Below, piece by piece: positions 1-64,000 of a stretch of DNA of 64,000 nt (positions within the stretch are counted from its first letter, which is position 1; each line of letters begins with the position of its first letter). Below the pieces are notes generated by a model, which worked only from the letters and a program-made list of their open reading frames with translations, ran no database searches and was not told the origin of the DNA. Made by a program: the position numbers and the translations under genes. This DNA comes from Methanomassiliicoccaceae archaeon COG_1 (lineage in GTDB: Archaea; Thermoplasmatota; Thermoplasmata; Methanomassiliicoccales; Methanomethylophilaceae). The stretch covers positions 238,105 through 302,104 of the forward strand of contig JAQQTI010000002.1 of assembly GCA_028561875.1 (NCBI GenBank), in the 5' to 3' direction.

Positions 1-1
1 G

Positions 2-82
2 ACCCGGGACAGGGTGCCCGACGTCCCCGACGCGGAGCTCGCCCAGGAGGCGGAGAGAGTTGAGAGAGAAAACGCCGATTAA
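2..82 (+). CDS. C-terminal end of an unknown protein (cut by window edge)
   Basis: An open frame enters from the left edge and stops at TAA (80-82), giving about 26 acidic, helix-prone residues ending in ERVERENAD. It overlaps the next gene by 23 bases, like the tight junctions in the rest of the element. Too little is visible to name a function. Confidence 0.45.
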   Translation, partial: TRDRVPDVPDAELAQEAERVERENAD

Positions 83-614
83 GTTCGCCGGCGAGACGAA
101 GAAGGCCGTCCTGATGACGGACCTCTACGAGCAGTACGAGACGATGGTGCAGTTCTACGCCGCGGAGATCGCCGAGCTCCGCGCCCGCCGCGCGGTCCTC
201 GAGGAGGTCCTGGAGGACTTCGGCGGCGAGGGCGGGACCGTCGACTACGACGAGGAGGCCCACCGCGCCCGCGTGGAGCTCGGGGAGGTCTCCTACGAGA
301 TCCATTACGACGCCGGCGGAGAGGTGGACGAGTACACCGTAAGAAACCCCACCGGGGACCACGAGGCGGTGACCCGCCTCCACTACGTCTTCTACGCCTC
401 CCTCTTCCTGGCCAAGCTCGACGCGGCCGCCGAGGAGGTGGAGAAGAAGATCAGGGACCTCGAGAACGACGTCCTGATCAGGAGCATGGGCAGGGTCGGG
501 AGGGTCCTCGGGGACGACGTCTACCTGACGGCCGCCGCCGTCACCGGGCTGGACCTGCGCACCGACGCCGACGTCGATCCGCTGGGGATTTACCGGAAGG
601 AGGCGCGGCGGTGA
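60..614 (+). CDS. Hypothetical protein with N-terminal coiled coil
   Basis: A 184-residue acidic protein I do not recognise. Residues 20-55 look like a coiled coil (repeated EIAELRARR-like heptads), the middle is rich in Asp/Glu/Tyr, and residues 110-145 form a second helical stretch. The start used is TTG at 60 behind a GGAG-like site at 51-56; the alternative is ATG at 114. The stop TGA overlaps the GTG start of the ATPase gene, implying coupled translation within one operon of the element. Confidence 0.55.
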   Translation: MREKTPIKFAGETKKAVLMTDLYEQYETMVQFYAAEIAELRARRAVLEEVLEDFGGEGGTVDYDEEAHRARVELGEVSYEIHYDAGGEVDEYTVRNPTGDHEAVTRLHYVFYASLFLAKLDAAAEEVEKKIRDLENDVLIRSMGRVGRVLGDDVYLTAAAVTGLDLRTDADVDPLGIYRKEARR

Positions 615-1597
615 TCCGCACGCTCCGCCCCCGCGATCCCGGGCTCCTCTCCGCCGGCGGCGCCGGGGGGCTCCTCTCCATGGAGGCGATGTTTCCTCCC
701 CGGACTCTTCGCGACATAACCCGCGCAGCGCTTCAGCGGTTCTTCATGAAGATCCCTCCCGACAACTGCGTAAGAAAAAGCTCAATGTGCATCATTGGCG
801 ACCAGGGATGCGGCAAGACCGGACTCCTGATGGCCATGTACGCCGAGGCCTGCCGCCGGTACGGGACGGATCGGGTACACCCGATCTACACCGATGACAT
901 CCGCGTCGCCCTCGACATGATCGACGACCGCCCGGTGCAGCTCGTCATGATCGACGACGCCATGACCTGGGCGTCCTCGAGGCAGGTCTCGGAGCAGACG
1001 GAGATCATCAAGACCTACAACCGCTCGCGTCATGTCTACGAGGATAAACTCAGGGGGAAGCCGGGGGTCATCCTCTACATCTGGGCATGGCAGAGGTTCC
1101 GCGAGCTCGACCCCTCTTTTCGCCAGGCCGACGTCATCGTCTTCAAGACAGGCATCGGCGAGCCGAGCGAGGCCGCCCTCGTCGAGAAGTTCATCGGCAC
1201 AGCCTACTACGCCGAGCTGTCGAGGATATGGGACGCGATGAACACCGGCGACGAGTCCGCGAAGTCGCGGTGTGTCGCCCGCATCACCTCGCAGGACGTC
1301 GCCCGCGGCACGGGCATCCTGACGTTCGACTACGGCCCTGCGCCAGGATTCCCGGAGATGGTCCGCCATGAGGAGTACTTCGCCGACGAGGACGTCGCCG
1401 ACGAGATCCTAGACGAGTACGCCGAGAAGCCGGAGTGGAAGTGGAGGATAGAGATCTACAGATTCCACGCGGCGGACCCGAAGGCGTCGCAGCAGCAGAT
1501 CGCCGACGCCCTCTCTCCGCTGAGGGGCTCGCCGATCAGGCAGGGCTACGTCTCGGAGTCTTTGAGGAGAGTGAAGGAGCTGATAGCATCGAAGTGA
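611..1597 (+). CDS. P-loop ATPase of the element
   Basis: A 328-residue protein with Walker A GDQGCGKT (about residues 63-70) and Walker B VQLVMIDDA (about 110-118). This suggests an ATPase handling DNA or assembly for the element. The last 50 residues resemble a small winged-helix domain (a QQQIADAL segment followed by YVSESLRRV). The start is GTG at 611, overlapping the previous stop. It could be a packaging, conjugation or replication ATPase; no further motif lets me choose. G+C and codon use match the host, including absence of CGA codons. Confidence 0.6.
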   Translation: MIRTLRPRDPGLLSAGGAGGLLSMEAMFPPRTLRDITRAALQRFFMKIPPDNCVRKSSMCIIGDQGCGKTGLLMAMYAEACRRYGTDRVHPIYTDDIRVALDMIDDRPVQLVMIDDAMTWASSRQVSEQTEIIKTYNRSRHVYEDKLRGKPGVILYIWAWQRFRELDPSFRQADVIVFKTGIGEPSEAALVEKFIGTAYYAELSRIWDAMNTGDESAKSRCVARITSQDVARGTGILTFDYGPAPGFPEMVRHEEYFADEDVADEILDEYAEKPEWKWRIEIYRFHAADPKASQQQIADALSPLRGSPIRQGYVSESLRRVKELIASK

Positions 1598-1640
1598 CGC
1601 GGCGACCCCCGGCGGAGCGGCGCGATCCGCCCCGCGGAGG

Positions 1641-1753
1641 GGGCGATAACTCCCGATAACGGTCCGATATTATCGGCCCGGGCCCCGGGGGGCCATCGGG
1701 CGCGCGCGTGACGCGCGCGCGTCGTTACTATTGGGAGCGGCCGATAATATCGG
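1641..1753. promoter_or_regulatory. Palindrome cluster with CGATAA core (operator or iteron region)
   Basis: The gap between the ATPase gene and the next small gene has two copies of a 13-base palindrome, CCGATATTATCGG (1664-1676) and CCGATAATATCGG (1741-1753). Upstream are two direct CGATAAC motifs (1644-1650, 1654-1660) and between them a GCGC-rich hairpin (about 1700-1721). The second palindrome abuts the ribosome binding site of the 43-aa gene. The CGATAA core recurs in the operator at 4511-4559, so the element's own regulator may bind here; an origin with iterons is the alternative. Confidence 0.55.
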
Positions 1754-1759
1754 AGGGAT

Positions 1760-1891
1760 ATGAGTGAGAAGAAGGAAAAGCACGAGGATCAGGAGGAGAA
1801 CGGCGACGGTCCCCAGATACCGCGTGAAAAGGAACAAGGCGAGAAGGGCCCGCCTGAACAGGTCCACGATAAACAGGAGATGATGACATGA
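1760..1891 (+). CDS. Small highly charged protein (43 aa)
   Basis: ATG at 1760 follows a strong GGAGGG ribosome binding site (1752-1757), and the 43-codon frame ends at TGA 1889-1891, overlapping the ATG of the next gene. The product is almost all Lys, Glu, Gln and Pro, likely disordered. Real-gene status rests on the binding site and the coupled overlap. Function unknown. Confidence 0.5.
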   Translation: MSEKKEKHEDQEENGDGPQIPREKEQGEKGPPEQVHDKQEMMT

Positions 1892-2091
1892 AGAAGGTAA
1901 GCAAAGCGAAGACCGCCTGGGGAGACCCGGGCCAGTGGGCAAGACGCCGCGAGGCCGCCACCCAGAAGAAGGAGGCGGACGCCGCGAGGCGGAAACTCAA
2001 GAACGACCGCCTGGCCGCCAAGACCAAGGTCCGCGCGCAGAACGGAGGCGCGGGGGTCAAGATAGTCTTCTTCCGCCGCGGACGGAGATGA
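1888..2091 (+). CDS. Small basic protein (67 aa)
   Basis: A Lys/Arg/Ala-rich 67-residue protein, helical through the middle, ending in a basic FFRRGRR tail that could bind nucleic acid. Its ATG overlaps the previous stop and its TGA overlaps the ATG of the metallopeptidase-PIN gene, so three genes are translationally chained. Family unknown. Confidence 0.5.
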   Translation: MKKVSKAKTAWGDPGQWARRREAATQKKEADAARRKLKNDRLAAKTKVRAQNGGAGVKIVFFRRGRR

Positions 2092-3161
2092 CCGCCCGCG
2101 GGAAGGGGCGCACGCGCGCGAAGAAGAACAAGAAAAAGAGCGGCCGCCCCGGCACATCCAAGCCGAAGGCGGGGACGGCCACCCGCCGCGGCGGCTCCGT
2201 CAGGGTGACCACCCGCGTCCCGGGGGTGGACCCCGGGAAGGTGGCCGACCGCTACGGGGACCTCCTCGACCGGAGCTGCAGCGCCCGCGAGCGCAGGCTG
2301 ATCGAGAGGGCGGGGGTGGACATCACCGTCTCCCGCCGCCGCGGCGACGTCCTCGGAGAGTATGCGGGGTGCAGGGCAGGCAGGCACAGGATCGTCCTGT
2401 CCCCGGCCGGTGCCTCCGACCCCGAGACCATGCTTCATGAGACCGTCCACGTCCTCCAGGCGGAGGACCGCCTCCGCCCGCTGGGGGAGCGCATCGCCTT
2501 CCGCCGCGGCGACCCCATCGAAATCGAGGCGAGGACCGAGGCCGAGGCCGTCGCAAGGGCACCTCGCCTCGGGCGGCATCCAGGCTATTACAAATACCTC
2601 AGCGCCGACCCCATGACCACTAAAGCCTCCGACAGAGGGATCCTTCGTACCAAGGGCACGGTCGGCAGGCGCACATATGCCTTCGATACGTCAGCCAAAT
2701 TTAGACGGACGGAAATAAGCCGCCTCGAAAAAATCCCCTCGAAAAAAGTCGGAAGAAGGTCCGGAACATCGCTGGACACCAGCACGATCTCCGCCGGCCT
2801 CGTCCAAGGCTCAGACGAGGCCAGGAGGGCGATGGCCAAGGCCGACAGGGACGGCCACGTCTACACCGAGACGGTGGACAGGGAGCTCCGCCACGCCTGG
2901 AAAGAGCCGGCTCGTACAATCCTCCGCAGGTACGCTGACGACCACGGCGGCGACGTGATCAGGGTCAGACCACCCACGAAAAAGGAGCTGGAGGAGACCA
3001 GGCTTAAGGGCAATGACGGCAGGATCCTCTACGAGGCAGAGATGGCCGGCGCGGATTATGTGGTGACCTATGATAGGACATTCAGAAAACGGGGCGACGG
3101 GTACAAAGGAAGAATGAAGGTCCGCTATCCGAAAGAGTATCTCAAGGACAATGTTAAATAA
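2088..3161 (+). CDS. Metallopeptidase-like protein with C-terminal PIN-like domain
   Basis: A 357-residue protein. Residues 1-45 are a basic, low-complexity tail. Residues 117-121 are HETVH, a zincin HExxH motif, with downstream acidic residues as possible third ligands. From about residue 225 the sequence reads like a PIN nuclease: SLDTSTISAGL with Asp230, an acidic residue in TETVDREL, Asp310, and ADYVVTYDRTF with Asp323 and Asp329. Codon use is less GC-rich after about 2590, so the PIN part may have been joined later. Seen: motifs and composition. Inferred: a protease-nuclease fusion, perhaps a toxin or defence effector of the element. Ends at TAA. Confidence 0.55.
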   Translation: MTARGKGRTRAKKNKKKSGRPGTSKPKAGTATRRGGSVRVTTRVPGVDPGKVADRYGDLLDRSCSARERRLIERAGVDITVSRRRGDVLGEYAGCRAGRHRIVLSPAGASDPETMLHETVHVLQAEDRLRPLGERIAFRRGDPIEIEARTEAEAVARAPRLGRHPGYYKYLSADPMTTKASDRGILRTKGTVGRRTYAFDTSAKFRRTEISRLEKIPSKKVGRRSGTSLDTSTISAGLVQGSDEARRAMAKADRDGHVYTETVDRELRHAWKEPARTILRRYADDHGGDVIRVRPPTKKELEETRLKGNDGRILYEAEMAGADYVVTYDRTFRKRGDGYKGRMKVRYPKEYLKDNVK

Positions 3162-3190
3162 GATCCTCTGCGATATTCATCCGCTCTCTT

Positions 3191-3208
3191 GGGCGTAACC
3201 AAACGCCC
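3191..3208. terminator. Hairpin after the metallopeptidase-PIN gene
   Basis: GGGCGT (3191-3196) and ACGCCC (3203-3208) form a perfect 6-bp stem with a six-base loop, 30 bases after the TAA of the upstream gene. It probably ends the rightward operon; the leftward small genes also run toward it. Confidence 0.35.
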
Positions 3209-3360
3209 ATGCCGAAAGTCGGAGTTTGGCGCCCGACCAAGGGAGCAATTTTACGGCATCGGCGATCGACGTTCCGACCGCATCCTGCAGGGCAGGATCC
3301 GCAGGGAGCTCCCGTCATTTCAGACGGCGGATGTCGATTCCACGCCGTAGACCCTCTCCA

Positions 3361-3624
3361 TCACTTCTTGGATGTTTTTCTCGGAGTTTTTTTAATCCCC
3401 TTCGGGGGGTTCGTGGGACGGCTGGCGGACCACCTCATTTTCATGTGTCCGGTGAAATCGCGGTCGTCTTCCGGAAAATCGTTTGGATTATCTTCCTCAC
3501 TCTAGCCCTCTGCGGTCGTAGCAGTGTCTTTTCCACTCTTCTCTTCTTCGGAAGTCGTGATTCTGCGCCCCCCCGCGGAGATCGGCCGACCGGTCTTTTC
3601 ATTCCGATTGCTCATCACCATCAT
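3361..3624 (-). CDS. Small polar protein with an in-frame TAG (possible pyrrolysine)
   Basis: The start cluster at 3624 (ATG ATG GTG ATG) overlaps the stop of the 22-aa gene upstream. The frame runs 40 codons to a TAG at 3502-3504, then stays open a further 46 codons of similar polar composition to TGA 3361-3363. If TAG is sense, as in the PPK2 gene at 10451, the product is 87 residues, Glu/Asp-rich before and Lys/Arg-rich after the TAG. Family unknown; the conservative reading is a 40-residue protein. Confidence 0.35.
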
Positions 3625-3689
3625 ATCTGCCCGGGTTCGTCCTCCTGGATCGAGATTGGGTTCGGCGTTTTCTTTCTTCTTCCGAACAT
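3621..3689 (-). CDS. Tiny basic peptide gene (22 aa)
   Basis: ATG at 3689 lies seven bases after a GGAGG site (complement of 3697-3701), an ideal spacing, and the frame ends at TGA 3621-3623 overlapping the next start. The peptide begins MFGRRKKTPNP. A short gene or leader peptide of the element's leftward operon; function unknown. Confidence 0.35.
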   Translation of the reverse strand: MFGRRKKTPNPISIQEDEPGQI

Positions 3690-3769
3690 AAGAGAACCTC
3701 CTGAGCGACGAACAATACGAGTCTGGACAGGGATTTGCTCTTCTGTAGCCTGCAGAAATTACCCAGAAA

Positions 3770-4171
3770 TCAAGGGCGGATGTTGGTGCGGACACCTGCG
3801 AACCACCGATCAGGGTTCGGATCGATGACCCATCTGCCTTCGGCATCCCTTACAAGTATCTCGTTTTCATGATCAATATGGACGTGCTCGATGATAACTT
3901 CATCCGAACCTGTCCCCAACTCGTATTCGGCTTCCTCGATCGCATCTTCTTCGGTGGCATAACCCTCGGTGCAGAAGCCGTCGACCATAACGTTCCACCA
4001 CTCGTCGTCCTTCGTTTCGTGTGAGGCGTGGCGGGCCTCCATTTCGCGTCTTTCCCTTCTCCCAGGATGTTTCATCTCCTCTACGGCCCGGTTGCATCTG
4101 TAAATCTCGCTGTCTTTTCTCCTGTAAATCGGCACGTCGTCGTGCTCGCCCTTCGGTCTTCTGGGCTTCAC
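3770..4171 (-). CDS. Hypothetical acidic protein downstream of the element's regulator
   Basis: The frame down to TGA 3770-3772 is continuous with the winged-helix gene upstream except for a CGA codon at 4178-4180. If CGA terminates, this is a separate gene starting at GTG 4171, nine bases after GAGGGGG. The 133-residue product has a basic N-terminal third and an acidic C-terminal half with aromatic patches (DDEWWNVMVDGF, EGRWVIDPNPDRWF). No family recognised. If CGA were read as Arg it would be the C-terminal part of a 235-residue regulator. Confidence 0.5.
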   Translation of the reverse strand: MKPRRPKGEHDDVPIYRRKDSEIYRCNRAVEEMKHPGRRERREMEARHASHETKDDEWWNVMVDGFCTEGYATEEDAIEEAEYELGTGSDEVIIEHVHIDHENEILVRDAEGRWVIDPNPDRWFAGVRTNIRP

Positions 4172-4177
4172 CTCGAC

Positions 4178-4477
4178 TCGCCCCCTCGTCTTTCCGGTGG
4201 ATTCTCCGTCCTCTATCTCCCGGAGCAATCCGCAAATCCTCTCCCCCTCAGGGGTGAGGCTGTATGCGATAGAGGGTTGCGCTCTCTTGACGGACTTGGC
4301 CCTCACATACCCCGCATCGACAAGATCCGCAAGCCTGGCGCGCCTGGAGCCGCTGGCGGGATTCCTCTTGTCCGCAAGCTCAGCCTGAATCCTGCCAGGA
4401 TGCTCTGAAATCTCGAGAAGCACGTCGATGGCGTGCTTCTTGCCGAGGACATCCCGTGATCTGATCACGAGTCTCAT
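4178..4477 (-). CDS. Winged-helix transcriptional regulator (probable element repressor)
   Basis: A 99-residue winged-helix DNA-binding protein: a recognition-helix region in RRARLADLVDAGYVRAK followed by the wing SIAYSLTPEGERI, then a charged tail. Start ATG 4477 is preferred to the upstream ATG at 4540 because the promoter and operators lie at 4511-4559. Its domain ends neatly at CGA 4178-4180. Position next to two palindromes on a divergent promoter suggests an autoregulating lysogeny-type repressor. Without CGA as stop it would run to 3770. Confidence 0.6.
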
Positions 4478-4510
4478 TATCCGAAATACGAATTTGATGA
4501 GTTGTAACGA

Positions 4511-4559
4511 ATAATGATAATCGACATCGTTAAATATCACGAATAACGATAATCGTTAT
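4511..4559. promoter_or_regulatory. Tandem palindromic operators and promoter of the repressor
   Basis: ATAACGATAATCGTTAT (4543-4559) is a perfect 17-base palindrome. A second copy, ATAATGATAATCGACAT (4511-4527), matches 14 of 17 and lies 32 bases (three helical turns) away. Between them, reading leftward, is ATATTTAA (4538-4531), a TATA-like box for the repressor gene, so bound repressor would cover both the box and the start site. The CGATAA core is shared with 1641-1753. Confidence 0.6.
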
Positions 4560-4583
4560 GGTGCGAGCACCGAGCGAGAACGG

Positions 4584-4591
4584 ACTAAATA
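4584..4591 (+). promoter_or_regulatory. TATA-like box for the rightward small-gene operon
   Basis: CTAAATAC lies about 120 bases before the first small gene and 25 bases after the operators, suitable for the rightward transcript that ends with the integrase gene. Weak sequence evidence only. The 4592-4706 leader holds no gene I can support. Confidence 0.3.
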
Positions 4592-4706
4592 CACACGGGG
4601 GCTCGGGCTCAAAGCGACACATTCTCGCACTTTTCGTCGCGTCTCTGCCCCCTCTCTCTTTCTCTCTCGGCCGCAGAGGTTGAGAAATGAAAAAAGCCAA
4701 AGCAAG

Positions 4707-4817
4707 ATGGACCAGGGCCGCGCTGTGTGCGTCGCTCGGGACCTCGCCATGCATTACGATTGCCACCAGGCGTCCCTCGCCATGGCGCGGAGCGCCGAGG
4801 AGGAGGCGGAGTCGTGA
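4707..4817 (+). CDS. Small hypothetical protein (36 aa)
   Basis: ATG at 4707 opens a 36-codon frame with high-GC third positions, ending TGA 4815-4817 within the GTG start of the next gene. The peptide has three Cys/His residues in its first 20 and an acidic tail (SAEEEAES). No strong ribosome binding site. Supported mainly by coding bias and the coupled overlap. Confidence 0.35.
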   Translation: MDQGRAVCVARDLAMHYDCHQASLAMARSAEEEAES

Positions 4818-4939
4818 CCAAGGACACCGCCGACAGGATCATGGGATGGGCGGCGGGGCACATCACCACTGCCGAGTACATCGAGCTGGCCCAGATCCTG
4901 CTCAGAGCGCTGGAGGGCGGACATGAGCAAAGCACTTGA
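4814..4939 (+). CDS. Small hypothetical protein (41 aa)
   Basis: GTG at 4814 follows a GGAGGAGGCGGAG stretch, a strong ribosome binding site, and overlaps the stop of the previous gene. The 41-residue product is a likely two-helix peptide (ADRIMGWAAGHITTAEYIEL). Its stop overlaps the next gene, whose ATG is at 4923. Function unknown. Confidence 0.45.
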   Translation: MTKDTADRIMGWAAGHITTAEYIELAQILLRALEGGHEQST

Positions 4940-5327
4940 ACCCGGGGAGTGCCCCGTCGGCTTCCTGATCTCCGAGGACGGCCGCGTCGGCCCCCTCGCG
5001 GTGGACCTGGACAAGGTCAGCGTGCTTTCGCGTACGATCGGCTGCGACGTCATCGACATGGTCCACCGCCCCATCGGCGGCGAAACGTACGTCATCGTCT
5101 GCGACGACGAGGGACTGATCCGGGAGCGTCCGCCCACAGCGTTCGACAATAGCCAGCACGTCGCCCTCTTCGGCGACATCCTTGTCCTCCGCGACGCGGA
5201 CGAGCCGGGGGAGGTCCGCGGGCTGACCGCGGCCGAGATCAGGCATGTCCGCAGCAACCTGGCGATGCTGATCGGGAATACCGGCCGGCCGGAGATTCCG
5301 AGGACCATCCTGGAGATGGGCGAGTGA
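4923..5327 (+). CDS. DUF3846-like hypothetical protein
   Basis: A 134-residue protein. The block VIVCDDEGLIRERPPT followed by LFGDILVLRD resembles the DUF3846 pattern found in phage and plasmid proteins (a YCDEEG-like strand, then a glycine-rich turn and hydrophobic strand). The start is ATG 4923 inside the preceding gene and the stop overlaps the GTG of the next. Molecular function of the family is unknown. Assignment is by motif memory only. Confidence 0.5.
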   Translation: MSKALEPGECPVGFLISEDGRVGPLAVDLDKVSVLSRTIGCDVIDMVHRPIGGETYVIVCDDEGLIRERPPTAFDNSQHVALFGDILVLRDADEPGEVRGLTAAEIRHVRSNLAMLIGNTGRPEIPRTILEMGE

Positions 5328-5710
5328 CTGCCGTCTACTACCTGACCCCGCAGGACTGGTCCGGCATGGGCCGGACCGTCAGGCTCTGCATGGCGTCCGA
5401 GGAGGAGAGGGACCGGAAAGGCCTCAGGGGCGTGAACACGTTCTACTACGGCGACCGCTCCGGCGGGCGCGGCAGCGCCATCGACCCCGAGGGCCTGGTC
5501 ACGGAGTTCAAGCTCTGCTGCGAATGGCGGAGTAGGGAGGTGTCGCTGTACCGCCACGTCCACCCCAGGCCCACGGTCAAGGCCGTGCGGTCGCATTACG
5601 TCGGGAGGATCGTCTCCATCGCACAGGATTCCCCCCGCGCCTTCGTCCTGTCCTTTGAAAACGGGACGGATCCGATCATGTTCTGCGACGCATCGATGGA
5701 GGCGGAATGA
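5324..5710 (+). CDS. Hypothetical protein of the element
   Basis: GTG at 5324 overlaps the previous stop (GTGA). The 128-residue product is a probable beta-rich cytoplasmic protein with no membrane segment, Cys pair or known motif that I recognise. Its TGA overlaps the ATG of the zinc-ribbon gene, keeping the operon chain unbroken. Confidence 0.5.
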   Translation: MTAVYYLTPQDWSGMGRTVRLCMASEEERDRKGLRGVNTFYYGDRSGGRGSAIDPEGLVTEFKLCCEWRSREVSLYRHVHPRPTVKAVRSHYVGRIVSIAQDSPRAFVLSFENGTDPIMFCDASMEAE

Positions 5711-5916
5711 CGGAATATCCCATCCTGTGCCCGAGATGCGGACACGGAAACAGTCACGGGCGGTGTCAATGTGGGTGCGAAGTAATGTACCCCGACCTGG
5801 CCAAAATGGGCGGCACCCTCGTCTGCGAGGACTGCGGGGCGATCCTGAGCTTCATGGTGTACTACGTCCCCGTGAGCGACGACCCCCAAGTAGTCATGGA
5901 TGAGGAAGAGGAATGA
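5707..5916 (+). CDS. Small zinc-ribbon protein (69 aa)
   Basis: Pairs CPRCG near residue 8, CQCGC near residue 20 and CEDCG near residue 41 give the knuckles of one or two zinc ribbons, followed by a hydrophobic strand and an acidic MDEEEE tail. Probably a nucleic-acid or protein-binding accessory factor of the element. Start ATG 5707 overlaps the previous stop. Confidence 0.55.
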   Translation: MTEYPILCPRCGHGNSHGRCQCGCEVMYPDLAKMGGTLVCEDCGAILSFMVYYVPVSDDPQVVMDEEEE

Positions 5917-5953
5917 CCCCCATCGTCAGGGAGACCGAATGGGAGGACGGGCG

Positions 5954-6175
5954 ATGGCCAAGGGCCAGATTACGCGCGACACGGCGACGCAGCTCCGCGC
6001 CATCGCGGATCGGAAGGGCTCCGTCCGCCTCTCCGACGCCGCCGAGCTAGACCCCGTGCCGGAGGCGGAAGAGCTCCGCCTCCTCCTCGACTATCTGACG
6101 TGGTTCGGAATGTACGACCGCCGCATCGTCGACGGGCACTACGTCTGGTACCTCAAAAAGAGGGCCCGGCCGTGA
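5954..6175 (+). CDS. Small winged-helix-like protein (73 aa)
   Basis: ATG 5954 follows GGGAGGACGG at good spacing. The 73 residues read as a compact helix-turn-helix (TATQLRAIADRKGSVRLSDA, then a short helix) ending in a strand-like YVWYLKKRARP. Directly upstream of and overlapping the integrase start, so it may act as an excision or directionality factor; that role is inferred from position only. Confidence 0.5.
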   Translation: MAKGQITRDTATQLRAIADRKGSVRLSDAAELDPVPEAEELRLLLDYLTWFGMYDRRIVDGHYVWYLKKRARP

Positions 6176-7086
6176 CGCGCCTGCCCTCCTCCCCGGAGTC
6201 CTCCATCGACGCCATGTGCCGCGCGTTCATGCGGGGGTCCGTCAGGTCGCCCCGCACCATCCGGTTCTACCGCGAGACCTGCCGCATCGTCGCCAACATC
6301 CTCCGGGAGGGCGGCCGGCCCGCCCTGCCGTGGAAGATCGGCGAGGAGGACGTCGTATGGCTGCTCCGCGACCTCTCCGCCCGGGGCCTCGCCGTGCAGA
6401 CCCGCAAGGGCTACTTCTCCGCCCTCCGCACCTGGCTCCGCTTCTACGATAACCGCTCCGTGGACGGGATGGAGGTCCGCTGGCCGGCGGACGCCCGCCC
6501 CAACGTGGACTGGCTCACCCTCGACCAGGCCAGGGACCTCCTGGCGGCCCCCAAGACGCCGACCGAGGCCCTGGTGGTGCACTGCGAGCTCTGCCTCGGG
6601 ATGCGCCGCGTCGAGGTGCTCCGCCTCAAGCCCTCGTCGTTCTCCGGGGGCTACGTGGAGATCCTCGGCAAGGGCCCGCAGGGCGGCAAGCCGCGGCGGA
6701 TGCCCTACCACCGCGACACCGCCGCCGTCCTCGCCGCGTACCTCCGGCACCGCGCCTCGCTGGTCGAGACCGCCCGCGCCGCCTGCCCCGGCGAGCCGGT
6801 GCCGGACGATCTCCTGGTATGGAGCCGCGGGCCCCGCCTCCGCGCCTACGCGGGGAAGGGCACCGGGATAGACCGCATGCTCAAGGGGCTGGGCGCCCGC
6901 ATAGGCGTCCCCACCGTGAGCAACCACACCCTCCGCCGCACCTTCGGGCGGACCATGTTCCGCTCCGGGGTCGAGCCGGCGGTGATCGCCAAGATGCTCG
7001 GGCACTCGAGCATCGAGCAAACCCTGCGCTACATAGGCGTCGACGGCGACGACATGGACGCCGCCATGAAGATATTCAAGCTGTGA
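6172..7086 (+). CDS. Tyrosine recombinase / integrase
   Basis: A 304-residue phage-type integrase. The N-terminal half is a SAM-like core-binding domain (SPRTIRFYRETCRIV). The catalytic domain shows Arg in LGMRRVEVLRL, HTLRRTFGR (His-x-x-Arg), LGHSS and the nucleophile Tyr in TLRYIGV. Start GTG 6172 overlaps the previous stop; the upstream ATG at 6100 would overlap the whole tail of the 73-aa gene. It sits next to tRNA-Pro, the probable attachment site. Confidence 0.9.
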   Translation: MTRLPSSPESSIDAMCRAFMRGSVRSPRTIRFYRETCRIVANILREGGRPALPWKIGEEDVVWLLRDLSARGLAVQTRKGYFSALRTWLRFYDNRSVDGMEVRWPADARPNVDWLTLDQARDLLAAPKTPTEALVVHCELCLGMRRVEVLRLKPSSFSGGYVEILGKGPQGGKPRRMPYHRDTAAVLAAYLRHRASLVETARAACPGEPVPDDLLVWSRGPRLRAYAGKGTGIDRMLKGLGARIGVPTVSNHTLRRTFGRTMFRSGVEPAVIAKMLGHSSIEQTLRYIGVDGDDMDAAMKIFKL

Positions 7087-7172
7087 GTGTTATACCATGA
7101 AAAACGATGGACAATATTGTGCAATGGAAGAGGGGATTGATTCCGCGGACCGCAAATCTGGCCGGGCCAGAG

Positions 7173-7245
7173 TGGGCCCGCCCGGATTTGAACCGGAGTC
7201 AATAGGTCCCGAACCTACAAGGATACCAAGCTACCCCACGGGCCC
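7173..7245 (-). tRNA. tRNA-Pro (anticodon CGG)
   Basis: Reading leftward from 7245: acceptor GGGCCCG pairs with CGGGCCC before discriminator A; anticodon stem GTAGG/CCTAT encloses loop TTCGGGA, giving CGG; T-arm TCCGG-TTCAAAT-CCGGG. All four arms fold and CCA is not encoded. An AT-rich TTTTTATCC upstream at about 7267-7276 serves as promoter. Its 3' end faces the integrase gene, making it the likely integration site. Confidence 0.93.
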
Positions 7246-7346
7246 AACATCGCAGGTCAGTCCGATTCAGGATAAAAAGTTTCCTTACAATCGGCGCGCA
7301 CCCTCGTCGCGCATAGCTTTGGCATGCGATGCCCGCCTTCCGGTTA

Positions 7347-9986
<2,640 letters not shown>

Positions 9987-10022
9987 GGAATCACTATGGG
10001 CGAGCGATATTCACGCCGTATT

Positions 10023-10037
10023 TAACTCTTAAATATC
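10023..10037 (-). promoter_or_regulatory. TATA box of acnA
   Basis: On the minus strand the sequence reads ATATTTAAGAGTTAAATACG, with two overlapping TATA-like boxes about 35-50 bases before the ATG of acnA. For the divergent PPK2 gene a weaker ATACTATTT lies near 10085-10093, about 30 bases before its ATG. Confidence 0.45.
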
Positions 10038-10120
10038 GCGCGGAACGGACGCGGCTGCCGGCCCCCGGGTTCAGAGGCACCGGGAATACTATTTCAACGA
10101 CGGGACGGATTCCCCCGCCC

Positions 10121-11512
10121 ATGCGCTCCCTCGTTTCCGATTCCCTCAAGGAGAGGCTCGAGGCCGCCCAGATGAAGCTCGCCTCCCGCGGCGTCCCGGT
10201 ACTGATCGTGTTCGAAGGCAACAGCGGGAGGGCGATCACCCGCGTCGTCAACGAGGTCAGCCGCTGCCTCGAGCCCATGGGCATCGCCTACCACCACTTC
10301 GACCCCGCGGAGATGCGCGGGACGAAAGGGATCGCCGCCATGCTCGCGGCCACTCCGGGCAAAGGGGACATCGCCCTGTACGACCGCTCCTGGTACTCCC
10401 GCATGATCTCCGAGTACAACCTCGACGAGGGGGACGGTGAGCGGTGGACCTAGCAGGCGGTGAGCTTCGAGAACTACCTGCAGGACAATGGCACCTTCCT
10501 GGTGAAGATCTGCCTCGAGGCCGCCCCGGGGGCGCTCGAACGTCTCGCCGACGAATACCGCCCCACCACCTCCCTGAACACCACGTACCTCTCGGTGGAC
10601 CACGTGGACCGCGTGAAGTACGCCGCCGTCATGGGGTGGCTGATGAGGAAGACGGAGTGCGCCTGCCCCTGGGACAGGGTGAGGATCGCCGGGCTGAAGC
10701 CCACCGTGGAGGAGACCGTGGGGGTTATCGCCAGGAGGCTCGAGGGTTGCGTCGAGAACGGCATCCCCCGGCCCGGGTGCGAGAGGGTCCGCGCGGAATA
10801 CCCCAACCCCCGCGAGGGGCTGGACCCGCACGAGAAGTCCAAGGGGCTCATCGACCGGGCGGGGAAGCTCGGCGAGGAGCTCGGGAGGCTGCAGATCCTG
10901 CTCGCCCTGAGCGGGAGGTCCCTCGTCTGCTGCTTCGAAGGATGGGACGCCGCCGGCAAGGGCGGGTGCATTAGGCACCTGTGCCACGCCCTCAACCCTC
11001 GGGGGTACAGAGTCGCGCAGGTGAAGCGGCCGACACCGGAGGCGTACGACCATACCTACCTGTGGAGGTTCGCGGGCATGCTCCCCGGCCCGGGGCGCAT
11101 CGCCGTATTCGACCGCTCCTGGTACGGCCGGATGATGGTGGAGCCCATCGAAGGGTTCTGCAGCGAGGAGGAGTACCAGCGCTCAGCGGCGGAGATAAAC
11201 GCCTTCGAGTCCATCCTCTCGGAGTCCGGATGCGTCGTCCTCAAGTTCTGGCTGGAGATCGACAAGGACACCCAGAAGGAGAGGTTCGAGGACCGCCAGA
11301 ACGACCCCCTGAAAAGCTGGAAGCTCACCGAGGAGGATTGGCGGAACCGCGGGAAGTGGGACGAGTACTCCGTGTACGTGGACAGGATGATCTCCGCCAC
11401 CAACACCCCCTGGGCGCCATGGGCCGTGATTCCCTCCGGCAGCAAAAAGCATGCGCAGGCCAAGGTTATGGAGGCCGTAGTCGAGGCCCTGAGGAAGGAG
11501 CTGGGGAATCGA
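10121..11512 (+). CDS. Two-domain PPK2 protein (polyphosphate:AMP phosphotransferase type) with internal TAG
   Basis: A tandem PPK2-fold protein that would transfer phosphate from polyphosphate to AMP. Domain 1 has a degraded P-loop ([10 protein letters not shown], residues 31-40) but keeps DRSWYSRM. Domain 2 has the intact Walker [12 protein letters not shown] (residues 272-282) and DRSWYGRM. Codon 111 is TAG (10451-10453) and the frame continues through the conserved helix with FENYL...G; the matching site in domain 2 is Ala, so an extra residue is tolerable. Pyrrolysine is the likely reading. The family ends near [12 protein letters not shown], exactly where CGA (11510-11512) occurs; the next canonical stop in frame is at 13343. 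Confidence 0.8.
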
Positions 11513-11531
11513 GATCTGGTACTGTATTTCG

Positions 11532-11550
11532 AACGTCAATCGACGTTTTT
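11532..11550. terminator. Palindrome plus T-run after PPK2, upstream of the HTH regulator
   Basis: AACGTC-AATC-GACGTT (11532-11547) is a perfect 6-bp inverted repeat followed by TTT. It lies 20 bases after the CGA end of the PPK2 gene and 15 bases before the TATA box of the regulator gene, so it could be a terminator, the regulator's operator, or both. Confidence 0.45.
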
Positions 11551-11563
11551 CAACTTCGACATG

Positions 11564-11571
11564 ATTATATA
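11564..11571 (+). promoter_or_regulatory. TATA box of the HTH-mevalonate operon
   Basis: GATTATATA lies about 25 bases before the ATG at 11595, so transcription should begin almost at the start codon (leaderless or very short leader). Confidence 0.6.
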
Positions 11572-11594
11572 CGGAACGCGCTTAGGCCTGGGCG

Positions 11595-12293
11595 ATGTCC
11601 GACGAGCTCAAGGAGAAGATCGCGGGCGAGATCGCCCTGTCCCCGGAACCGGGGAAGGCGATCCGCAAGTGGAGGGAGGAGTTCGGAATCTCCCAGTACG
11701 AGCTCGCGGACGCCATGGGCGTCTCCCACTCCGTCATCAGCGATTACGAGTCGGGGAGGAGGAAGTCCCCCGGCGTGGGGGTCGTCCGCAAGATGGTCGG
11801 CGCTTTCCTCAAGATAGACGACGACAACGGGTCCCCGGTGCAGAACCAGTACATGCCGAAGAGGAGGCTCAGCTGCATCCTTGCCATGGACGAGTTCCCG
11901 CAGGGCGTGGAGGAGGAGGACTTCGTCCGCGCCATCGCGGGGACGAACATCAACCCCGGGCAGATCGCCAAGAAGAGAATCTACGGGTACACCATAGTGG
12001 ACTCCCTCAAGGCGATCCTCACCCTCAGCTCGCAGGATTACCTACAGATCTACGGTTGGAGCATAGAAAGGGCCATCATCTTCACCGACGTCCACTACGG
12101 GCGTTCGCCGATGGTGGCCATCCGCGCCCACCCCCTGACCCCGGCCATGGTCGTGTACCAGAACCCGGACAACACCGACCCCCTCGCCATAAAGCTCGCC
12201 GAGCGCGAGGGGGTCCCCCTGGTCACCACCACGTACAGCGTGGAGGAGCTTGTGAAACACCTAACGGAACTGAAAGAAGGGCAGTCAGCATGA
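11595..12293 (+). CDS. XRE-family transcriptional regulator beside mevalonate genes
   Basis: A 232-residue protein with an XRE helix-turn-helix at residues 20-60 ([32 protein letters not shown]) and a C-terminal alpha/beta sensor-like domain of about 130 residues rich in hydrophobic strands. Related archaeal regulators sit immediately before HMG-CoA synthase, as here; it probably controls isoprenoid precursor synthesis and its own gene. The stop TGA overlaps the ATG of HMG-CoA synthase. Confidence 0.8.
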
Positions 12294-13345
12294 ATACGGG
12301 AATAGTCAGCTACGGGGCGTACGTCCCCAGATACAGAATCAAACCCGACGAGATCGGCCGGGTGTGGGGCGTCGACGGCGCCGCCATGGGCAAAGGTCTG
12401 ATGATATCGCAGAAATCTGTGCCGTCACCGGACGAGGACACCGTCACCATCGCCGTCGCGGCGGCGAGGGACATGATGGACAGGGTCCCCGGCGTGGACC
12501 CGAAGGATGTCGGAGCGGTGTACGTGGGGTCGGAGTCCCATCCCTACGCCGTAAAACCCACGTCCTCCATCGTCGCAGAGGCCATCGGGGCCACCCCGGC
12601 GATGACCGCCGCCGATCTCGAGTTCGCCTGCAAGGCGGGGACCGCCGGCCTGCAGGCCTGCCTCGGCCTCGTCGGGTCAGGGATGATAAGGTACGGCGTG
12701 GCCATCGGGGCCGACACCTCGCAGGGTGCCCCGGGGGACGCCCTCGAGTACTCGGCCGCCGCAGGGGGTGCGGCCTACCTTATCGGAAAGGAGGGCGTGA
12801 TAGCGGAGATCAACAAGACGCTCAGCTTCACCACCGACACCCCCGACTTCTGGAGGAGGGAGGGCATGATGTACCCCGTGCACGGCGGGAGGTTCTCCGG
12901 CCAGCCGGCGTACTTCCGCCACATCACGAGCGCCGCGAAGATGATGCTCGAGGCCATGGGGACCAAGCCGGAGGATTACAACCACGCGGTATTCCACCAG
13001 CCCAACGGAAAGTTCCCCACGAGGGTCGCGAAACAGCTCGGGTTCGCCCCCGAGCAGATCTCCCGGGGCCTGCTCACGCCGCAGATCGGCAACTGCTACA
13101 GCGGCGCGGTGCCGCTCGGCCTCGCCCACGTCCTCGACGCCGCCCAGCCCGGCGAGAGGATCTTCGTCGTCTCGTACGGCTCGGGCGCGGGGAGCGACGC
13201 CTTCGACATCACCGTCACCGACGCCATGAAGGATTACAGGAGGGGGAACGCGCCGATGCTTGACAGCCTCCTCGCGGACCCGCTGTACATCGACTACGCG
13301 ATCTACGCGAAATACAAGGACATCATCAAGATGCCGGAGGAATGA
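12290..13345 (+). CDS. Hydroxymethylglutaryl-CoA synthase (archaeal)
   Basis: A 351-residue thiolase-superfamily enzyme that condenses acetyl-CoA with acetoacetyl-CoA to HMG-CoA, feeding archaeal lipid synthesis. The catalytic Cys is residue 114 in [32 protein letters not shown] carries the active-site His. N-terminal [11 protein letters not shown] is the usual archaeal start. It overlaps the regulator gene upstream and is followed by thiolase and DUF35 protein, the archaeal three-gene arrangement. Confidence 0.95.
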
Positions 13346-13347
13346 GG

Positions 13348-14517
13348 ATGAGGGAAGTAGCAGTCATAGGGGCAGGCTCCACCAAGTTCGGTGAGCTTTG
13401 GGACAAGTCGTTCAGGGCCCTCGGCATCGAGGCGGGCGCGAAGGCACTCAGCGACGCCAATCTCGGCGGGAGGGAGGTGGACGCCCTCTACATCGGCAAC
13501 ATGTCCGCCGGGCGCTTCATCAACCAGCAGCACATCGACGCGCTCATCGCCGACTACACAGGGTTTGCCAACAAGCACGTCCCCGCCACGAGGATCGAGG
13601 CGGGAGGGGCTTCCGGCGGCGTGGCCTTCAGACAGGGGGTCATGGCTGTCGCCTCGGGCATGCACGACGTCGTCGTGGTCGGCGCGGCCGAGAAAGAGAC
13701 CGATATGGACGACTCCTCGATCAGCGAGGTGCTCAGCGCCACCGCCGATGCGGAGTGGGAGGCGGGCATGGGGCTCACCATGCCCTCGCTCTACGCCATG
13801 CTCGGCAGGAGGATGGTTCACGAGGGCCTCTGCACCCGCGAGGAGATCGCCGCCTGCGCGGTGAACTCCCACCACCACGGCACGAAGAATCCCGACGCGC
13901 AGTTCCGCAGCGAGATCACCGTCGACACCATCCTCAAGGCGGAGCCGGTCGCCGAACCCCTCACCGTGTTCGACGGCGCCCCCATCTCCGACGGGGCGTG
14001 CGCAGTCATCCTCTGCCCCCTCGACAAGGCGAAGGAGTACACCGACACTTACGCGAAGGTCTCCGCCGCCGAGCAGGCGAGCGACACTCTCGCCATGTTC
14101 CAGAGGAGGTCCAGCATCACCTTCGAGGCTACCAAGGTGGCCGCCCGGCGCGCCTACGAGACCGCGGGCATAAATCCCTCTGACATCGACGTTGCGGAGG
14201 TCCACGACGAGCAGACCGTCGGCGGGATCATGGCCCTGCAGGACCTCGGGCTATACCCCGTCGGCAAGGCGGGGAGGGCGTTCCTCGACGGAGACACCTA
14301 CTTCGACGCCGGCAGGATAGCCGTCAACACCGACGGCGGCCTGAAGGCGAAGGGGTACCCGATCGGCGCGACCGGCGTTTCGCAGATTGTAGAGATATTC
14401 AAACAGCTCACCAACCAGGCGGAAGACCGGCAGGTCAAGGACGCCAGGTATGGGCTCGCCCAGTCCGTCGGCGGCACCGGCTCTGCGGTCACCGTCTCCA
14501 TCCTGGAGGCGATCTGA
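13348..14517 (+). CDS. Acetyl-CoA acetyltransferase (archaeal thiolase)
   Basis: About 389 residues, supplying acetoacetyl-CoA to the neighbouring HMG-CoA synthase. EAGGASGGVAFRQG contains the shortened archaeal nucleophile region; NSHHHGTKNP and the C-terminal GGTGSAVTVS match the family. ATG 13348 is preferred because GGAGG at 13336-13340 is seven bases away; ATG 13342 overlaps the upstream stop. Archaeal HMG-CoA synthase and thiolase form a complex bridged by the DUF35 protein encoded next. Its stop and the next start read TGATG. Confidence 0.93.
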   Translation: MREVAVIGAGSTKFGELWDKSFRALGIEAGAKALSDANLGGREVDALYIGNMSAGRFINQQHIDALIADYTGFANKHVPATRIEAGGASGGVAFRQGVMAVASGMHDVVVVGAAEKETDMDDSSISEVLSATADAEWEAGMGLTMPSLYAMLGRRMVHEGLCTREEIAACAVNSHHHGTKNPDAQFRSEITVDTILKAEPVAEPLTVFDGAPISDGACAVILCPLDKAKEYTDTYAKVSAAEQASDTLAMFQRRSSITFEATKVAARRAYETAGINPSDIDVAEVHDEQTVGGIMALQDLGLYPVGKAGRAFLDGDTYFDAGRIAVNTDGGLKAKGYPIGATGVSQIVEIFKQLTNQAEDRQVKDARYGLAQSVGGTGSAVTVSILEAI

Positions 14518-14924
14518 TGGCGATGGTGGTCGCGAGGGAGTGGAGGGAGATTCCCGGGCGCTACAACCTCATCGGGACCAAGTGCGGGTGCTGCGGGAGG
14601 ATATTCTTCCCTAGCAGAGCGTTCTGCCCCGACTGCAGACGCGCGAGCATCGGGAAGATGGAGGAGTTCCCGCTCAACAGGAGGGGCAGGATATACTCCT
14701 ACACGGTGATCCACGGGTCGGAGGGCTTCAACGCCCGCATGACCCCCTACGCCGTGGCGATGGTCCTCAACGACGACGGTGTGATGCTCGAGGCGCAGCT
14801 CGTGGACGTCGACCTCTCGAAGATAGAGATCGGCATGAGGGTACGCGCCGTGCTCCGCAAGCTCGACGAGGACGGCGACGCGGGCGTCATTCACTACGGA
14901 TTCAAGTTCGTCCCCGACGAGTGA
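14517..14924 (+). CDS. DUF35 OB-fold zinc-ribbon protein (thiolase/HMG-CoA synthase bridge)
   Basis: A 135-residue protein with a rubredoxin-like zinc ribbon (CGCCGR at about residue 24 and CPDCRR at about 38) followed by an OB fold. In archaea this partner holds thiolase and HMG-CoA synthase together and shares a CoA channel. The start overlaps the thiolase stop by one base (TGATG). Ends at TGA. Confidence 0.9.
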   Translation: MAMVVAREWREIPGRYNLIGTKCGCCGRIFFPSRAFCPDCRRASIGKMEEFPLNRRGRIYSYTVIHGSEGFNARMTPYAVAMVLNDDGVMLEAQLVDVDLSKIEIGMRVRAVLRKLDEDGDAGVIHYGFKFVPDE

Positions 14925-14937
14925 AAAAAAACGTCTT

Positions 14938-14957
14938 CCCCCGCCGAGGGGCGGGGG
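14938..14957 (+). terminator. Strong hairpin after the mevalonate operon
   Basis: CCCCCGCC (14938-14945) and GGCGGGGG (14950-14957) form a perfect 8-bp stem with a four-base loop, 14 bases after the DUF35 stop. No T-run follows. The remaining bases to 15040 hold no gene I can see. Confidence 0.45.
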
Positions 14958-15040
14958 CAGCGACGAGTGAAATGAGGATTGCCTCCCCGCAGGGCTACAG
15001 ACCGAGAAAGAAAATCGTGCACGGCGGGGAGGATGGCAGC

Positions 15041-15214
15041 TCATTCTCCCTTGCCCTGGACCATCGACTCGAGCGCCTTGGCCATCTCGAGTACGAGAGG
15101 AGCCAGCACGTTCAGCTTGTCTTCTGCACCGAGCTTCGTGAATGACGGCTCTGAAGCGGGGTCGAAAAGTTCTTCCATCATGTCGATAGCCTTGGTAAGG
15201 TTTGAGCTTGCCAT
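15041..15214 (-). CDS. Small acidic helical protein (57 aa)
   Basis: A 57-residue protein of two probable helices (TKAIDMMEELF and EDKLNVLAPLVLEMAKALE), family unknown. ATG 15214 lies about 25 bases from a TATA box at 15233-15243, implying a leaderless transcript. It follows Cgi121 on the same strand but has its own promoter. Ends at TGA. Confidence 0.6.
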   Translation of the reverse strand: MASSNLTKAIDMMEELFDPASEPSFTKLGAEDKLNVLAPLVLEMAKALESMVQGKGE

Positions 15215-15232
15215 AGTTGATGGAATATACGT

Positions 15233-15243
15233 CCAATATATAA
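15233..15243 (-). promoter_or_regulatory. TATA box of the 57-aa gene
   Basis: Minus-strand ATTATATATT sits 20-30 bases before ATG 15214. It would lie inside the Cgi121 frame if that gene did not end at CGA 15280-15282. Confidence 0.6.
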
Positions 15244-15279
15244 TTGTCCTTTCGAAGTTGGACGGATGGGCGCCGTTAG

Positions 15280-15747
15280 TCGCTGTTTCATAAGATCGAC
15301 CATGGCTAGCTGCTCGAGCACGGCCTCCTCCGGAAGGATCCCGCAGAACATCTCGGCCCCGAGGGCCTCCGCCTTCGCGGGCGACGCTTCGCAGAGGGCG
15401 TCGTCCCTCTCCGCCCCCAGTTCCCCGAGGCGCAGATCGCCCTCGACGCCGATGACGACGGCTACCACTGCGTGCGAGCCCTCCGGCGGCCTCATCTTCC
15501 GCAGCGCCCGGCCGATCTGCCTTTCGCACGCGGCGTAGAGGATGACCTCAGTGAGCAACGTCTTCGAGCGGTTGGTCCCCTCTGCGAACGCCCTTTCGGC
15601 GTGCATCACGGCGGAGCGGACGTGGTCTTTCCCGCATACCTTGGCCGGGTCAAGGAGCGCCACGCCTCCCCCCGCGTCGGAGAAGTGCCTAATAGCTTCG
15701 TCGAAGGTGAAATCCCCCCTCAGCCCGACCACCTGCACGCCCGTCAT
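15280..15747 (-). CDS. cgi121: KEOPS complex subunit Cgi121
   Basis: A 155-residue protein matching Cgi121, which binds the 3' CCA end of tRNA for the t6A-making KEOPS complex. The family helix is visible as AVMHAERAFAEGTNRSKTLL, then LLTEVILYAACERQIGRALRKM. The fold ends near LAMVDLMKQ, where CGA (15280-15282) stands; the next canonical stop would be at 15178, inside the neighbouring gene. Start ATG 15747. Another KEOPS subunit, Pcc1, is at 36914. Confidence 0.85.
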
Positions 15748-15767
15748 CGGAACGCGGTATGGGCCCG

Positions 15768-15779
15768 CCCGTATAAATC
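15768..15779 (+). promoter_or_regulatory. TATA box of the thrB-thrC operon
   Basis: CGTATAAATC lies about 30 bases before ATG 15811 and 50 before ATG 15832. Cgi121 reads the other way, so the 85-base gap serves both units. Confidence 0.5.
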
Positions 15780-15831
15780 GGAGCGTGAAAGCTTTAAGAG
15801 CAACACGGGCATGAGGAAGCGGGTAAGACCA

Positions 15832-16764
15832 ATGAGCGACGAATGGGTGAGGGTGGCCGCCCCCGCGACGACATCCAATATCGGGGCGGGCTTCGACGTG
15901 TTCGGGCTCGCCATCCGCGAGCCGTACGACATCGTAGAGGGCAGGAAGATCGAGTCCGGCCTGGTCATCGACAGCATCGAAGGTCCGGGCGCCGACTCCA
16001 TCGCGAATGACCCTGCCAGGAACTCCGTCACCATCGCCGCCGCCGAGGTTCTGAAACGCTGCGGTGCGGACTTCGGCCTCGAAATCAGGATCAAAAAGGG
16101 CATCCGCCCGTGCAGCGGCATCGGCTCCTCCGGGGCCTCCGCCGCCGGCGGCGCCTACCTCGCCAACCTCGTGTGCGGAGAGAGGCTCTCCCTCAGCGAG
16201 GTCATCCTCTGCGCCGCCAGGGCGGAGGGCTTCACCTCCGGGAGCATCCACGCCGACAACGTTGCGCCCTGCATCCTCGGAGGATTCACCATCATACGCT
16301 CGTACGAACCCTTCGAGGTACTGAGGATAGAGCCTCCCGCGGACCTCGGCCTGGTGATGGCCCTCCCCGACGTGATGGTCGCCACCGCCGAGGCCCGGAA
16401 GGTGCTACCCCAGGAGGTCCCCGTCAAGGACCTGGTGTATCATGTCGGGCACGCCTCGTCCCTCGTCTATGCGATGATGGCCGGCGACCTCCCCCTCATC
16501 GGCAGGGCGGTCGGGGACGTCGTCTTCGAACCCGCGCGTAAGGGCCTCGTGCCCCACCTCGCGGAGGCGGAGAGGGCGGCTATGAACCATGGCGCGATAG
16601 TCTCCTTCCTCGGAGGCTCCGGACCCTGCGTGGTATCGTTCTACGACAAGAGTACCCACCAGGGCGAGGTGATAGCCGAGAGCGTGAAAAGAGTCTTCAC
16701 GGAGAACAGGATCGGCTGCGACACCTGGGTCACCGGGTGCGGGGCCGGCTGCAGGAGGTTATGA
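15832..16764 (+). CDS. thrB: Homoserine kinase
   Basis: A 310-residue GHMP-family kinase that phosphorylates homoserine in threonine synthesis. The N-terminal VRVAAPATTSNIGAGFDVFG, the phosphate-binding GIRPCSGIGSSGASAAGG and the C-terminal GGSGPCVVSF motif are all present. Start ATG 15832 gives the family N terminus; ATG 15811 would add seven residues. Stop TGA overlaps the start region of threonine synthase, the next enzyme. Confidence 0.93.
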   Translation: MSDEWVRVAAPATTSNIGAGFDVFGLAIREPYDIVEGRKIESGLVIDSIEGPGADSIANDPARNSVTIAAAEVLKRCGADFGLEIRIKKGIRPCSGIGSSGASAAGGAYLANLVCGERLSLSEVILCAARAEGFTSGSIHADNVAPCILGGFTIIRSYEPFEVLRIEPPADLGLVMALPDVMVATAEARKVLPQEVPVKDLVYHVGHASSLVYAMMAGDLPLIGRAVGDVVFEPARKGLVPHLAEAERAAMNHGAIVSFLGGSGPCVVSFYDKSTHQGEVIAESVKRVFTENRIGCDTWVTGCGAGCRRL

Positions 16765-16766
16765 AC

Positions 16767-17984
16767 ATGGCTAACCACAAGGTAGTTTGCTGGGAGTGCG
16801 GGGCCGAGGTCAGCGACCCGTACGTGTATCTCTGTCCGCGGTGCGGGGGCCTACTGACCGTGAAGATGGACCTCTGCGAGGTCGCCGACATGAGCCCCGA
16901 GGACCTCCGTAGCGCGCCGCTCGGCGTGTGGAGGTACGCCCCCTTCATGCCGGTCGGCCCCGCGCACAGGGTCTCCATACAGGAGGGTGGGACGCCCCTC
17001 TACAGAACCGACGCCGTCTCCCAGGAGGTCGGCGTGAAGGAATCCTACGTAAAGTTCGAGGGGCTCAACCCCACGGGCTCCTTCAAGGACCGCGGCATGA
17101 CCGTCGGCGTCTCCTACGCCAGGGAGCTGGGGGCGAAGGTCGTGGGCTGCGCCTCGACCGGCAACACCTCCGCCTCCCTAGCCGCGTACGCCTCTAAGGC
17201 GGGCATCAAGTGCGCCGTGTTCCTCCCCTCCGGCAAGGTCGCCATGGGGAAACTCGCGCAGGCGCTGTTCTTCGGGGCGAAGGTCCTGAGCGTCGACGGC
17301 AACTTCGACGACGCCCTCGCCCTGGCGAGGAGGATGGCCGAGGAGAGGAAGATCTACCTCCTCAACTCCATCAACCCCTACCGCCCGGAGGGACAGAAGT
17401 CCGTGCTGTTCGAAATCATGGACCAGCTCATGTACGACGTGCCCGACAGGATCATCCTCCCCGTGGGGAACGCCGCCAACATCTGGGCGGTGTACAAGGC
17501 CTGCATGGAGCTCAAGGAGGTAGGGTGGATCGACAAGGTCCCCATGCTCACCGGCATCCAGGCCGCAGGGGCGGCGCCAGTCGCGGGCGCCTTCGCCGCG
17601 GGATCGAAGGACTTCCTCCCCGAACCCAACCCCGAGACCGTCGCCACCGCGATCAGGATAGGCAACCCCGTGTCCGGGAAGAAGGCCCTGCACGCAATCT
17701 ACGACACCAAGGGCTATGCGGAGACCGTCACCGATGCGGAGATCATCGCCGCCCAATCCCTGCTCGGCAGGAAGGAGGGCGTGTGCGTCGAGCCCGCGTC
17801 CGCCGCCTCCGTCGCCGGGCTGAAGAAGCTCAGGGGATCGGGCGTCATCGCAAAGGACGAGCGCGTGGTTTGCATCTGCACCGGCAACGGCCTCAAGGAC
17901 CCCGACACGATAATCGCTAACGCCCCCAGGCCGATCCCCTGCGGGAACTCGGTGGCGGACGTCGAGAGGATTCTCTCGGAACGA
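16767..17984 (+). CDS. thrC: Threonine synthase
   Basis: A PLP enzyme converting O-phosphohomoserine to threonine, encoded directly after its supplier thrB. An N-terminal zinc-ribbon-like CWECG/CPRCG precedes the fold-type II domain; the PLP lysine is in NPTGSFKDRGM and the phosphate loop in STGNTSASLAA. ATG 16767 sits eight bases after GCAGGAGGT. The protein ends at NSVADVERILSE followed by CGA (17982-17984); a TGA follows 12 codons later at 18021. Confidence 0.92.
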
Positions 17985-18178
17985 GACCGGCACCGGGAGA
18001 ACCCAGCCGATTGTTTTCCGTGAGGGCCCGGGGAGGAGGCCCCTGTAGCTCGGGCTCCCGTGAGGGGTATCACCAGCCTTGCGGACGTCGTCGCGACGAG
18101 GGGATTCCGATTGCCTCCGGGTCCGTACGCGACGTTCGAATCTCGTCTGCCTGGAGTGGCGGAACGGGCGGGGCCAGT
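17985..18178. other. Convergent intergenic region with several hairpins
   Basis: With CGA as stop, 194 bases separate thrC and the helicase gene. They hold GTGA-GGGGTA-TCAC (18060-18073), the 12-base palindrome TCGTCGCGACGA (18088-18099) and GACG-TTCGAATCT-CGTC (18131-18147). Some pieces look tRNA-like, but I could not find matching acceptor or T stems. Likely terminators for both genes, or a structured RNA. Confidence 0.35.
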
Positions 18179-20419
18179 TCGGCGGAACCCGTCTATCTTC
18201 TTCTGCGCGTCATCGGCGAGCCTCGCATCCATCTCCGCCGCCATCCTCTCGAACTGGTACTCCATCTCGTCGTCGGGCTCCTCCAGCCGCTGCGGGGCAC
18301 GCCCCGCCTGCTCCTTGATGCGGGCGGCCAGCGACGGCCCGATCCTGCCGAGCTTCGCCAGATCGCCCTCGTCCGCCGCAGCGACGTCCGCCCTCGTGCG
18401 GTACCCCGCGGCGAACAGCGCACGCGCCCTGCTCCGCCCCACTCCGCGGAAGGACACGAGGGGGACGAGTTCCTCCTTCACGCCGTACCGCACGCGGGTG
18501 AGCAGCGGCTTGATCCTCTTCGAGGCGCCGGGGTTGAAGATCAGCGCAATCTCGTTCATGGAGTACAGGATCCAATCGGCGGAGTCCACCCGCGAGCGTA
18601 TGTCCCCCGGCCCAATCTTCATGGCCTCGGTGATGAAGTCCTCCGACCTCTCGTCGATCCAATCCCGCAGCATCAACGCCGTCTTGAGGTCGCTCATGTG
18701 CACGTCGAAGGCGGTTTCGTCGTCCGCCCCTTCGCTCTCGTCGTAGATGTCCACGAGGTAGTGCCCGTCGTACTCCTCGTCTATCGCACTGAGCACCGGC
18801 TGGTCGTCCTTCTTGGGATACAGCCCCATGACGTCGGGCGTGGACGCCACCGCATGCATGACCTGCAGGTCGTCAGAATCGCCGTCCATCTTCAGCACCG
18901 CCTTCTTCAGGACGACGGCCGACCACGGATCGATGTACAGGTCGGACACCCTTTTCCCGAACGGGAGTATGCGCACCGATTCCCCCGCGCTCTCCACCAT
19001 CCCGTGCTCCGCGAGGAACCCCACCACCTTCGAGACGAGCCGGTCTATGCCGTAGAGCTGCGAGGTCGCCCCGAAGAACGTGGACCCCAGGAACTCGATT
19101 ATGCCCTCCTCGGAGTCGGCGTCGCCGGTGGCCACCAATCCCAGTATGTTCGAGCGCAGCGTCCTCTCGTTCCCGAGTTTCGAGGTGAGCCTCTCGGTGT
19201 CCTGCTCGATGTAGTCCTCCATGAGGTGGTCGGCGTCCCTCTCGGACCTGGCGACGAGCACCGCCTCTCCCCAGGGGTCGTACCCCGGCCTCCCGGCCCG
19301 GCCGCACATCTGCTTGACCTCCATCACCGAGATGGGGACGTTGCCGGCGTTCGACTCGAAGCGGCTGGTATCGCGGACCACCACCCTGCGAGCGGGGAGG
19401 TTGATGCCCGCGGCGAGGGTGGGGGTGGCGACCACGACCTTGATCCTCCGCGCGCGGAATCCATCCTCGACCGACCTCCGCTGCTTGTAATCCAGGCCGG
19501 CGTGGTGGAAGGCGGCGCCGGCCTCCACGCAGTCGGCGAGCTTCTTCCCCACGGAGGTGGACTCCGCCCCGCCCTCGAGCATCTCCCTCTCCGCCGAAGG
19601 GAGGGGGGAGGACTGCCCCCTCATCGCTTTCGCCAGACGGGAGGCGACGGCCTCGGTGGAGCGGCGGGAATTCACGAAGACGAGGCATTGCCCCCCGCCC
19701 TCCACCGTCTGCTTCACAATCCCCAGCATCTCGTCTCTACCGACGGGGACCTCGATCCTCGAACGGTCGGCGAAGGTGATCTCGCCGCCGAAGTACACCC
19801 CCTCCCTCAGCTCGGTCGGGCGCCAGCCCATGCGGACGAGGTCGGCGTCCAGCCACATTGCCAGTTCCTCTGCGTTGGAGATGGTGGCGGAGAGGGCGAT
19901 GACCTGCATGCCCGGGTTGCGGCGCATGAGCTTGCTCAGGGCGATTTCGAGCGTCGGGCCCCTCCCCGGGTCGGCGATCATGTGAACCTCGTCGGCGATG
20001 ACCAACCCCAGCCCTTCCGTCCAAATGTTCCCGTGGCGGATCATGGAGTCCGCCTTCTCGGATGTGGCTATGACGATGTCCGCGCCGGAGACGTCGTCGT
20101 CGCGGTCGGGATCGCCGGTGGCCGAGACCACCCTTACCCCGAGATGCGAGAACCTCGCGAGGTCGTCCCTCTTCTCCGATGCGAGGGCCTTGAGGGGCAC
20201 GATGTACAGGACCTTGCTCCCCGTCCTCAGGACAGCGTCGAGGGCGGGGATGAACCCGATGAGGGACTTACCGCTGGCAGTGGGGACGGCGGCGACGAGG
20301 TTCCTCCCTGCCAACGCCTTCGGGATGGCCTCGGCCTGCGGGGGGTACATCTCGTCGAACCCCTGGGCCGCGAGAGCGTCCTTGAGTGGATCAGGTATGC
20401 CCAGGTCCCCGAACTTCAT
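18179..20419 (-). CDS. hel308: Hel308-type DNA helicase
   Basis: A 746-residue Ski2-like superfamily 2 helicase that unwinds stalled replication forks. Motif I VPTASGKS, motif II DEVH, motif III SATISN, motif VI QMCGRAGRPGY and a C-terminal helix-hairpin-helix (FRGVGRSRARALFAAGY, LGRIGPSLAARI) are in order. The start ATG 20419 is about 25 bases from a TTAAATAG box, so leaderless. The acidic tail ends at DDAQKKIDGFR and CGA (18179-18181). The next canonical stop is 155 codons on, inside antisense thrC. Confidence 0.92.
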
Positions 20420-20612
20420 GGCTGGGCCCATGCGAGCGGGCTATTTAATGGATGGGTTCAGCATGTGCCAGACCATGATTTCCATCCGTCTTCCTGCCGC
20501 CTGCGAGTCAGGGGCGCTCCCCCGCCTCCCGCGAAACAGCGGCCACGGGCATGCCCCGGCCCGGCGGCCCCGCCCGCGCCATTATTATAGAAAGAGCGAA
20601 TTGAGAAGGGCG

Positions 20613-21806
20613 ATGAAAGTACGCTACGCTTTCCTCTCCGTGGCATTGGTCTCGATGCTGTTCGCGTCCTCGGTCGCCGCACCGGGGTCCGACGCCGACG
20701 GAGAAGAGGTACTGTATTTCGATACGTACTACGAGCAGCTCACCGACGGGCAGAGGGCGATCTACGACGCTATGGAGGCGCTGCACGACCTCCCCGCCGA
20801 GGGCAAGAACCCAGAGCCGTACACCAAGTACCCGGCATCCAACTACGGCGGGATCTACAACGTGACGGTCAGGCACTACTACGTGGCGGAGTCCCGCGCC
20901 GTGCTGCTGGACATGCTGAAGAAGGATGCCGACCGGGCGTGGCAGGCGACCAAGATGGACGATCCGCTGGCTTTCTGGACCTGGGGGGCCGACAGCGGGC
21001 CGCACATCGATGTGACCGCGACGGGCAGCTCCGGCAGCACGAGCGAGTTCACCGTCGGAATAAAGGTGCATTACGCCTACTACAACGGCGACGACACGGA
21101 CATGTCGCAGAAGATCGACGCCGTGAAGCAGGCCATCGACGGATTCGAAATCAAGGGCGGCACCGACGCCGAGAAGGTCAGGAGCATCAACGCATGGCTG
21201 TGCGGCGACGACGTGCTCTACGACCCCGCCGTGAGGAACCCGGGCGGCAACAAGCAGCAGTGCCCCTACAACGTGTCCGCCTACGGCGCGTTCGTGCACA
21301 AGGAGAACGGGAAGCACATCATGGTCTGCGACGCCTACGCCGCCGCCTTCAAGGCGCTCTGCGACAAGGCTAACATCCAGTGCAAGACCGTAGTCGGCAC
21401 CTCCGTGCAGACCTCCAGCATCGCCCTGCACGCATGGAACCTCGTGATCATTAACGGAATCGTATACGCCGTCGACACCACCTGGAACGACACCTCCGGC
21501 GAGGAGCTGCGTTACCTCGCCGTCGGGTCGCAGTCCATGTACAAAGGGCAGACGTTCCTGCAGACCCACCAGGCGTTCTTGATTTACAAGTACAACACCA
21601 CGTCGTCCGCCAACGACTACTACTACGCGAACTGGTTCAACTTCCAGCTTCCGGAGGTGGAGAAGATGTCGGCGTCCGGCTACACCTGGAAGACCGATGA
21701 CGACCTCGGGGAGATGCTCAGAGAGTACGCGCCGTGGACGATCGTGGCGCTGATCTGCATCGTGCTTGCTTACGTTCTTTGGAATATGGGGAGGAAGGGA
21801 GAATGA
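20613..21806 (+). CDS. Secreted, membrane-anchored transglutaminase-like protein
   Basis: A 397-residue protein with an N-terminal signal segment ([17 protein letters not shown]), a transglutaminase/cysteine-protease fold and a C-terminal membrane helix ([16 protein letters not shown]). The triad is visible: Cys in [10 protein letters not shown], His in LHAWN, Asp in AVDTTWND. It should act outside the cell, anchored at its C terminus. ATG 20613 follows GAAGGG. Its stop overlaps the LonB start, so the two are co-transcribed, suggesting envelope quality control (inference). Confidence 0.8.
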
Positions 21807-23962
21807 AGTCCGACAGAAAGGCCGCGGGCCCGACCTACTACAGAGATCTCACAGACGCCGAGACCGGCCTCGACGACACCGACGAGAAGGAGCCTGTTCT
21901 CACGGACGTCTCCGTCGAGGAGTGGATCGCGAAGCAGTCCTTCAAGACCACGAAGGACGTCGAGGTCCCGCAGAAGATGTCCGACCGTGTCATCGGGCAG
22001 GACCGTGCCGTCGACGTCATGAAGAAGGCGGCGGCGCAGAAGAGGCACATGATGCTCATCGGCGAGCCGGGGACCGGCAAGTCGATGCTGGCCAGCTCCA
22101 TGACCGAGTACCTCCCGCAGAGCGACCTGCAGGACATCGTGGCCTACGCCAACCCCGAAGACGAGAACGAGCCGCGGGTCCGCGTCTTCCCCGCCGGGAA
22201 GGGCAAGCAGATCGTGGCGCAGAGGAAGATCGCCGCCGCGGTGGCCAAGAACCAGAAGTCGTCGACGTACATGTACGCCTGCGCCGCCATCGTCATCCTC
22301 GGCCTGATCGGCACCCTGCTGTTCTCCAACTTCTACATCCTCATGATTTCGCTGTTCGCGGTGATGATCATCCTCCTCTTCGCGAGGAACCCGATGATGC
22401 AGAGGCCGGACACCTCCAACGTGCCGAAGCTCCTCGTCGGGCACGAGACCGCCGACATGCCGCCGTTCGTGGACGCCACAGGTACCCACTCCGGCGCCCT
22501 ACTGGGAGACGTGAGGCACGACCCCTACCAGTCCGGGGGGCTGGAGACTCCGGCCCATAACAGGCTCGAGGCGGGGGACATCCACCGCGCGAACAAGGGG
22601 GTCCTCTACATCGACGAGATCAACCTCCTTAAGCTCGAGAGCCAGCAGGCCCTCCTCACCGCCATGCAGGAGAAGAAGATGGCCATCACCGGGCAGTCCG
22701 AGAGGTCTTCCGGAGCGCTCGTCAAGTCGGAGCCCGTGCCCTGCGACTTCGTCCTCGTCTGCGCCGGCAACCTCGACGCCATACAGGGGATCCACCCCGC
22801 CCTGCGGTCGAGGATCCGCGGGTACGGGTACGAGGTGTACATGCGCGCCACCATGCCGGACACCGAGCAGCACCGCATCGACATCGCGAGGTTCGTCGCG
22901 CAGGAGGTCCTCAAGGACGGGAAAATCCCCCACTTCGACAGGTACGCCGTCGGGGAAATCGTGAAGGAGGCGCAGAGGCGCGCCGGCAGGAAGGGCAGGC
23001 TCACCCTGAGGTTCAGGGAGTTGGGGGGACTCATCCGCGTGTCGGGCGACCTCGCCGTCGCGAAGAGCGCCGCCATCGTCACCCGCGACGACGTCGCCGC
23101 CGCGAGGCTCAACGCCCGCTCCCTGGAGCAGCAGATCGCCGACAGGCAGATCGAGGCCTCCAAGATCTATCAGCTCTTCAGCACCGAGGGCGAGAAAATC
23201 GGGCAGATAAACGGCCTAGCCGCCCTCGACCCGGGGACGGGCATGGCGGAGTACTCCGGCATCATGCTCCCCATCGTGGCCGAGGTCACCCCCGCCCACG
23301 CCAAGAACGGCGGGAAAATCGTCGCCACCGGAAAGCTGGGGGATATCGCCAAGGAGGCCGTGGAGAACATCTCCGCCGTCATCAAGAAGTACGCCGGCGA
23401 GGACCTCTCCGAGATGGACATCCACCTCGAATACATCGGCACCTACGAGGGCGTGGAGGGCGACTCCGCTTCCATAACCATGGCCGCCGTAATCCTGAGC
23501 GCGATCACGGAGATCCCAATCAGGCAGGACGTCGCCATGACCGGCAGCCTGAACGTCAGGGGCAGGGTGCTCCCGGTGGGCGCGGTCACCGCGAAGCTCG
23601 AGGCCGCCGCCACCGCCGGCATCAGGCTCGCCCTCATCCCCGAGGACAACGGGCGCGACGTGATGATCCGCAACAAATTCTACAGGAGCATGGACATCTA
23701 CACCGTGGCCACCTTCCGCGACGTCGTGGAGTACGCCTTCGTCGACTGCAAGAAGAAGAAGGAGCTGTTGAAGAGGCTGCTCCCGCTGAACGAGGGCGGC
23801 GGGCCCTCCGCCAAGAAGCTCGAGCCCCCCGTCGAACACGAATACCCCGCCGGGGAGGCCTCGGGGGAGGGTGGCAGCGGGGGGTCGGCGACGTCCGACG
23901 CCGCGGAGGTGGAGCCGGGGGCGGACCCGCTCCCGGGCCCAGCCCCCTCGCCCGCGCCGTGA
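21803..23962 (+). CDS. lonB: Archaeal LonB membrane protease
   Basis: A 719-residue ATP-dependent protease. Walker A GEPGTGKS is at residues 87-94, two membrane helices follow (about 155-200) as an insertion typical of LonB, then Walker [11 protein letters not shown]. The catalytic Ser555 (EGDSAS) and Lys598 (TAKLEAA) are 43 residues apart, as in Lon. After the protease domain comes a 45-residue Pro/Gly/Glu-rich tail, unusual and probably disordered. Start ATG 21803 overlaps the transglutaminase stop. Confidence 0.95.
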
Positions 23963-23966
23963 TAGC

Positions 23967-24491
23967 ATGAACGCTCCCAAGGACTACGGCCTGGTCATCG
24001 GGAGGTTCCAGCCTCTCCACCTCGGACACATGGAGGTCGTCCGCAAGTGCGCCTCCGAGTCCGAGCACCTGGTGATAGGCATCGGCAGCGCGCAGTACTC
24101 CCACCTCCCCGACAACCCGTTCACAGCGGGGGAGAGGTACAGCATGATCGAGGGCGCGCTGCGCGACGAGGGCATCGAGAACTACAGCATCGTGCCCATA
24201 GAGGACCTCAACCGCTATTCGGTATGGGTCGCGCACGTCGTGTCGATGTGCCCCCCGTTCTCCTGCGTGTACACCAACAACCCCACCACCCACCGCCTCT
24301 TCTCCGAGGCGGGATTCGAGGTGCGGGCCTCGCCCATGTTCAACCGCGAGATGTACTCCGGCACGGAGATCCGCCGCCGCATGGTCGAAGGCGGGGACTG
24401 GCGCTCGCTGGTCCCTAAGGCCGCGGCGGACGTCATCGACAGAATCGACGGCATCGGCAGGATCGTTGGGTTCTCCGGCGGGGACATCCGA
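23967..24491 (+). CDS. nadM: Nicotinamide-nucleotide adenylyltransferase (archaeal)
   Basis: A 174-residue enzyme joining NMN (or NaMN) and ATP into NAD. The nucleotidyltransferase signature GRFQPLHLGH is near the N terminus and SGTEIRRRM, the second signature, near residue 133. The frame ends at CGA (24489-24491) directly followed by TGA, and the CGA overlaps the ATG of pncC (CGATG). The neighbouring amidase makes NaMN, so the pair forms an NAD recycling unit. Confidence 0.93.
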
Positions 24492-24979
24492 TGATTGGGG
24501 CCGAGGCGCTCGCCTCCGTCCTCAGGGGCAGGGGCGTCACGGTGTCCCTGGCTGAGTCCTGCACCGGCGGGATGGTCGGCGCGGAGATCACCGCCGTCCC
24601 CGGCGCCTCGGAGTACTTCCTCGGCTCCGCCGTGACGTACTCGGACGGGGCGAAGGAAGCGGTGCTCGGCGTCCCCCGCGGCATCCTCGCCACGTACGGA
24701 GCGGTGTCCCCGCAGGCCGCGGCACTCATGGCCAGGGGCTCCCGCATGGTATATGGGTCCGACATCGCCGTCTCCGTCACTGGGATCGCCGGCCCCGCCG
24801 GGACCGGAGACGGGCCCGCAGGCCTCGTGTACACGGCCGCGTCCGACTCCCTCGGTACGACCGTGGAGAAGCACTTCTTCGCGGGGGGAAGGGGCCTCGT
24901 GAGAAGGCAGGCCGCGGACGCCGCGCTGTCTCTCCTGGCACATCGCGCGGAGGAGCTTCTGCGGAGCATGAATCAATAA
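24491..24979 (+). CDS. pncC: Nicotinamide-nucleotide amidase (CinA C-terminal family)
   Basis: A 162-residue CinA C-terminal domain protein, which deamidates NMN to nicotinate mononucleotide. The signatures LAESCTGGMVG and VTGIAGPAGTGDG are intact. It is coupled by one-base overlap to nadM, which uses the product. Ends at TAA. Confidence 0.88.
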   Translation: MIGAEALASVLRGRGVTVSLAESCTGGMVGAEITAVPGASEYFLGSAVTYSDGAKEAVLGVPRGILATYGAVSPQAAALMARGSRMVYGSDIAVSVTGIAGPAGTGDGPAGLVYTAASDSLGTTVEKHFFAGGRGLVRRQAADAALSLLAHRAEELLRSMNQ

Positions 24980-24982
24980 ATA
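24971..24982 (+). promoter_or_regulatory. TATA box of purC
   Basis: ATCAATAAATAG spans the pncC stop and lies about 25 bases before ATG 25004, giving purC its own near-leaderless transcript. Confidence 0.45.
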
Positions 24983-25003
24983 GGGGCCAGACAATCGTCG
25001 GCC

Positions 25004-25906
25004 ATGCGGAAGCTTATGACCGGGAAGGTCAAAGAGGTATACGCCGTCGACGACGACACCCTCGAGTTCGCTTACACGGACCACATCTCCGTCTTCGACA
25101 AGATAATACCCTCCATGGTCCCCCACAAGGGCGAGACCCTCTGCAGGACTGCGAAGTACTGGTTCAACATCCTCTCCGAGAACGGGATCAGCAACCACTA
25201 CCTGTCCGAGCCCGCCAGGGACAGGATGGATGTCAAGCGCGTGCGGGTCATCAGGGACTACTCCGAAATCGACCGCGAGACCGCAGACTACCTCATCCCC
25301 CTCGAAATCATATGCAGACACTACGTTGCCGGCTCCCTCATGGACCGCGTCAGGACCGGTGAGATCACCGCCGAGCAGCTCGGCTTCCCCGAAGGGCACG
25401 AGGTGAGGTACGGCGAGAAGCTCCCGCGCCCCTTCGTAGAGGCCACCACCAAGCTTGAGGCCACGGACAGGAACCTCACCGACGCCGAGGCGAAGGAGAT
25501 GGCCGGTTTGACCGACGCCGAGTACGACGAGATCGTCGACACCACCCTGAGGATCGATGAGATCATCGCGGAGGAGGCCGCCAAGAGGGGCCTCATCCAC
25601 TGCGACGGCAAGAAGGAGTACGGCTACGACAAGCAGAGGAAGCTCATGGTCGTCGACACCTTCGGCACCCTCGACGAGGACCGCTGGTGGGACGCCGAGG
25701 AGTACGCCAGGGGCAACATCGTCGAGCTCTCCAAGGAATTCGTCAGGCAGTACTACCGCGAGACCGGCTACCACAAGGCGCTTTGCGACGCCCGCGAGAA
25801 GGGGCTCCCCGAGCCCGACATACCCGCCCTGCCGCAGGACGTCATCGACCGCACCAGCAAGCTCTACGTCGACATGTACGAACGCATCACCGGCGAGAGG
25901 TTCCGA
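25004..25906 (+). CDS. purC: Phosphoribosylaminoimidazole-succinocarboxamide synthase
   Basis: A 300-residue SAICAR synthase, the ATP-dependent aspartate-adding step of purine synthesis. GKVKEVYAVDDDTLEF opens the ATP site, and EIICRHYVAGSL and SKEFVRQYYR match the family. The conserved protein ends at YERITGERF, directly followed by CGA (25904-25906). The next canonical stop is 25 codons later and the intervening residues are low complexity, unlike a PurC tail. Confidence 0.93.
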
Positions 25907-26227
25907 ACGCCGACCTTCGTCGGAACCCCACAGCGGGGGCCGGGTCTGCGAACGCCCTCCGAAGCGTATCCCGCGAACGACTGACCCCATCGTCCGCAAG
26001 ATGTGATGGCCGGGGGATGCTGACCACATTCGTGTCCGTAGCGGAAGCTAATGGACCGGGACGTCTATCGAAACGTCTTTCGGTTAGAGTGCGATACTCG
26101 CAGATTCCGATCGCCTTACACCCGTTGACCGATGCCGATGATGTGTCCGACCTAGCGCGACGTTCGCGATCCCTTTGAGTTGAATTGAAAATCGCTACCT
26201 CGCGAGTGCCGAGAACTATCGAACCCC
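25907..26227. other. Intergenic region without a supported gene
   Basis: 320 bases between the convergent purC and AAA/DUF4143 genes. A CCCC-acagc-GGGG hairpin (about 25926-25940) could terminate purC. No reading frame on either strand looks coding and no RNA gene is recognised. Confidence 0.4.
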
Positions 26228-27577
26228 TCAGAGGAACATGGCCATGTATACCGGGATGTAAACCACCCCCTTCTCTTGATCTACCCTCAGATTTTTGGAA
26301 TGCACCACGTACGCTCTGCGAATCCTCTTTCCGAACTTCTTCATGAACATGTCGAGGGATGCGTGCTTTCCCGAGATTCCCGATTTCACCTCGACCGGGA
26401 TTATCTTCTTTCCGTCCGCGATTATGAAATCCACCTCCTGAAGATTTGTGCGGCCGGCAATCTTGAATTTGCTGAACTGCAATTCGTACCCTCTCGCAAC
26501 GAGCTCCTGCGCCACGACATTCTCGAAGAACATCCCCCTGTTAATCGAGAGTCTCCCGGACAGGACGTCCTTGTACGTCGTGTCCGGATCGGAGACCCTC
26601 TCCGACATTGATTGGAAGAACAGCAACCCGGTATCGGCCATATACAGCTTGAGCGTGGTGGCGTCCTTGTCGAGATTCATCGCAACGGTCGGATCTGTGT
26701 TGTTGAAGCAGACGTTCACCGTCCTCGATTGCCTGAGCCATTCTATCGCGTTGAGATGGTCGGCCGTCTCCGTGCCCTCCTCCGCCCTCCCGGGGCGGAA
26801 CGTCTTGTCGTGCTCCGAGAGCATCGAGGGGATGAAGTCGAACAGGCGCTTCGCCCTCAGCCCGGTCGCACCGCCGATCTTCCCGAGATCGTCGTAATAC
26901 AGCTGCATGATCGCCCTCTTCGCGGAATCGGCCTTGCGATAGCTTTTGCCCTCAGTGAACTCGCTCACGGCCTGCGGCATGCCCCCGACCACCATGTATT
27001 CCCTGTACATGTCTAGGACCCTGCGGTGGTAGGGCTCTTCGAGCGGACGCAGTTCATCGAAGTACCTGCGGACGGCCGGCACGGTTACGCTATCCCCCAG
27101 CGCCCACAGAAACTCCTCGAAGTCCATGGGATGCATCTGTATCTTGATCTCCTCGGACGGGATCATGATGTCTTTCACGTTCCTCTTTATGGAGATCAGC
27201 GAGCCGGTCTCGATGTAATCGAACCTGCCGTCGGCGACCAGACGCTTTATCTTCTGCCTCGCGCGGGGACAGAACTGCACCTCGTCGAACACGACGACGC
27301 TCCTGCGGGGGACGAGCTCGGCGTTTCTGAACTGCTGCAGCCTCTCGAGGAACCTGTCGATGTCGCCGATGGGGCCGTTGAAGAGGGCTAGTATGTCCTC
27401 GTCAGCCTCCGAGAAATCTATGACCAGGTTCCTCTCGTACTCGTTCCTGGCGAACTCGGTGACCACCATGGTCTTCCCGACGCGTCTCGCACCCTCCACC
27501 ATCAGTGCGCATTTGCCGTCGTATTCCTCCTTCCACCCCAGGAGGGCGTCGTAGATCTTCCTTTTGAACACCGCCAT
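26228..27577 (-). CDS. AAA+ ATPase with DUF4143 domain
   Basis: A 449-residue protein: an AAA_14 ATPase with Walker A EGARRVGKT (residues 29-37) and Walker B SVVVFDEVQ, a winged-helix middle, and a C-terminal DUF4143 restriction-nuclease-like domain with EVDFIIADGKKIIPVEVKSG (D-ExK pattern). Such proteins are common, often mobile, and of unknown role; defence or DNA repair has been suggested. The 5' region has an 18-base direct repeat. Codon use is less biased than neighbours, hinting at transfer, yet CGA is absent. Ends at TGA. Confidence 0.85.
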   Translation of the reverse strand: MAVFKRKIYDALLGWKEEYDGKCALMVEGARRVGKTMVVTEFARNEYERNLVIDFSEADEDILALFNGPIGDIDRFLERLQQFRNAELVPRRSVVVFDEVQFCPRARQKIKRLVADGRFDYIETGSLISIKRNVKDIMIPSEEIKIQMHPMDFEEFLWALGDSVTVPAVRRYFDELRPLEEPYHRRVLDMYREYMVVGGMPQAVSEFTEGKSYRKADSAKRAIMQLYYDDLGKIGGATGLRAKRLFDFIPSMLSEHDKTFRPGRAEEGTETADHLNAIEWLRQSRTVNVCFNNTDPTVAMNLDKDATTLKLYMADTGLLFFQSMSERVSDPDTTYKDVLSGRLSINRGMFFENVVAQELVARGYELQFSKFKIAGRTNLQEVDFIIADGKKIIPVEVKSGISGKHASLDMFMKKFGKRIRRAYVVHSKNLRVDQEKGVVYIPVYMAMFL

Positions 27578-27600
27578 GACTGACGCTCCGCTCTCGATTA

Positions 27601-27651
27601 TGTGTGAAAAATAAACTCAATAATATAAATTAATGTGTGAAAAATAAACTC
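27601..27651. repeat. 18-base direct repeat upstream of the AAA/DUF4143 gene
   Basis: TGTGTGAAAAATAAACTC occurs at 27601-27618 and again at 27634-27651, separated by an AT-rich spacer (AATAATATAAATTAA) with TATA character. The copies start 33 bases apart, three helical turns, just before the ATPase start at 27577. Likely operator sites or marks of a mobile cassette. Confidence 0.6.
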
Positions 27652-27729
27652 TCTGTCTGCGAGTATTCCGCCGAAAATAGATTGATTAGAACAGACATCC
27701 GCATCTGGAATGAATCCGGTCGATGGTTC

Positions 27730-27861
27730 TCGTGAAGGGGACATCAAAGTCTGCGAGATCTGCCCGTACGCCCTGTATGTACCGTTGCCTACGACATTAC
27801 CCTCGCCTACCTTTTCGTACAGGGAGAACAGTTGCTCGCAACGACGTGAATCTACAACCAT
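27730..27861 (-). CDS. Possible small gene or gene fragment
   Basis: A 43-codon frame from ATG 27861 to CGA 27730-27732 with fairly normal composition (for example NVVGNGTYRAYGQISQTLM). No promoter or ribosome binding site is convincing and I recognise no family. The rest of 27578-28027, apart from the repeats, shows no gene. Confidence 0.2.
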
Positions 27862-28027
27862 GCTCGACATGGACGGATCGGGGTCCTGGATCGTGGGACG
27901 GTTTCGCTGCGGGGAGCGCCTCGTCCGAAATCGTCCGCGGAAAGCCGATGGTCGCAGACGGTCATGTAACCGCCCTCGGCGACATCGGGGATGTACAGGG
28001 CGCCGCCCCCGGTGACGCGGGCGAGAA

Positions 28028-28456
28028 TCGAATCACCGTGATGGCCGTGCGGACCATCCCGACCGGGCATTCGAGCCTCCCGCCGACCGCCTCGATGGAC
28101 ACCTTCGTGCCTGAATCCAGGCCGGGAGGGTTGCATATGCCGTAGCTGGGGCAACCGACCTCTCCGCATCCCGCCGGTGAGAACGTGATCATGGAGCCCG
28201 CCATCGCCAGCTTGGAATCAACCGCAGCGGCGCGCTCCCTCTTCTCGACCTCGACGACGACCGCCTCCCCTCCCTCGATGGCGTCGCATGGGTGAGACGT
28301 CCTCCTAGCCTTCTTCACGTAGTACTCCGAGCCGACGTCGAGGCTCAGGCAGATGCTCCCGTAAGGACAGGACCCGCACTCCATGACCGGACCGAGGAAT
28401 ACGAAGGAATCCCCCTCGCGGGCGCGGCTAGCGCCCACCATCGTCAACGTGACCAT
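28028..28456 (-). CDS. UPF0179 family protein
   Basis: A 142-residue archaeal protein of unknown function. The start MVTLTMVGASRAREGDSF and the cysteine pattern CGSCPYGSIC, then CGEVGCPSYGIC, are those of UPF0179, whose Cys residues probably bind a metal. Start ATG 28456 overlaps the end of egsA (CGATG). The family length is reached at RTAITVI, where CGA (28028-28030) occurs; the next canonical stop is 21 codons further. Confidence 0.85.
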
Positions 28457-29529
28457 CGCAGCACCCCCGTCGTGCGGGCGAGGTTGAGCGCGGCGTTGCG
28501 GGTCAGCCCGTTCTCGCCGAGGATGGTGAACCTCTCCTTGCGGACCTTGTTGGCCGCGACGAGGGCGTCGACGACCTCCTCCTCGCCGAGGCCGAGCTCG
28601 GCGGCGGTGGTGGGGGCACCGATGTTCTTGAGGGCGTCGCGGATCTGCTTCCAATTCCCGCCGTGCAGGGACATCATCATGATGCACCCTATGCCGCACT
28701 GCTCCCCGTGCAGGGCCTTGCCGGGGTGGAGGAGGTCCAGGGCGTGGGAGAACATGTGCTCGGAGCCGCTGGTAGGCCGCGATGTCCCTGCGATGCACAT
28801 CGACACGCCGGAGGCGATGATCGGCTTGAGCGCGGTCCATACGCTATCCTCGAGCTTGGGTTTGATGACGTCACTGTCCTGCACGAGGGTTTCGGCAGCG
28901 AACCTCGCAAGCATGTAGGCGGATGTGGAGAACTCTTCGTCGCGGATCTTCCTCGCCAGGTCCCAGTCCTTCAGGGCGGTGAGGTTGGAGATCACGTCGG
29001 CGCAGCCGGCCGCGAGGTAGCGGTAGGGGGCCTTGACGAGAACCTTGGTGTCGGCGATGAGGGCCGCCGGAGGTAGCGCGCGGATGGTCATCGGCGTGCC
29101 CTCGTTGGACTTGAAGGAGGCGCGGTCGGAGCAGATGCCGTCGTGGGAGATGGACGTGGGGATGCTCACGAAGGGGATTCCCAGGTCCTTCGCGACCGGC
29201 TTGGAGATGTCGATCTTGCTCCCGCCGCCGATGGCGAGGATGAACTTCGCCTTGCACTCCTTCGCGGCCTTCTTGGCCTCGGAGACCGCCTCCAGGTCGG
29301 CGGCGCCCGCGAGGTGCGTCTGCACGTTGTACCTCTCGGAAACGAGATCCTCGACCTTCCTCCCGGCGACCTTGTAGGTGCTCCCGCCGGTGATGATGAG
29401 GCCGTTCTTCCCGAAGAGCATGGACCGGCAGACGTCCACGGTCTGGTCGAGCACGCCATGACCCATTACGACGTTCTGCGGGAAGTTGAAGGATTTGCTC
29501 TTGGTGAAGTTCTCGACCGTTACGCTCAC
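28456..29529 (-). CDS. egsA: sn-glycerol-1-phosphate dehydrogenase
   Basis: A 357-residue NAD(P)H-dependent enzyme that reduces dihydroxyacetone phosphate to G1P, setting archaeal lipid stereochemistry. GGGSKIDISKPVAK (nucleotide site), SIPTSISHDGICSDRAS and the Zn-ligand region SGSEHMFSHALD are intact. Ends at TTGVL then CGA (28456-28458), overlapping the ATG of UPF0179 by one base; TGA follows three codons later. Start ATG 29529. Confidence 0.96.
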
Positions 29530-29546
29530 CTTTCCCGACCCTATAG

Positions 29547-29562
29547 ATTTATGTTATATAAT
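29547..29562. promoter_or_regulatory. Shared bidirectional TATA element
   Basis: The palindromic TTATATAA near 29553-29560 lies about 25 bases from both ATG 29529 (leftward egsA) and ATG 29580 (rightward reductase), so one box may serve two opposite, nearly leaderless transcripts. Confidence 0.5.
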
Positions 29563-29579
29563 TGCGTTCACCACCCCCC

Positions 29580-30086
29580 ATGAGGGCGCTGATCGTCTGC
29601 GGTAGCCCGCGCCGGGACGGATGCACCGGCTCCATGTGCGCGGGGCTCGCCGAGGGCCTTGCCGAGGGGGGCTTCGGCAGCGCCGAGACCCTGCGCCCGG
29701 CGGAGATGGACATCGGTTTCTCAGAGGGGGAGGACGACATGGCGGAGGTGTTCTCCGCCTTCAGGGAGGCGGACCTCTTCGTCCTGGCGACCCCCGTCTA
29801 CTTCAACGGCCCGTCTGCGCTCATAAAGAGCGTGGTGGACCGCTTCGACCCATACTGGCATAACGGCGGGGAGCACCCCCGGTACATGGCCTGCATGATC
29901 TGCGGGGGGAGCCCGGAGCCGAACTTCAGGAATACCGAGTCGATATTCAGGAGCCTCTGCAACACCGTTGGTTCGGAATGGCTCGGAGCATTGGAGATCG
30001 GCGGGTCGGACCATGCTGACAATGTGGCGTTCTTCGTCCGCGCAAAAGAATTCGGGAAGATGCTGGCTCGTTCTGTTTCGAGATGA
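29580..30086 (+). CDS. NADPH-dependent FMN reductase / flavodoxin-like protein
   Basis: A 168-residue flavodoxin-fold protein. RALIVCGSPRRDGCTGSM is the FMN phosphate loop and LATPVYFNGPSALIKSVVDR the second FMN-binding segment, as in iron-sulfur flavoproteins and FMN reductases; no extra cluster Cys motif is obvious. Probably a redox carrier or quinone/nitro reductase. Start ATG 29580 is near the predicted transcription start. Ends at TGA. Confidence 0.8.
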   Translation: MRALIVCGSPRRDGCTGSMCAGLAEGLAEGGFGSAETLRPAEMDIGFSEGEDDMAEVFSAFREADLFVLATPVYFNGPSALIKSVVDRFDPYWHNGGEHPRYMACMICGGSPEPNFRNTESIFRSLCNTVGSEWLGALEIGGSDHADNVAFFVRAKEFGKMLARSVSR

Positions 30087-30697
30087 GCGGGGAAGAGGTC
30101 CCCGAGGACGGTGCCGAACTTCCCCCCGACCCCCTTCGGGGAGTGCGGAACGACCTCCGCGGGGCCGCCCGCGAGATCGTCCCAGACCCCGGCGGGGACC
30201 CCCCCGTCGGGGTCGGAGACCGCGACCTTCCCGTAGCCGAGGTCCGCCAGCGCGCGCACTATGCGCAGTAAGTCGTTCTCTCCGGCGGCGTATGGCCTGC
30301 CCTCCCAGCATTGGACGAGGGGGATGCAGTCGTCGGAGAGCTCGATGGCATCGCGGAAGACCTGCGGAGAGGCCGTGTGATACGGAATCAGGAGCTTCGA
30401 GAGGTTTCCGAGGAAGGCGTCGAGGATGTCCGTGGGGTACCTCACGGTCTCGATGAGCCAGACATCGTTGCCTGGAATCCTGCAGCGCTCCACGAAGCGG
30501 GGGTTGAACTCGCCCGCGTTCAGACTCTGCACATCGGTGACGGCGACGGTGCCGCGCCCCCTCGTCCTCAGACACCCCACGCCGTCAAGGGGCGCCGTAT
30601 CCCCGAGGGAGAAGCGGGCCCCGTCGAAGGAGGCGGGGCCCGCGAAGAGCCTGCCGCCGACCAGCTCGCAGTAGGCGAGCGGTATGGAATCGCTCAC
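30068..30697 (-). CDS. Uncharacterised alpha/beta protein
   Basis: A 209-residue soluble protein starting GTG 30697, three bases after the stop of the membrane gene upstream. Alternating strands and helices (GTVAVTDVQSLNAGEF, YGKVAVSDPDGGVP) suggest a TIM-barrel or Rossmann fold, and HisA-like proteins are a possibility I cannot confirm. The frame reaches CGA at 30068-30070, overlapping the convergent reductase by 19 bases. The next canonical stop (29798) is 89 codons on, wholly antisense to the reductase. Confidence 0.55.
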
Positions 30698-30699
30698 CC

Positions 30700-31116
30700 T
30701 CAACCCGTTCCGACGATGTACTTGGTCCCGCGCAACATCGGGATGTGGTACATCACGATGTTGCAGGCCAGGGCCATCATGGCGAACATCGTGGCGCCGT
30801 AGGGGCCGAAGGAGACACGCCCGGAGACCTCGTCCCAGGCGATGAACGTCGCGGAAAGGACGATTGTTGCCAATGCGACGACCGAAGAGACCGGTGCGAA
30901 AATCCTGCCGAACACTGGCACGATGAACGCGTCGACAATGCCGAGGATGGCAACGGCGAGAGCCAGGGTGCAGCAGAGCAGAGGTATGTGCCTCTGCAAG
31001 CCGTTCAGGCCCTGGCCGTATCCCGCCTCGCACCAGTTGCAGAACAGCAGAAAGAACAACGAGAGGAAAATGCTGCTCACCACGATCGGCGTCGCATCCG
31101 ATTTCGATTCCGACAT
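30700..31116 (-). CDS. Small membrane protein with four predicted helices
   Basis: A 138-residue protein starting ATG 31116 with hydrophobic segments around residues 10-30, 45-65, 72-92 and 105-125. No charged pore or transporter motif. A TATA-like CATTTATC at about 31141-31151 fits its promoter. It precedes and probably is co-transcribed with the 209-residue gene. Function unknown. Confidence 0.6.
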   Translation of the reverse strand: MSESKSDATPIVVSSIFLSLFFLLFCNWCEAGYGQGLNGLQRHIPLLCCTLALAVAILGIVDAFIVPVFGRIFAPVSSVVALATIVLSATFIAWDEVSGRVSFGPYGATMFAMMALACNIVMYHIPMLRGTKYIVGTG

Positions 31117-31480
31117 GGGCGGTGAATCGAGGAACTTGTAGATAAATGATGAAGAGAAGGGCGCCAGCCGGGAGAGGATGGGTCGACGGTCGCCTACCAG
31201 CTGCCCCGTATAGCTGCCTCTCGGACGGGGAGGCGGCAGGAGCCTGATCGGGGCGAGAGCGACATTCTCGCCGGGATGCACGCTCGGGATGCGCCGCGGG
31301 AAGGATCACGGCGATGCATGCGACGAATTGCCTGGGCTTGCGTTTGCCAGAGGGTCCCTCGGATCCTGCCGGGAACGGCTTCGCGTACCCGTGCCGCAGA
31401 TACGTTGTCTTGGGCACGCCCGGGAACGGTTGCTACCATCCCTGGCAACGACTGCGACACGATCCACAATCACCGGCCTG
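31117..31480. other. Long divergent intergenic region with hairpins
   Basis: About 360 bases between leftward and rightward genes. It contains GCGAGA-gcgacat-TCTCGC (31252-31270), a GCCTC/GAGGC hairpin near 31214-31232 and a GTTGC/GCAAC hairpin near 31427-31447. No convincing coding frame. Size and structure would suit an untranslated RNA, but I recognise no RNase P or SRP RNA core. Confidence 0.3.
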
Positions 31481-31483
31481 CGG

Positions 31484-31494
31484 CATCAGTATTA
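31484..31494 (+). promoter_or_regulatory. TATA box of the superoxide reductase gene
   Basis: AGTATTAAATAG lies about 35 bases before ATG 31528. Confidence 0.5.
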
Positions 31495-31527
31495 AATAGT
31501 CACAATCCGAAACGGGGCCCGATAGCT

Positions 31528-31911
31528 ATGGCAGGAGGCATCACACTGTACAAATGCGAGAAATGCGGGAACGTCTACGAAAAGGTCCACAGGGCATGCG
31601 GATGCGACCCGGTCTGCTGCGGCCAGACCTGTTCCGAGCTCGAAGCCAAGACCGCCGACCCGGATGAACAGAAGCACGTCCCCTGGATCGAGAAGCAGGA
31701 CGGCGGGTACCTCGTCAGAGTGGGCAAGAACGCGCCCCACCCGATGGACCCCGACCATTACATCGTCTTCATCGAGCTCTGCGCCGACGGCATCCTCATG
31801 AGGAGATACCTCAAGCCCGGCGACAAACCCGAGGCGTTCTTCCCGGTGAAGGCCGACAAGGTCGTCGCCTGGGAGTACTGCAACAAGCACGGCTACTGGA
31901 AATCCCAGCGA
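31528..31911 (+). CDS. dfx: Desulfoferrodoxin / superoxide reductase
   Basis: A 127-residue two-iron protein that reduces superoxide to peroxide in anaerobes. Centre I ligands are YKCEKCG and the vicinal pair in VCCGQTC; centre II ligands are in KHVPWIE, HPMDPDHYI and CNKHG. The family ends just after HGYWK, and here SQ then CGA (31909-31911). TGA follows six codons later. Confidence 0.93.
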
Positions 31912-31982
31912 GGCCCGCCGGGCGAGGCATGATTCTCAAATGTTAAATGGCCGTTGGACGATTCGCTCCCATCGGTGCGACC

Positions 31983-32252
31983 ATGGCAAACGGTAACGAA
32001 CCCAAGGCGACCAGCAGGCACGAGAAGATCGCGAAGTCCAAGGAGGACGCGCTCCAGGCCAAGAAGAACAAGGTCGAGGCGGAGAAATCCGTCCTCCGCA
32101 AGATGAAGGCCCAGCGCAGGGAGGACATAAAGAAACTCCCGCGGGAGGAACGTGCTGCTGCGAAGGAGAAGCTCCGCGAGGACGTCGCCGCCCAGAAGGA
32201 GAGGATCGCGGAGGCGAAAGCGGAGTGCTTCGCCGCCCGTGACGGGGCCTGA
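31983..32252 (+). CDS. Small Lys/Glu-rich coiled-coil protein (89 aa)
   Basis: An almost entirely helical, highly charged protein (KKNKVEAEKSVLRKMKAQRR and similar). No known family. TTAAATGG at 31942-31949 fits a TATA box with start ATG 31983; an in-frame ATG at 31947 lies on the box and is rejected. Ends at TGA. Confidence 0.55.
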   Translation: MANGNEPKATSRHEKIAKSKEDALQAKKNKVEAEKSVLRKMKAQRREDIKKLPREERAAAKEKLREDVAAQKERIAEAKAECFAARDGA

Positions 32253-32297
32253 AACGATTCCGGCCGCCTGCGGTGGCGGCGCCCCCTTTCAGGGGTC

Positions 32298-32425
32298 AAT
32301 TTTTATATAGCATCGATGAATGGATGCAATACCGTTCGGGAGATGCATGCATGATTTTCGACGCAGACGCCGGCCTCATACCTCTTCAGTGAGTCAGCGG
32401 AAGCGGGGACGGTTTGGTGGTTTTT
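32298..32425 (+). promoter_or_regulatory. Promoter and leader of the leu operon, with a tiny leader frame
   Basis: TTTTTATATAG (about 32300-32311) is a good TATA box, giving a leader of roughly 90 bases, long for this genome. Inside it ATG 32351 opens a 13-codon frame ending TGA 32390-32392 (it encodes MIFDADAGLIPLQ). This could be a regulatory leader peptide or chance. The segment 32253-32297 has a GC-rich hairpin probably ending the previous gene. Confidence 0.4.
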
Positions 32426-34027
32426 ATGAAAACTCAGCAAACCAGTGAAAGCGCTAGAAGGTTGGAAGAGATGTTCGCGGTCAGCCCGTACAACCAGCTT
32501 GCGCTCTCCGACGTGGGTCCCATCGAAGACGTGAAGCTCTTCGACACAACACTGAGGGACGGCGAGCAGGCCCCCGGGATCGCGTTGAGCCCGGACGACA
32601 AGGTACGCATCGCACAGGCCCTCGACAACCTCGGCACGGACATCATCGAGGCCGGGTTCGCGGTGTCGAGCGAGATCGAGAAGGAGACCATCAGGCGGAT
32701 AGCGGACCTGAACCTGGAAGCGAGGGTGTGCTCGCTGGCGCGGTGCGTGAAGAAGGACATCGATGCCGTCATGGACTCCGGGCTGGACTACGTGCACGCG
32801 TTCATCGCCACCTCCGACCTGCACATGAAATACAAGCTGAAGATGACTCCGGAAGAGGTCAGGGCGCGTGCGGTGGAGACCGTAGAGTACGCAAGGGAGC
32901 ACGGCCTGGCCGTCATGTTCTCCTGCGAGGACGCCACCCGCTCGCGCATGGACTTTATGAAGGAAATCCTGCTCGACGTGCAGGACGCGGGGGCGTCCTC
33001 GGCCAACATCCCCGACACCGTCGGGGTCATCATCCCCAGGGCGTACGGCGCCATGATCGGGGAACTGCGCGAGACTCTGAAGATGCCCATCTCCGTGCAC
33101 TGCCATAACGACATGGGCCTGGCCCTGGCCAACTCACTGGCCGCCGTGGAGAACGGCGCCACCATCGTGCAGGGCTGCGTCAACGGCATCGGAGAGAGGA
33201 CCGGCAACGTCGCTCTGGAGGAGGTCGCGGTCAACCTGTTCGCCAATTACGGCGTGCGGACCTACGACCTCTCGAAGATCTCCTCCTCCTCGGCGCTGAT
33301 CGAGAGGATCACCGGCTTCTCCATGGCCGCCAACAAGCCCATAGTGGGAAGGAACGCCTTCGCCCACGAATCCGGCGTGCACGTGCACGGCATCATGAAC
33401 AACACCGCGACCTACGAGCCCTTCCTGCCCGAGGTCGTCGGCGCCGAAAGGAGGCTGGTGGTCGGCAAGCTGTCCGGCTCCCACCTGGTGGAGGAGAAAC
33501 TGAAGGAGCTGGGGATTGAATTCCCGCAGGAGCACATGGGCGAGCTGATGGAGGCCGTGAAGAGGGCCTCGATCGGCGGCAAGGAGGTCACCGACGCAGA
33601 GATCGGCGCCCTGGCCGACGACATCGTGTGGAAGAAGTCCACCGTACGGAGGGAGTGCGCCCTGGAGGAGCTGACCGTCACCACCGGGAGGTCCACCACC
33701 CCCACCGCTACCGTCAAGATAAGAAGGGCGGACGGCACCGAGGTGACCGTCGCCGACGTGGGCGTCGGCCCGGTCAACGCCGCCGTCAACGCCATAAGGA
33801 AGGCCGTGAACCCGAGCATGACCATGGAGGAGTACAAGCTGTCCGCCATCACCGGCGCGAGCGACTCCCTCTGCCGGGTCGCAGTCACCATGAAGAACGT
33901 GCAAAACGACGGTAACCTGTCCTTCGGCAGGGCCGTAGGCATGGACATAGTGGAGACGTCTGTGGACGCCACGATGGCGGCCATCAACAGGGACTTCGCC
34001 CGCGTCATCCGCGAGGACAGACGCCGA
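32426..34027 (+). CDS. leuA: 2-isopropylmalate synthase (or citramalate synthase)
   Basis: A 533-residue Claisen condensing enzyme. LFDTTLRDGEQAPGIALS, SVHCHNDMGLALANSLAAVENGA and HESGVHVHGIM belong to the DRE-TIM barrel; residues after about 400 form the LeuA regulatory domain that senses the end product. With leuC, leuD and leuB downstream it makes leucine or, as citramalate synthase, isoleucine precursors. The regulatory domain ends at INRDFARVIREDRR and CGA (34025-34027); without it the frame runs 424 codons more, through all of LeuC. Confidence 0.88.
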
Positions 34028-34039
34028 GGGCTGATCACC

Positions 34040-35302
34040 ATGGGGAAAACAATCGCAGAGAAGATCCTGTCCGCCCACTCGCGTACCGACGCGAGGGCGG
34101 GACAGATAGTCGTGGCCGACGTGGACTACGTCATGGTGAACGACGTCACCGGCCCGATAGCGTTCAGGAAGTACGAGGAGATAGGCAACGGCAGGATGTT
34201 CAAGGACCGCATGGTCCTCATCCCCGACCACTACGTGCCGAACAAGGACGTCGACTCCGCCGTGCAGGCCAAGGAGATGAGGGACTTCGCAGGGAAGCAC
34301 GGCCTGCCCAACTACTTCGAGGTGGGTAAGGGCGGCGTCTGCCACCAACTGATGGTGGAGGAGGGCTTCGCGGCCCCCGGCAGGCTCATCGTCGGGGCGG
34401 ACTCCCACACCTGCACCTACGGCGCGGTGAACGCCTTGTCCACAGGGATCGGGTCCACCGAGGCGGGGGTGGTGTTCGCCACCGGCAAGCTGTGGTTCAG
34501 GGTCCCGGAGTCCATCAGGATAGAGCTCACCGGGGAGTTCAGGAGGCACGTCGGAGGCAAGGACCTCATCCTAAAGATCATCTCCGACATCGGCGTGGAC
34601 GGTGCCAACTACAAGGCGCTGGAGTTCTGCGGGCCCGGCGTGGCCAACATGCCGGTGCCGGACAGGCTCACCGTGTCGAACATGGCCATAGAGGCCGGCG
34701 GCAAGGCAGGGATATTCCCCTGCGACGAGAGGACGGAGGACTATATCAGGGGCTTCGTGAGGGGGGGGTACTCCCCCGTCGAGGCGGACCCCGACGCGCG
34801 GTACTGCAGGACGCTGAAATACGACCTCTCCGAGCTGGAGAGCGTGGTCGCCTTCCCCCACCTGCCTAGCAACGGGCACAAGGTGAAGGACGTCGACGTG
34901 AGAATCGACCAGGCATACCTCGGCAGCTGCACGAACGGCCGCATCGAGGACATGCGGGCCGCCGCCGAGATCGTCAGGGGCCGGAAGGTGGCGGACGGGG
35001 TGAGATTCATAGTCGTGCCCGCCTCGCAGAGAGTGCACCGGCAGATGGCCGACGAGGGCCTGATGCAGGTTTTCCTTGACGCCGGGGCCTTCGTCTCCGG
35101 CCCCACCTGTGGCGCATGCCTCGGAGGGTACATGGGGATCCTCGCCGCCGGCGAGAGGGCGGTCTCGAGCACGAACAGGAACTTCATCGGCAGGATGGGA
35201 GACAAGGCCTCCGAGGTGTACCTCGCGAGCCCGGAGGTGGTGGCCGCGTCCGCCATCGCGGGGAGGATCGTCACGCCAGCGCAGCTGGGGGTGCAGAGAT
35301 GA
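34040..35302 (+). CDS. leuC: 3-isopropylmalate dehydratase, large subunit
   Basis: A 420-residue aconitase-family subunit with a 4Fe-4S cluster: GADSHTCTYGAVN, YLGSCTNGRIEDM and SGPTCGACLGGYMG carry the three Cys. MGKTIAEKIL is the standard N terminus and GAGGG sits nine bases upstream of ATG 34040, so it is a separate gene from leuA, 12 bases after the CGA. The stop TGA overlaps the leuD start. Confidence 0.92.
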   Translation: MGKTIAEKILSAHSRTDARAGQIVVADVDYVMVNDVTGPIAFRKYEEIGNGRMFKDRMVLIPDHYVPNKDVDSAVQAKEMRDFAGKHGLPNYFEVGKGGVCHQLMVEEGFAAPGRLIVGADSHTCTYGAVNALSTGIGSTEAGVVFATGKLWFRVPESIRIELTGEFRRHVGGKDLILKIISDIGVDGANYKALEFCGPGVANMPVPDRLTVSNMAIEAGGKAGIFPCDERTEDYIRGFVRGGYSPVEADPDARYCRTLKYDLSELESVVAFPHLPSNGHKVKDVDVRIDQAYLGSCTNGRIEDMRAAAEIVRGRKVADGVRFIVVPASQRVHRQMADEGLMQVFLDAGAFVSGPTCGACLGGYMGILAAGERAVSSTNRNFIGRMGDKASEVYLASPEVVAASAIAGRIVTPAQLGVQR

Positions 35303-35793
35303 CCCCGAAGGCGATGGAGGGCAGGGCGTGGAGGTTCGGAGACGACGTCGACACGGACCAGATAATCCCCGCCGAAAGACTGGTTTCGAGCAATCTGGAC
35401 CACCTTAACGAATTCATCTTCGAGAAGGTCAGGCCGGGATTCGCGTCCATGGTGGGGGAGGGGGACATCCTCGTCGCCGGCAGGAACTTCGGCTGCGGCT
35501 CCTCCAGGGAGCACGCCCCCCTTTCCCTGGTGGAGGCGGGTTTCAGCTGCATCGTGGCGGAGTCGTTCGCGCGCATCTTCTACCGCAACTCCATGAACAT
35601 CGGTCTGCTCCTCATCGAGTGCAAGACCGACATCGAGGAGGGCGACGTCGTGATGGTGAGCATCGCTGACGGCATAGTAAGGGACGATACCAGCGGCAGG
35701 GAGTGGAGGTTCGAGAGGTACCCCGGCTTCATCGCCCGGATGATCGCCGCCGGCGGGCTCGTGAACCTCGTGAAAGAAGGGGAGTTCGAATGA
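35299..35793 (+). CDS. leuD: 3-isopropylmalate dehydratase, small subunit
   Basis: A 164-residue swivel-domain partner of LeuC. FGDDVDTDQIIPAERL and AGRNFGCGSSREHAPL are diagnostic. It overlaps leuC (ATGA) and leuB, so all four enzymes are translated from one message. The homologous homoaconitase small subunit looks alike, but the LeuA regulatory domain upstream favours the leucine/isoleucine pathway. Confidence 0.92.
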   Translation: MTPKAMEGRAWRFGDDVDTDQIIPAERLVSSNLDHLNEFIFEKVRPGFASMVGEGDILVAGRNFGCGSSREHAPLSLVEAGFSCIVAESFARIFYRNSMNIGLLLIECKTDIEEGDVVMVSIADGIVRDDTSGREWRFERYPGFIARMIAAGGLVNLVKEGEFE

Positions 35794-36911
35794 GACATTT
35801 CGCAATCGTTCCCGGTGACGGCATCGGCCCCGAGGTCGTCAAGGTCGGGATGGACTGCATGGAGGCGCTGTGCGAGGTCACCTCGTTCGACTTCGACGGC
35901 GAGGTGTTCGACATCGGCGGCGAGAGGTACCTCCGCACCGGCGAGCTCCTCACCGACGAGGACGTCTCCGATCTGAAGAAGAAGGACGCCATCTACTTCG
36001 GTGCCATCGGCGACCCGAGGGTCAGGGCCGGTGTCCTCGAGGGCGGCATCCTCCTCAAGATGAGGGCGGTGTTCGACCAGTACGTCAACCTCCGCCCGGT
36101 GGTCTCGTGGTTCCCGTATGTCCCCCTGAAAAGGGAGGTTCCCTTCGACATCCACTTCCTGAGGGAGAACACCGAGGACTTCTACATGGGCCTCGGAGCA
36201 CGGCTGGGCAAGGCCGGGGGCTACGGGGCGGAGCTCGAAGTTAGAAGGGAGTCTTACAACATGACCTTCGACGTGAGGGGCGTGCCCTCGGCAGACGACG
36301 AGTATTCCATCGAGATCGGCCTGCTGTCCCGCAGAGGGGTAGCCCGCTTCGCCGATTACGCGTTCGGGTACGCGCAGGGGAGGGGCGAAGACAAGGTCAC
36401 CCTCGTGGACAAGGCCAACGTCATAACAAACAACTACGGCATGCAGAGGGAGATCTTCCAGCAGAAGGCCGACGAGTACGGCATGAAGCTGGAGTTCATG
36501 TACGTCGACGCCATGTCCATGGCGATGATCGTACGCCCTGAGACCTTCGGCACGGTAGCGGTGCCCAACCTCTTCGGTGACATCCTCACCGACCTCGGCG
36601 CGCAGCTGCAGGGCGGCCTCGGCATGGGCGGGAGCGGCAACATCAACCCGAACGGGCTGAGCATGTTCGAGCCGATCCACGGATCCGCACCGGACATCGC
36701 CGGGCAGGGGAGGGCGAACCCCATAGCCGCCGTGCTCGCCGCGGAGCTGCTCCTGGACAACCAGGGGTACCCCGAGGAGGGGCGGATGCTGCGCGCCGCC
36801 GTGAGGCACTGCCTCGACAGCATGCAGGTCACCCCGGACCTCGGCGGGAGGCTGAGGACAGAGGAGGTCGGCGAAGCGATGGTCGGATTCATCCTCAACC
36901 AGAAGAGGTGA
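35790..36911 (+). CDS. leuB: 3-isopropylmalate dehydrogenase
   Basis: A 373-residue NAD-dependent beta-decarboxylating dehydrogenase. AIVPGDGIGPEV, FLRENTEDFYMG, the metal-binding VDAMSMAM with FGDILTD, and the adenine-site EPIHGSAPDIAGQ are in place. Last gene of the leu operon; stop TGA 36909-36911 is followed at once by pcc1. Confidence 0.93.
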   Translation: MRHFAIVPGDGIGPEVVKVGMDCMEALCEVTSFDFDGEVFDIGGERYLRTGELLTDEDVSDLKKKDAIYFGAIGDPRVRAGVLEGGILLKMRAVFDQYVNLRPVVSWFPYVPLKREVPFDIHFLRENTEDFYMGLGARLGKAGGYGAELEVRRESYNMTFDVRGVPSADDEYSIEIGLLSRRGVARFADYAFGYAQGRGEDKVTLVDKANVITNNYGMQREIFQQKADEYGMKLEFMYVDAMSMAMIVRPETFGTVAVPNLFGDILTDLGAQLQGGLGMGGSGNINPNGLSMFEPIHGSAPDIAGQGRANPIAAVLAAELLLDNQGYPEEGRMLRAAVRHCLDSMQVTPDLGGRLRTEEVGEAMVGFILNQKR

Positions 36912-36913
36912 GC

Positions 36914-37153
36914 ATGTTAACCCTCGACCTCCGCTTCGCATATGACGACGAGAGGACCGCAAAGGCGGTCCTCGCCGCCGTCGCCCCCGAGAACGGGGGG
37001 TACGTCGGGGCGAGGATCGACGGATGCGCGGTTTTCTACCATATCGAGGCCGAGACCGCCGGCGCGATGCGGAACACCGCGGATGACCTCCTTGCCTGCA
37101 TCCGGGCGGCGGAGGAGGCCGCCGGCCTCGCCTCGGAGCCCGAGGTCCCGTGA
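36914..37153 (+). CDS. pcc1: KEOPS complex subunit Pcc1
   Basis: A 79-residue protein with the Pcc1 fold: an N-terminal strand LTLDLRFAYDDERTAKAVL, a central IEAETAGAMRNTADDLLACI helix matching the family pattern. It is the dimer-forming subunit of the t6A machinery; Cgi121 is elsewhere (15280). ATG 36914 follows AGAGGTGAG; GTG 36908 is an alternative. Its TGA at 37151-37153 is three bases from the CGA end of convergent tgtA. Confidence 0.85.
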   Translation: MLTLDLRFAYDDERTAKAVLAAVAPENGGYVGARIDGCAVFYHIEAETAGAMRNTADDLLACIRAAEEAAGLASEPEVP

Positions 37154-37156
37154 AAC

Positions 37157-39091
37157 TCGTTCGTCCTCTTCCTTGCCTGAGCGGACCTTCACGGCGATGC
37201 CTCTCTCCATCACCCTTATCTCGTCGGCGACCAGAAGCATCTGCCCTGTCGCGATCGGCGCGTCGTCCCCGTCCACGATGATGGCCTCGTCCTTCGGCAC
37301 GAGGCCATCGTCTGCGCACATCACGAACTGACAGAACACGTTCCTCCCCTTGGCTACGAAGGGTACCGCGTCGTCCGCGACCTGCACGCGCATGAACGGC
37401 GCTGGAATCGCTTCCACGATGCGCTTGGCACCTTCCATCTTCAAGGTGAAAAACCCGTCACCGGCGCGCATCGAGAGGACGTGCTCCCCGTCGGAGATGA
37501 CGTTACGGATCTTGCCGGTCTTGCGACTGACCCTCAGTTCGATCTCTCCCTTGAACAACACGTCCGCGGCTTCGACCCCGAACTGATAGCGGGCGACGGC
37601 CTTCGCGCGTTCGGTGTCCGCGTCGAGGGGGATGTCCCCCCCGTATTCCGGCAGATCCGCCGCGTTGACCACCTCCGAGAAGTGCTTCTCGAGGAACGCT
37701 ATCGCGATGCCCTCCGACTCCGACGCGGTGTCGGAGTCCTCGATCACCGGGAACAGCGACTGCGCCAGAGGGTACATCTCGTCTAGCTCGGCGGGCACCG
37801 GCCCGAACGGCGAGAGCACAACGGGCTCGTAACCTCCCCTCCGCGCGTTCGCGAACTCGTTCTCGAAGGCGCGGGAATAGGGTTTGCTCCCTCCGCCGTA
37901 GAACACCGCCGCCTTCGGCAGCGGCGGGACGTAGCGGCTCATTATGCGTTCGGCATAGCGGCGGAACACGGGCCTCGCGCGCGTCTCGATGCCGGTGTAG
38001 AACATGCCGCAGTCCCTCGACAGGGGGTCGTACCCCTCCATCTGTCCCTGGTACTCCCTCAGCCTCCTCAGACCGTCGAGCATGGCCGGATGCGCCCTGC
38101 ACCTCTGCTCGGCCAACTCCCACAGGCGGCCCTCCGAGAGGTACCTCCTTATCAGGGCCATCTCCTGCGTGATCTGGTATAGGTTGTGTCTCGCTATCCT
38201 CCCCGTCCTGTCGTTCTTCGGCATCGCCCTCAGCTGTTCGAGGGTGGCCCCCCTGCACGACGGGCAGTTGCACCCGAGTGACCGCATGTCCTGCAGGCGG
38301 AAGGTACCGTCGATGAACATCATGCGGTCATCCTTCGCGAACTTCGCGTATGAGGCGGAGTCGAAGAGGTCGCATCCCATCAGGACGGCGAAAGCGAGTA
38401 CCATCGGATGCCCCGCGCCGAAGAGATGCACCGGGCGGTTCGGGTTGAGCCCCCTCTTCGAAGACATGACGACGTCAACGAGATCCGCGTAGCGGTACTG
38501 CTCCATGAGCGGGACCACGCCGCCGATCGGGTGCACGTCGGCATCCACAGACGCCATCTCCCTCGCGCACCTTTCGCGCAGCGCAGGGTAGATCGAGCCC
38601 TGCACGACGGCGTTGACCATCATATCGCCCTTCGCGGCGACGGCCTCCCTTGTCCTCTCGAGGGTGGTGTTGACGGCCTCGGACGTCTGCTCCTCCGTCC
38701 AGAACGGCTCGGTGAAGATGTCGAGGACGGTGCCGATGTCGGTGCCGATGGCCTTCTGGAACTCGATGATCTCTGGGTTCGTCATCTCCACCTCGCCGTA
38801 CATGTGGCTCTGGAACGTGCCGGAATCGGTCATGATCACGCCGGGGAAGTCGAGCATCCCATGGAGCCCCCTCTTCCTCGCCTCGGCGTTCAGCTCGGGC
38901 GTGTTCTTTATGATGTAGGAATTGGTGATGAGGGCGCGGAAACCGAACTCGTCGTAGAGCTCCCGCGCGGTAACCGTCCTGATCTTGGGATTGACGACTG
39001 GCAGCAGAGCGGGGGTCTCGAGCACCCTCCCCGCGGTGGTTGTTAGATTTCCCATGCGGGCCATACCGTCGCGGCGGGTTATCTCGAACAT
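37157..39091 (-). CDS. tgtA: tRNA-guanine(15) transglycosylase (archaeosine)
   Basis: A 644-residue enzyme inserting preQ0 at tRNA G15. The catalytic Asp is in GVIMTDSGTFQSH; the zinc site is CNCPSC with a later His; the C-terminal PUA domain includes GDDAPIATGQMLLVADE. PUA ends at VKVRSGKEEDE then CGA (37157-37159). Without this stop the frame crosses the whole antisense of pcc1 to 36917. ATG 39091 overlaps the upstream gene's CGA (CGATG). Confidence 0.93.
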
Positions 39092-39489
39092 CGCATCACT
39101 TTGTTCTGTTCGCAGTCAGCATACGCCTTGGAGATGGCGTTCTTCATCAGGAGGTCGGGGATGTCCTCTATGTAATCCCTGTTCCAGTCGTCCGGGGCCC
39201 TCTCGAAGCCGATGATCATGCTGCTGCTCGGGGAGGGAGGCACCTCGGGCTTCTTTATTTCGAGGCCGTCAAGTATGTCCTCGACATCGCGGCCGTTGAC
39301 GGCGACCGCCGACTTCCGCCCTTCGACGATCTTCGCCTCGAAGCGCACGGAGATGCCGGCGAACTTCATCTCGGAAACCAGCCCGTTTACGTAGTCACAC
39401 ATCTCCTGCACGGAGGTACGCCTGAGGTCGGACCCCGGCGGTATCCGCATTTCGCCGGGGTGAGTATAGATTATATCAATCATCGCCAT
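39091..39489 (-). CDS. Conserved-looking hypothetical protein
   Basis: A 132-residue soluble protein, beta strands first (MIDIIYTHPGEM, GISVRFEAKIVEG), helices last (DLLMKNAISKAYADCEQN). No family recognised. It ends at CGA (39091-39093) overlapping the tgtA ATG; a TAA follows three codons later. Operon position suggests a link to tRNA modification, inference only. Confidence 0.6.
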
Positions 39490-39514
39490 GTGCGCTGGTG
39501 CGTATGGGATGCGG

Positions 39515-40858
39515 TTATAAAAGGTGCGGTCGGAGACGGTCCAGCAGGGCCTCTGCCCCGGAGTCGCCCTGATCGGCGGCCATGCGCAAATACCTCTCTG
39601 CCTCGTCCCGGGAGACGCGTTTCGAGCCGGTGGTGAACATCTCGCCTATCGCGCGCTGCGCCCCGGCATGGCCGAGATCGGCGGCCAGGCGGTAGAACGA
39701 AAGGGCTCTCCCCTCCGACTTCTCCGCCCCGTTCCCCCCGCGGTGCAGCTCGGCGAGGGCGAAGTCCGCGTCAGCGACGGTGTCCCGGTCGGACGCCCTC
39801 CCGGCGGCGGTGGAGTAGTAACTGTACGCCTTGCGGTGCGACTGGTCGGTGCCGCTGCCATACTCGCTAAGGTATCCCAGGCAGTAGGCGCATGGACCGC
39901 TGCCGAGCTCCATTCCCTTCCTGTACCAGCCGGCGGCCGTACGCTTGGAGGTCTCCACCCCATACCCGTTCTCGTACATCTGCCCGAGGACGTAAGCGGC
40001 CTTGTGGCGACCGCTGCCGCAGGCATCCTCCAGCCAGAGCATGGCGGTGGCCGGGGAGTAACCGGTGCAGACGCCGTCGAGATGCTCCAGTCCCACGGCC
40101 AGGCGCTCCTCGGGGGAGGAGGGGCGCGGTAGGGCGGCGGAATAGTCCGGAATGGCCGCCCATTCGGCATCGGCGCATGGACCGCCCCACCTCTCCACCT
40201 CGAGGCAGAGGTGCTCGGAGATCGGGACGGAGCGCTCGAGACCCAGGCCGTCATGGTAGAGCTCGGCGAGGAGCCTCTTGGCGGACACGTTCCCCTGCCT
40301 CGCGGCGCGTTTGAAGAGGACGGCGGCGGTGCCGCACGAGCGCTCGAGACCCAGCCCACGCATGTACATCCGGCCGAGGTTGCACTGCGCCGGGGCGAAC
40401 CCGGCGAGGTTCCCCCTCTGGAACCACGTCACGGCGGCGTGGTCGTTGTGCTCCGGGGAGTGCCTGTCCATATATATCAGGCCCAGGTTCCCGAAGGCCC
40501 TGGCACACCCTGCGTCGGCGGCCCTCTCGTAATACTCCACGGCGAGCGGGCGGGACCTCTTAACGCCCAGCCCTGACTCGAGGAGGAAGGCCACGGCGGC
40601 CATGGCGTCGGCGTCCCCCTCGCCAGCGGCGCGGGAGTACCACTTGTACGCGTTCCTGTAGGACTGGCTTATGCCGTGCCCGCTCTCGTACATCGTACCG
40701 AGGAGGTACTGCGCCCGGGGGAGGCCCCTCTCCGCCGCCTTCCGGTACAGCGAGAATGCCTGCTTGAAATCCTGGGGGACGGCGCTTCCGATGCGTAACT
40801 TGTCGCCGTAGCGGACCTGCTCCTCCGGGCGCTTGGGCTGCCTCTCGCGCTTGAGCAT
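39515..40858 (-). CDS. Sel1-like repeat protein
   Basis: A 447-residue soluble helical-repeat protein with about ten Sel1 repeats (pattern A..LG.MY..G.G...S...A..WY..AA..G), for example AQYLLGTMYESGHGISQSYR. Repeat proteins of this kind act as protein-interaction scaffolds; the partner is unknown. No signal peptide, so probably cytoplasmic. Ends at TAA. Confidence 0.85.
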   Translation of the reverse strand: MLKRERQPKRPEEQVRYGDKLRIGSAVPQDFKQAFSLYRKAAERGLPRAQYLLGTMYESGHGISQSYRNAYKWYSRAAGEGDADAMAAVAFLLESGLGVKRSRPLAVEYYERAADAGCARAFGNLGLIYMDRHSPEHNDHAAVTWFQRGNLAGFAPAQCNLGRMYMRGLGLERSCGTAAVLFKRAARQGNVSAKRLLAELYHDGLGLERSVPISEHLCLEVERWGGPCADAEWAAIPDYSAALPRPSSPEERLAVGLEHLDGVCTGYSPATAMLWLEDACGSGRHKAAYVLGQMYENGYGVETSKRTAAGWYRKGMELGSGPCAYCLGYLSEYGSGTDQSHRKAYSYYSTAAGRASDRDTVADADFALAELHRGGNGAEKSEGRALSFYRLAADLGHAGAQRAIGEMFTTGSKRVSRDEAERYLRMAADQGDSGAEALLDRLRPHLL

Positions 40859-40940
40859 AGGGGGAGCAGGCCGACGCCCGTAATAAAGGATGGGTCACAG
40901 GCGCGCGAGGTATTTTAACGGGCACCCGGATGGCCCGCGC

Positions 40941-41312
40941 ATGTTCGGATTCGGCCGTGACGACGAGTACAAGGTCGTCGTCCTCGTCAGGCAGGACCTC
41001 AAGATGTCGAAGGGCAAGACCGCCGCGCAGGTATCCCATGCCGCCGTATCGTGCGCCCTCCTCGCCGAGAAGAGGTTCCCGGACGAGTTCAGAAGCTGGT
41101 GGCCGGGGCAGAAGGTGGTCGCCCTCAAGGTGGCCGACGAGCGCGAGCTTTTCGAGCTAAAGGCGATCGCCGACCGGCAGGGTCTCCCCAACTGCGTCGT
41201 CACCGACGCGGGCAGGACCGAGGTCGAGCCGGGGTCGGTTACGTGCTTGGGCATCGGGCCGGGGAAGCAGTCCGTCCTCGACAGGGTCACCGGGGACCTG
41301 CGCATGCTCCGA
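40941..41312 (+). CDS. pth2: Peptidyl-tRNA hydrolase, Pth2 family
   Basis: A 123-residue enzyme that frees tRNA from dropped peptidyl-tRNA. KVVVLVRQDLKMSKGKTAAQVSHAAV and VTDAGRTEVEPGSVTCLGIGP contain the family's catalytic Lys, Gln, Asp and Thr positions. Pth2 proteins end just after VTGDLRML; here the next codon is CGA (41310-41312). The next canonical stop is about 200 codons on, through antisense of the convergent gene. TATA-like TATTTTAA at 40910-40917. Confidence 0.95.
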
Positions 41313-41900
41313 TCGCTCGAGGAGCGAACGGGCTCTGCCGGTGACCGCGGAGGGGTCCTCGGCGAGCATATAGGCGGACATCATGCATATGCCGTCCACC
41401 CCGCAGTCGTGGACGGCCTGCATGTTGGCCGGGGATATGCCGCCTATGGCGTAGACGGGTATGTCGGATTCGATGCAGATCATGCGGAGTTCGCCGAAGC
41501 CCCTCGCCGGGGCACCAGGCTTGCAGGCCGTCTCGAACACGTTGCCGTAGACCACGAAATCCGCGCCGAGCTCGTCCGCCCTCCGCGCCTCGGCGCGCGA
41601 GTGGACGGAGACCCCCAGCCTGCCCACGCCGGGGCGGCCCCTTTCGATGGCGTCGAAGGGGACCCATGCGGTACCGACGCCGAGGTCCGAGGCCACATCG
41701 GCGAAGGTGTTGACGCACAGCTCCACACCGTGCTTCCCGCATATCCCCTTCGCCTCCGATGCCAGGCGGGAGTACTCCTCGGTCGCGAGGTCCTTCTCGC
41801 GGAGCACGAGCATGTCGACCCCCGAGGCGCAGACCCTGTCGATCTGTTCCATGAGCGGGCGGGCACAGTTTCTCCGGTCTGTGACGGCTATGACCTTCAT
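41313..41900 (-). CDS. ThiE/TenI-like protein (last gene of thiamin cluster)
   Basis: A 195-residue TIM-barrel paralogue of thiamin phosphate synthase. [32 protein letters not shown] and YAIGGISPANM follow the ThiE/TenI pattern, but it sits after thiH and beside a second, more canonical ThiE, so a thiazole tautomerase (TenI) role is likely. It starts inside the thiH terminal CGA (CGATG) and ends at CGA 41313-41315, exactly abutting the Pth2 CGA. Confidence 0.8.
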
Positions 41901-43072
41901 CGATCGCTCCTGACGTAGTCGTTGAACACGGGCTGCAGCCCCATCGCCTCGAGGGCGGACCTGACCTCCTCGACCCCCCTCGTATCGGAGAGCTCGAACT
42001 GCCCGTCCCCCTGGTCCTCGACGTCGCTGTGCCCGCCGATTCTCACCGACGAGCCGGCGGAGACCTTCGTGGCGCAGATGTTGACAATGCCGTCCCTGAA
42101 CCGCGGGAGCTCGCGGGTGGAAACCGTCTCCCCCGCAAAGGGCATGAACAGGCGGTAGGCCGTCGCCACCTGCAGCAGGTCGCGCTCGGTGACGGCGGTA
42201 TCGTCCTCCCCGTGGCCGTTGCACGGCCTCAGCCTCGGCAGGGAGTATGAGATCTCCGCCCAAGGATACCTCCTCTGCAGGAGGTACCCGTGCATCCCGC
42301 AGGAGAAGGCGTCCTTCCTCCAGTCCTCGCGTATCCCCAGCAGCGCGCCGAACCCGACGCCCCTCATCCCGCCCATCAGAGCGCGCTCCTGCGCGTTGAA
42401 GCGGTAGGAGAATACCCTCTTCCTGCCGCCGAGGTGTACCCTACCGTACGTGACGGGGTCGTACGTCTCCTGGAAGATGGTGACGTAGTCCGCCCCGCGC
42501 TCGTGCATCATGCGATAATCGTCGGAGTTCATCGGGTAGACCTCGAGACCGATCGACGCGAAGTGCTCCGCCGCCTTGTCGACGAGCATGCCGATGTACT
42601 CGAGGTCGGAATGCCTATCCGATTCGCCGGTGAGGAGGAGGATCTCGGTGAGCCCCGACCCCGCGATGCTCTCCATCTCCACATCCACCTCCTCCGGCGT
42701 GAGCCTCGCGCGGACGATGTCGTTATCGCGGTTGAATCCGCAGTACCGGCAGCGTGACTCGCAGAAGTTGGAGGCGTAAAGCGGGGTGAACATGCACACG
42801 GCATTGCCGAAGTGATCGCGGGTGATGGCCCTGGCTCTCTGGGCGATCTCCTCTGTGAGGCCCTCCGCGGCCGGGGACAGCAGCGCCCCGAAGTCGTACG
42901 GCTCGAGGCGCTCCTTCGAGATCGCCTCGCGCACGTCGCAGGCGGAGTAGGAATCCGGATCGAACGCCGCCTCGGCGGAGAGCACCCCGTCCATGACGGA
43001 CGAGTCTATGCGTTCCATCCGAGGCGCGTAGAATGCCGCGTCGGTGCGTTCCCTGAACCTCGCCTCGGGCAT
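41900..43072 (-). CDS. thiH: Tyrosine lyase, radical SAM (dehydroglycine synthase)
   Basis: A 390-residue radical-SAM enzyme cutting tyrosine to dehydroglycine for the thiazole ring. The cluster motif CESRCRYC binds 4Fe-4[15 protein letters not shown] and [18 protein letters not shown] are family blocks. ATG 43072 overlaps the end of thiG by eight bases; GTG 43081 is an alternative. It ends with CGA (41900-41902) followed by TGA, with ATG of the next gene inside (CGATG). Confidence 0.92.
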
Positions 43073-43841
43073 CCCGCTCACCGAGGAACCCGGTCAGTGG
43101 GGAGGAGGCTTCGCCCCTGCCCTCTAGGACCCTTCCGGGACCGGCGAGGTACGCCGCCCTCCCGGCTTCGATTGCCATCCTGAAGGCGCGCGCCATAGCG
43201 GGGGCGTCCTTCGCCGTCGCGACAGCGGTGTTCGCCATCACCGCGGCGCACCCCATCTCCATGGCCTCGCAGGCATGCGACGGCCTGCCGATGCCCGCGT
43301 CGACGATGACGGGGACGTCCAGCTCCTCCACCATCATCCTGATGAAGTCCCTCGTCAGCAGGCCGCGGTTGCTCCCGATCGGAGAGCCGAGCGGCATGAC
43401 CGCCGCGGCGCCCGCGTCCGCCATCGCCCGCGCGGCGGTGAGGTCGGGCATCATGTAAGGCATCGGTGTGAAGCCGTCGTCTGCCAACATCTCCACCGCC
43501 TTTATCGTACTGGCGTTGTCCGGCAGGAGGTACCGCGTATCGCGGACGATCTCGATTTTGATCATGTCCCCGCATCCTAGCTCCCTTGCGAGCCTTGCTA
43601 TGGTGAGCGCCTCCTCCGCGTTCCTCGCACCGGAGGTGTTGGGCAGAAGCGTGACGCCCTCGGGCATGTAATCGAGGACGTTCTCGTTCCCGTCCTTGTT
43701 CACCCTGCGCACGGCGAGCGTGGCGATCTCCACGCCGCCGTTCTCGATGACCTGCTCGGTCATCTTCAGCGAGAACTTCCCGGAGCCCAGGATGAATCTG
43801 GAACGGAACGCCCTATCGCCGATTTTCAGAAGGTCTTCCAT
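43065..43841 (-). CDS. thiG: Thiazole synthase
   Basis: A 258-residue TIM-barrel enzyme that joins deoxyxylulose phosphate, dehydroglycine and ThiS-carried sulfur. [19 protein letters not shown] (imine Lys region), [13 protein letters not shown] and [13 protein letters not shown] are diagnostic. It ends at [10 protein letters not shown] then CGA (43065-43067); otherwise the frame runs 113 codons into thiH. ATG 43841 overlaps the thiF end. Confidence 0.93.
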
Positions 43842-44455
43842 TCTCCTCTCTCCTTGGACAGCATCTCGGCGATCGCGTCGGCCATGTGGCCGGCGCACAC
43901 CATTACACGAGGGGCGGCTATACCAGACTCGCCCGCGTCGCTGACCCCGTCGCCGCACATGACGACCGCGCCGAAGGGGTTGGCCGTGCGTATCGCGTTC
44001 GCGTCCCCGCACCCGGCCATGCCGTTGCCGCAGACCAGGATGGCCCCGGGGAGGCCCGCGCATACGGCCTCAATGAGCATCCTCTTCTCGGAGGCCGCGT
44101 CTAGTGCCTCAACGACCGCCTCACATCCCGCGAAAACGCCCCTGATGTTCGACGCATCCAGTTTGGCGAAATGCTTCTCGACCCTGACATCAGGATTGAT
44201 GCCATGCAGCATCGCTTCGCAGGCGTCGACCTTCCTCATACCGACGTGTTCCGCGAAGTAGCACTGCCTGTTGAGGTTGCTCATCTCCACGATATCGTGA
44301 TCGACGACCACCAGGTCTTCGGCCCCGGCGCGGACCAGCATCATGGCGACGTTCGAGCCGAGCCCGCCGAGCCCGGCTATGCCTATCCTCGCGCGCCTCA
44401 GCGCCTCCGCCATGCCGGGCGGGTCGCGGGATGTGAGCTCCTCATAACGAGTCAT
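43826..44455 (-). CDS. thiF: ThiS adenylyltransferase
   Basis: A 209-residue E1-like enzyme that adenylates the ThiS C terminus. [20 protein letters not shown] is the ATP site and [19 protein letters not shown] the acceptor loop. It lacks the Zn CxxC pairs of longer ThiF/MoeB, a known short form. Start ATG 44455 overlaps the thiS stop; its TGA overlaps the thiG start. Confidence 0.9.
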
Positions 44456-44646
44456 CCGCCACCTACGAAGCTCACGATCTCCATCCTGTCCCCCTCCCTG
44501 AGGACCACCGTACCGGAATCCCTGCGGGACACGACGCCCCCGTTGAGGGCGACCGCCGTCCGGCCAGGGTCGTATCCGTTGGCCTCGAGCCACTCCCTGA
44601 CGCTCATGCCGCGGGGGTCTCCCACCTCCTCGCCGTTGACGATCAG
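44452..44646 (-). CDS. thiS: Sulfur carrier protein ThiS (CTG start)
   Basis: A 64-residue ubiquitin-like sulfur carrier ending in the required GG (EIVSFVGGG). The frame has no ATG/GTG near the expected N terminus; CTG at 44646 gives L/M-IVNGEEV, the normal start, and follows GGAGGGGGGCGGT. The CTG overlaps the thiE stop as CTGA, matching the coupled overlaps elsewhere in the operon. The next internal ATG would cut off the first strand. Confidence 0.85.
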   Translation of the reverse strand: MIVNGEEVGDPRGMSVREWLEANGYDPGRTAVALNGGVVSRRDSGTVVLREGDRMEIVSFVGGG

Positions 44647-45278
44647 ACCGCCCCCCTCCTGTCATTGAGTATCAGCGTCTTCAGCTCGTGAGCGGCCCCC
44701 CTTATGTCATCTGCGCCCATGATGGCGGACGCGACCGCCGCGGAATCGGCTCCCGCGTGCATGACGTCGAGGATGTTCCCGCGGTTGATGCCGCCGATGG
44801 CCACCACCGGGACGTCCACCGCCTGCTTCACGTCGAAGACGGCGTCGAGCCCGACGCCCTGCTTGGCGTCCGGCTTGGTGGAGGTCCCGAACACCGCTCC
44901 GACGGCGACGTAGTCGGCGCCATCCTGCACGGCCCTGACCGCCTCGTCGGTACTGCCGACGCTGACGCCGATGACCATGTCGCCGCATAATCTCCTCGCC
45001 TCACGAACGGGTATGTCGGCCTGACCCAGGTGCACCCCGTCCGCCCCGGCTAGCACGGCGACGTCGACCCTGTCGTTCACGAAGAAGAACTTGCCGTGCT
45101 CGTCGGCGACACCCTCGATCCGTTTCGCAAGAGCCAGCATCTCCGCGCCGTCGGCGTCCTTCAGCCTGAGCTGCACCGCGTCGGCGCCCCCTTCGTAGCA
45201 GAGGCGCGCGGCTTCGACCTCGGACACCCCTCCGAGGAGCTTCCTGTCGGTGACGGCGTACAGCTCGAACACGCCCAC
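44643..45278 (-). CDS. thiE: Thiamin phosphate synthase
   Basis: About 211 residues, coupling the pyrimidine and thiazole halves. FELYAVTDRKLL, ADAVQLRLKDADGAEM, VHLGQADIPVREAR and VVAIGGINRGN are classic ThiE motifs. First gene of the cluster; GTG 45278 (or 45272) is chosen because TTATTTGTA at 45301-45309 would start transcription there. A 45299 TTG start seems unlikely. Confidence 0.92.
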   Translation of the reverse strand: MGVFELYAVTDRKLLGGVSEVEAARLCYEGGADAVQLRLKDADGAEMLALAKRIEGVADEHGKFFFVNDRVDVAVLAGADGVHLGQADIPVREARRLCGDMVIGVSVGSTDEAVRAVQDGADYVAVGAVFGTSTKPDAKQGVGLDAVFDVKQAVDVPVVAIGGINRGNILDVMHAGADSAAVASAIMGADDIRGAAHELKTLILNDRRGAV

Positions 45279-45333
45279 CTTACCACTGTCCCAATACAAA
45301 TAACTGATTTGAGGACGGAATCACGTGGAGAAC

Positions 45334-45365
45334 GGCCCGCGGACGGCAGAAGGGGTCCGCGGGCC
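45334..45365. terminator. Strong hairpin between flavodoxin and thi operon
   Basis: GGCCCGCGGAC (45334-45344) and GTCCGCGGGCC (45355-45365) form a perfect 11-bp stem with a ten-base loop, nine bases after the flavodoxin stop on the minus strand. It should separate flavodoxin transcription from thiE. Confidence 0.7.
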
Positions 45366-45373
45366 GAGAGCGT

Positions 45374-45787
45374 TTACTGCGCGCCGAGGGCTTTGCACTC
45401 GGCCACGCCGGCGTCGTCCGGGGCGAGGTTGCACATGGTCCCCTCGCCGTTCACGACGGTCCCGCCGGCGGACCTGATCCTGTCGGCCCAATCGCGGAGC
45501 CACTGCCCGTCCCCCCAGTCGTAGGACCCGAATATGGCGACCTTCTTGCCGGAGAGCCTGCCCTCGATGCCGACGTAGAAATCCTCCATCGGGTCGTCGA
45601 GGACCTCGTCGCCCATGGCCGGGCTGCCGAGATAGAGGATGTCCGCCGAATCGACCAGTGAAGGGTCGACGCTGTCCGCGCTGGAACATACCACCTCGGC
45701 GCCCGATTCCCTCGCCCCGTCGGCGATGGCCTTGGCCATGATCTCGGTGTTCCCTGTCGTTGTGGTGTAGATGATTACCTTTTTCAC
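45374..45787 (-). CDS. Flavodoxin
   Basis: A 137-residue short-chain flavodoxin. VIIYTTTTGNTEIMA binds the FMN phosphate; YLGSPAMGDEVL and IFGSYDWGDGQWLRDW supply the isoalloxazine loops. An electron carrier replacing ferredoxin, probably when iron is short. AT-rich palindromes lie upstream. Ends at TAA. Confidence 0.93.
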   Translation of the reverse strand: MKKVIIYTTTTGNTEIMAKAIADGARESGAEVVCSSADSVDPSLVDSADILYLGSPAMGDEVLDDPMEDFYVGIEGRLSGKKVAIFGSYDWGDGQWLRDWADRIRSAGGTVVNGEGTMCNLAPDDAGVAECKALGAQ

Positions 45788-45822
45788 TCTGGTTCTCTCC
45801 CGGTCTGCTCTGCGCAGGCCCT

Positions 45823-45876
45823 AATTTAGTGTATTCTAAATTTCGTTATTAAATTTTCTATTCGCCTAATATTAGG
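45823..45876. promoter_or_regulatory. AT-rich operator and promoter of the flavodoxin gene
   Basis: AATTTAG-TGTATT-CTAAATT (45823-45842) is a perfect 7-bp inverted repeat and CCTAATATTAGG (45865-45876) a 12-base palindrome, both sharing CTAA/TTAG half sites. They lie 36-90 bases before the flavodoxin ATG on either side of an AT-rich box. The half sites recall DtxR-family metal regulator sites; iron control of flavodoxin is inference. Confidence 0.5.
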
Positions 45877-45938
45877 GGGCCCGGCACCGGAGGAGGGGAC
45901 GCTGCCGCCCGACCGTTCGGGCGCCCGCCCCTATACCG

Positions 45939-45946
45939 TTAAATAG
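45939..45946 (+). promoter_or_regulatory. TATA box of the FKBP gene
   Basis: TTAAATAG lies about 30 bases before ATG 45974. Confidence 0.5.
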
Positions 45947-45973
45947 GATTTTAGGAATTGCCGACCTGATATA

Positions 45974-46885
45974 ATGGCCTCGGGCGAAGAGGAAGCAGTA
46001 ACCAGGAAGAAGGGGAGGGAGCCGATCTTGACGATCTGTTTTATAGCCCTCGCCATCGCCAGCATCGTCGTGATTGCCGCCTACGTCGATGACCACTACC
46101 TACGGGACAACAGGGTGAGCGCGGAGACGGGAGATACCCTCATGGTGGACTACACCGGCTCGTTCTACAACTACTACGACGAGGGCGGGGTCATCTTCCA
46201 GACCACCGTCAAGAGCATCGACGGCAACAGCGACTACCTGAAATCCTCCGGCTACAGCTTCAACAACTCCAAGCTCTCCGTAACCCTCGGCAAGGGCAGC
46301 ATGCTCGCCGGGTTCGAGAACGCTCTCAAGGGCGCTAAGGAGGGGGAGACCATACGCGTCGAGATCCCCGCCGGGGAGGGTTACACCGCTGCTGGCGGCG
46401 TGACGAAGGTCAGCGGAGTCCAGACCTCCCCGCTGTCCTACACCATGACGGTGGACGAGTTCAAGGCGATCTACGGCTTCCCGCTCTCCAACAGCGCAGC
46501 TATCGCGAAAGATGCCACCTTCGGTTGGCCGGCCATCGCCACCCTCGACAACGCCACCGCGATGGTGACCGTCACCTGCACCGCTAAAGCCGGCGGGTCC
46601 TACTCCGCCGAGACCAGCTACGGAACCATCAAGACCTCCGTGACCGCCGTCTCCGGGAGCGACGTCTCCTACACCATTTCCCTCTCCGGGTACAAGACGA
46701 CCGGCGAGAAGACCGCGAGCGGACTCGACGAGATCCAGATGATCAAGGCGTTCATCGGCGGACGGACCGTGTACATCACCGGCGTCGGCGAGGGCGGCTC
46801 CGTGTTCGAGTACAAAACCTGCAACGAGAACGCGAACGAGAAGCTATTCTTCGTCATACGTGTCGATTCCATCAAGTCCGCCTGA
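45974..46885 (+). CDS. Membrane-anchored FKBP-type peptidyl-prolyl isomerase
   Basis: A 303-residue protein: basic cytoplasmic start, one membrane helix (ILTICFIALAIASIVVIAAYV), then an extracytoplasmic FKBP-like domain (GDTLMVDYTGSFYNYYDEGGVIF, SMLAGFENALKGAKEGETIRVEIP) with a long insert, followed by a beta-rich region. Several aromatic residues of the isomerase pocket are kept, so a surface foldase is likely. Ends at TGA. Confidence 0.8.
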   Translation: MASGEEEAVTRKKGREPILTICFIALAIASIVVIAAYVDDHYLRDNRVSAETGDTLMVDYTGSFYNYYDEGGVIFQTTVKSIDGNSDYLKSSGYSFNNSKLSVTLGKGSMLAGFENALKGAKEGETIRVEIPAGEGYTAAGGVTKVSGVQTSPLSYTMTVDEFKAIYGFPLSNSAAIAKDATFGWPAIATLDNATAMVTVTCTAKAGGSYSAETSYGTIKTSVTAVSGSDVSYTISLSGYKTTGEKTASGLDEIQMIKAFIGGRTVYITGVGEGGSVFEYKTCNENANEKLFFVIRVDSIKSA

Positions 46886-46912
46886 CCCCCCGGGCTTAAC
46901 GATCCCGGGGGC
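46886..46912 (+). terminator. Hairpin after the FKBP gene
   Basis: CCCCCGGG and CCCGGGGG enclose a nine-base loop (about 46887-46911), beginning right after the TGA. A good intrinsic stem but without a T-run. It also ends 70 bases before the convergent thiD end. Confidence 0.5.
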
Positions 46913-46984
46913 GGTGGTTCTCTCGGAATCCCCTGCGCCTGCATCGGCGGGTCGCATCCGGGGCCGGCTGGCGGAGACGGGACG

Positions 46985-48274
46985 TCAGAGGATTCTCTTC
47001 AGCCTGCGTATGACGTCGTCCGGGCTCTTCCCGAGGACGTTCAGCACGCGGGACTCCCCGTCCGCGTCGGCGATTATGTCAGGGAACTTCTTCGCGCTGT
47101 CTATGGCCACCCTGGTGGACTCAGCGATGCTCGCGCCGCCGTTCCAATCAGCGTAGACGATCCTCATGCCCTCGTCGGAGGCGGCGTCGAGCGTCTGCTT
47201 CGTCAGAGCGATGTCCATCATGCAGCGCATGCTGGGGTTGACCCTCATGACCTCGCCGAGGATGAATGACATGTGCTCGGCGGCGCCGAACCTCGCGTTC
47301 CCGTTCTTCCTGAGCACCCCGCCCTCCAGAGTCATCCTGCCGTCGACGGCGGCGATGTCTCCGGGGCCCTTCGCATCCTTCGTCGCGTAAGCGATGTTCA
47401 TGCCCTGTGGAGGAACGAGGTCGGCGGGCATGATCCTGACGATCTTCGCGACGGCCTCGTCGAGTTCGCGAATGACAGAGACCTTCTCGTCATCGGCGTT
47501 GGAGAGCTTGCCCTGGGTGTTGACCACCGGCACCCCCCCGCCGACGGCGTACTGCCTGGCTATGGAGCGCTGGATCATCTTCCTGGACCCTAGCACGGCG
47601 GTGGTGAGGTCCAGTCCGTTCGCCAGGTTGGCGGTGATGAAAGACGACAGAGCGCAGCCGGAGCCGTGTCCGGCCTCCGCCAGGCGGGGGTTCCTTATCC
47701 TGACCACCTCGGCCGAGAGGTAGAGGTAGTCGACAACGTTCTTCGAATCGATGTGCCCGCCCTTGAGGAGCACGCTCGACCCCTGCTTCCCGATGATCTC
47801 GCAGGCGTAGACGGCGTCGTTCTCGCTCCTGATCTCGATGCCGGCGAGGGCTTCCGCCTCGGCGCGGTTCGGGGTGACGAGCTCGCAGATGGGCAGGATC
47901 TTCTCCTTGAGCGCCCTGACGAAATCCCCTTTGCACAGGCTCCCGCCCACGGTGGCGCCCATGACCGGGTCGACTACGAGTGGGGCCTCGCGGTCCTGGA
48001 GGGCGTCGGCGACCACGCCGACGATCTCCCGGCTGTACAGCATCCCGGTCTTGGCTGCCTTGATGTCGCAGTCTCCGAGCACGGCATCCAGCTGCGCCTG
48101 TACCATATCGGGCGGCACGGGGAAGATCTCCGAGACCCTCCTGGTGTTCTGCGCGGTTACGGCGGTTACGACCGTGGCGGCGTGAACCCCCAGAGAAGAC
48201 ATGGCCTTGACGTCGGCCTGCAACCCCGCCCCTCCGGCTGAATCCGAGCCCGCCACGGTTAAGGCGGTCCTCAT
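46985..48274 (-). CDS. thiDN: Bifunctional HMP(-phosphate) kinase / thiamin phosphate synthase (ThiDN)
   Basis: A 429-residue fusion. Residues 1-255 are a ribokinase-fold ThiD (LTVAGSDSAGGAGLQADVKA, LLKGGH, GTGHG-like EAGHGSGCALSSF). Residues from about 265 are the archaeal ThiN domain (MNIAYATKDAKGPGDIAAVDG, NPSMRCMMDIAL), an alternative thiamin phosphate synthase. The window thus encodes ThiN as well as ThiE. Start ATG 48274 is 25 bases from a TTAATATA box; ATG 48286 is an alternative. Confidence 0.92.
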   Translation of the reverse strand: MRTALTVAGSDSAGGAGLQADVKAMSSLGVHAATVVTAVTAQNTRRVSEIFPVPPDMVQAQLDAVLGDCDIKAAKTGMLYSREIVGVVADALQDREAPLVVDPVMGATVGGSLCKGDFVRALKEKILPICELVTPNRAEAEALAGIEIRSENDAVYACEIIGKQGSSVLLKGGHIDSKNVVDYLYLSAEVVRIRNPRLAEAGHGSGCALSSFITANLANGLDLTTAVLGSRKMIQRSIARQYAVGGGVPVVNTQGKLSNADDEKVSVIRELDEAVAKIVRIMPADLVPPQGMNIAYATKDAKGPGDIAAVDGRMTLEGGVLRKNGNARFGAAEHMSFILGEVMRVNPSMRCMMDIALTKQTLDAASDEGMRIVYADWNGGASIAESTRVAIDSAKKFPDIIADADGESRVLNVLGKSPDDVIRRLKRIL

Positions 48275-48292
48275 GATGCCACCCATTTTGTC

Positions 48293-48304
48293 TATGTATA
48301 TTAA
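48293..48304 (-). promoter_or_regulatory. TATA box of thiDN
   Basis: Minus-strand CTTAATATACAT lies about 25 bases from ATG 48274, suggesting a leaderless message. Confidence 0.5.
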
Positions 48305-48366
48305 GCATGCCGGGCGCGTCCGCGCCCGGCTTCATCCATTAAATACCACCACGGGATTGACATCCG

Positions 48367-48744
48367 ATGAAATCCAGCATCCACTTCGTTCTCAAGGGCA
48401 AGAGCGACTACAAGGACCTCGCCCCGGTGTTCCAGGACGTCCTCACCGCGGCGCTCACCGTCGCCGACCAGGTGCCCGAGGAAGAGGAGATGACGATGAT
48501 TGTCCAGCTCAACCTCGGCGACCTGGAGCTCAACAGGAAACCCGAGGGGTACCTGAGAAGAGCCAGAATCCGGATGGTCTTCCCCATAGGGCGCAAGGAG
48601 TTCTACTTCCAGAGCTACAACTCCAAACTGGTCAACCTGAACAAGGTCAGGGACAGGGTGTCGGCGATCCTTGACGATGCCGGGATCAAGTACAGTACCG
48701 CCGAGGATGACGACATAAGGTTCGACGTTCCGAGGAGGGACTGA
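48367..48744 (+). CDS. Hypothetical archaeal protein
   Basis: A 125-residue alpha/beta protein (SIHFVLKGKSDYKDLAPVFQ, MTMIVQLNLGDLELNRKPEG) without membrane segments or metal motifs that I recognise. Good coding bias and its own TATA-like TTAAATAC (48338-48346). Ends at TGA. Confidence 0.6.
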   Translation: MKSSIHFVLKGKSDYKDLAPVFQDVLTAALTVADQVPEEEEMTMIVQLNLGDLELNRKPEGYLRRARIRMVFPIGRKEFYFQSYNSKLVNLNKVRDRVSAILDDAGIKYSTAEDDDIRFDVPRRD

Positions 48745-48846
48745 GACGCCGGGCAGCCCGTCCTGTTGGGAATACCATCGGCAATAGGTAATATCTGTGC
48801 GGGAATATTGATTACATAGGCGGGACAACCGCAGGGAGCGAGAGAA

Positions 48847-50211
48847 ATGCCTAATGAGAAGAAGAGCGCGGGGGGGCACTTCGCCATCGGCGACGAGTAC
48901 GACATCCCGGGAGGGCCCCTGAACGAGAGGACCGGCTACCGGTTCGAGACCCTGCAGATCCACAGGGGGCAGGAGAAGCCTGACCCCGTCTCCGATGCGA
49001 GGGCGGTGCCCATCTACCTCTCTTCGTCCTACGTCTTCAGGGACAGCAAGCAGGCGGCGGACAGATTCGCGCTCAGGGAGCCCGGGAACATCTACGGCAG
49101 GCTCACCAACACCACGCAGGCGGTTTTCGAGGACAGGATGGCCGCCCTCGAGGGGGGGTCGGGCGCCCTCGCTGTCGCCTCCGGAGCCGCGGCGGTTTCC
49201 TACGCCCTCAACGCGCTCGCCAAGTCGGGCGACCACATCGTCTCCGCCAACAACATCTACGGCGGGACGTACAACTTCCTCGGCCTCACCTTCCCACGGT
49301 TCTACGGGGTGGAGACGACCTTCGTCGACCCCACCGACCCCGAGAACTTCGAGAGGGCGATCAGGGAGAACACCACGGCGATCTTCGCCGAGACCTTCGG
49401 CAACCCCAACGCCGACGTCACCGACGTCGAGGCCATCGCCGAAATCGCGCACAGGCACAACATCGCCTTCGTCGTCGACAACACCTTCGGCACCCCCTAC
49501 CTCTTCCGCCCCCTGGAGTGCGGCGCGGACGTGGTCGTGGAGTCCGCCACCAAGTTCATAAGCGGCCACGGCACCTTCCTCGGCGGCGTGGTGATAGAGT
49601 CCGGGAAGACGGACTGGAAGAGGCTCGGGAAGTATCCTCAGCTCACCGAACCCGACCCCTCCTACCACGGGGTGGTGTTCGCCGACGCCATGCCGACCAC
49701 CGCGCTTGTCGCGTACATCCGCGCCGTCCTCCTCAGGGACTCCGGCGCCTGCATGTCCCCGGTCACGGCATTCGCCATGCTGCAGAGCCTGGAGACGCTC
49801 TCCCTCCGCGTGGAGAGGCAGGTCGAGAACGCCCTCACGATCGTAGAGTACCTGAGCAGGCACCCTAAGGTCGCCAAGGTCAGCCACCCCTCCCTCCCGG
49901 ACAGCCCGACTCACGCGCTGTACGAGAGGTACTTCCCCAACGGCGGAGGGTCGATCTTCACCTTCGACGTCAAAGGCACGAAGGAGCAGGCGCAGAGATT
50001 CTCCGAGAGCCTCGAGCTGTTCTCCCTCCTTGCCAACGTCGCTGACCTCAAGTCCCTGGTGATCCACCCCGCCTCCACCACCCACTCGCAGCTGAGCGGG
50101 GAGGAGCTGAGGCGGGCGCGCATCGGGCCCGCCACGATCAGGCTCTCCATCGGCGCGGAGAACATCAACGACCTCATAGCCGACATTGACCAGGCCTTCG
50201 ACAGGATCTGA
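48847..50211 (+). CDS. metY: O-acetylhomoserine sulfhydrylase
   Basis: A 454-residue Cys/Met-metabolism PLP enzyme making homocysteine from O-acetylhomoserine and sulfide. ETLQIHRGQEKPDPVSDARAV-type start, SSSYVFRDS, IYGRLTNTTQAVFEDRMAAL and the PLP lysine in SATKFISGHG are typical. It carries an extra 25-residue N-terminal stretch. Alone in its operon; ends at TGA. Confidence 0.92.
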   Translation: MPNEKKSAGGHFAIGDEYDIPGGPLNERTGYRFETLQIHRGQEKPDPVSDARAVPIYLSSSYVFRDSKQAADRFALREPGNIYGRLTNTTQAVFEDRMAALEGGSGALAVASGAAAVSYALNALAKSGDHIVSANNIYGGTYNFLGLTFPRFYGVETTFVDPTDPENFERAIRENTTAIFAETFGNPNADVTDVEAIAEIAHRHNIAFVVDNTFGTPYLFRPLECGADVVVESATKFISGHGTFLGGVVIESGKTDWKRLGKYPQLTEPDPSYHGVVFADAMPTTALVAYIRAVLLRDSGACMSPVTAFAMLQSLETLSLRVERQVENALTIVEYLSRHPKVAKVSHPSLPDSPTHALYERYFPNGGGSIFTFDVKGTKEQAQRFSESLELFSLLANVADLKSLVIHPASTTHSQLSGEELRRARIGPATIRLSIGAENINDLIADIDQAFDRI

Positions 50212-50262
50212 ACGACCGGCCCCGGCCCATTTTTTATCTACCCTTTCGCCCATAGGGTGGGC

Positions 50263-50781
50263 ATGGGAAGGTCCCTCGTCATCTACTACTCCCGCGCTGG
50301 CGAGAATTACGTCGCCGGGGACATCGTGAGCCTGGAGGTCGGCAACACGGAGATCGCCGCCAAGGCGGCCGCCGAGATCGCAGGCGCGGACATCTTCGAG
50401 GTGAGGCCGGAGAGGGAATACTCCCCGAACTACTCGATATGCTGCAAGGAGGCCAAAGGTGAGACGGACGAGGGGGCGAGGCCCCCGGTCGCGGAGTACC
50501 CGGACGTCGAAGGCTACGACACCCTGATCGTCTGCTATCCCTGCTGGATCGGAACGATGCCGATGTTCATGTTCACCCTCCTCGAGGGCATCCCCACCGC
50601 CGGGAAGAAGATCCTGCCGCTGTGCACCAACGAGGGTTCCGGCATGGGGAAGAGCGAGAGCGACATCCGGGAGGCGTGTCCGGACGCGGACGTCGCCTAC
50701 GGCCTGCCAGTACGCGGGTGCGAGGCCCGGTCGGCGAGGCCCGACATCGAGAGATGGTTGAGGGAGAACGGAGTCGTCTGA
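50263..50781 (+). CDS. Flavodoxin-like protein (flavodoxin_4 type)
   Basis: A 172-residue flavodoxin-fold protein (SLVIYYSRAGENYVAGD phosphate loop; VCYPCWIGTMPMFMFTLLE second loop). The family includes FMN-binding reductases. ATG 50263 is preferred; GTG 50257 is possible. TTTTTATC at about 50229 is the promoter. It is followed by a paralogue nine bases after its stop. Confidence 0.85.
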   Translation: MGRSLVIYYSRAGENYVAGDIVSLEVGNTEIAAKAAAEIAGADIFEVRPEREYSPNYSICCKEAKGETDEGARPPVAEYPDVEGYDTLIVCYPCWIGTMPMFMFTLLEGIPTAGKKILPLCTNEGSGMGKSESDIREACPDADVAYGLPVRGCEARSARPDIERWLRENGVV

Positions 50782-50789
50782 GGGATGGC

Positions 50790-51263
50790 ATGTCGAAGAC
50801 GCTATGCGTATTCTACTCGTGGGCGGGGAACTCGAGAGAGGTCTCGGGGATAGTCGGGCAATCGACGGGGGCTGACGTGTTCGAGCTATCCCCCCTGCGC
50901 CAGTACAGCTCCGACTACAAGACCTGCTGCAAGGAGGCGGAGGCCGAGAAGAGGAACGGCGAGAGGCCGGGGTTAAAGGCCCTGCCAGACATGGAGGGTT
51001 ACGATGCGGTCGTCCTCTGCTACCCCTGCTGGTGGGGTACCATGCCCATGTTCTTCTGGACCTTGCTCGAGAGCTGCGATATGTCCGGCAGGAGAATCCT
51101 CCCGGTCTGCTGCAACGGCGGCAGCGGCATGGGCCGTAGCGTCTCGGACATCCGGGAGCTGTGCCCCGGCTCGCAGGTCTGCGACGGCCTGCCGATACCC
51201 GACGGCAAGGTCGCCGAGAACAGGGAGAGGATAACCTCCTGGTTGGCCGAGCAGGGGCTGTGA
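50790..51263 (+). CDS. Flavodoxin-like protein, tandem paralogue
   Basis: A 157-residue paralogue of the preceding gene: TLCVFYSWAGNSREVSGIVG, YKTCCKEAEAEK and VLCYPCWWGTMPMFFWTLLE align closely with it, so the pair arose by duplication. ATG 50790 is eight bases after the upstream stop. Its TGA (51261-51263) touches the CGA end of the convergent 51-aa gene with no gap or overlap. Confidence 0.85.
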   Translation: MSKTLCVFYSWAGNSREVSGIVGQSTGADVFELSPLRQYSSDYKTCCKEAEAEKRNGERPGLKALPDMEGYDAVVLCYPCWWGTMPMFFWTLLESCDMSGRRILPVCCNGGSGMGRSVSDIRELCPGSQVCDGLPIPDGKVAENRERITSWLAEQGL

Positions 51264-51419
51264 TCGCCGCCCCAGCCTCTCGCGGAGGGCCTGGTCGATC
51301 GACCTCGCGTTGCACCTCGGATCGTCCGACGGTTCCGGCGCGTGCTCCCCGCCGATGCAGAACAGCGGCTCGATGATCCCCTTCGCCAGGAAGTCCGCCG
51401 CGAGCCTTCTGAGTTTCAT
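51264..51419 (-). CDS. Small hypothetical protein (51 aa) ending in CGA
   Basis: ATG 51419 starts MKLRRLAADFLAKGIIEP, and the frame reaches CGA at 51264-51266, abutting the TGA of the opposite flavodoxin. It has its own TATA box (51435-51447). It is missed if CGA is read as Arg, because the frame then runs antisense through the flavodoxin. One Cys pair (FCIGGEH, PRCN) could bind metal. Family unknown. Confidence 0.55.
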
Positions 51420-51434
51420 TTCGGATTTCCTAAA

Positions 51435-51447
51435 TTATATATGCGTT
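51435..51447 (-). promoter_or_regulatory. TATA box of the 51-aa gene
   Basis: Minus-strand CATATATAATTTAGG is the strongest TATA sequence nearby, 20-30 bases before ATG 51419. Confidence 0.55.
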
Positions 51448-51524
51448 AATAAACTGTTCCCTTCCGCAGGAGGGGAGCGCCCCGCGCCGTCGGGCGCGGG
51501 CCCTCCCGCGACGGAGGTCCAAGC

Positions 51525-52139
51525 ATGAGATTCTTTCAGAACTGCAGAAAGCCCACCGGATTCGGCGGAAGGATGATGGCGAAGGGGATGAACACCGGGC
51601 ACAGGGGGATTTCCGACTTCGGGTTCGCCTTCGCGCCGGAGGGCGGCGTATCGGACGTCGCGGATTTTGGATGCGGCGGGGGCGCGAACGTCGCGAGGCT
51701 GCTCTCCCGCTATCCCGGCGCGAAGGTCACCGGGCTCGACTACTCGGAGGTCAGCGTCGACGTGTCGGCAAAGCTCAACAGGGCCGCCATCGACGCGGGC
51801 CGGTGCAGGATCGTGCAGGGTGATGTGTCCGCCGCCCCCTTCGAAGACGGCTCCTTCGACCTGGTCGTCGCCTGCGAGACGATCTACTTCTGGCCAATAG
51901 AGAAGGGCTTCGCGGAGGTCCATCGCACCCTCCGCCCGGGAGGGACGTTCCTCCTCATGGTGGAGTTCGACGGGAAGGGCGACCGCGGGAAGAAGTGGGA
52001 GAAGAGGATCGACGGGATGAGGGTCTACACCGCAGGGGAGCTCACCGCCTTCCTCGAGAGGGCGGGATTCTCCGACATAGAGCCCCACTCCAAGAACCCG
52101 AAGCTCGCGATATCGGCGAGGAGGCCCGTCAGCCCTTGA
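51525..52139 (+). CDS. SAM-dependent methyltransferase (class I)
   Basis: A 204-residue methyltransferase_11-type protein: motif I VADFGCGGGANVARLL, motif II GLDYSEVSVD, motif III-like GSFDLVVACETIYFW and LRPGGTFLLMVEF. Substrate unknown. A GC-rich hairpin (GCGCCCC...GGGCGCG, about 51475-51505) lies upstream. Its TGA overlaps the convergent argH stop by 11 bases. Confidence 0.85.
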   Translation: MRFFQNCRKPTGFGGRMMAKGMNTGHRGISDFGFAFAPEGGVSDVADFGCGGGANVARLLSRYPGAKVTGLDYSEVSVDVSAKLNRAAIDAGRCRIVQGDVSAAPFEDGSFDLVVACETIYFWPIEKGFAEVHRTLRPGGTFLLMVEFDGKGDRGKKWEKRIDGMRVYTAGELTAFLERAGFSDIEPHSKNPKLAISARRPVSP

Positions 52140-53577
52140 GAAGCTTCTCCCAGCAGCCGGCGAGGATCTGATCCTTGAGGCGGACGTCGTCCTCGCGGCG
52201 CACGGAGTCCTGCATGGAGATCGCGAGCTCCACTTCGGTGGAGGGCGGGGACGTCCCGCCGTACGAGTCCCTGCGCTCGACGCAGCTCTTCACGGCAATG
52301 GTCTGGAATACGTCTTCATCGATGAGCGGCGAGAACTTGTGGAACTGCTCGAGGGTGAGGTTGTCGAGCGTGGTTTTGTTCTCGATGCAGTAACGCACCG
52401 TCGCGCCGACGATGCCGTGGGCCTCGCGGAAGGGCACGCCTTTCACCACGAGGTAATCCGCCAGGTCGGTGGCGTTGATGAAGCCCATGTTCGTGACCTC
52501 GAACATGCGGCTCGCGTCGATCCTCATGGTGGAGACGACCTTCACCGTCATGTAGACGGAGTCGGTGACCATCTGCAGCGAGTCCATCACCGGGCGCTTG
52601 TCCTCCTGCAGGTCGCGGTTGTAGGATAGCGGTAGGCCCTTGGTCATGGCCAGCATGGTCACGACCGCGCCGATGGCGCTGCCGGTCCTGCCGCGGACGA
52701 GCTCCGCGATGTCCGGGTTCTTCTTCTGCGGCATGATGCTCGAGCCGGTGGAATAGCGGTCGTCCACCTCGATGAAACGGAACTCCGAGGTGGACCACAG
52801 TATGATCTCCTCGCAGAGGGAGGACAGGTCCACCGCGACCATCGAGGCGTCGAAGGCGAGCTCGGTGACGAAGTCGCGCGAGGACACGGAATCCATGGAG
52901 TTCTCCGTGGGGTCGCGGAAGCCGAGCAGGTCGGACGTCATTTTGCGGTCGATGGGGTACGTCGTGCCGGCGAGGGCGGCCGCGCCCAGGGGGCACTTGT
53001 TCATGCGCTCGTAGGTGTCGAGGAACCTGTCGGCATCCCTGCCGAAGCGGAAGGCATGGGCGAGCAGATGCTGGGCTAGCGTCACCGGCTGGGCGTGCTG
53101 CATGTGTGTGTAGCCGGGGAGAACGGTGTCCCCGTTGGCACGGGCCACATCCTGCAGGGCCTTGATTAGCGTGTTAACCGCCTGCACGCAGTTCAGAGCC
53201 GCATCGCGGAGGTACATCTTGAAGTCGGTGGCGACCTGGTCGTTGCGGCTCCTGCCGGTATGCAACTTCCCGCCCACGGCACCGATGGACTTCGTGAGCT
53301 GGACCTCGATGTTCGTGTGGATGTCCTCGAGAAGGGGGTCCATCTCGAACTTGCCGTCCTCGATCTTTCTCGCTATTTTCCTCAGGCTGTCGGTGATCTT
53401 GTCCGCATCCTCCTCGGGGAGGATCTTGCACGCTCTGAGCATGCGCACGTGGGCCAGCGAGCCCATGATGTCGTAGAACGCCATGCGCGAGTCGACGTCG
53501 AGGGACGACGTGAACCTGAGCATACTGTCGTCCATGCCGCCGCTGAAACGCCCGGACCACAGCGCCTTTCCCGCCAT
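52129..53577 (-). CDS. argH: Argininosuccinate lyase
   Basis: A 482-residue fumarase-superfamily enzyme releasing arginine and fumarate. HTGRSRNDQVATD, GYTHMQHAQPVTLAQH and the signature GSSIMPQKKNPDIAE are intact. It lies four bases after argG, the preceding pathway step. Ends at TGA; no CGA codon in the C-terminal third that I checked. Confidence 0.95.
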   Translation of the reverse strand: MAGKALWSGRFSGGMDDSMLRFTSSLDVDSRMAFYDIMGSLAHVRMLRACKILPEEDADKITDSLRKIARKIEDGKFEMDPLLEDIHTNIEVQLTKSIGAVGGKLHTGRSRNDQVATDFKMYLRDAALNCVQAVNTLIKALQDVARANGDTVLPGYTHMQHAQPVTLAQHLLAHAFRFGRDADRFLDTYERMNKCPLGAAALAGTTYPIDRKMTSDLLGFRDPTENSMDSVSSRDFVTELAFDASMVAVDLSSLCEEIILWSTSEFRFIEVDDRYSTGSSIMPQKKNPDIAELVRGRTGSAIGAVVTMLAMTKGLPLSYNRDLQEDKRPVMDSLQMVTDSVYMTVKVVSTMRIDASRMFEVTNMGFINATDLADYLVVKGVPFREAHGIVGATVRYCIENKTTLDNLTLEQFHKFSPLIDEDVFQTIAVKSCVERRDSYGGTSPPSTEVELAISMQDSVRREDDVRLKDQILAGCWEKLLKG

Positions 53578-53581
53578 CGTA

Positions 53582-54868
53582 TCACTTCTTCTTGGGCGCG
53601 GCGCCCTTCGCCGGGACCTTCCTCGATCCCCTGGAACGGGCGCGAGCGGCCGTTTGGTCGGGCAGGCCCCAGACGTAGATGAACCCGAGGGCCGCCTGGT
53701 GGTCGAAGGTGTCCCTCATCGCCTTGGAGTAGGTGGCGAGACCGGCGTCGTAGAGCGAGACCGGGGACTTCCTGCCGACGCAGGAGTACGTGCCCTTGTA
53801 GAGCTTCATGCGGACGGTGCCGGTGACATACTTCTGAGTGGCGTCTATAAAGGCGTTGATGGGCTCGCGTAGCCCGCCGAACCACTGCCCGTCGTAGACA
53901 ATGCGGCAGAACTTCTTCTCCACGTCCTTCTTGAAGTCGAGGACCTCCCTCTGCAGGGTCATGGCCTCAAGGGCCTGATGGGCGGCGATGATGACGACCG
54001 CGGCAGGGCACTCGTAGGTCTCGCGGCTCTTGATGCCGACGAGGCGGTCCTCGACATGGTCGATCCTGCCGACGCCGTTGTCCCCGGCGATCCTGTCGAT
54101 TTTACCGATGAGATCGACGCCCTTCATCCTGACGCCGTCGAGGGAGACGGGGACGCCCTCCCTGAATCCTATTTCGACGTAGGTGGGCCTGTCGGGCGCC
54201 TTCTCCGGGTCGACGGTATGGGCCCACACCCCCTCGGGGGGCTCCGCCCACGCGTCCTCGAGGGCGCCGCACTCGCAGCTCGCGCCCCACAGGTTCTCGT
54301 CGCGGGAATAGGGGCTGTTCCTCTTCGCCCTGATCTCCACGCCCTTGGCCTCGGCGTAGTCTATCTCCTCGTCGCGGGAGGCGACCCATTCCCTCTGGGG
54401 GGCGATGATCTTCATGCCGGGATCCTGCGCGACGATGCCCGCGTCGAAGCGGACCTGGTCATTCCCCTTGCCGGTGCAGCCGTGGGCGATGTACTTCGCG
54501 CCCTCCCTCTTGGCGACGTCCACGAGGGTCTTCGCCATGAGCGGCCTGGCTATGGCGGTGCTCAGGGGGTACACGCCCTGGTATAGCCCGTTCGCCTTCA
54601 CGAGCGGCCATACGTAGTTCTCGACGAAGTCCTTGCGAACGTCGACGAGCATCGCCTTGACGGCGCCGTTCCTTTTGGCGCGGGCAATGATGTCGTCATC
54701 ACTGGGAGGCTGCCCGACGTTGACCGAGACGGCGATCACGTCGAGGTCGTGTTCCTCCTGAAGCCAGCGGATGTCGACGGACGTGTCAAGCCCTCCGGAG
54801 TAGGCGAGGACGGCCTTGTCCCTCCCCCTCTTGGCAGGCTTCTTGTTCGCAGGTGCTTTTGCGGCCAT
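53582..54868 (-). CDS. argG: Argininosuccinate synthase
   Basis: A 428-residue ATP-dependent ligase joining citrulline and aspartate. AVLAYSGGLDTSVDIRWL is the N-type ATP loop, and YIAHGCTGKGNDQVRF and NLWGASCECGALED match the family. The basic Lys/Pro-rich ends (APANKKPAKRG and RKVPAKGAAPKKK) are unusual extras. CTATTTATTGG at 54885-54895 is the TATA box, giving a leaderless argG-argH message. Confidence 0.95.
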   Translation of the reverse strand: MAAKAPANKKPAKRGRDKAVLAYSGGLDTSVDIRWLQEEHDLDVIAVSVNVGQPPSDDDIIARAKRNGAVKAMLVDVRKDFVENYVWPLVKANGLYQGVYPLSTAIARPLMAKTLVDVAKREGAKYIAHGCTGKGNDQVRFDAGIVAQDPGMKIIAPQREWVASRDEEIDYAEAKGVEIRAKRNSPYSRDENLWGASCECGALEDAWAEPPEGVWAHTVDPEKAPDRPTYVEIGFREGVPVSLDGVRMKGVDLIGKIDRIAGDNGVGRIDHVEDRLVGIKSRETYECPAAVVIIAAHQALEAMTLQREVLDFKKDVEKKFCRIVYDGQWFGGLREPINAFIDATQKYVTGTVRMKLYKGTYSCVGRKSPVSLYDAGLATYSKAMRDTFDHQAALGFIYVWGLPDQTAARARSRGSRKVPAKGAAPKKK

Positions 54869-54901
54869 ATGGACGTCGGCATCGGTTTCGCCAATAAATA
54901 G

Positions 54902-55090
54902 CCTATCTTCCGCCCGCTACTGTGTTGAACGATTCGATGCCGACCGCTGGACTCAATCATCTTCGGCACCTCCCGTTCCATCGGCGGAGGCTCTTCGGCG
55001 TTCCCCGAGGACGGGGGCGGCCGGGCCCCTGTCCGCCCCTCTGCGCCGAGGTCGCGTCCGCGCGAGAGACATGCTGGGGGCACGTCCCTC
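54902..55090. other. Divergent intergenic region, no gene seen
   Basis: About 190 bases between the argG promoter and the TTTTAATAG box (55090-55098) of the next gene. GC-rich with CCCC/GGGG hairpins near 55008-55035. I tested it for tRNA arms without success. Confidence 0.35.
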
Positions 55091-55120
55091 TTTTAATAGG
55101 CGGAGGACATAGCCGAGGAC

Positions 55121-55852
55121 ATGGAGCAGGCGCTCGAGATCCCCCTCGTCATAGCGCTGGCCTTCGGCGGCTCCCTCCTCGCGTGGAGGTTCCGCTTCCT
55201 CACCCCGACGGGGGCGGCTGCCGCTGCCGCCCTCGCGACGGTGATCGGCCTCGCCGCCTCCCCGCGCTGGACCGTCGCGCTGCTCGTGTTCCCGGTGATC
55301 GCGTTCCTCGCCACCATCAACTACTTCAAGCAGAAGGAGGAGCGGGGGTTGCAGGAGGGCGAACACGGCGAGCGTTCGCACGCGAACGTCCTCGGCGTAG
55401 CGCTCATCCCGGCGGCGATATCGGTGGCGTACGCGCTCAGCAGCGGGCGCGCTGAGGACGTCCTCGCGGTGGCCTTCGTCTCCGCCGTGGCGGTCTCCAC
55501 CGCCGACACCGTGGCGAGCGAGGTCGGCGTCACCGACAGGCACGGGACATGGATGATCACCACGCTCGAACCCTGCGAACCCGGCCTGAACGGCGGAGTC
55601 TCCCGCCTGGGGATCGTGAGCTCCCTCGGCTACTCGGTCATCTACTCCATCGTCGCCTGGGCCGTCGTGTTCGACAGCTTCGGATGGCAGTTCCTGATAC
55701 CCGCGGCGGCGGGGATGGCCGGGAACCTGCTAGACAGCGTGGTCGGGGCGGTGTGGGAGAACAGGGGCAAGATATCCAAGTACGGCGTGAACAGGCTCAC
55801 TCAGCTCGCCGGGGCGGCGATGGGGGCCCTACTATACGCGCCCTTCGCGTGA
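55121..55852 (+). CDS. DUF92 family integral membrane protein
   Basis: A 243-residue protein with six or so membrane helices (PLVIALAFGGSLLAW, TVALLVFPVIAFLATI, FLIPAAAGMAGNLLDSVVGA). STADTVASEVG and the C-terminal NLLDSVVGAVWENRG are DUF92 hallmarks; relatives include phytol/dolichol kinase-like proteins, so a role with polyprenyl lipids is possible. Leader is short. Ends at TGA. Confidence 0.85.
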   Translation: MEQALEIPLVIALAFGGSLLAWRFRFLTPTGAAAAAALATVIGLAASPRWTVALLVFPVIAFLATINYFKQKEERGLQEGEHGERSHANVLGVALIPAAISVAYALSSGRAEDVLAVAFVSAVAVSTADTVASEVGVTDRHGTWMITTLEPCEPGLNGGVSRLGIVSSLGYSVIYSIVAWAVVFDSFGWQFLIPAAAGMAGNLLDSVVGAVWENRGKISKYGVNRLTQLAGAAMGALLYAPFA

Positions 55853-55976
55853 CTCGTACGGCCGGCTTTGCCTGCGCCGGTTTCCGGCGGAGCTTCGGCT
55901 GGGATCGGGCATCGCCGACCAAGTGAGCGGACGAGATGCCGGGGTTGAGGCCCGGGCGGGCCTTTCGGGGTCCGGC

Positions 55977-56930
55977 TCAGAGCCCGCACTTCTTGAGGAG
56001 GATGTTCCACCTGCGGTCGGTCTCCTTCTGGATCTCCTCGACCACGTCGGCCCATCTCTCGTCCTTGAGGTGCTTGAACCTGCCCTGGGACTCAAACCAG
56101 TCGATGACGGGCCTCTTCTCGACCTTGCCGTCCGCGATGCGGCGGCTCTCGGGCGATAGGGCGTAGTCCGTGCCGTACTCGACCTCGTAGAGAGGCCAGA
56201 TGCAGGCCGCCACGCCGAGCTTGGATATCTCGATGGTGTCCGAGGAGGCGAACCTCCACCCGCGGGGGCAGGGGGACAAGGCGTTGATGAACGCGGGGCC
56301 CCCGCACTCGAATGCCTTCCGCGCCTTCTCGACCATGTCCCTCCAGGCGTGGGGGGCGGTCTGGGCGGCGAAGGGGATGTGGTGTTCCGCCATTATGGCG
56401 GTCATGTCCTTTGGGTATTCGGCCTTGCCGTAGGAATTCGAGCCGTTCCACGAGGTGGTGGTGGACGCGCCCCTCTCGGTGGCGGAGGACCTCTGTATGC
56501 CGGTGTTCATGTACGCCTCGTTGTTGAAGCACACGAAAAGCATGTTGTGCCCCCTCTCCATGGCGCCGGAGAGTGCCTGGAAGCCGATGTCGTACGTGGC
56601 GCCGTCGCCGGCGAAGTTGACGAAGCGTATGTCCTTGTCCGTCTTCCCCTGCCTCTTCAGGGAGCGGTAGGCGGTCTCGAGCCCAGCGCATCCCGCGGCG
56701 CCGTTGCCGAAGGCGGTGTGCACCATCGGGACGTTCCACGAGGAGTAGGGGAAGATGGTCGTCGAGACCTCGAAGCATCCGGTGGAGACGGAGACGCAGA
56801 CGTCCTTCTCGGTCCCCATGAGGATCTGCCTCGCGATGATCGACTCGGCGCAGCCGGCGCAGAGCCTGTGACCGCTGGCGAGCCTGACGGGTATGTCGGT
56901 GCTGAGCTCCTTCAGGGTGAGTCCGGTCAT
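55977..56930 (-). CDS. porB: Pyruvate:ferredoxin oxidoreductase, beta subunit
   Basis: A 317-residue TPP-binding subunit. SGHRLCAGCAESI and the later Cys hold the third 4Fe-4S cluster; FAGDGATYDIGFQALSGAMERGHN is the TPP-Mg motif (GDG...N). Last gene of porGDAB, overlapping porA (ATGA). Converts pyruvate to acetyl-CoA, or the reverse in autotrophic growth. Confidence 0.95.
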   Translation of the reverse strand: MTGLTLKELSTDIPVRLASGHRLCAGCAESIIARQILMGTEKDVCVSVSTGCFEVSTTIFPYSSWNVPMVHTAFGNGAAGCAGLETAYRSLKRQGKTDKDIRFVNFAGDGATYDIGFQALSGAMERGHNMLFVCFNNEAYMNTGIQRSSATERGASTTTSWNGSNSYGKAEYPKDMTAIMAEHHIPFAAQTAPHAWRDMVEKARKAFECGGPAFINALSPCPRGWRFASSDTIEISKLGVAACIWPLYEVEYGTDYALSPESRRIADGKVEKRPVIDWFESQGRFKHLKDERWADVVEEIQKETDRRWNILLKKCGL

Positions 56931-58099
56931 TCGTTCACCCCCACGAAGTTAACGGTCTTGGCGGCGCCTGCCTCCACCATCTTGTAGACGGACATGAAGT
57001 CGGACACCATTGTGTCGGCACCTCCCAGCCCGTAGATGAAATCGTACATGCTGGGCATCTCGGCGCCGCAGGCGGCGGCGCAGACCTCTGGGAACATGGG
57101 GCCGTAGGCACCGGTGCTCAGGTGCCTGTCCATGACGATGACCGCCTTCTTGCCCTTGCAGATCTCGGCGATCCCCCGGGCGGGCCACGGGCGGTAGACG
57201 CGCGGCATGGCGACGCCGACCTTCATGCCCTCTTCGCGGAGGTTGTCGACGGCCTGCTTCATGGTGCCGAAGGAGGAGCCGAGGACGATCGCGACGTACT
57301 CGGCGTCATCGCACATGTACTCCTCCACGAGGTGGTACTCCCTGCCGGAAATCCCCCTGAACTCGGCGAAGACATCCTCGGCGACCCCGAGGGCGTTCTC
57401 CATAGCCTTGACCATCTGGTACTTGTGCGGGAAGTAGAACATCGGCCCGTCCATCAGGTTGTGGGTGACGGGGTGGTCCGTGTCGAGCAGCGGGTGGAGG
57501 GGCGTGAAGGGCCCGACGAACTCCCTGACGGCGCTGGACTCGAGGGGGGTCATCCTCTCTATGGCGTGGGTCAGGATGAACCCGTCGAGGTTGACGAGGA
57601 CGGGCAGCTGCACGCCCGGGTCCTCGGCGATTCTGGGGGCGACGATGCTCATGTCGTAGGCCTCCTGCACGTTCTCGCTGAACAGCGAGAGCCAGCCGGT
57701 GTCCCTGGCGGACATGACGTCACCGTGGTCGTTGTTGATGTTGATGGGGCCGGAGACCGTCCTGTTGGCAACCGCCATCATGAGGGGAGTCCTCATGGCG
57801 GCGGTGATGGGGAGCATCTCCCACATGTAAGCCAGGCCCTGGGAGGCGGTGGCGGTGAACGTCCTCGCGCCGGCGGCGCAGGAGGTGGTGCACAGGGTGA
57901 GTGCGGAGTGCTCGGACTCCACGTCGATGAACTCGGTGGTGACCTCGGCATTGGCGACGTACCTGGCGAAGTCCTCGACGATGATGGTCTGCGGAGTGAT
58001 GGGGTACGCGGCGACGACGTCCGGGTTGATCTGCTTCCAGGCGAGGGCTACCGCGCCGTCCCCGTTCACCGCGATGTCGTTTCCGACCTTGCTCGTCAT
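56927..58099 (-). CDS. porA: Pyruvate:ferredoxin oxidoreductase, alpha subunit
   Basis: A 390-residue subunit beginning VGNDIAVNGDGAVALAWKQ, with AAYPITPQTIIVEDFARYV and the substrate-loop EFIDVESEHSALTL. ATG 58099 overlaps the porD stop. In the standard code an upstream frame joins it to porG because porG lacks a canonical stop; CGA at 58382 and porD lying between show they are separate genes. Confidence 0.95.
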   Translation of the reverse strand: MTSKVGNDIAVNGDGAVALAWKQINPDVVAAYPITPQTIIVEDFARYVANAEVTTEFIDVESEHSALTLCTTSCAAGARTFTATASQGLAYMWEMLPITAAMRTPLMMAVANRTVSGPININNDHGDVMSARDTGWLSLFSENVQEAYDMSIVAPRIAEDPGVQLPVLVNLDGFILTHAIERMTPLESSAVREFVGPFTPLHPLLDTDHPVTHNLMDGPMFYFPHKYQMVKAMENALGVAEDVFAEFRGISGREYHLVEEYMCDDAEYVAIVLGSSFGTMKQAVDNLREEGMKVGVAMPRVYRPWPARGIAEICKGKKAVIVMDRHLSTGAYGPMFPEVCAAACGAEMPSMYDFIYGLGGADTMVSDFMSVYKMVEAGAAKTVNFVGVNE

Positions 58100-58380
58100 T
58101 CTATGTCCTCCTTCATGGTGATGGCCTTCTTGGGGCAGACCTTGGCGCAAATCCCGCACCCCTTGCAGTGGGTGGTCTTGAAGCCGACGAGCTGCGCGCT
58201 CTCGACTATGATGCAGTTGTCCGGACAGTAGACCCAGCAGGAGAGGCAGTCGATGCAGATCGACTTGTCGACGACCGGCACCATGGACCTCCAGTCCCCG
58301 GTGTGGAATCTCTCGGAGTTGCCGGGCTCGACGACCCTGCTCCCTATGACCATGCCCTTGTAATCGGCTAGATTGACCAT
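58096..58380 (-). CDS. porD: Pyruvate:ferredoxin oxidoreductase, delta (ferredoxin) subunit
   Basis: A 94-residue two-4Fe-4S ferredoxin subunit: CIDCLSCWVYCPDNC and CKGCGICAKVCPKKA. It accepts electrons from the TPP centre and passes them to free ferredoxin. Its ATG 58380 directly follows the CGA end of porG. Confidence 0.94.
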   Translation of the reverse strand: MVNLADYKGMVIGSRVVEPGNSERFHTGDWRSMVPVVDKSICIDCLSCWVYCPDNCIIVESAQLVGFKTTHCKGCGICAKVCPKKAITMKEDIE

Positions 58381-58381
58381 C

Positions 58382-58939
58382 TCGCTGCACCTCCTCGTAC
58401 GCCCTCTTGAGGGCAGCCAGGTTCTTCACGATCATCTTGTCGGACAGTTTCCCGGTGAACTTGTCTGTGATGTGGTCCTCCATCTCGGAGAAGGATATGA
58501 TGGGGCGGATCTTGACGAGGGCGCCGAGCATGGCGGTGTTCACCATGTTCTTGCCGATCTCCTCGATGGCGATCTTGGAGGCCTTGACGGCGTGGCACTC
58601 GACCGTGGTGCCGATGGCCTTCTGCAGCTCGGCGGGGGTGCCCTCGTAGTTCGCAAGGACGAAGCCCCCCTTCTTTAGGCCCCTCACGACATCCACCTTC
58701 CCGATGAGGGTCGGGTCGATGACTATGACGATGTCGGGCTCGTAAACCTGGGTGTGGACCCTGACCGGGCCGTCGGAGATGCGGGCGAACGCCCGTATGG
58801 GGGCCCCCATCCTCTCCGGCCCGAACTCCGGGAACGCTTTCACGTACTTGCCTGAGTAAATGGCCGACTCGGCGAGGATCTCGTTGGCGGTGACGACGCC
58901 CTGCCCCCCCCTGCCGTGCCAACAGATTTCAGTGTCCAT
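58382..58939 (-). CDS. porG: Pyruvate:ferredoxin oxidoreductase, gamma subunit
   Basis: A 185-residue subunit opening with ICWHGRGGQGVVTANEILAE and FPEFGPERMGAPIRAFARIS, both diagnostic. The fold ends at LKRAYEEVQ, followed by CGA (58382-58384) and, one base later, the porD ATG. Read as Arg, the frame continues 484 codons out of register through porD and into porA. Confidence 0.95.
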
Positions 58940-58967
58940 TGGGGATCAACCGGGGGGAGCATCGGGA

Positions 58968-58976
58968 TATCGCATT
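58968..58976 (-). promoter_or_regulatory. TATA box of the por operon
   Basis: Minus-strand GTTTAAATG lies about 30 bases before ATG 58939. Confidence 0.5.
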
Positions 58977-59099
58977 TAAACCCTTGTATCGGCGATGCGA
59001 ATTTCGTAGAAAAATGATTGTCCTGATGAAGAAACCCTGCGAAATCATTGCAATTTTTCACGAAAAGTGCTAGAATTCGCACGATAATCGTAAGTTTTT

Positions 59100-59240
59100 T
59101 TGAGGCCGTCCTAATCGAGGGGTTCACATCCCCGGAGCTACCCTTTTCTCGGTAGAACCCGCGAAAGGGTATTATCAAGAAGAACATACCCCGACGCAAA
59201 CTGCGGGTTGAGAGCCCGGAAACGACTTCGCCACCAACGG
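59100..59240 (+). promoter_or_regulatory. Structured leader upstream of PEP synthase
   Basis: Three hairpins stand in a row: GGGG-ttcacat-CCCC (59119-59133), CTACC-cttttctc-GGTAG (59138-59155) and ACCC-gcgaaa-GGGT (59157-59170), then CCCG/CGGG (about 59190-59208). The gap to porG is over 300 bases, long for this genome. AT-rich runs at 58990-59098 hold the promoter. A leader RNA or riboswitch-like element is possible; no known class is recognised. Confidence 0.4.
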
Positions 59241-59247
59241 GATTCCT

Positions 59248-61578
59248 ATGGATGCCAAGACCAAAGCCAAGAGAATTATCGATGTGAACGAGCTCCGCGT
59301 CGACGATGTTCCGATTGTCGGCGGGAAAGGAGCGAACCTCGGAGAGCTCACCTCCTCGGGTTTCCCCGTGCCCCACGCATTCGTGCTCACCACCGTCTCC
59401 TACGACTACTTCCTCGGGGAGAACGGGCTCATGCCGAAGATCCTCAAGGAGATCTCCAAGATCGACCCGAGGTCCGACGACAGCCTCGTCAGGGCCTCAA
59501 GGAGCATCAGGGCGCTCTTCGACAGGTGCGCCATCCCCGAGGACCTGATGAAGGACATCAGGGACAGCTACAACATCCTCCTCGGCGGTAAGAAGGGCTT
59601 CGTCGCCGTGCGCTCCTCGGCCACCGCGGAGGACCTCCCGGACGCGTCCTTCGCCGGGCAGCAGGAGACCTACCTCAACGTCTCCTCCATCAACGACCTC
59701 TACGACAAAATCCGCAAGTGCTGGTCCTCGCTGTTCACGGCGAGAGCGATCTCCTACCGCGAGAAGCAGGGGTACTCCCACGGGGACGTCAAGCTGGCGG
59801 TCGTGGTGCAGAGGATGGTCGACTCCGAGTTCTCCGGGATAATGTTCACGGTGGACCCCCACAACGGCGCCAAGAACATCATCGTCGAGGGCGGCTACGG
59901 CCTCGGCGAGGCCATCGTCGGCGGCGAGGTCACCCCGGACACGTACCGGGTGGACAAGAGCAAGATGGCCCTCACCGCGAAAAGGGTCTCCAAGCAGACC
60001 TGGAAGTACATCCGCGGCCCGAAGGGCGGCCTGATGAAGAAGGACGTGCCCGCCGACATGCAGAAGGCGCAGAAGATCCCCGATGCGAGGGTCCTCGAGA
60101 TCGCCGAGATCGGCAGGCAGGTGGAGATCCACTACAACAAGCCCATGGACATGGAGTGGTGCATAGAGGACGATAGGGTCTACCTCGTGCAGGCCAGGCC
60201 CATAACCGCCGTCGGCTCCGCCGGCGGGTCGGAGACGGCCTCGGGGGACGGCGTCGGCGGCGCGGAGACCGTGCTCACCGGCCTCGGCGCCAGCCCCGGC
60301 ATGGCGACCGGCAGGGTGGTCATCTACGACGTCTCCATGAGCCTCGACGTCGTCAAGGACGGCGACGTCCTGGTAACCACCATGACCATGCCTGACATGG
60401 TCCCTGCCATGGGCAGGAGCGTCGCCATAGTCACCGACGAGGGCGGCATGACCTGCCACGCCGCGATCATCTCCAGGGAGCTAGGTACCCCCTGCGTCGT
60501 CGGCACGGGGGAGGCGACCTCTCTCCTCAAGAACGGTGACGTCGTCACCGTCGACGGCTCCACCGGAACGGTATACCGCGGGGAGGTGAAGAAGAGGGCC
60601 GCGCCCGCCGAGCAGGGCGCGGCGGCCTTCGCCGAGCAGGTCCCCGTCACCGGCACCAAGGTCATGGTCAACATGAGCATGCCTAACAAGGCGGAGGAGG
60701 CGGCAGGACTCCCCTGCGACGGCGTCGGCCTCATGAGGTCGGAGTTCCTCTTCACGAACTACATCGGCGAGCACCCCTGCGCGGTCATCGCCGAGGGTCG
60801 CGCGCAGGAGCTCGTGGACAAGCTGGCGGAGGGCATCGCCAAGGTGGCGAGGGCATTCTACCCCCGGCCCGTGACGCTCAGGACGTCGGACTTCAAGACC
60901 AACGAGTACCGCGACATGAAGGGCGGGGCGAACTACGAGCCCAACGAGGACAACCCCATGATCGGTTGGAGGGGCTGCTCCCGCTACGTCTCCGCGGAGT
61001 ACCGCGAGGCGTTCATGTGCGAGCTCAAGGCGATCAAGAAGGCCCGCGACGAGATGGGCATGAAGAACATCAACGTCATGCTCCCGTTCGTCAGGACCAT
61101 AGGTGAGGTGAAGGACATCACCGCCATGATGGAGTCCGCCGGGCTCCACCGCGGCCGGGATTTCAAGCTCTACTTCATGGCCGAGGTCCCGGTGAACATC
61201 TTCATGGCCGACGAGTTCTGCGAGTACTGCGACTGGTTCTCCATAGGGTCCAACGACCTCACGCAGCTCACCATGGGCTGCGACAGGGACTCGGACATCC
61301 TGGGGAAGATGGGGTACTTCGACGAGAGGAACCCGGGCGTGAAGAAGGCCATATCAATGCTCATCAAGACCGCCCACGAGCACGGCAGACGCGTGAGCAT
61401 CTGCGGCCAGGCGCCGTCGGTGTATCCGGAGTTCTGCGAGTTCCTGGTGGAGGAGGGCATCGACTGCATATCCCTCAACCCGGACACCTTCGTGAAGACG
61501 AAGAAAGTCATCGCCTCCGCTGAGCGGAGGGTGCTCCTCCGGGCCGCAAGGGCAGGGCTGCAGCGGGACCGCGAGTGA
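59248..61578 (+). CDS. ppsA: Phosphoenolpyruvate synthase
   Basis: A 776-residue enzyme making PEP from pyruvate and ATP, the gluconeogenic partner of Por. Order: ATP-grasp domain (GGKGANLGELTSSGFPVP; RSSATAEDLPDASFAGQQETYL), phosphohistidine domain (GGMTCHAAIISRELG), C-terminal TIM barrel (GLMRSEFLF, NDLTQLTMG). Ends at TGA after a short basic tail. Confidence 0.96.
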   Translation: MDAKTKAKRIIDVNELRVDDVPIVGGKGANLGELTSSGFPVPHAFVLTTVSYDYFLGENGLMPKILKEISKIDPRSDDSLVRASRSIRALFDRCAIPEDLMKDIRDSYNILLGGKKGFVAVRSSATAEDLPDASFAGQQETYLNVSSINDLYDKIRKCWSSLFTARAISYREKQGYSHGDVKLAVVVQRMVDSEFSGIMFTVDPHNGAKNIIVEGGYGLGEAIVGGEVTPDTYRVDKSKMALTAKRVSKQTWKYIRGPKGGLMKKDVPADMQKAQKIPDARVLEIAEIGRQVEIHYNKPMDMEWCIEDDRVYLVQARPITAVGSAGGSETASGDGVGGAETVLTGLGASPGMATGRVVIYDVSMSLDVVKDGDVLVTTMTMPDMVPAMGRSVAIVTDEGGMTCHAAIISRELGTPCVVGTGEATSLLKNGDVVTVDGSTGTVYRGEVKKRAAPAEQGAAAFAEQVPVTGTKVMVNMSMPNKAEEAAGLPCDGVGLMRSEFLFTNYIGEHPCAVIAEGRAQELVDKLAEGIAKVARAFYPRPVTLRTSDFKTNEYRDMKGGANYEPNEDNPMIGWRGCSRYVSAEYREAFMCELKAIKKARDEMGMKNINVMLPFVRTIGEVKDITAMMESAGLHRGRDFKLYFMAEVPVNIFMADEFCEYCDWFSIGSNDLTQLTMGCDRDSDILGKMGYFDERNPGVKKAISMLIKTAHEHGRRVSICGQAPSVYPEFCEFLVEEGIDCISLNPDTFVKTKKVIASAERRVLLRAARAGLQRDRE

Positions 61579-61605
61579 GGCTCGGGTCCGGACCCTGCCG
61601 GGGGG

Positions 61606-62544
61606 TCAGGGCCCCTTCTTGGCCGCCGGCCTCTCCGCCGTGGCCCTCTTCCTCGACTCCTCCTCGTCCATCCTGGACTTCAGAGGGGTGGCCATTCCTG
61701 CCGGGTCCCTCTCCATGTTCTTCATTAGGATCCTGTTGATGTTGTCCGCCTGCTCCTTCGGCAGGAGCATGGTGGTGATCTCCATGAACGGGTGGCGGGA
61801 CCCCTCTATGACCTTCACGTCGTCGAGCGCGGACAGCCCCCACCTCTGGGCGGTGGTCTCCAGCCCGAGCGGGACGTCCATGTTGTTCGGCTCGAGTACG
61901 ACGCACTTGAACGTCTTCAGCCCGAGGCGGTGGGCGGCCATGATGCGGTGGTGGCCGTCCACCACCAGGTACCCGTTGTGCCTCTTGATGACGATGAGCG
62001 GTTCGTTGAGCCCGCGCTTGATCTCGTACTGCCGGCCGATGAGCTCGTCCATGTATACCTCCTTCTGAGTGGGAATCATCTGGTCGATGGGCACGTCGGC
62101 GTTGTACACCCTCATGGTGATGCCGTTCTGCTGCTCCATGAACTGCTTGACGTTCATCACCTTGCGCGGGCGGGACTTCTCGATCTGCGAACGCACGATG
62201 TCGATGTTGGAGATGATGCCCACCAGCCTCTTCTCCTCATCCACCACGGGGAGGTTGCGGAGGCCGTAGCGGAACAGTACGCGGGTGGCGTCGTCGATGC
62301 TCATGGAGGGGATTACGCATATGGTCCCCCTGCTCATGAGCGAGCGGATGCGGGCGTTCGGCGTGACCATGAAGCGCAGGAGCTCCTTGGCGGTGACGTA
62401 GCCGAGCAGGTAGCCGTTCTCCACCACGGGGTACCCGTGGAAGTTGGAGTTTATCAGCTTGTTCTTCACTTCTTCCACGGTCATGTCGGGCGTGACGTGC
62501 TGGACTTCGCGGACCATGTACTCGCCGACGGTAGCGCCTGCCAT
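61606..62544 (-). CDS. CBS-domain protein with ParB/sulfiredoxin-like domain
   Basis: About 312 residues: two CBS domains (MVREVQHVTPDMTVEEVKNK; LMSRGTICVIPSMSIDDATR, FRYGLRNLPVVDEEKRLVGI), then a ParB-like domain with VVDGHHRIMAAHRLG. CBS pairs sense adenine nucleotides; the ParB-like fold can bind CTP or ATP. The same fusion occurs in other archaea, role unknown. ATG 62544 fits a TATA box at 62567-62575; ATG 62562 is an alternative. Confidence 0.8.
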   Translation of the reverse strand: MAGATVGEYMVREVQHVTPDMTVEEVKNKLINSNFHGYPVVENGYLLGYVTAKELLRFMVTPNARIRSLMSRGTICVIPSMSIDDATRVLFRYGLRNLPVVDEEKRLVGIISNIDIVRSQIEKSRPRKVMNVKQFMEQQNGITMRVYNADVPIDQMIPTQKEVYMDELIGRQYEIKRGLNEPLIVIKRHNGYLVVDGHHRIMAAHRLGLKTFKCVVLEPNNMDVPLGLETTAQRWGLSALDDVKVIEGSRHPFMEITTMLLPKEQADNINRILMKNMERDPAGMATPLKSRMDEEESRKRATAERPAAKKGP

Positions 62545-62589
62545 GGGGGTCCGAATGGGCATCCGGCGTATATCGATTGTTGCCTAGCC

Positions 62590-62760
62590 TCACGCCCAGG
62601 GGCCCTTCCCCCGACGGACAAGGGCCCGGATGAAAACCATGGGAAGTCCGCCGACCCCGGTCACCTTGGCCATCGTATCAGCGAAGAGAACGAATGCCGC
62701 TCCGAACGCTGCAGATGCGGAGAGGCCGGAACACATTGCCAGCTTCGGCATACGGTGCAT
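62590..62760 (-). pseudogene. Relic of a FecCD-type ABC transporter permease (C-terminal fragment)
   Basis: A 56-codon frame starting ATG 62760 resembles the C-terminal end of FecCD permeases: HR..L.....SASAAFGAAFVLFADTMAKV then GGLPMVFIRALV, aligning with the family's aDtlaR and elPvGi.tAl segments. The rest of the permease is missing. It faces away from an iron/cobalamin-type binding protein gene, so it is probably a decayed transporter. Confidence 0.45.
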
Positions 62761-62831
62761 TGGACGTTTCTCTCGGAAAGGCCATGAGACACGACTTCTG
62801 AAGGGTTAAATATCTCCTGCTGATTCACAGG

Positions 62832-62846
62832 TGGATATATTATCCA
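62832..62846. promoter_or_regulatory. Palindrome in the promoter of the binding-protein gene
   Basis: TGGATA-TAT-TATCCA is a 6-bp inverted repeat ten bases before ATG 62856, downstream of a GTTAAATAT box (about 62803-62811). Its place over the transcription start suggests an operator, perhaps for a metal or cofactor regulator. Confidence 0.45.
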
Positions 62847-62855
62847 ACTGATAAC

Positions 62856-63911
62856 ATGGCAAACGTGAAACTAACCGTGGCCGTCGTCATTGCGGTCGTG
62901 ATAGTTGCCTCGATTGGATCCGCCGCCGTCCTGCTGAACAAAGATGACGACGGGAAATACCATTCCAAAGACAACACCGGCCGCCTTCAGGTATACGGGA
63001 ATGCGACAGGGGACGACTACCTCGACAAAGACGACGTGAACCTCATCAGAGAAATAATCGCCAGGAATTCAGACAACGAATCGGACCATATCGATTGGAG
63101 GAAGGACCACCCCCTCGCGGACGCGAACTGCGACGGGGAGCTGGACGCAGAGGATGTTGAGTGGGCGGAGAAGATGGTCAATCGCGAGAAGATGACCATC
63201 CACTACATCAACGGAAACAACGAGCAGAAATCGGTGAAATACCCCATCGAGAGATCGGTCGTCGTAGGCAGCAATGCCATGCTCACCGCAAACGCCCTCG
63301 GCGCGGTAACGGCCGGGAAAGTCGTCGGCGTCACGGGCGAAGCAAGCAAAGACGGTTATCTGTTTTCCAACGTCAAGGACATTGCCAAAGTCAGCAAGTC
63401 AGTTACCACGGCAAATTTCGAAGAGGTCACGAAGATCGAGGGTGGCGTCGATGCGATCATAACGATGGCCAGCTCCGCGTATGTCAAGAACGAAAAGACG
63501 TTCACCGACGCGGGATACGATGTCGTCCGCATATCCTCCTCTGACGGGCTGGCCTCCGCGAGTGTCGCGCTAACGCTTGGTTACCTGTACGGGCTCGAGA
63601 CCCGTGCCAACGAGTATGCCAGGTTCTGCGATAAGATTGTTAAGACGGCGCAAGAGAAGGCGTCCACCCTGTCCGAATCCGACAAGGTGAGGATCCTCGT
63701 CGGGACGATGACGAACTACGTCAGCGGTCGCGCTTCGGACTACTACGAACTAAGCGTACTGTGCGGCGGTAACAACATCGCAGACTGGAACGATGTCACC
63801 AAGAGATACGAAGAGGGGCAGGAATGGCTGAAAGAGCCGAAGTACCACGCAGATTGGTTCGTGCATTTCCGTAACTACCCCAAACCTTCGGAATTTCTGA
63901 CTACGTTCTGA
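62856..63911 (+). CDS. Lipid- or membrane-anchored substrate-binding protein with dockerin-like repeats
   Basis: A 351-residue exported protein. Residues 5-27 are a hydrophobic anchor. Residues about 45-100 have two dockerin-like EF-hand repeats (ATGDDYLDKDDVNLIREI and DANCDGELDAEDVEWAEKM). The rest is a FecB/BtuF-like periplasmic-binding fold (SVVVGSNAMLTANALGAV, VDAIITMASSAY). It stops at FLTTF, seemingly before the last lobe helices of the family, so it may be truncated. Ends at TGA; G+C is lower than neighbours. Confidence 0.7.
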   Translation: MANVKLTVAVVIAVVIVASIGSAAVLLNKDDDGKYHSKDNTGRLQVYGNATGDDYLDKDDVNLIREIIARNSDNESDHIDWRKDHPLADANCDGELDAEDVEWAEKMVNREKMTIHYINGNNEQKSVKYPIERSVVVGSNAMLTANALGAVTAGKVVGVTGEASKDGYLFSNVKDIAKVSKSVTTANFEEVTKIEGGVDAIITMASSAYVKNEKTFTDAGYDVVRISSSDGLASASVALTLGYLYGLETRANEYARFCDKIVKTAQEKASTLSESDKVRILVGTMTNYVSGRASDYYELSVLCGGNNIADWNDVTKRYEEGQEWLKEPKYHADWFVHFRNYPKPSEFLTTF

Positions 63912-63954
63912 AATCCTGATTTTCTGCTACAATTTTCTGTGAGCCAGTATGCAG

Positions 63955-64000
63955 GCGCTACTATTATATATGTAGCAAGATATATAGGATACATGGCCAT
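63955..64000 (+). promoter_or_regulatory. AT-rich promoter at the right edge
   Basis: TATTATATATGTAGCAAGAT and TATATAGG near 63961-63989 lead to ATGGCC at 63993, cut by the window edge. Probably the promoter and first codons of another gene. Confidence 0.35.

Follow-up and report, generated by a model that had tools for sequence, protein, structure and literature searches.

Sense codons that have become stop codons are described from organelles. In the mitochondria of green algae, UCA/UCG and UUR have passed from sense to stop, as stated in the sections of PMC6821328 used here, and the same has happened to UUA and UCA in peDinoflagellate plastids; the 2025 paper on these plastids (PMC12574857), in the part drawn on, calls this lineage the first sense-to-stop case outside mitochondria. 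For a cell's own genome, searches of the CC-licensed papers of PMC turned up no such change. A release factor gene that carries a termination codon is also on record, since codon 26 of the E. coli RF2 gene is itself a termination codon (PMC5009743, in the passages available). Here we describe two genera of archaea, kin of the methane-making gut microbes, in which genes frequently end at the arginine codon CGA. The starting point was a stretch of 64,000 nucleotides from Methanomassiliicoccaceae archaeon COG_1 (contig JAQQTI010000002.1, positions 238,105 to 302,104), hereafter the window. Its genome (G000, 86% complete) belongs to genus g1, and SIG8, also a partial genome (87%), belongs to the second genus, g9.

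Results

A sequence-only reading of the window had proposed that about twenty of its genes end at CGA. At all 20 listed places CGA indeed stands in frame and a canonical stop is absent. Seventeen of them were called as genes ending there and the Cgi121-like gene was supported by Pfam, leaving two unsupported: the supposed regulator at 4178, which was uncalled and matched MarR_EPS only weakly (E 4.5e-4, below cut-off), and a 51-codon ORF at 51264, which was too short for the caller and had no family match. The list had missed a Sel1-repeat gene (39530..40858, minus strand; CGA 39530-39532), which was called and has a Pfam match.

In four genes of the window a family model ends two residues or less from CGA. 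The models NF003314 and TIGR00283, both above cut-off, stop exactly at the last residue, 140 of 140, of Pth2 (40890..41312, plus strand; CGA 41310-41312). PorG, the gamma subunit of a 2-oxoacid oxidoreductase (58382..58939, minus strand; CGA 58382-58384), is matched by TIGR02175 above cut-off up to residue 185 of 185, and EgsA, glycerol-1-phosphate dehydrogenase (28456..29529, minus strand; CGA 28456-28458, in a CGATG overlap with the next gene), by NF002022 above cut-off up to residue 356 of 357. PurC (25004..25906, plus strand; CGA 25904-25906) matches TIGR00081 above cut-off, and NF010564, below its own cut-off, runs to residue 300 of 300. The same codon of PurC is CGA in the window and in SIG8, and TGA in all ten other g1 genomes with a match (13 searched).

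Several further models reach close to CGA. The Pfam model Desulfoferrodox extends to residue 167 of 168 in the Dfx-domain gene (31405..31911, plus strand; CGA 31909-31911), and TIGR02351, above cut-off and complete to position 363 of 364, reaches residue 389 of 393 in ThiH (41900..43081, minus strand; CGA 41900-41902), with the protein up to CGA as the query; this CGA lies in a CGATG overlap and is directly followed by TGA. The Hel308 helicase (18179..20431, minus strand; CGA 18179-18181) is matched below cut-off by PRK02362 (735 of 739 positions) up to residue 746 of 750, and its end codon is TGA in UBA593 and CGA in SIG8. ThiG (43065..43841, minus strand; CGA 43065-43067) carries a complete Pfam ThiG match (247/247) at residues 6-248 of 258. 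LeuA (32414..34027, plus strand; CGA 34025-34027) is matched by NF002085 above cut-off up to residue 526 of 537, and threonine synthase ThrC (16737..17984, plus strand; CGA 17982-17984), a called gene, by TIGR00260 above cut-off up to residue 390 of 415. In the called TgtA (37157..39091, minus strand; CGA 37157-37159; 644 residues), TIGR00432 above cut-off covers residues 2-445 and a TIGR00451 domain covers 538-637. PPK2, a two-domain gene resembling polyphosphate:AMP phosphotransferase (10121..11512, plus strand; CGA 11510-11512), contains an in-frame TAG (10451-10453), probably pyrrolysine, as TAG probably is in this genome generally. When this TAG is read through, TIGR03708 matches residues 20-493 of 493, against 277-493 otherwise, with bits below the cut-off both times; the match, likewise below cut-off, ends at residue 348 of the 350 preceding CGA.

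The remaining CGA-ended genes are identified less closely. The Cgi121-like gene (15280..15747, minus strand; CGA 15280-15282) is absent from the gene calls, and the called start of its neighbour overlaps it; Pfam CGI-121 covers its residues 29-102, CGA being at residue 156, and by eye a similar-looking CGA-ended counterpart lies close to Hel308 in SIG8. A called gene that the sequence-only reading named NadM (23967..24491, plus strand; CGA 24489-24491) overlaps the next ATG as CGATG. The UPF0179 gene (28028..28456, minus strand; CGA 28028-28030) was called and matches Pfam UPF0179, and the TenI-like gene (41313..41900, minus strand; CGA 41313-41315), matching Pfam TMP-TENI, stands back to back with the CGA of Pth2. 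Two called genes gave no match in the NCBIfam search, namely an uncharacterised gene (30068..30703, minus strand; CGA 30068-30070) and a hypothetical gene (39091..39489, minus strand; CGA 39091-39093) in a CGATG overlap with TgtA.

Across 624 kb, or 41% of the source genome, 550 genes were called, of which 313 end at TGA, 174 at CGA, 41 at TAA and 22 at TAG. The caller was self-trained on codon usage and treated CGA as a stop, which makes the number of in-frame CGA zero by construction, and the argument is therefore carried by homology and by what follows the end codon. In the other two frames of the same genes CGA occurs 15,183 times. A coding score above 0.1 past the end codon was seen at 9 of 173 CGA ends and at 17 of 312 TGA ends; inspected by eye, the nine mostly reflect the next gene starting in the same frame, as with LeuA and LeuC, where LeuC starts at 34040 in frame with LeuA and residue 543-546 of the LeuA read-through is where its models start. 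Plain readthrough of CGA as arginine is ruled out by this coding signal and by the family models that end at CGA.

Of the samples taken, those from the window's genome, SIG8, G060 and G069 showed the trait most strongly. In SIG8, 55 of 123 ends are CGA and coding continues past three of the 55; G060 has CGA at 9 of 34 ends and G069 at 10 of 33 (aRF1 fragment left out), and in both of these the aRF1 codon is the sole CGA with coding after it. CGA ends were also found in the separately named genome UBA71. In eight of the nine g1 genomes with the junction, all except G011, the gene 5' of a TruB-like gene ends at CGA one codon before the TruB-like ATG (Cmk and TruB are names that we presume from sequence). 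Counts of sense-like versus stop-like CGA were 11/0 in g5, 7/0 in g7, 17/2 in g8, 10/2 in g11, 18/0 in g14 and 4/48 in g9; genera g2, g3, g4, g10 and g13 stood outside the CGA-end tests. The trait may have arisen once or twice. In the aRF1 tree g1 groups with g6, away from g9. For groups named after the tree had been seen, a clade of g1 and g9 was rejected (p-AU 0.016) and one of g1, g6 and g9 was not (0.133).

The absence of internal CGA, as claimed, applies to the called genes of the window; elsewhere in the genome two genes, aRF1 and an HTH-like regulator, have one each. No others were noticed in 41% of the genome, where a codon-usage search for internal CGA near the N-terminus was insensitive, placing aRF1 16th, and may have overlooked further cases. 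In the regulator CGA stands at a conserved arginine, which is CGC or CGT in nine relatives. In aRF1 of g1 the sole in-frame CGA lies at -33 from NIKS, at a conserved arginine, in 14 of 14 genomes; in g9 it lies at +20, at a different arginine, in all 26 readable genomes, SIG8 excepted. Counted from the presumed start, these are codon 25 in the window's genome and codon 78 in the second genus, and the frame is unchanged past the internal CGA, with no +1 frameshift. The 17 other listed conserved-arginine columns of aRF1 in both genera show no CGA (0/17), 13 of them varying in codon and four being invariant for a codon other than CGA. CGA occupies -33 in 9 of 13 readable g8 genomes and 5 of 6 g14 genomes as well. 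Since CGA is mostly sense-like in these two genera, CGA at -33 in g1 may in part be inherited. In all 14 g1 genomes this codon is followed by GGA or GGC. SIG8 has CGC at +20, no internal CGA, and an aRF1 gene that ends at CGA.

The sequence-only reading had pointed to aRF1 and to a tRNA-Arg with anticodon UCG as places where the change might be visible. The NIKS and YxCxxxF motifs of aRF1 are both intact in the window's genome, so an obvious change in aRF1 does not explain the new reading. No aRF1 substitution separated the CGA-stop genera from the others, with mild differences at 111 and 284 only; SIG8 alone has K66N/N67H beside NIKS. Our first expectation, that tRNA-Arg(UCG) would be missing from the window's genome, is ruled out, for the tRNA was found there, as the lowest-scoring tRNA match among those listed. 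It was found in most genomes with an internal aRF1 CGA, often oddly changed: U73 occurs in 12 of 14 g1 genomes, 3 of 3 g6 genomes and 0 of 23 others aligned, and C directly 5' of the anticodon (C33) in 6 of 12 g9 tRNAs, eight g9 genomes lying outside the tRNA model search. In SIG8 the arginine tRNAs found were TCT, CCT, GCG and CCG; the TCG tRNA was found neither among the 42 typed of 43 matches of one model nor among the best 10 of 24 matches of a model of our own, and the first of these models fails on Pro GGG at least. G074 keeps the aRF1 CGA, and tRNA-Arg(UCG) was not among its seven typed model matches.

Discussion

The fall in coding signal after CGA, the ends of the family models and TGA in orthologues make sense-to-stop use of CGA the best reading, as the sequence-only reading had suggested. 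Translation very likely terminates at CGA, and aRF1 is the likely factor that reads it. As a whole, the genomes argue with good likelihood for CGA as a predicted stop read by aRF1, with a weak tRNA competing at the internal CGA of the aRF1 gene, and that internal CGA is probably autoregulatory. The presence of tRNA-Arg(UCG) in the window's genome means that the meaning of CGA there is probably competitive rather than exclusive and, together with the internal CGA of the regulator, that CGA is probably still read as arginine sometimes. At CGA, aRF1 and the weak tRNA-Arg(UCG) would compete. With ample aRF1, ribosomes would halt at the early CGA of its message; with little aRF1, arginine would be inserted there by the tRNA and full-length aRF1 would be made. 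In ordinary genes the terminal CGA would simply end translation. The change looks complete in SIG8, given the internal CGC, the tRNA-Arg(UCG) not found and the aRF1 gene ending in CGA, and a full and exclusive reassignment is suggested for SIG8 only.

Of the two mechanisms originally put forward, direct termination is much likelier than editing of C to U, by which terminal CGA would become UGA in the message and aRF1 would read an ordinary stop. Relatives do have TGA at the same place, and a CGA stop in a plant mitochondrial genome has been attributed to possible editing in the portion of PMC10983754 drawn on. An editor would, however, need to pick CGA at gene ends alone: editing of the triplet as such would also strike the 3,772 CGA with C at codon position 2 in the 550 genes, and the sequence around CGA ends showed nothing striking apart from a weak preference at +4 (0.22 bit). 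RNA structure 3' of the ends gave no lead either, with a mean energy of -17.9 at CGA and -17.1 at TGA, both taken with no shuffled control. We know of no C-to-U editing of mRNA in archaea, and consider this explanation improbable. Almost as improbable is the view that CGA is unassigned or hungry, that stalled ribosomes are cleared by Pelota and ABCE1, and that aRF1 does not truly recognise the codon. In its favour, many genomes have a tRNA that looks weakened (U73, C33), none was found in SIG8, and CGA users share no aRF1 substitution; yet an invariant in-frame CGA sits in the release factor gene itself, at different residues in the two genera, and this speaks for aRF1 as the acting factor, and rescue at about 32% of genes in G000 or 45% in SIG8 would presumably be costly.

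A narrower doubt accepts termination at CGA elsewhere and takes the CGA of aRF1 to be nothing more than a rare codon that is read slowly, or else an RNA element. The CGA at -33 in 9 of 13 genomes of g8, with its mostly sense-like CGA, and the GGA or GGC that follows it in every g1 genome fit this idea, but in g9 the CGA occupies another residue (25/25 in the conserved-arginine listing) and uses other codons at -33, and SIG8 lacks both the internal CGA and a detectable tRNA; we find it unlikely. That the CGA ends are artefacts of assembly or base calling, T being read as C, or ordinary arginine codons in extended genes, is practically negligible: the assembly of the window's genome is incomplete, but separately named genomes, SIG8 and UBA71, show CGA ends, coding falls after CGA in a homology-free measure and family models stop at CGA.

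If CGA is a stop in a cell, it must be asked by what means a factor of the aRF1/eRF1 type accepts C at the first codon base. It is reasonably probable that a sense-to-stop change in a cell's genome has been caught at several stages, with a captured codon, a self-throttling aRF1, a weak tRNA and, in SIG8, a finished state. The apparent intermediates, i.e., rare CGA, aRF1 with internal CGA, odd tRNAs and then no detectable tRNA, would allow a direct comparison of the ambiguous-intermediate and unassigned-codon models. If true, and with TAG as pyrrolysine, codons would have changed roles in both directions in these genomes, one from stop to sense and one from sense to stop. With standard gene prediction, about one third of genes here and nearly half in SIG8 would be given wrong ends.

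Compared with described systems, the arginine codon reassignments reported with Codetta (PMC8629427, in the sections used) are sense-to-sense, unlike that of CGA. The plant mitochondrial case likewise has CGA in the DNA at a gene end, but it concerns, in the part of PMC10983754 considered, a single gene in a heavily edited organelle, whereas nothing here suggests an editor that follows the reading frame. RF2 offers a parallel to the aRF1 gene: as far as the account consulted goes, an early termination codon of its own limits synthesis when the factor is abundant, as we infer for codon 25 of aRF1 in the window's genome; in the second genus the codon, number 78, lies later than that of RF2. To get past UGA, RF2 synthesis requires a +1 frameshift, whereas the aRF1 frame continues and a tRNA would read CGA through. 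In the sense-to-stop organelles, by the excerpts at hand, a former sense codon stands at the ends of homologous genes and not inside genes, the cognate tRNA may be absent and a release factor is thought to have widened its reading. In these archaea CGA likewise stands at gene ends and was seldom noticed inside genes, the tRNA was not found in SIG8, and aRF1 would have widened its reading. The release factors of the organelles are of bacterial type, and here an aRF1-type factor would act in an archaeal cell with its own genome; unlike in the organelles, CGA departs from UGA at its first position, with C instead of U, and a CGA is kept within the gene for the release factor itself.

CGA and TAG at gene ends in the source genome

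In the source genome of the window (1.51 Mb in 6 contigs, archaeal, 86% complete; the window is G000:C2:238105-302104), CGA, an arginine codon elsewhere, is predicted to act as a stop codon alongside TGA and TAA, and TAG is probably the pyrrolysine codon. The sequence-only reading had listed 20 CGA codons of the window as gene ends. All 20 are in frame as described; 17 were supported as ends by gene calls based on codon usage and that of Cgi121 by Pfam, and those at 4178 and 51264 were left unsupported. A Sel1-repeat gene ending in CGA at 39530 had been overlooked. Among 550 called genes of this genome (624 kb), 313 ended at TGA, 174 at CGA, 41 at TAA and 22 at TAG. The mean coding score over the 30 codons past the end was -0.40 for TGA, -0.35 for CGA, -0.33 for TAA and +0.15 for TAG, and scores above 0.1 were seen past 17/312, 9/173, 4/40 and 14/22 ends, respectively; CGA ends therefore resemble TGA ends, and many TAG codons look like sense codons. 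The gene caller counts CGA as a stop, so the lack of in-frame CGA in called genes holds by construction; both the coding test past the end and homology are independent of this setting. For TAG, a PylS match exceeded the cut-off at G000:C1:503590-504291, and a PPK2-like gene matched a nearly full model only when its TAG (window 10451-10453) was read through.

The window genes were translated through CGA and searched against the NCBIfam models. The best full-length models stop at the CGA in Pth2 (140/140), PurC (300/300), PorG (185/185) and EgsA (residue 356/357), and the remaining models of these families end from a few residues before it to a few after; the other PurC models end at residues 299-303 (one weaker model at 265) and the other PorG models mostly at 182-186, with two weaker PorG models reaching 195 and 214. 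The PurC C-terminus reads YERITGERF-CGA in the window and YERITGEKF-CGA in SIG8, a genome of g9, the second CGA-using genus of the family, and YERITGEKF-TGA in all ten other genomes of the window's own genus, g1, with a match (3/13 had no match). Overlaps of the TGATG type are written CGATG in the window at 24489, 28456, 39091 and 41900, and at 20 of the 174 CGA ends in the 624 kb. The base 3' of the end codon was T or G at 128/174 CGA ends versus 160/313 TGA ends. The nearest relatives of the window's Hel308 among named genomes are Methanomassiliicoccaceae and Methanomethylophilaceae archaea; the match in a horse faeces archaeon spans 956 codons versus about 736 query residues, which suggests an insertion.

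CGA use across the family

The family was sampled as 102 genomes in 14 genera, with 14 genomes in g1 (including the window's and UBA593) and 31 in g9 (including UBA71, SIG8 and SIG9, assigned through their identical aRF1 coordinates). CGA was scored as sense-like or stop-like by the coding signal after it, leaving out 0-6 unclear cases per genus, in the genera having a long stretch (all except g2, g3, g4, g10 and g13). The sense-like/stop-like pairs were 4/48 in g9, 11/0 in g5, 1/2 in g6, 7/0 in g7, 17/2 in g8, 10/2 in g11, 1/1 in g12 and 18/0 in g14. Among the g1 genomes other than the source genome the pair was 6/6, and five of the six sense-like cases are one junction, at which the gene 5' of what we take to be a TruB-like gene ends at CGA one codon ahead of ATG; it is found in the source genome and seven other g1 genomes, a ninth (G011) has TGA in a different frame, and three further stretches compared lack the junction. 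With more sequence, two of three CGA were sense-like in a g6 genome (G021), and four other g1 genomes had 2-4 CGA ends among 37-63 genes. The high users end 174/550 genes (source genome), 55/123 (SIG8), 9/34 (G060) and 10/33 (G069) at CGA, the last two counts excluding an aRF1 fragment that the caller took for a gene. In Th196P4bin4 (g8), a CGA at an apparently conserved Arg of a presumably LonB-like gene (3672-3857) precedes a 13-residue stretch, so CGA is read as sense in that genome.

tRNA-Arg(UCG) and aRF1

Scanning for tRNA-Arg with anticodon UCG found it in all 14 g1 genomes. In g9 it was found in 8/31 genomes by pattern search and in 13 more by a covariance model, a search that left eight of the 31 outside; it was not among the seven typed model hits of G074. 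In SIG8 none was seen among 42 of the 43 RF00005 matches (one, intron-like, was left out), a list that missed a tRNA-Pro, nor among the best 10 of 24 hits of a UCG-trained model, which in most other g9 genomes places a UCG tRNA among its best two or three; the Arg tRNAs present in SIG8 are TCT, CCT, GCG and CCG. U73 occurs in the tRNA-Arg(UCG) of 12/14 g1 and 3/3 g6 genomes and in 0/23 others aligned, and the three other Arg tRNAs found in the source genome have G73. Judged by eye, six of 12 g9 tRNA-Arg(UCG) carry C immediately 5' of the anticodon, and their first anticodon-stem pair is broken. These features would be expected to weaken the tRNA.

The archaeal release factor aRF1 keeps both its NIKS and YxCxxxF-type motifs in the source genome. 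In all 14 g1 genomes its gene body contains exactly one in-frame CGA, the Arg of (Y/F)RG(R/K)GTEL at -33 codons from NIKS (codon 25 in the source genome). In g9 the one CGA instead falls on the Arg of ARLKT, at +20, which is codon 78 in each of four genomes counted, and it does so in all 26 readable genomes besides SIG8 (25 aligned and 1 partial; one gene was cut and three genomes had no match). Across the two genera, 17 other conserved-Arg columns (-57 to +139) hold no CGA; the codon varies in 13 and is invariably CGT or AGG in 4, so invariance alone is not unique to CGA. Of all CGA codons in the G060 and G069 samples, coding continues only past the one in aRF1. In g6 a CGA is found at -47 (3/3 genomes), and -33 is CGA in 9/13 g8 and 5/6 g14 genomes, genera in which CGA is mostly sense-like. 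NIRS replaces NIKS in two g9 genomes (G061 and G067), changing a nearly invariant Lys.

Discussion

In the simplest account, drawn from sequence, aRF1 would act at CGA and compete there with a weak tRNA-Arg(UCG), and would limit its own synthesis through the CGA inside its own coding region. The aRF1 gene itself retains one CGA, at different residues in the two genera, as such self-limitation would predict. SIG8 shows the joint loss expected under this model, with CGC at +20, no tRNA-Arg(UCG) found among the matches typed, and an aRF1 gene that itself terminates in CGA. The acceptance of C as first base is left unexplained by the aRF1 sequence: no substitution separated CGA users from others among 90 aligned aRF1 sequences. 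SIG8 is unique in this alignment in carrying the changes K66N and N67H, which immediately follow NIKS.

C-to-U editing of the CGA ends would call for a frame-aware editor, because 3,772 CGA triplets with C at codon position 2 lie inside the 550 genes of the source genome. The sequence-only claim of no internal CGA does not extend to this whole genome, where aRF1 and an HTH-like regulator (G000:C1:39056-39988) carry one each. In the regulator it falls at a conserved Arg near the N-terminus, a position encoded by CGC or CGT in the nine relatives whose codon was read (the motif did not pick up three further matches); CGA is therefore probably not exclusively a stop in this genome, and the search for N-terminal internal CGA was insensitive. 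The regulator may be another gene, besides aRF1, that is read through, or its CGA may have arisen by mutation not long ago. The aRF1 tree places g1 with g6 and apart from g9; a single g1+g9 clade was rejected (p 0.016) and a g1+g6+g9 clade was not (0.133), and CGA-stop use may have had two origins, or one followed by reversal.

No archaeal or other cellular sense-to-stop case was recognised in the literature searched, as judged from titles and abstracts. A 250,000-genome screen (PMC8629427) did not report a CGA-stop case, and this could be explained by the inability of Codetta to detect sense-to-stop changes, as described in PMC9825746. RF2 is controlled at codon 26, according to PMC5009743. 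Plastid UUA/UCA is, by the account of PMC12574857, the first sense-to-stop case beyond mitochondria.
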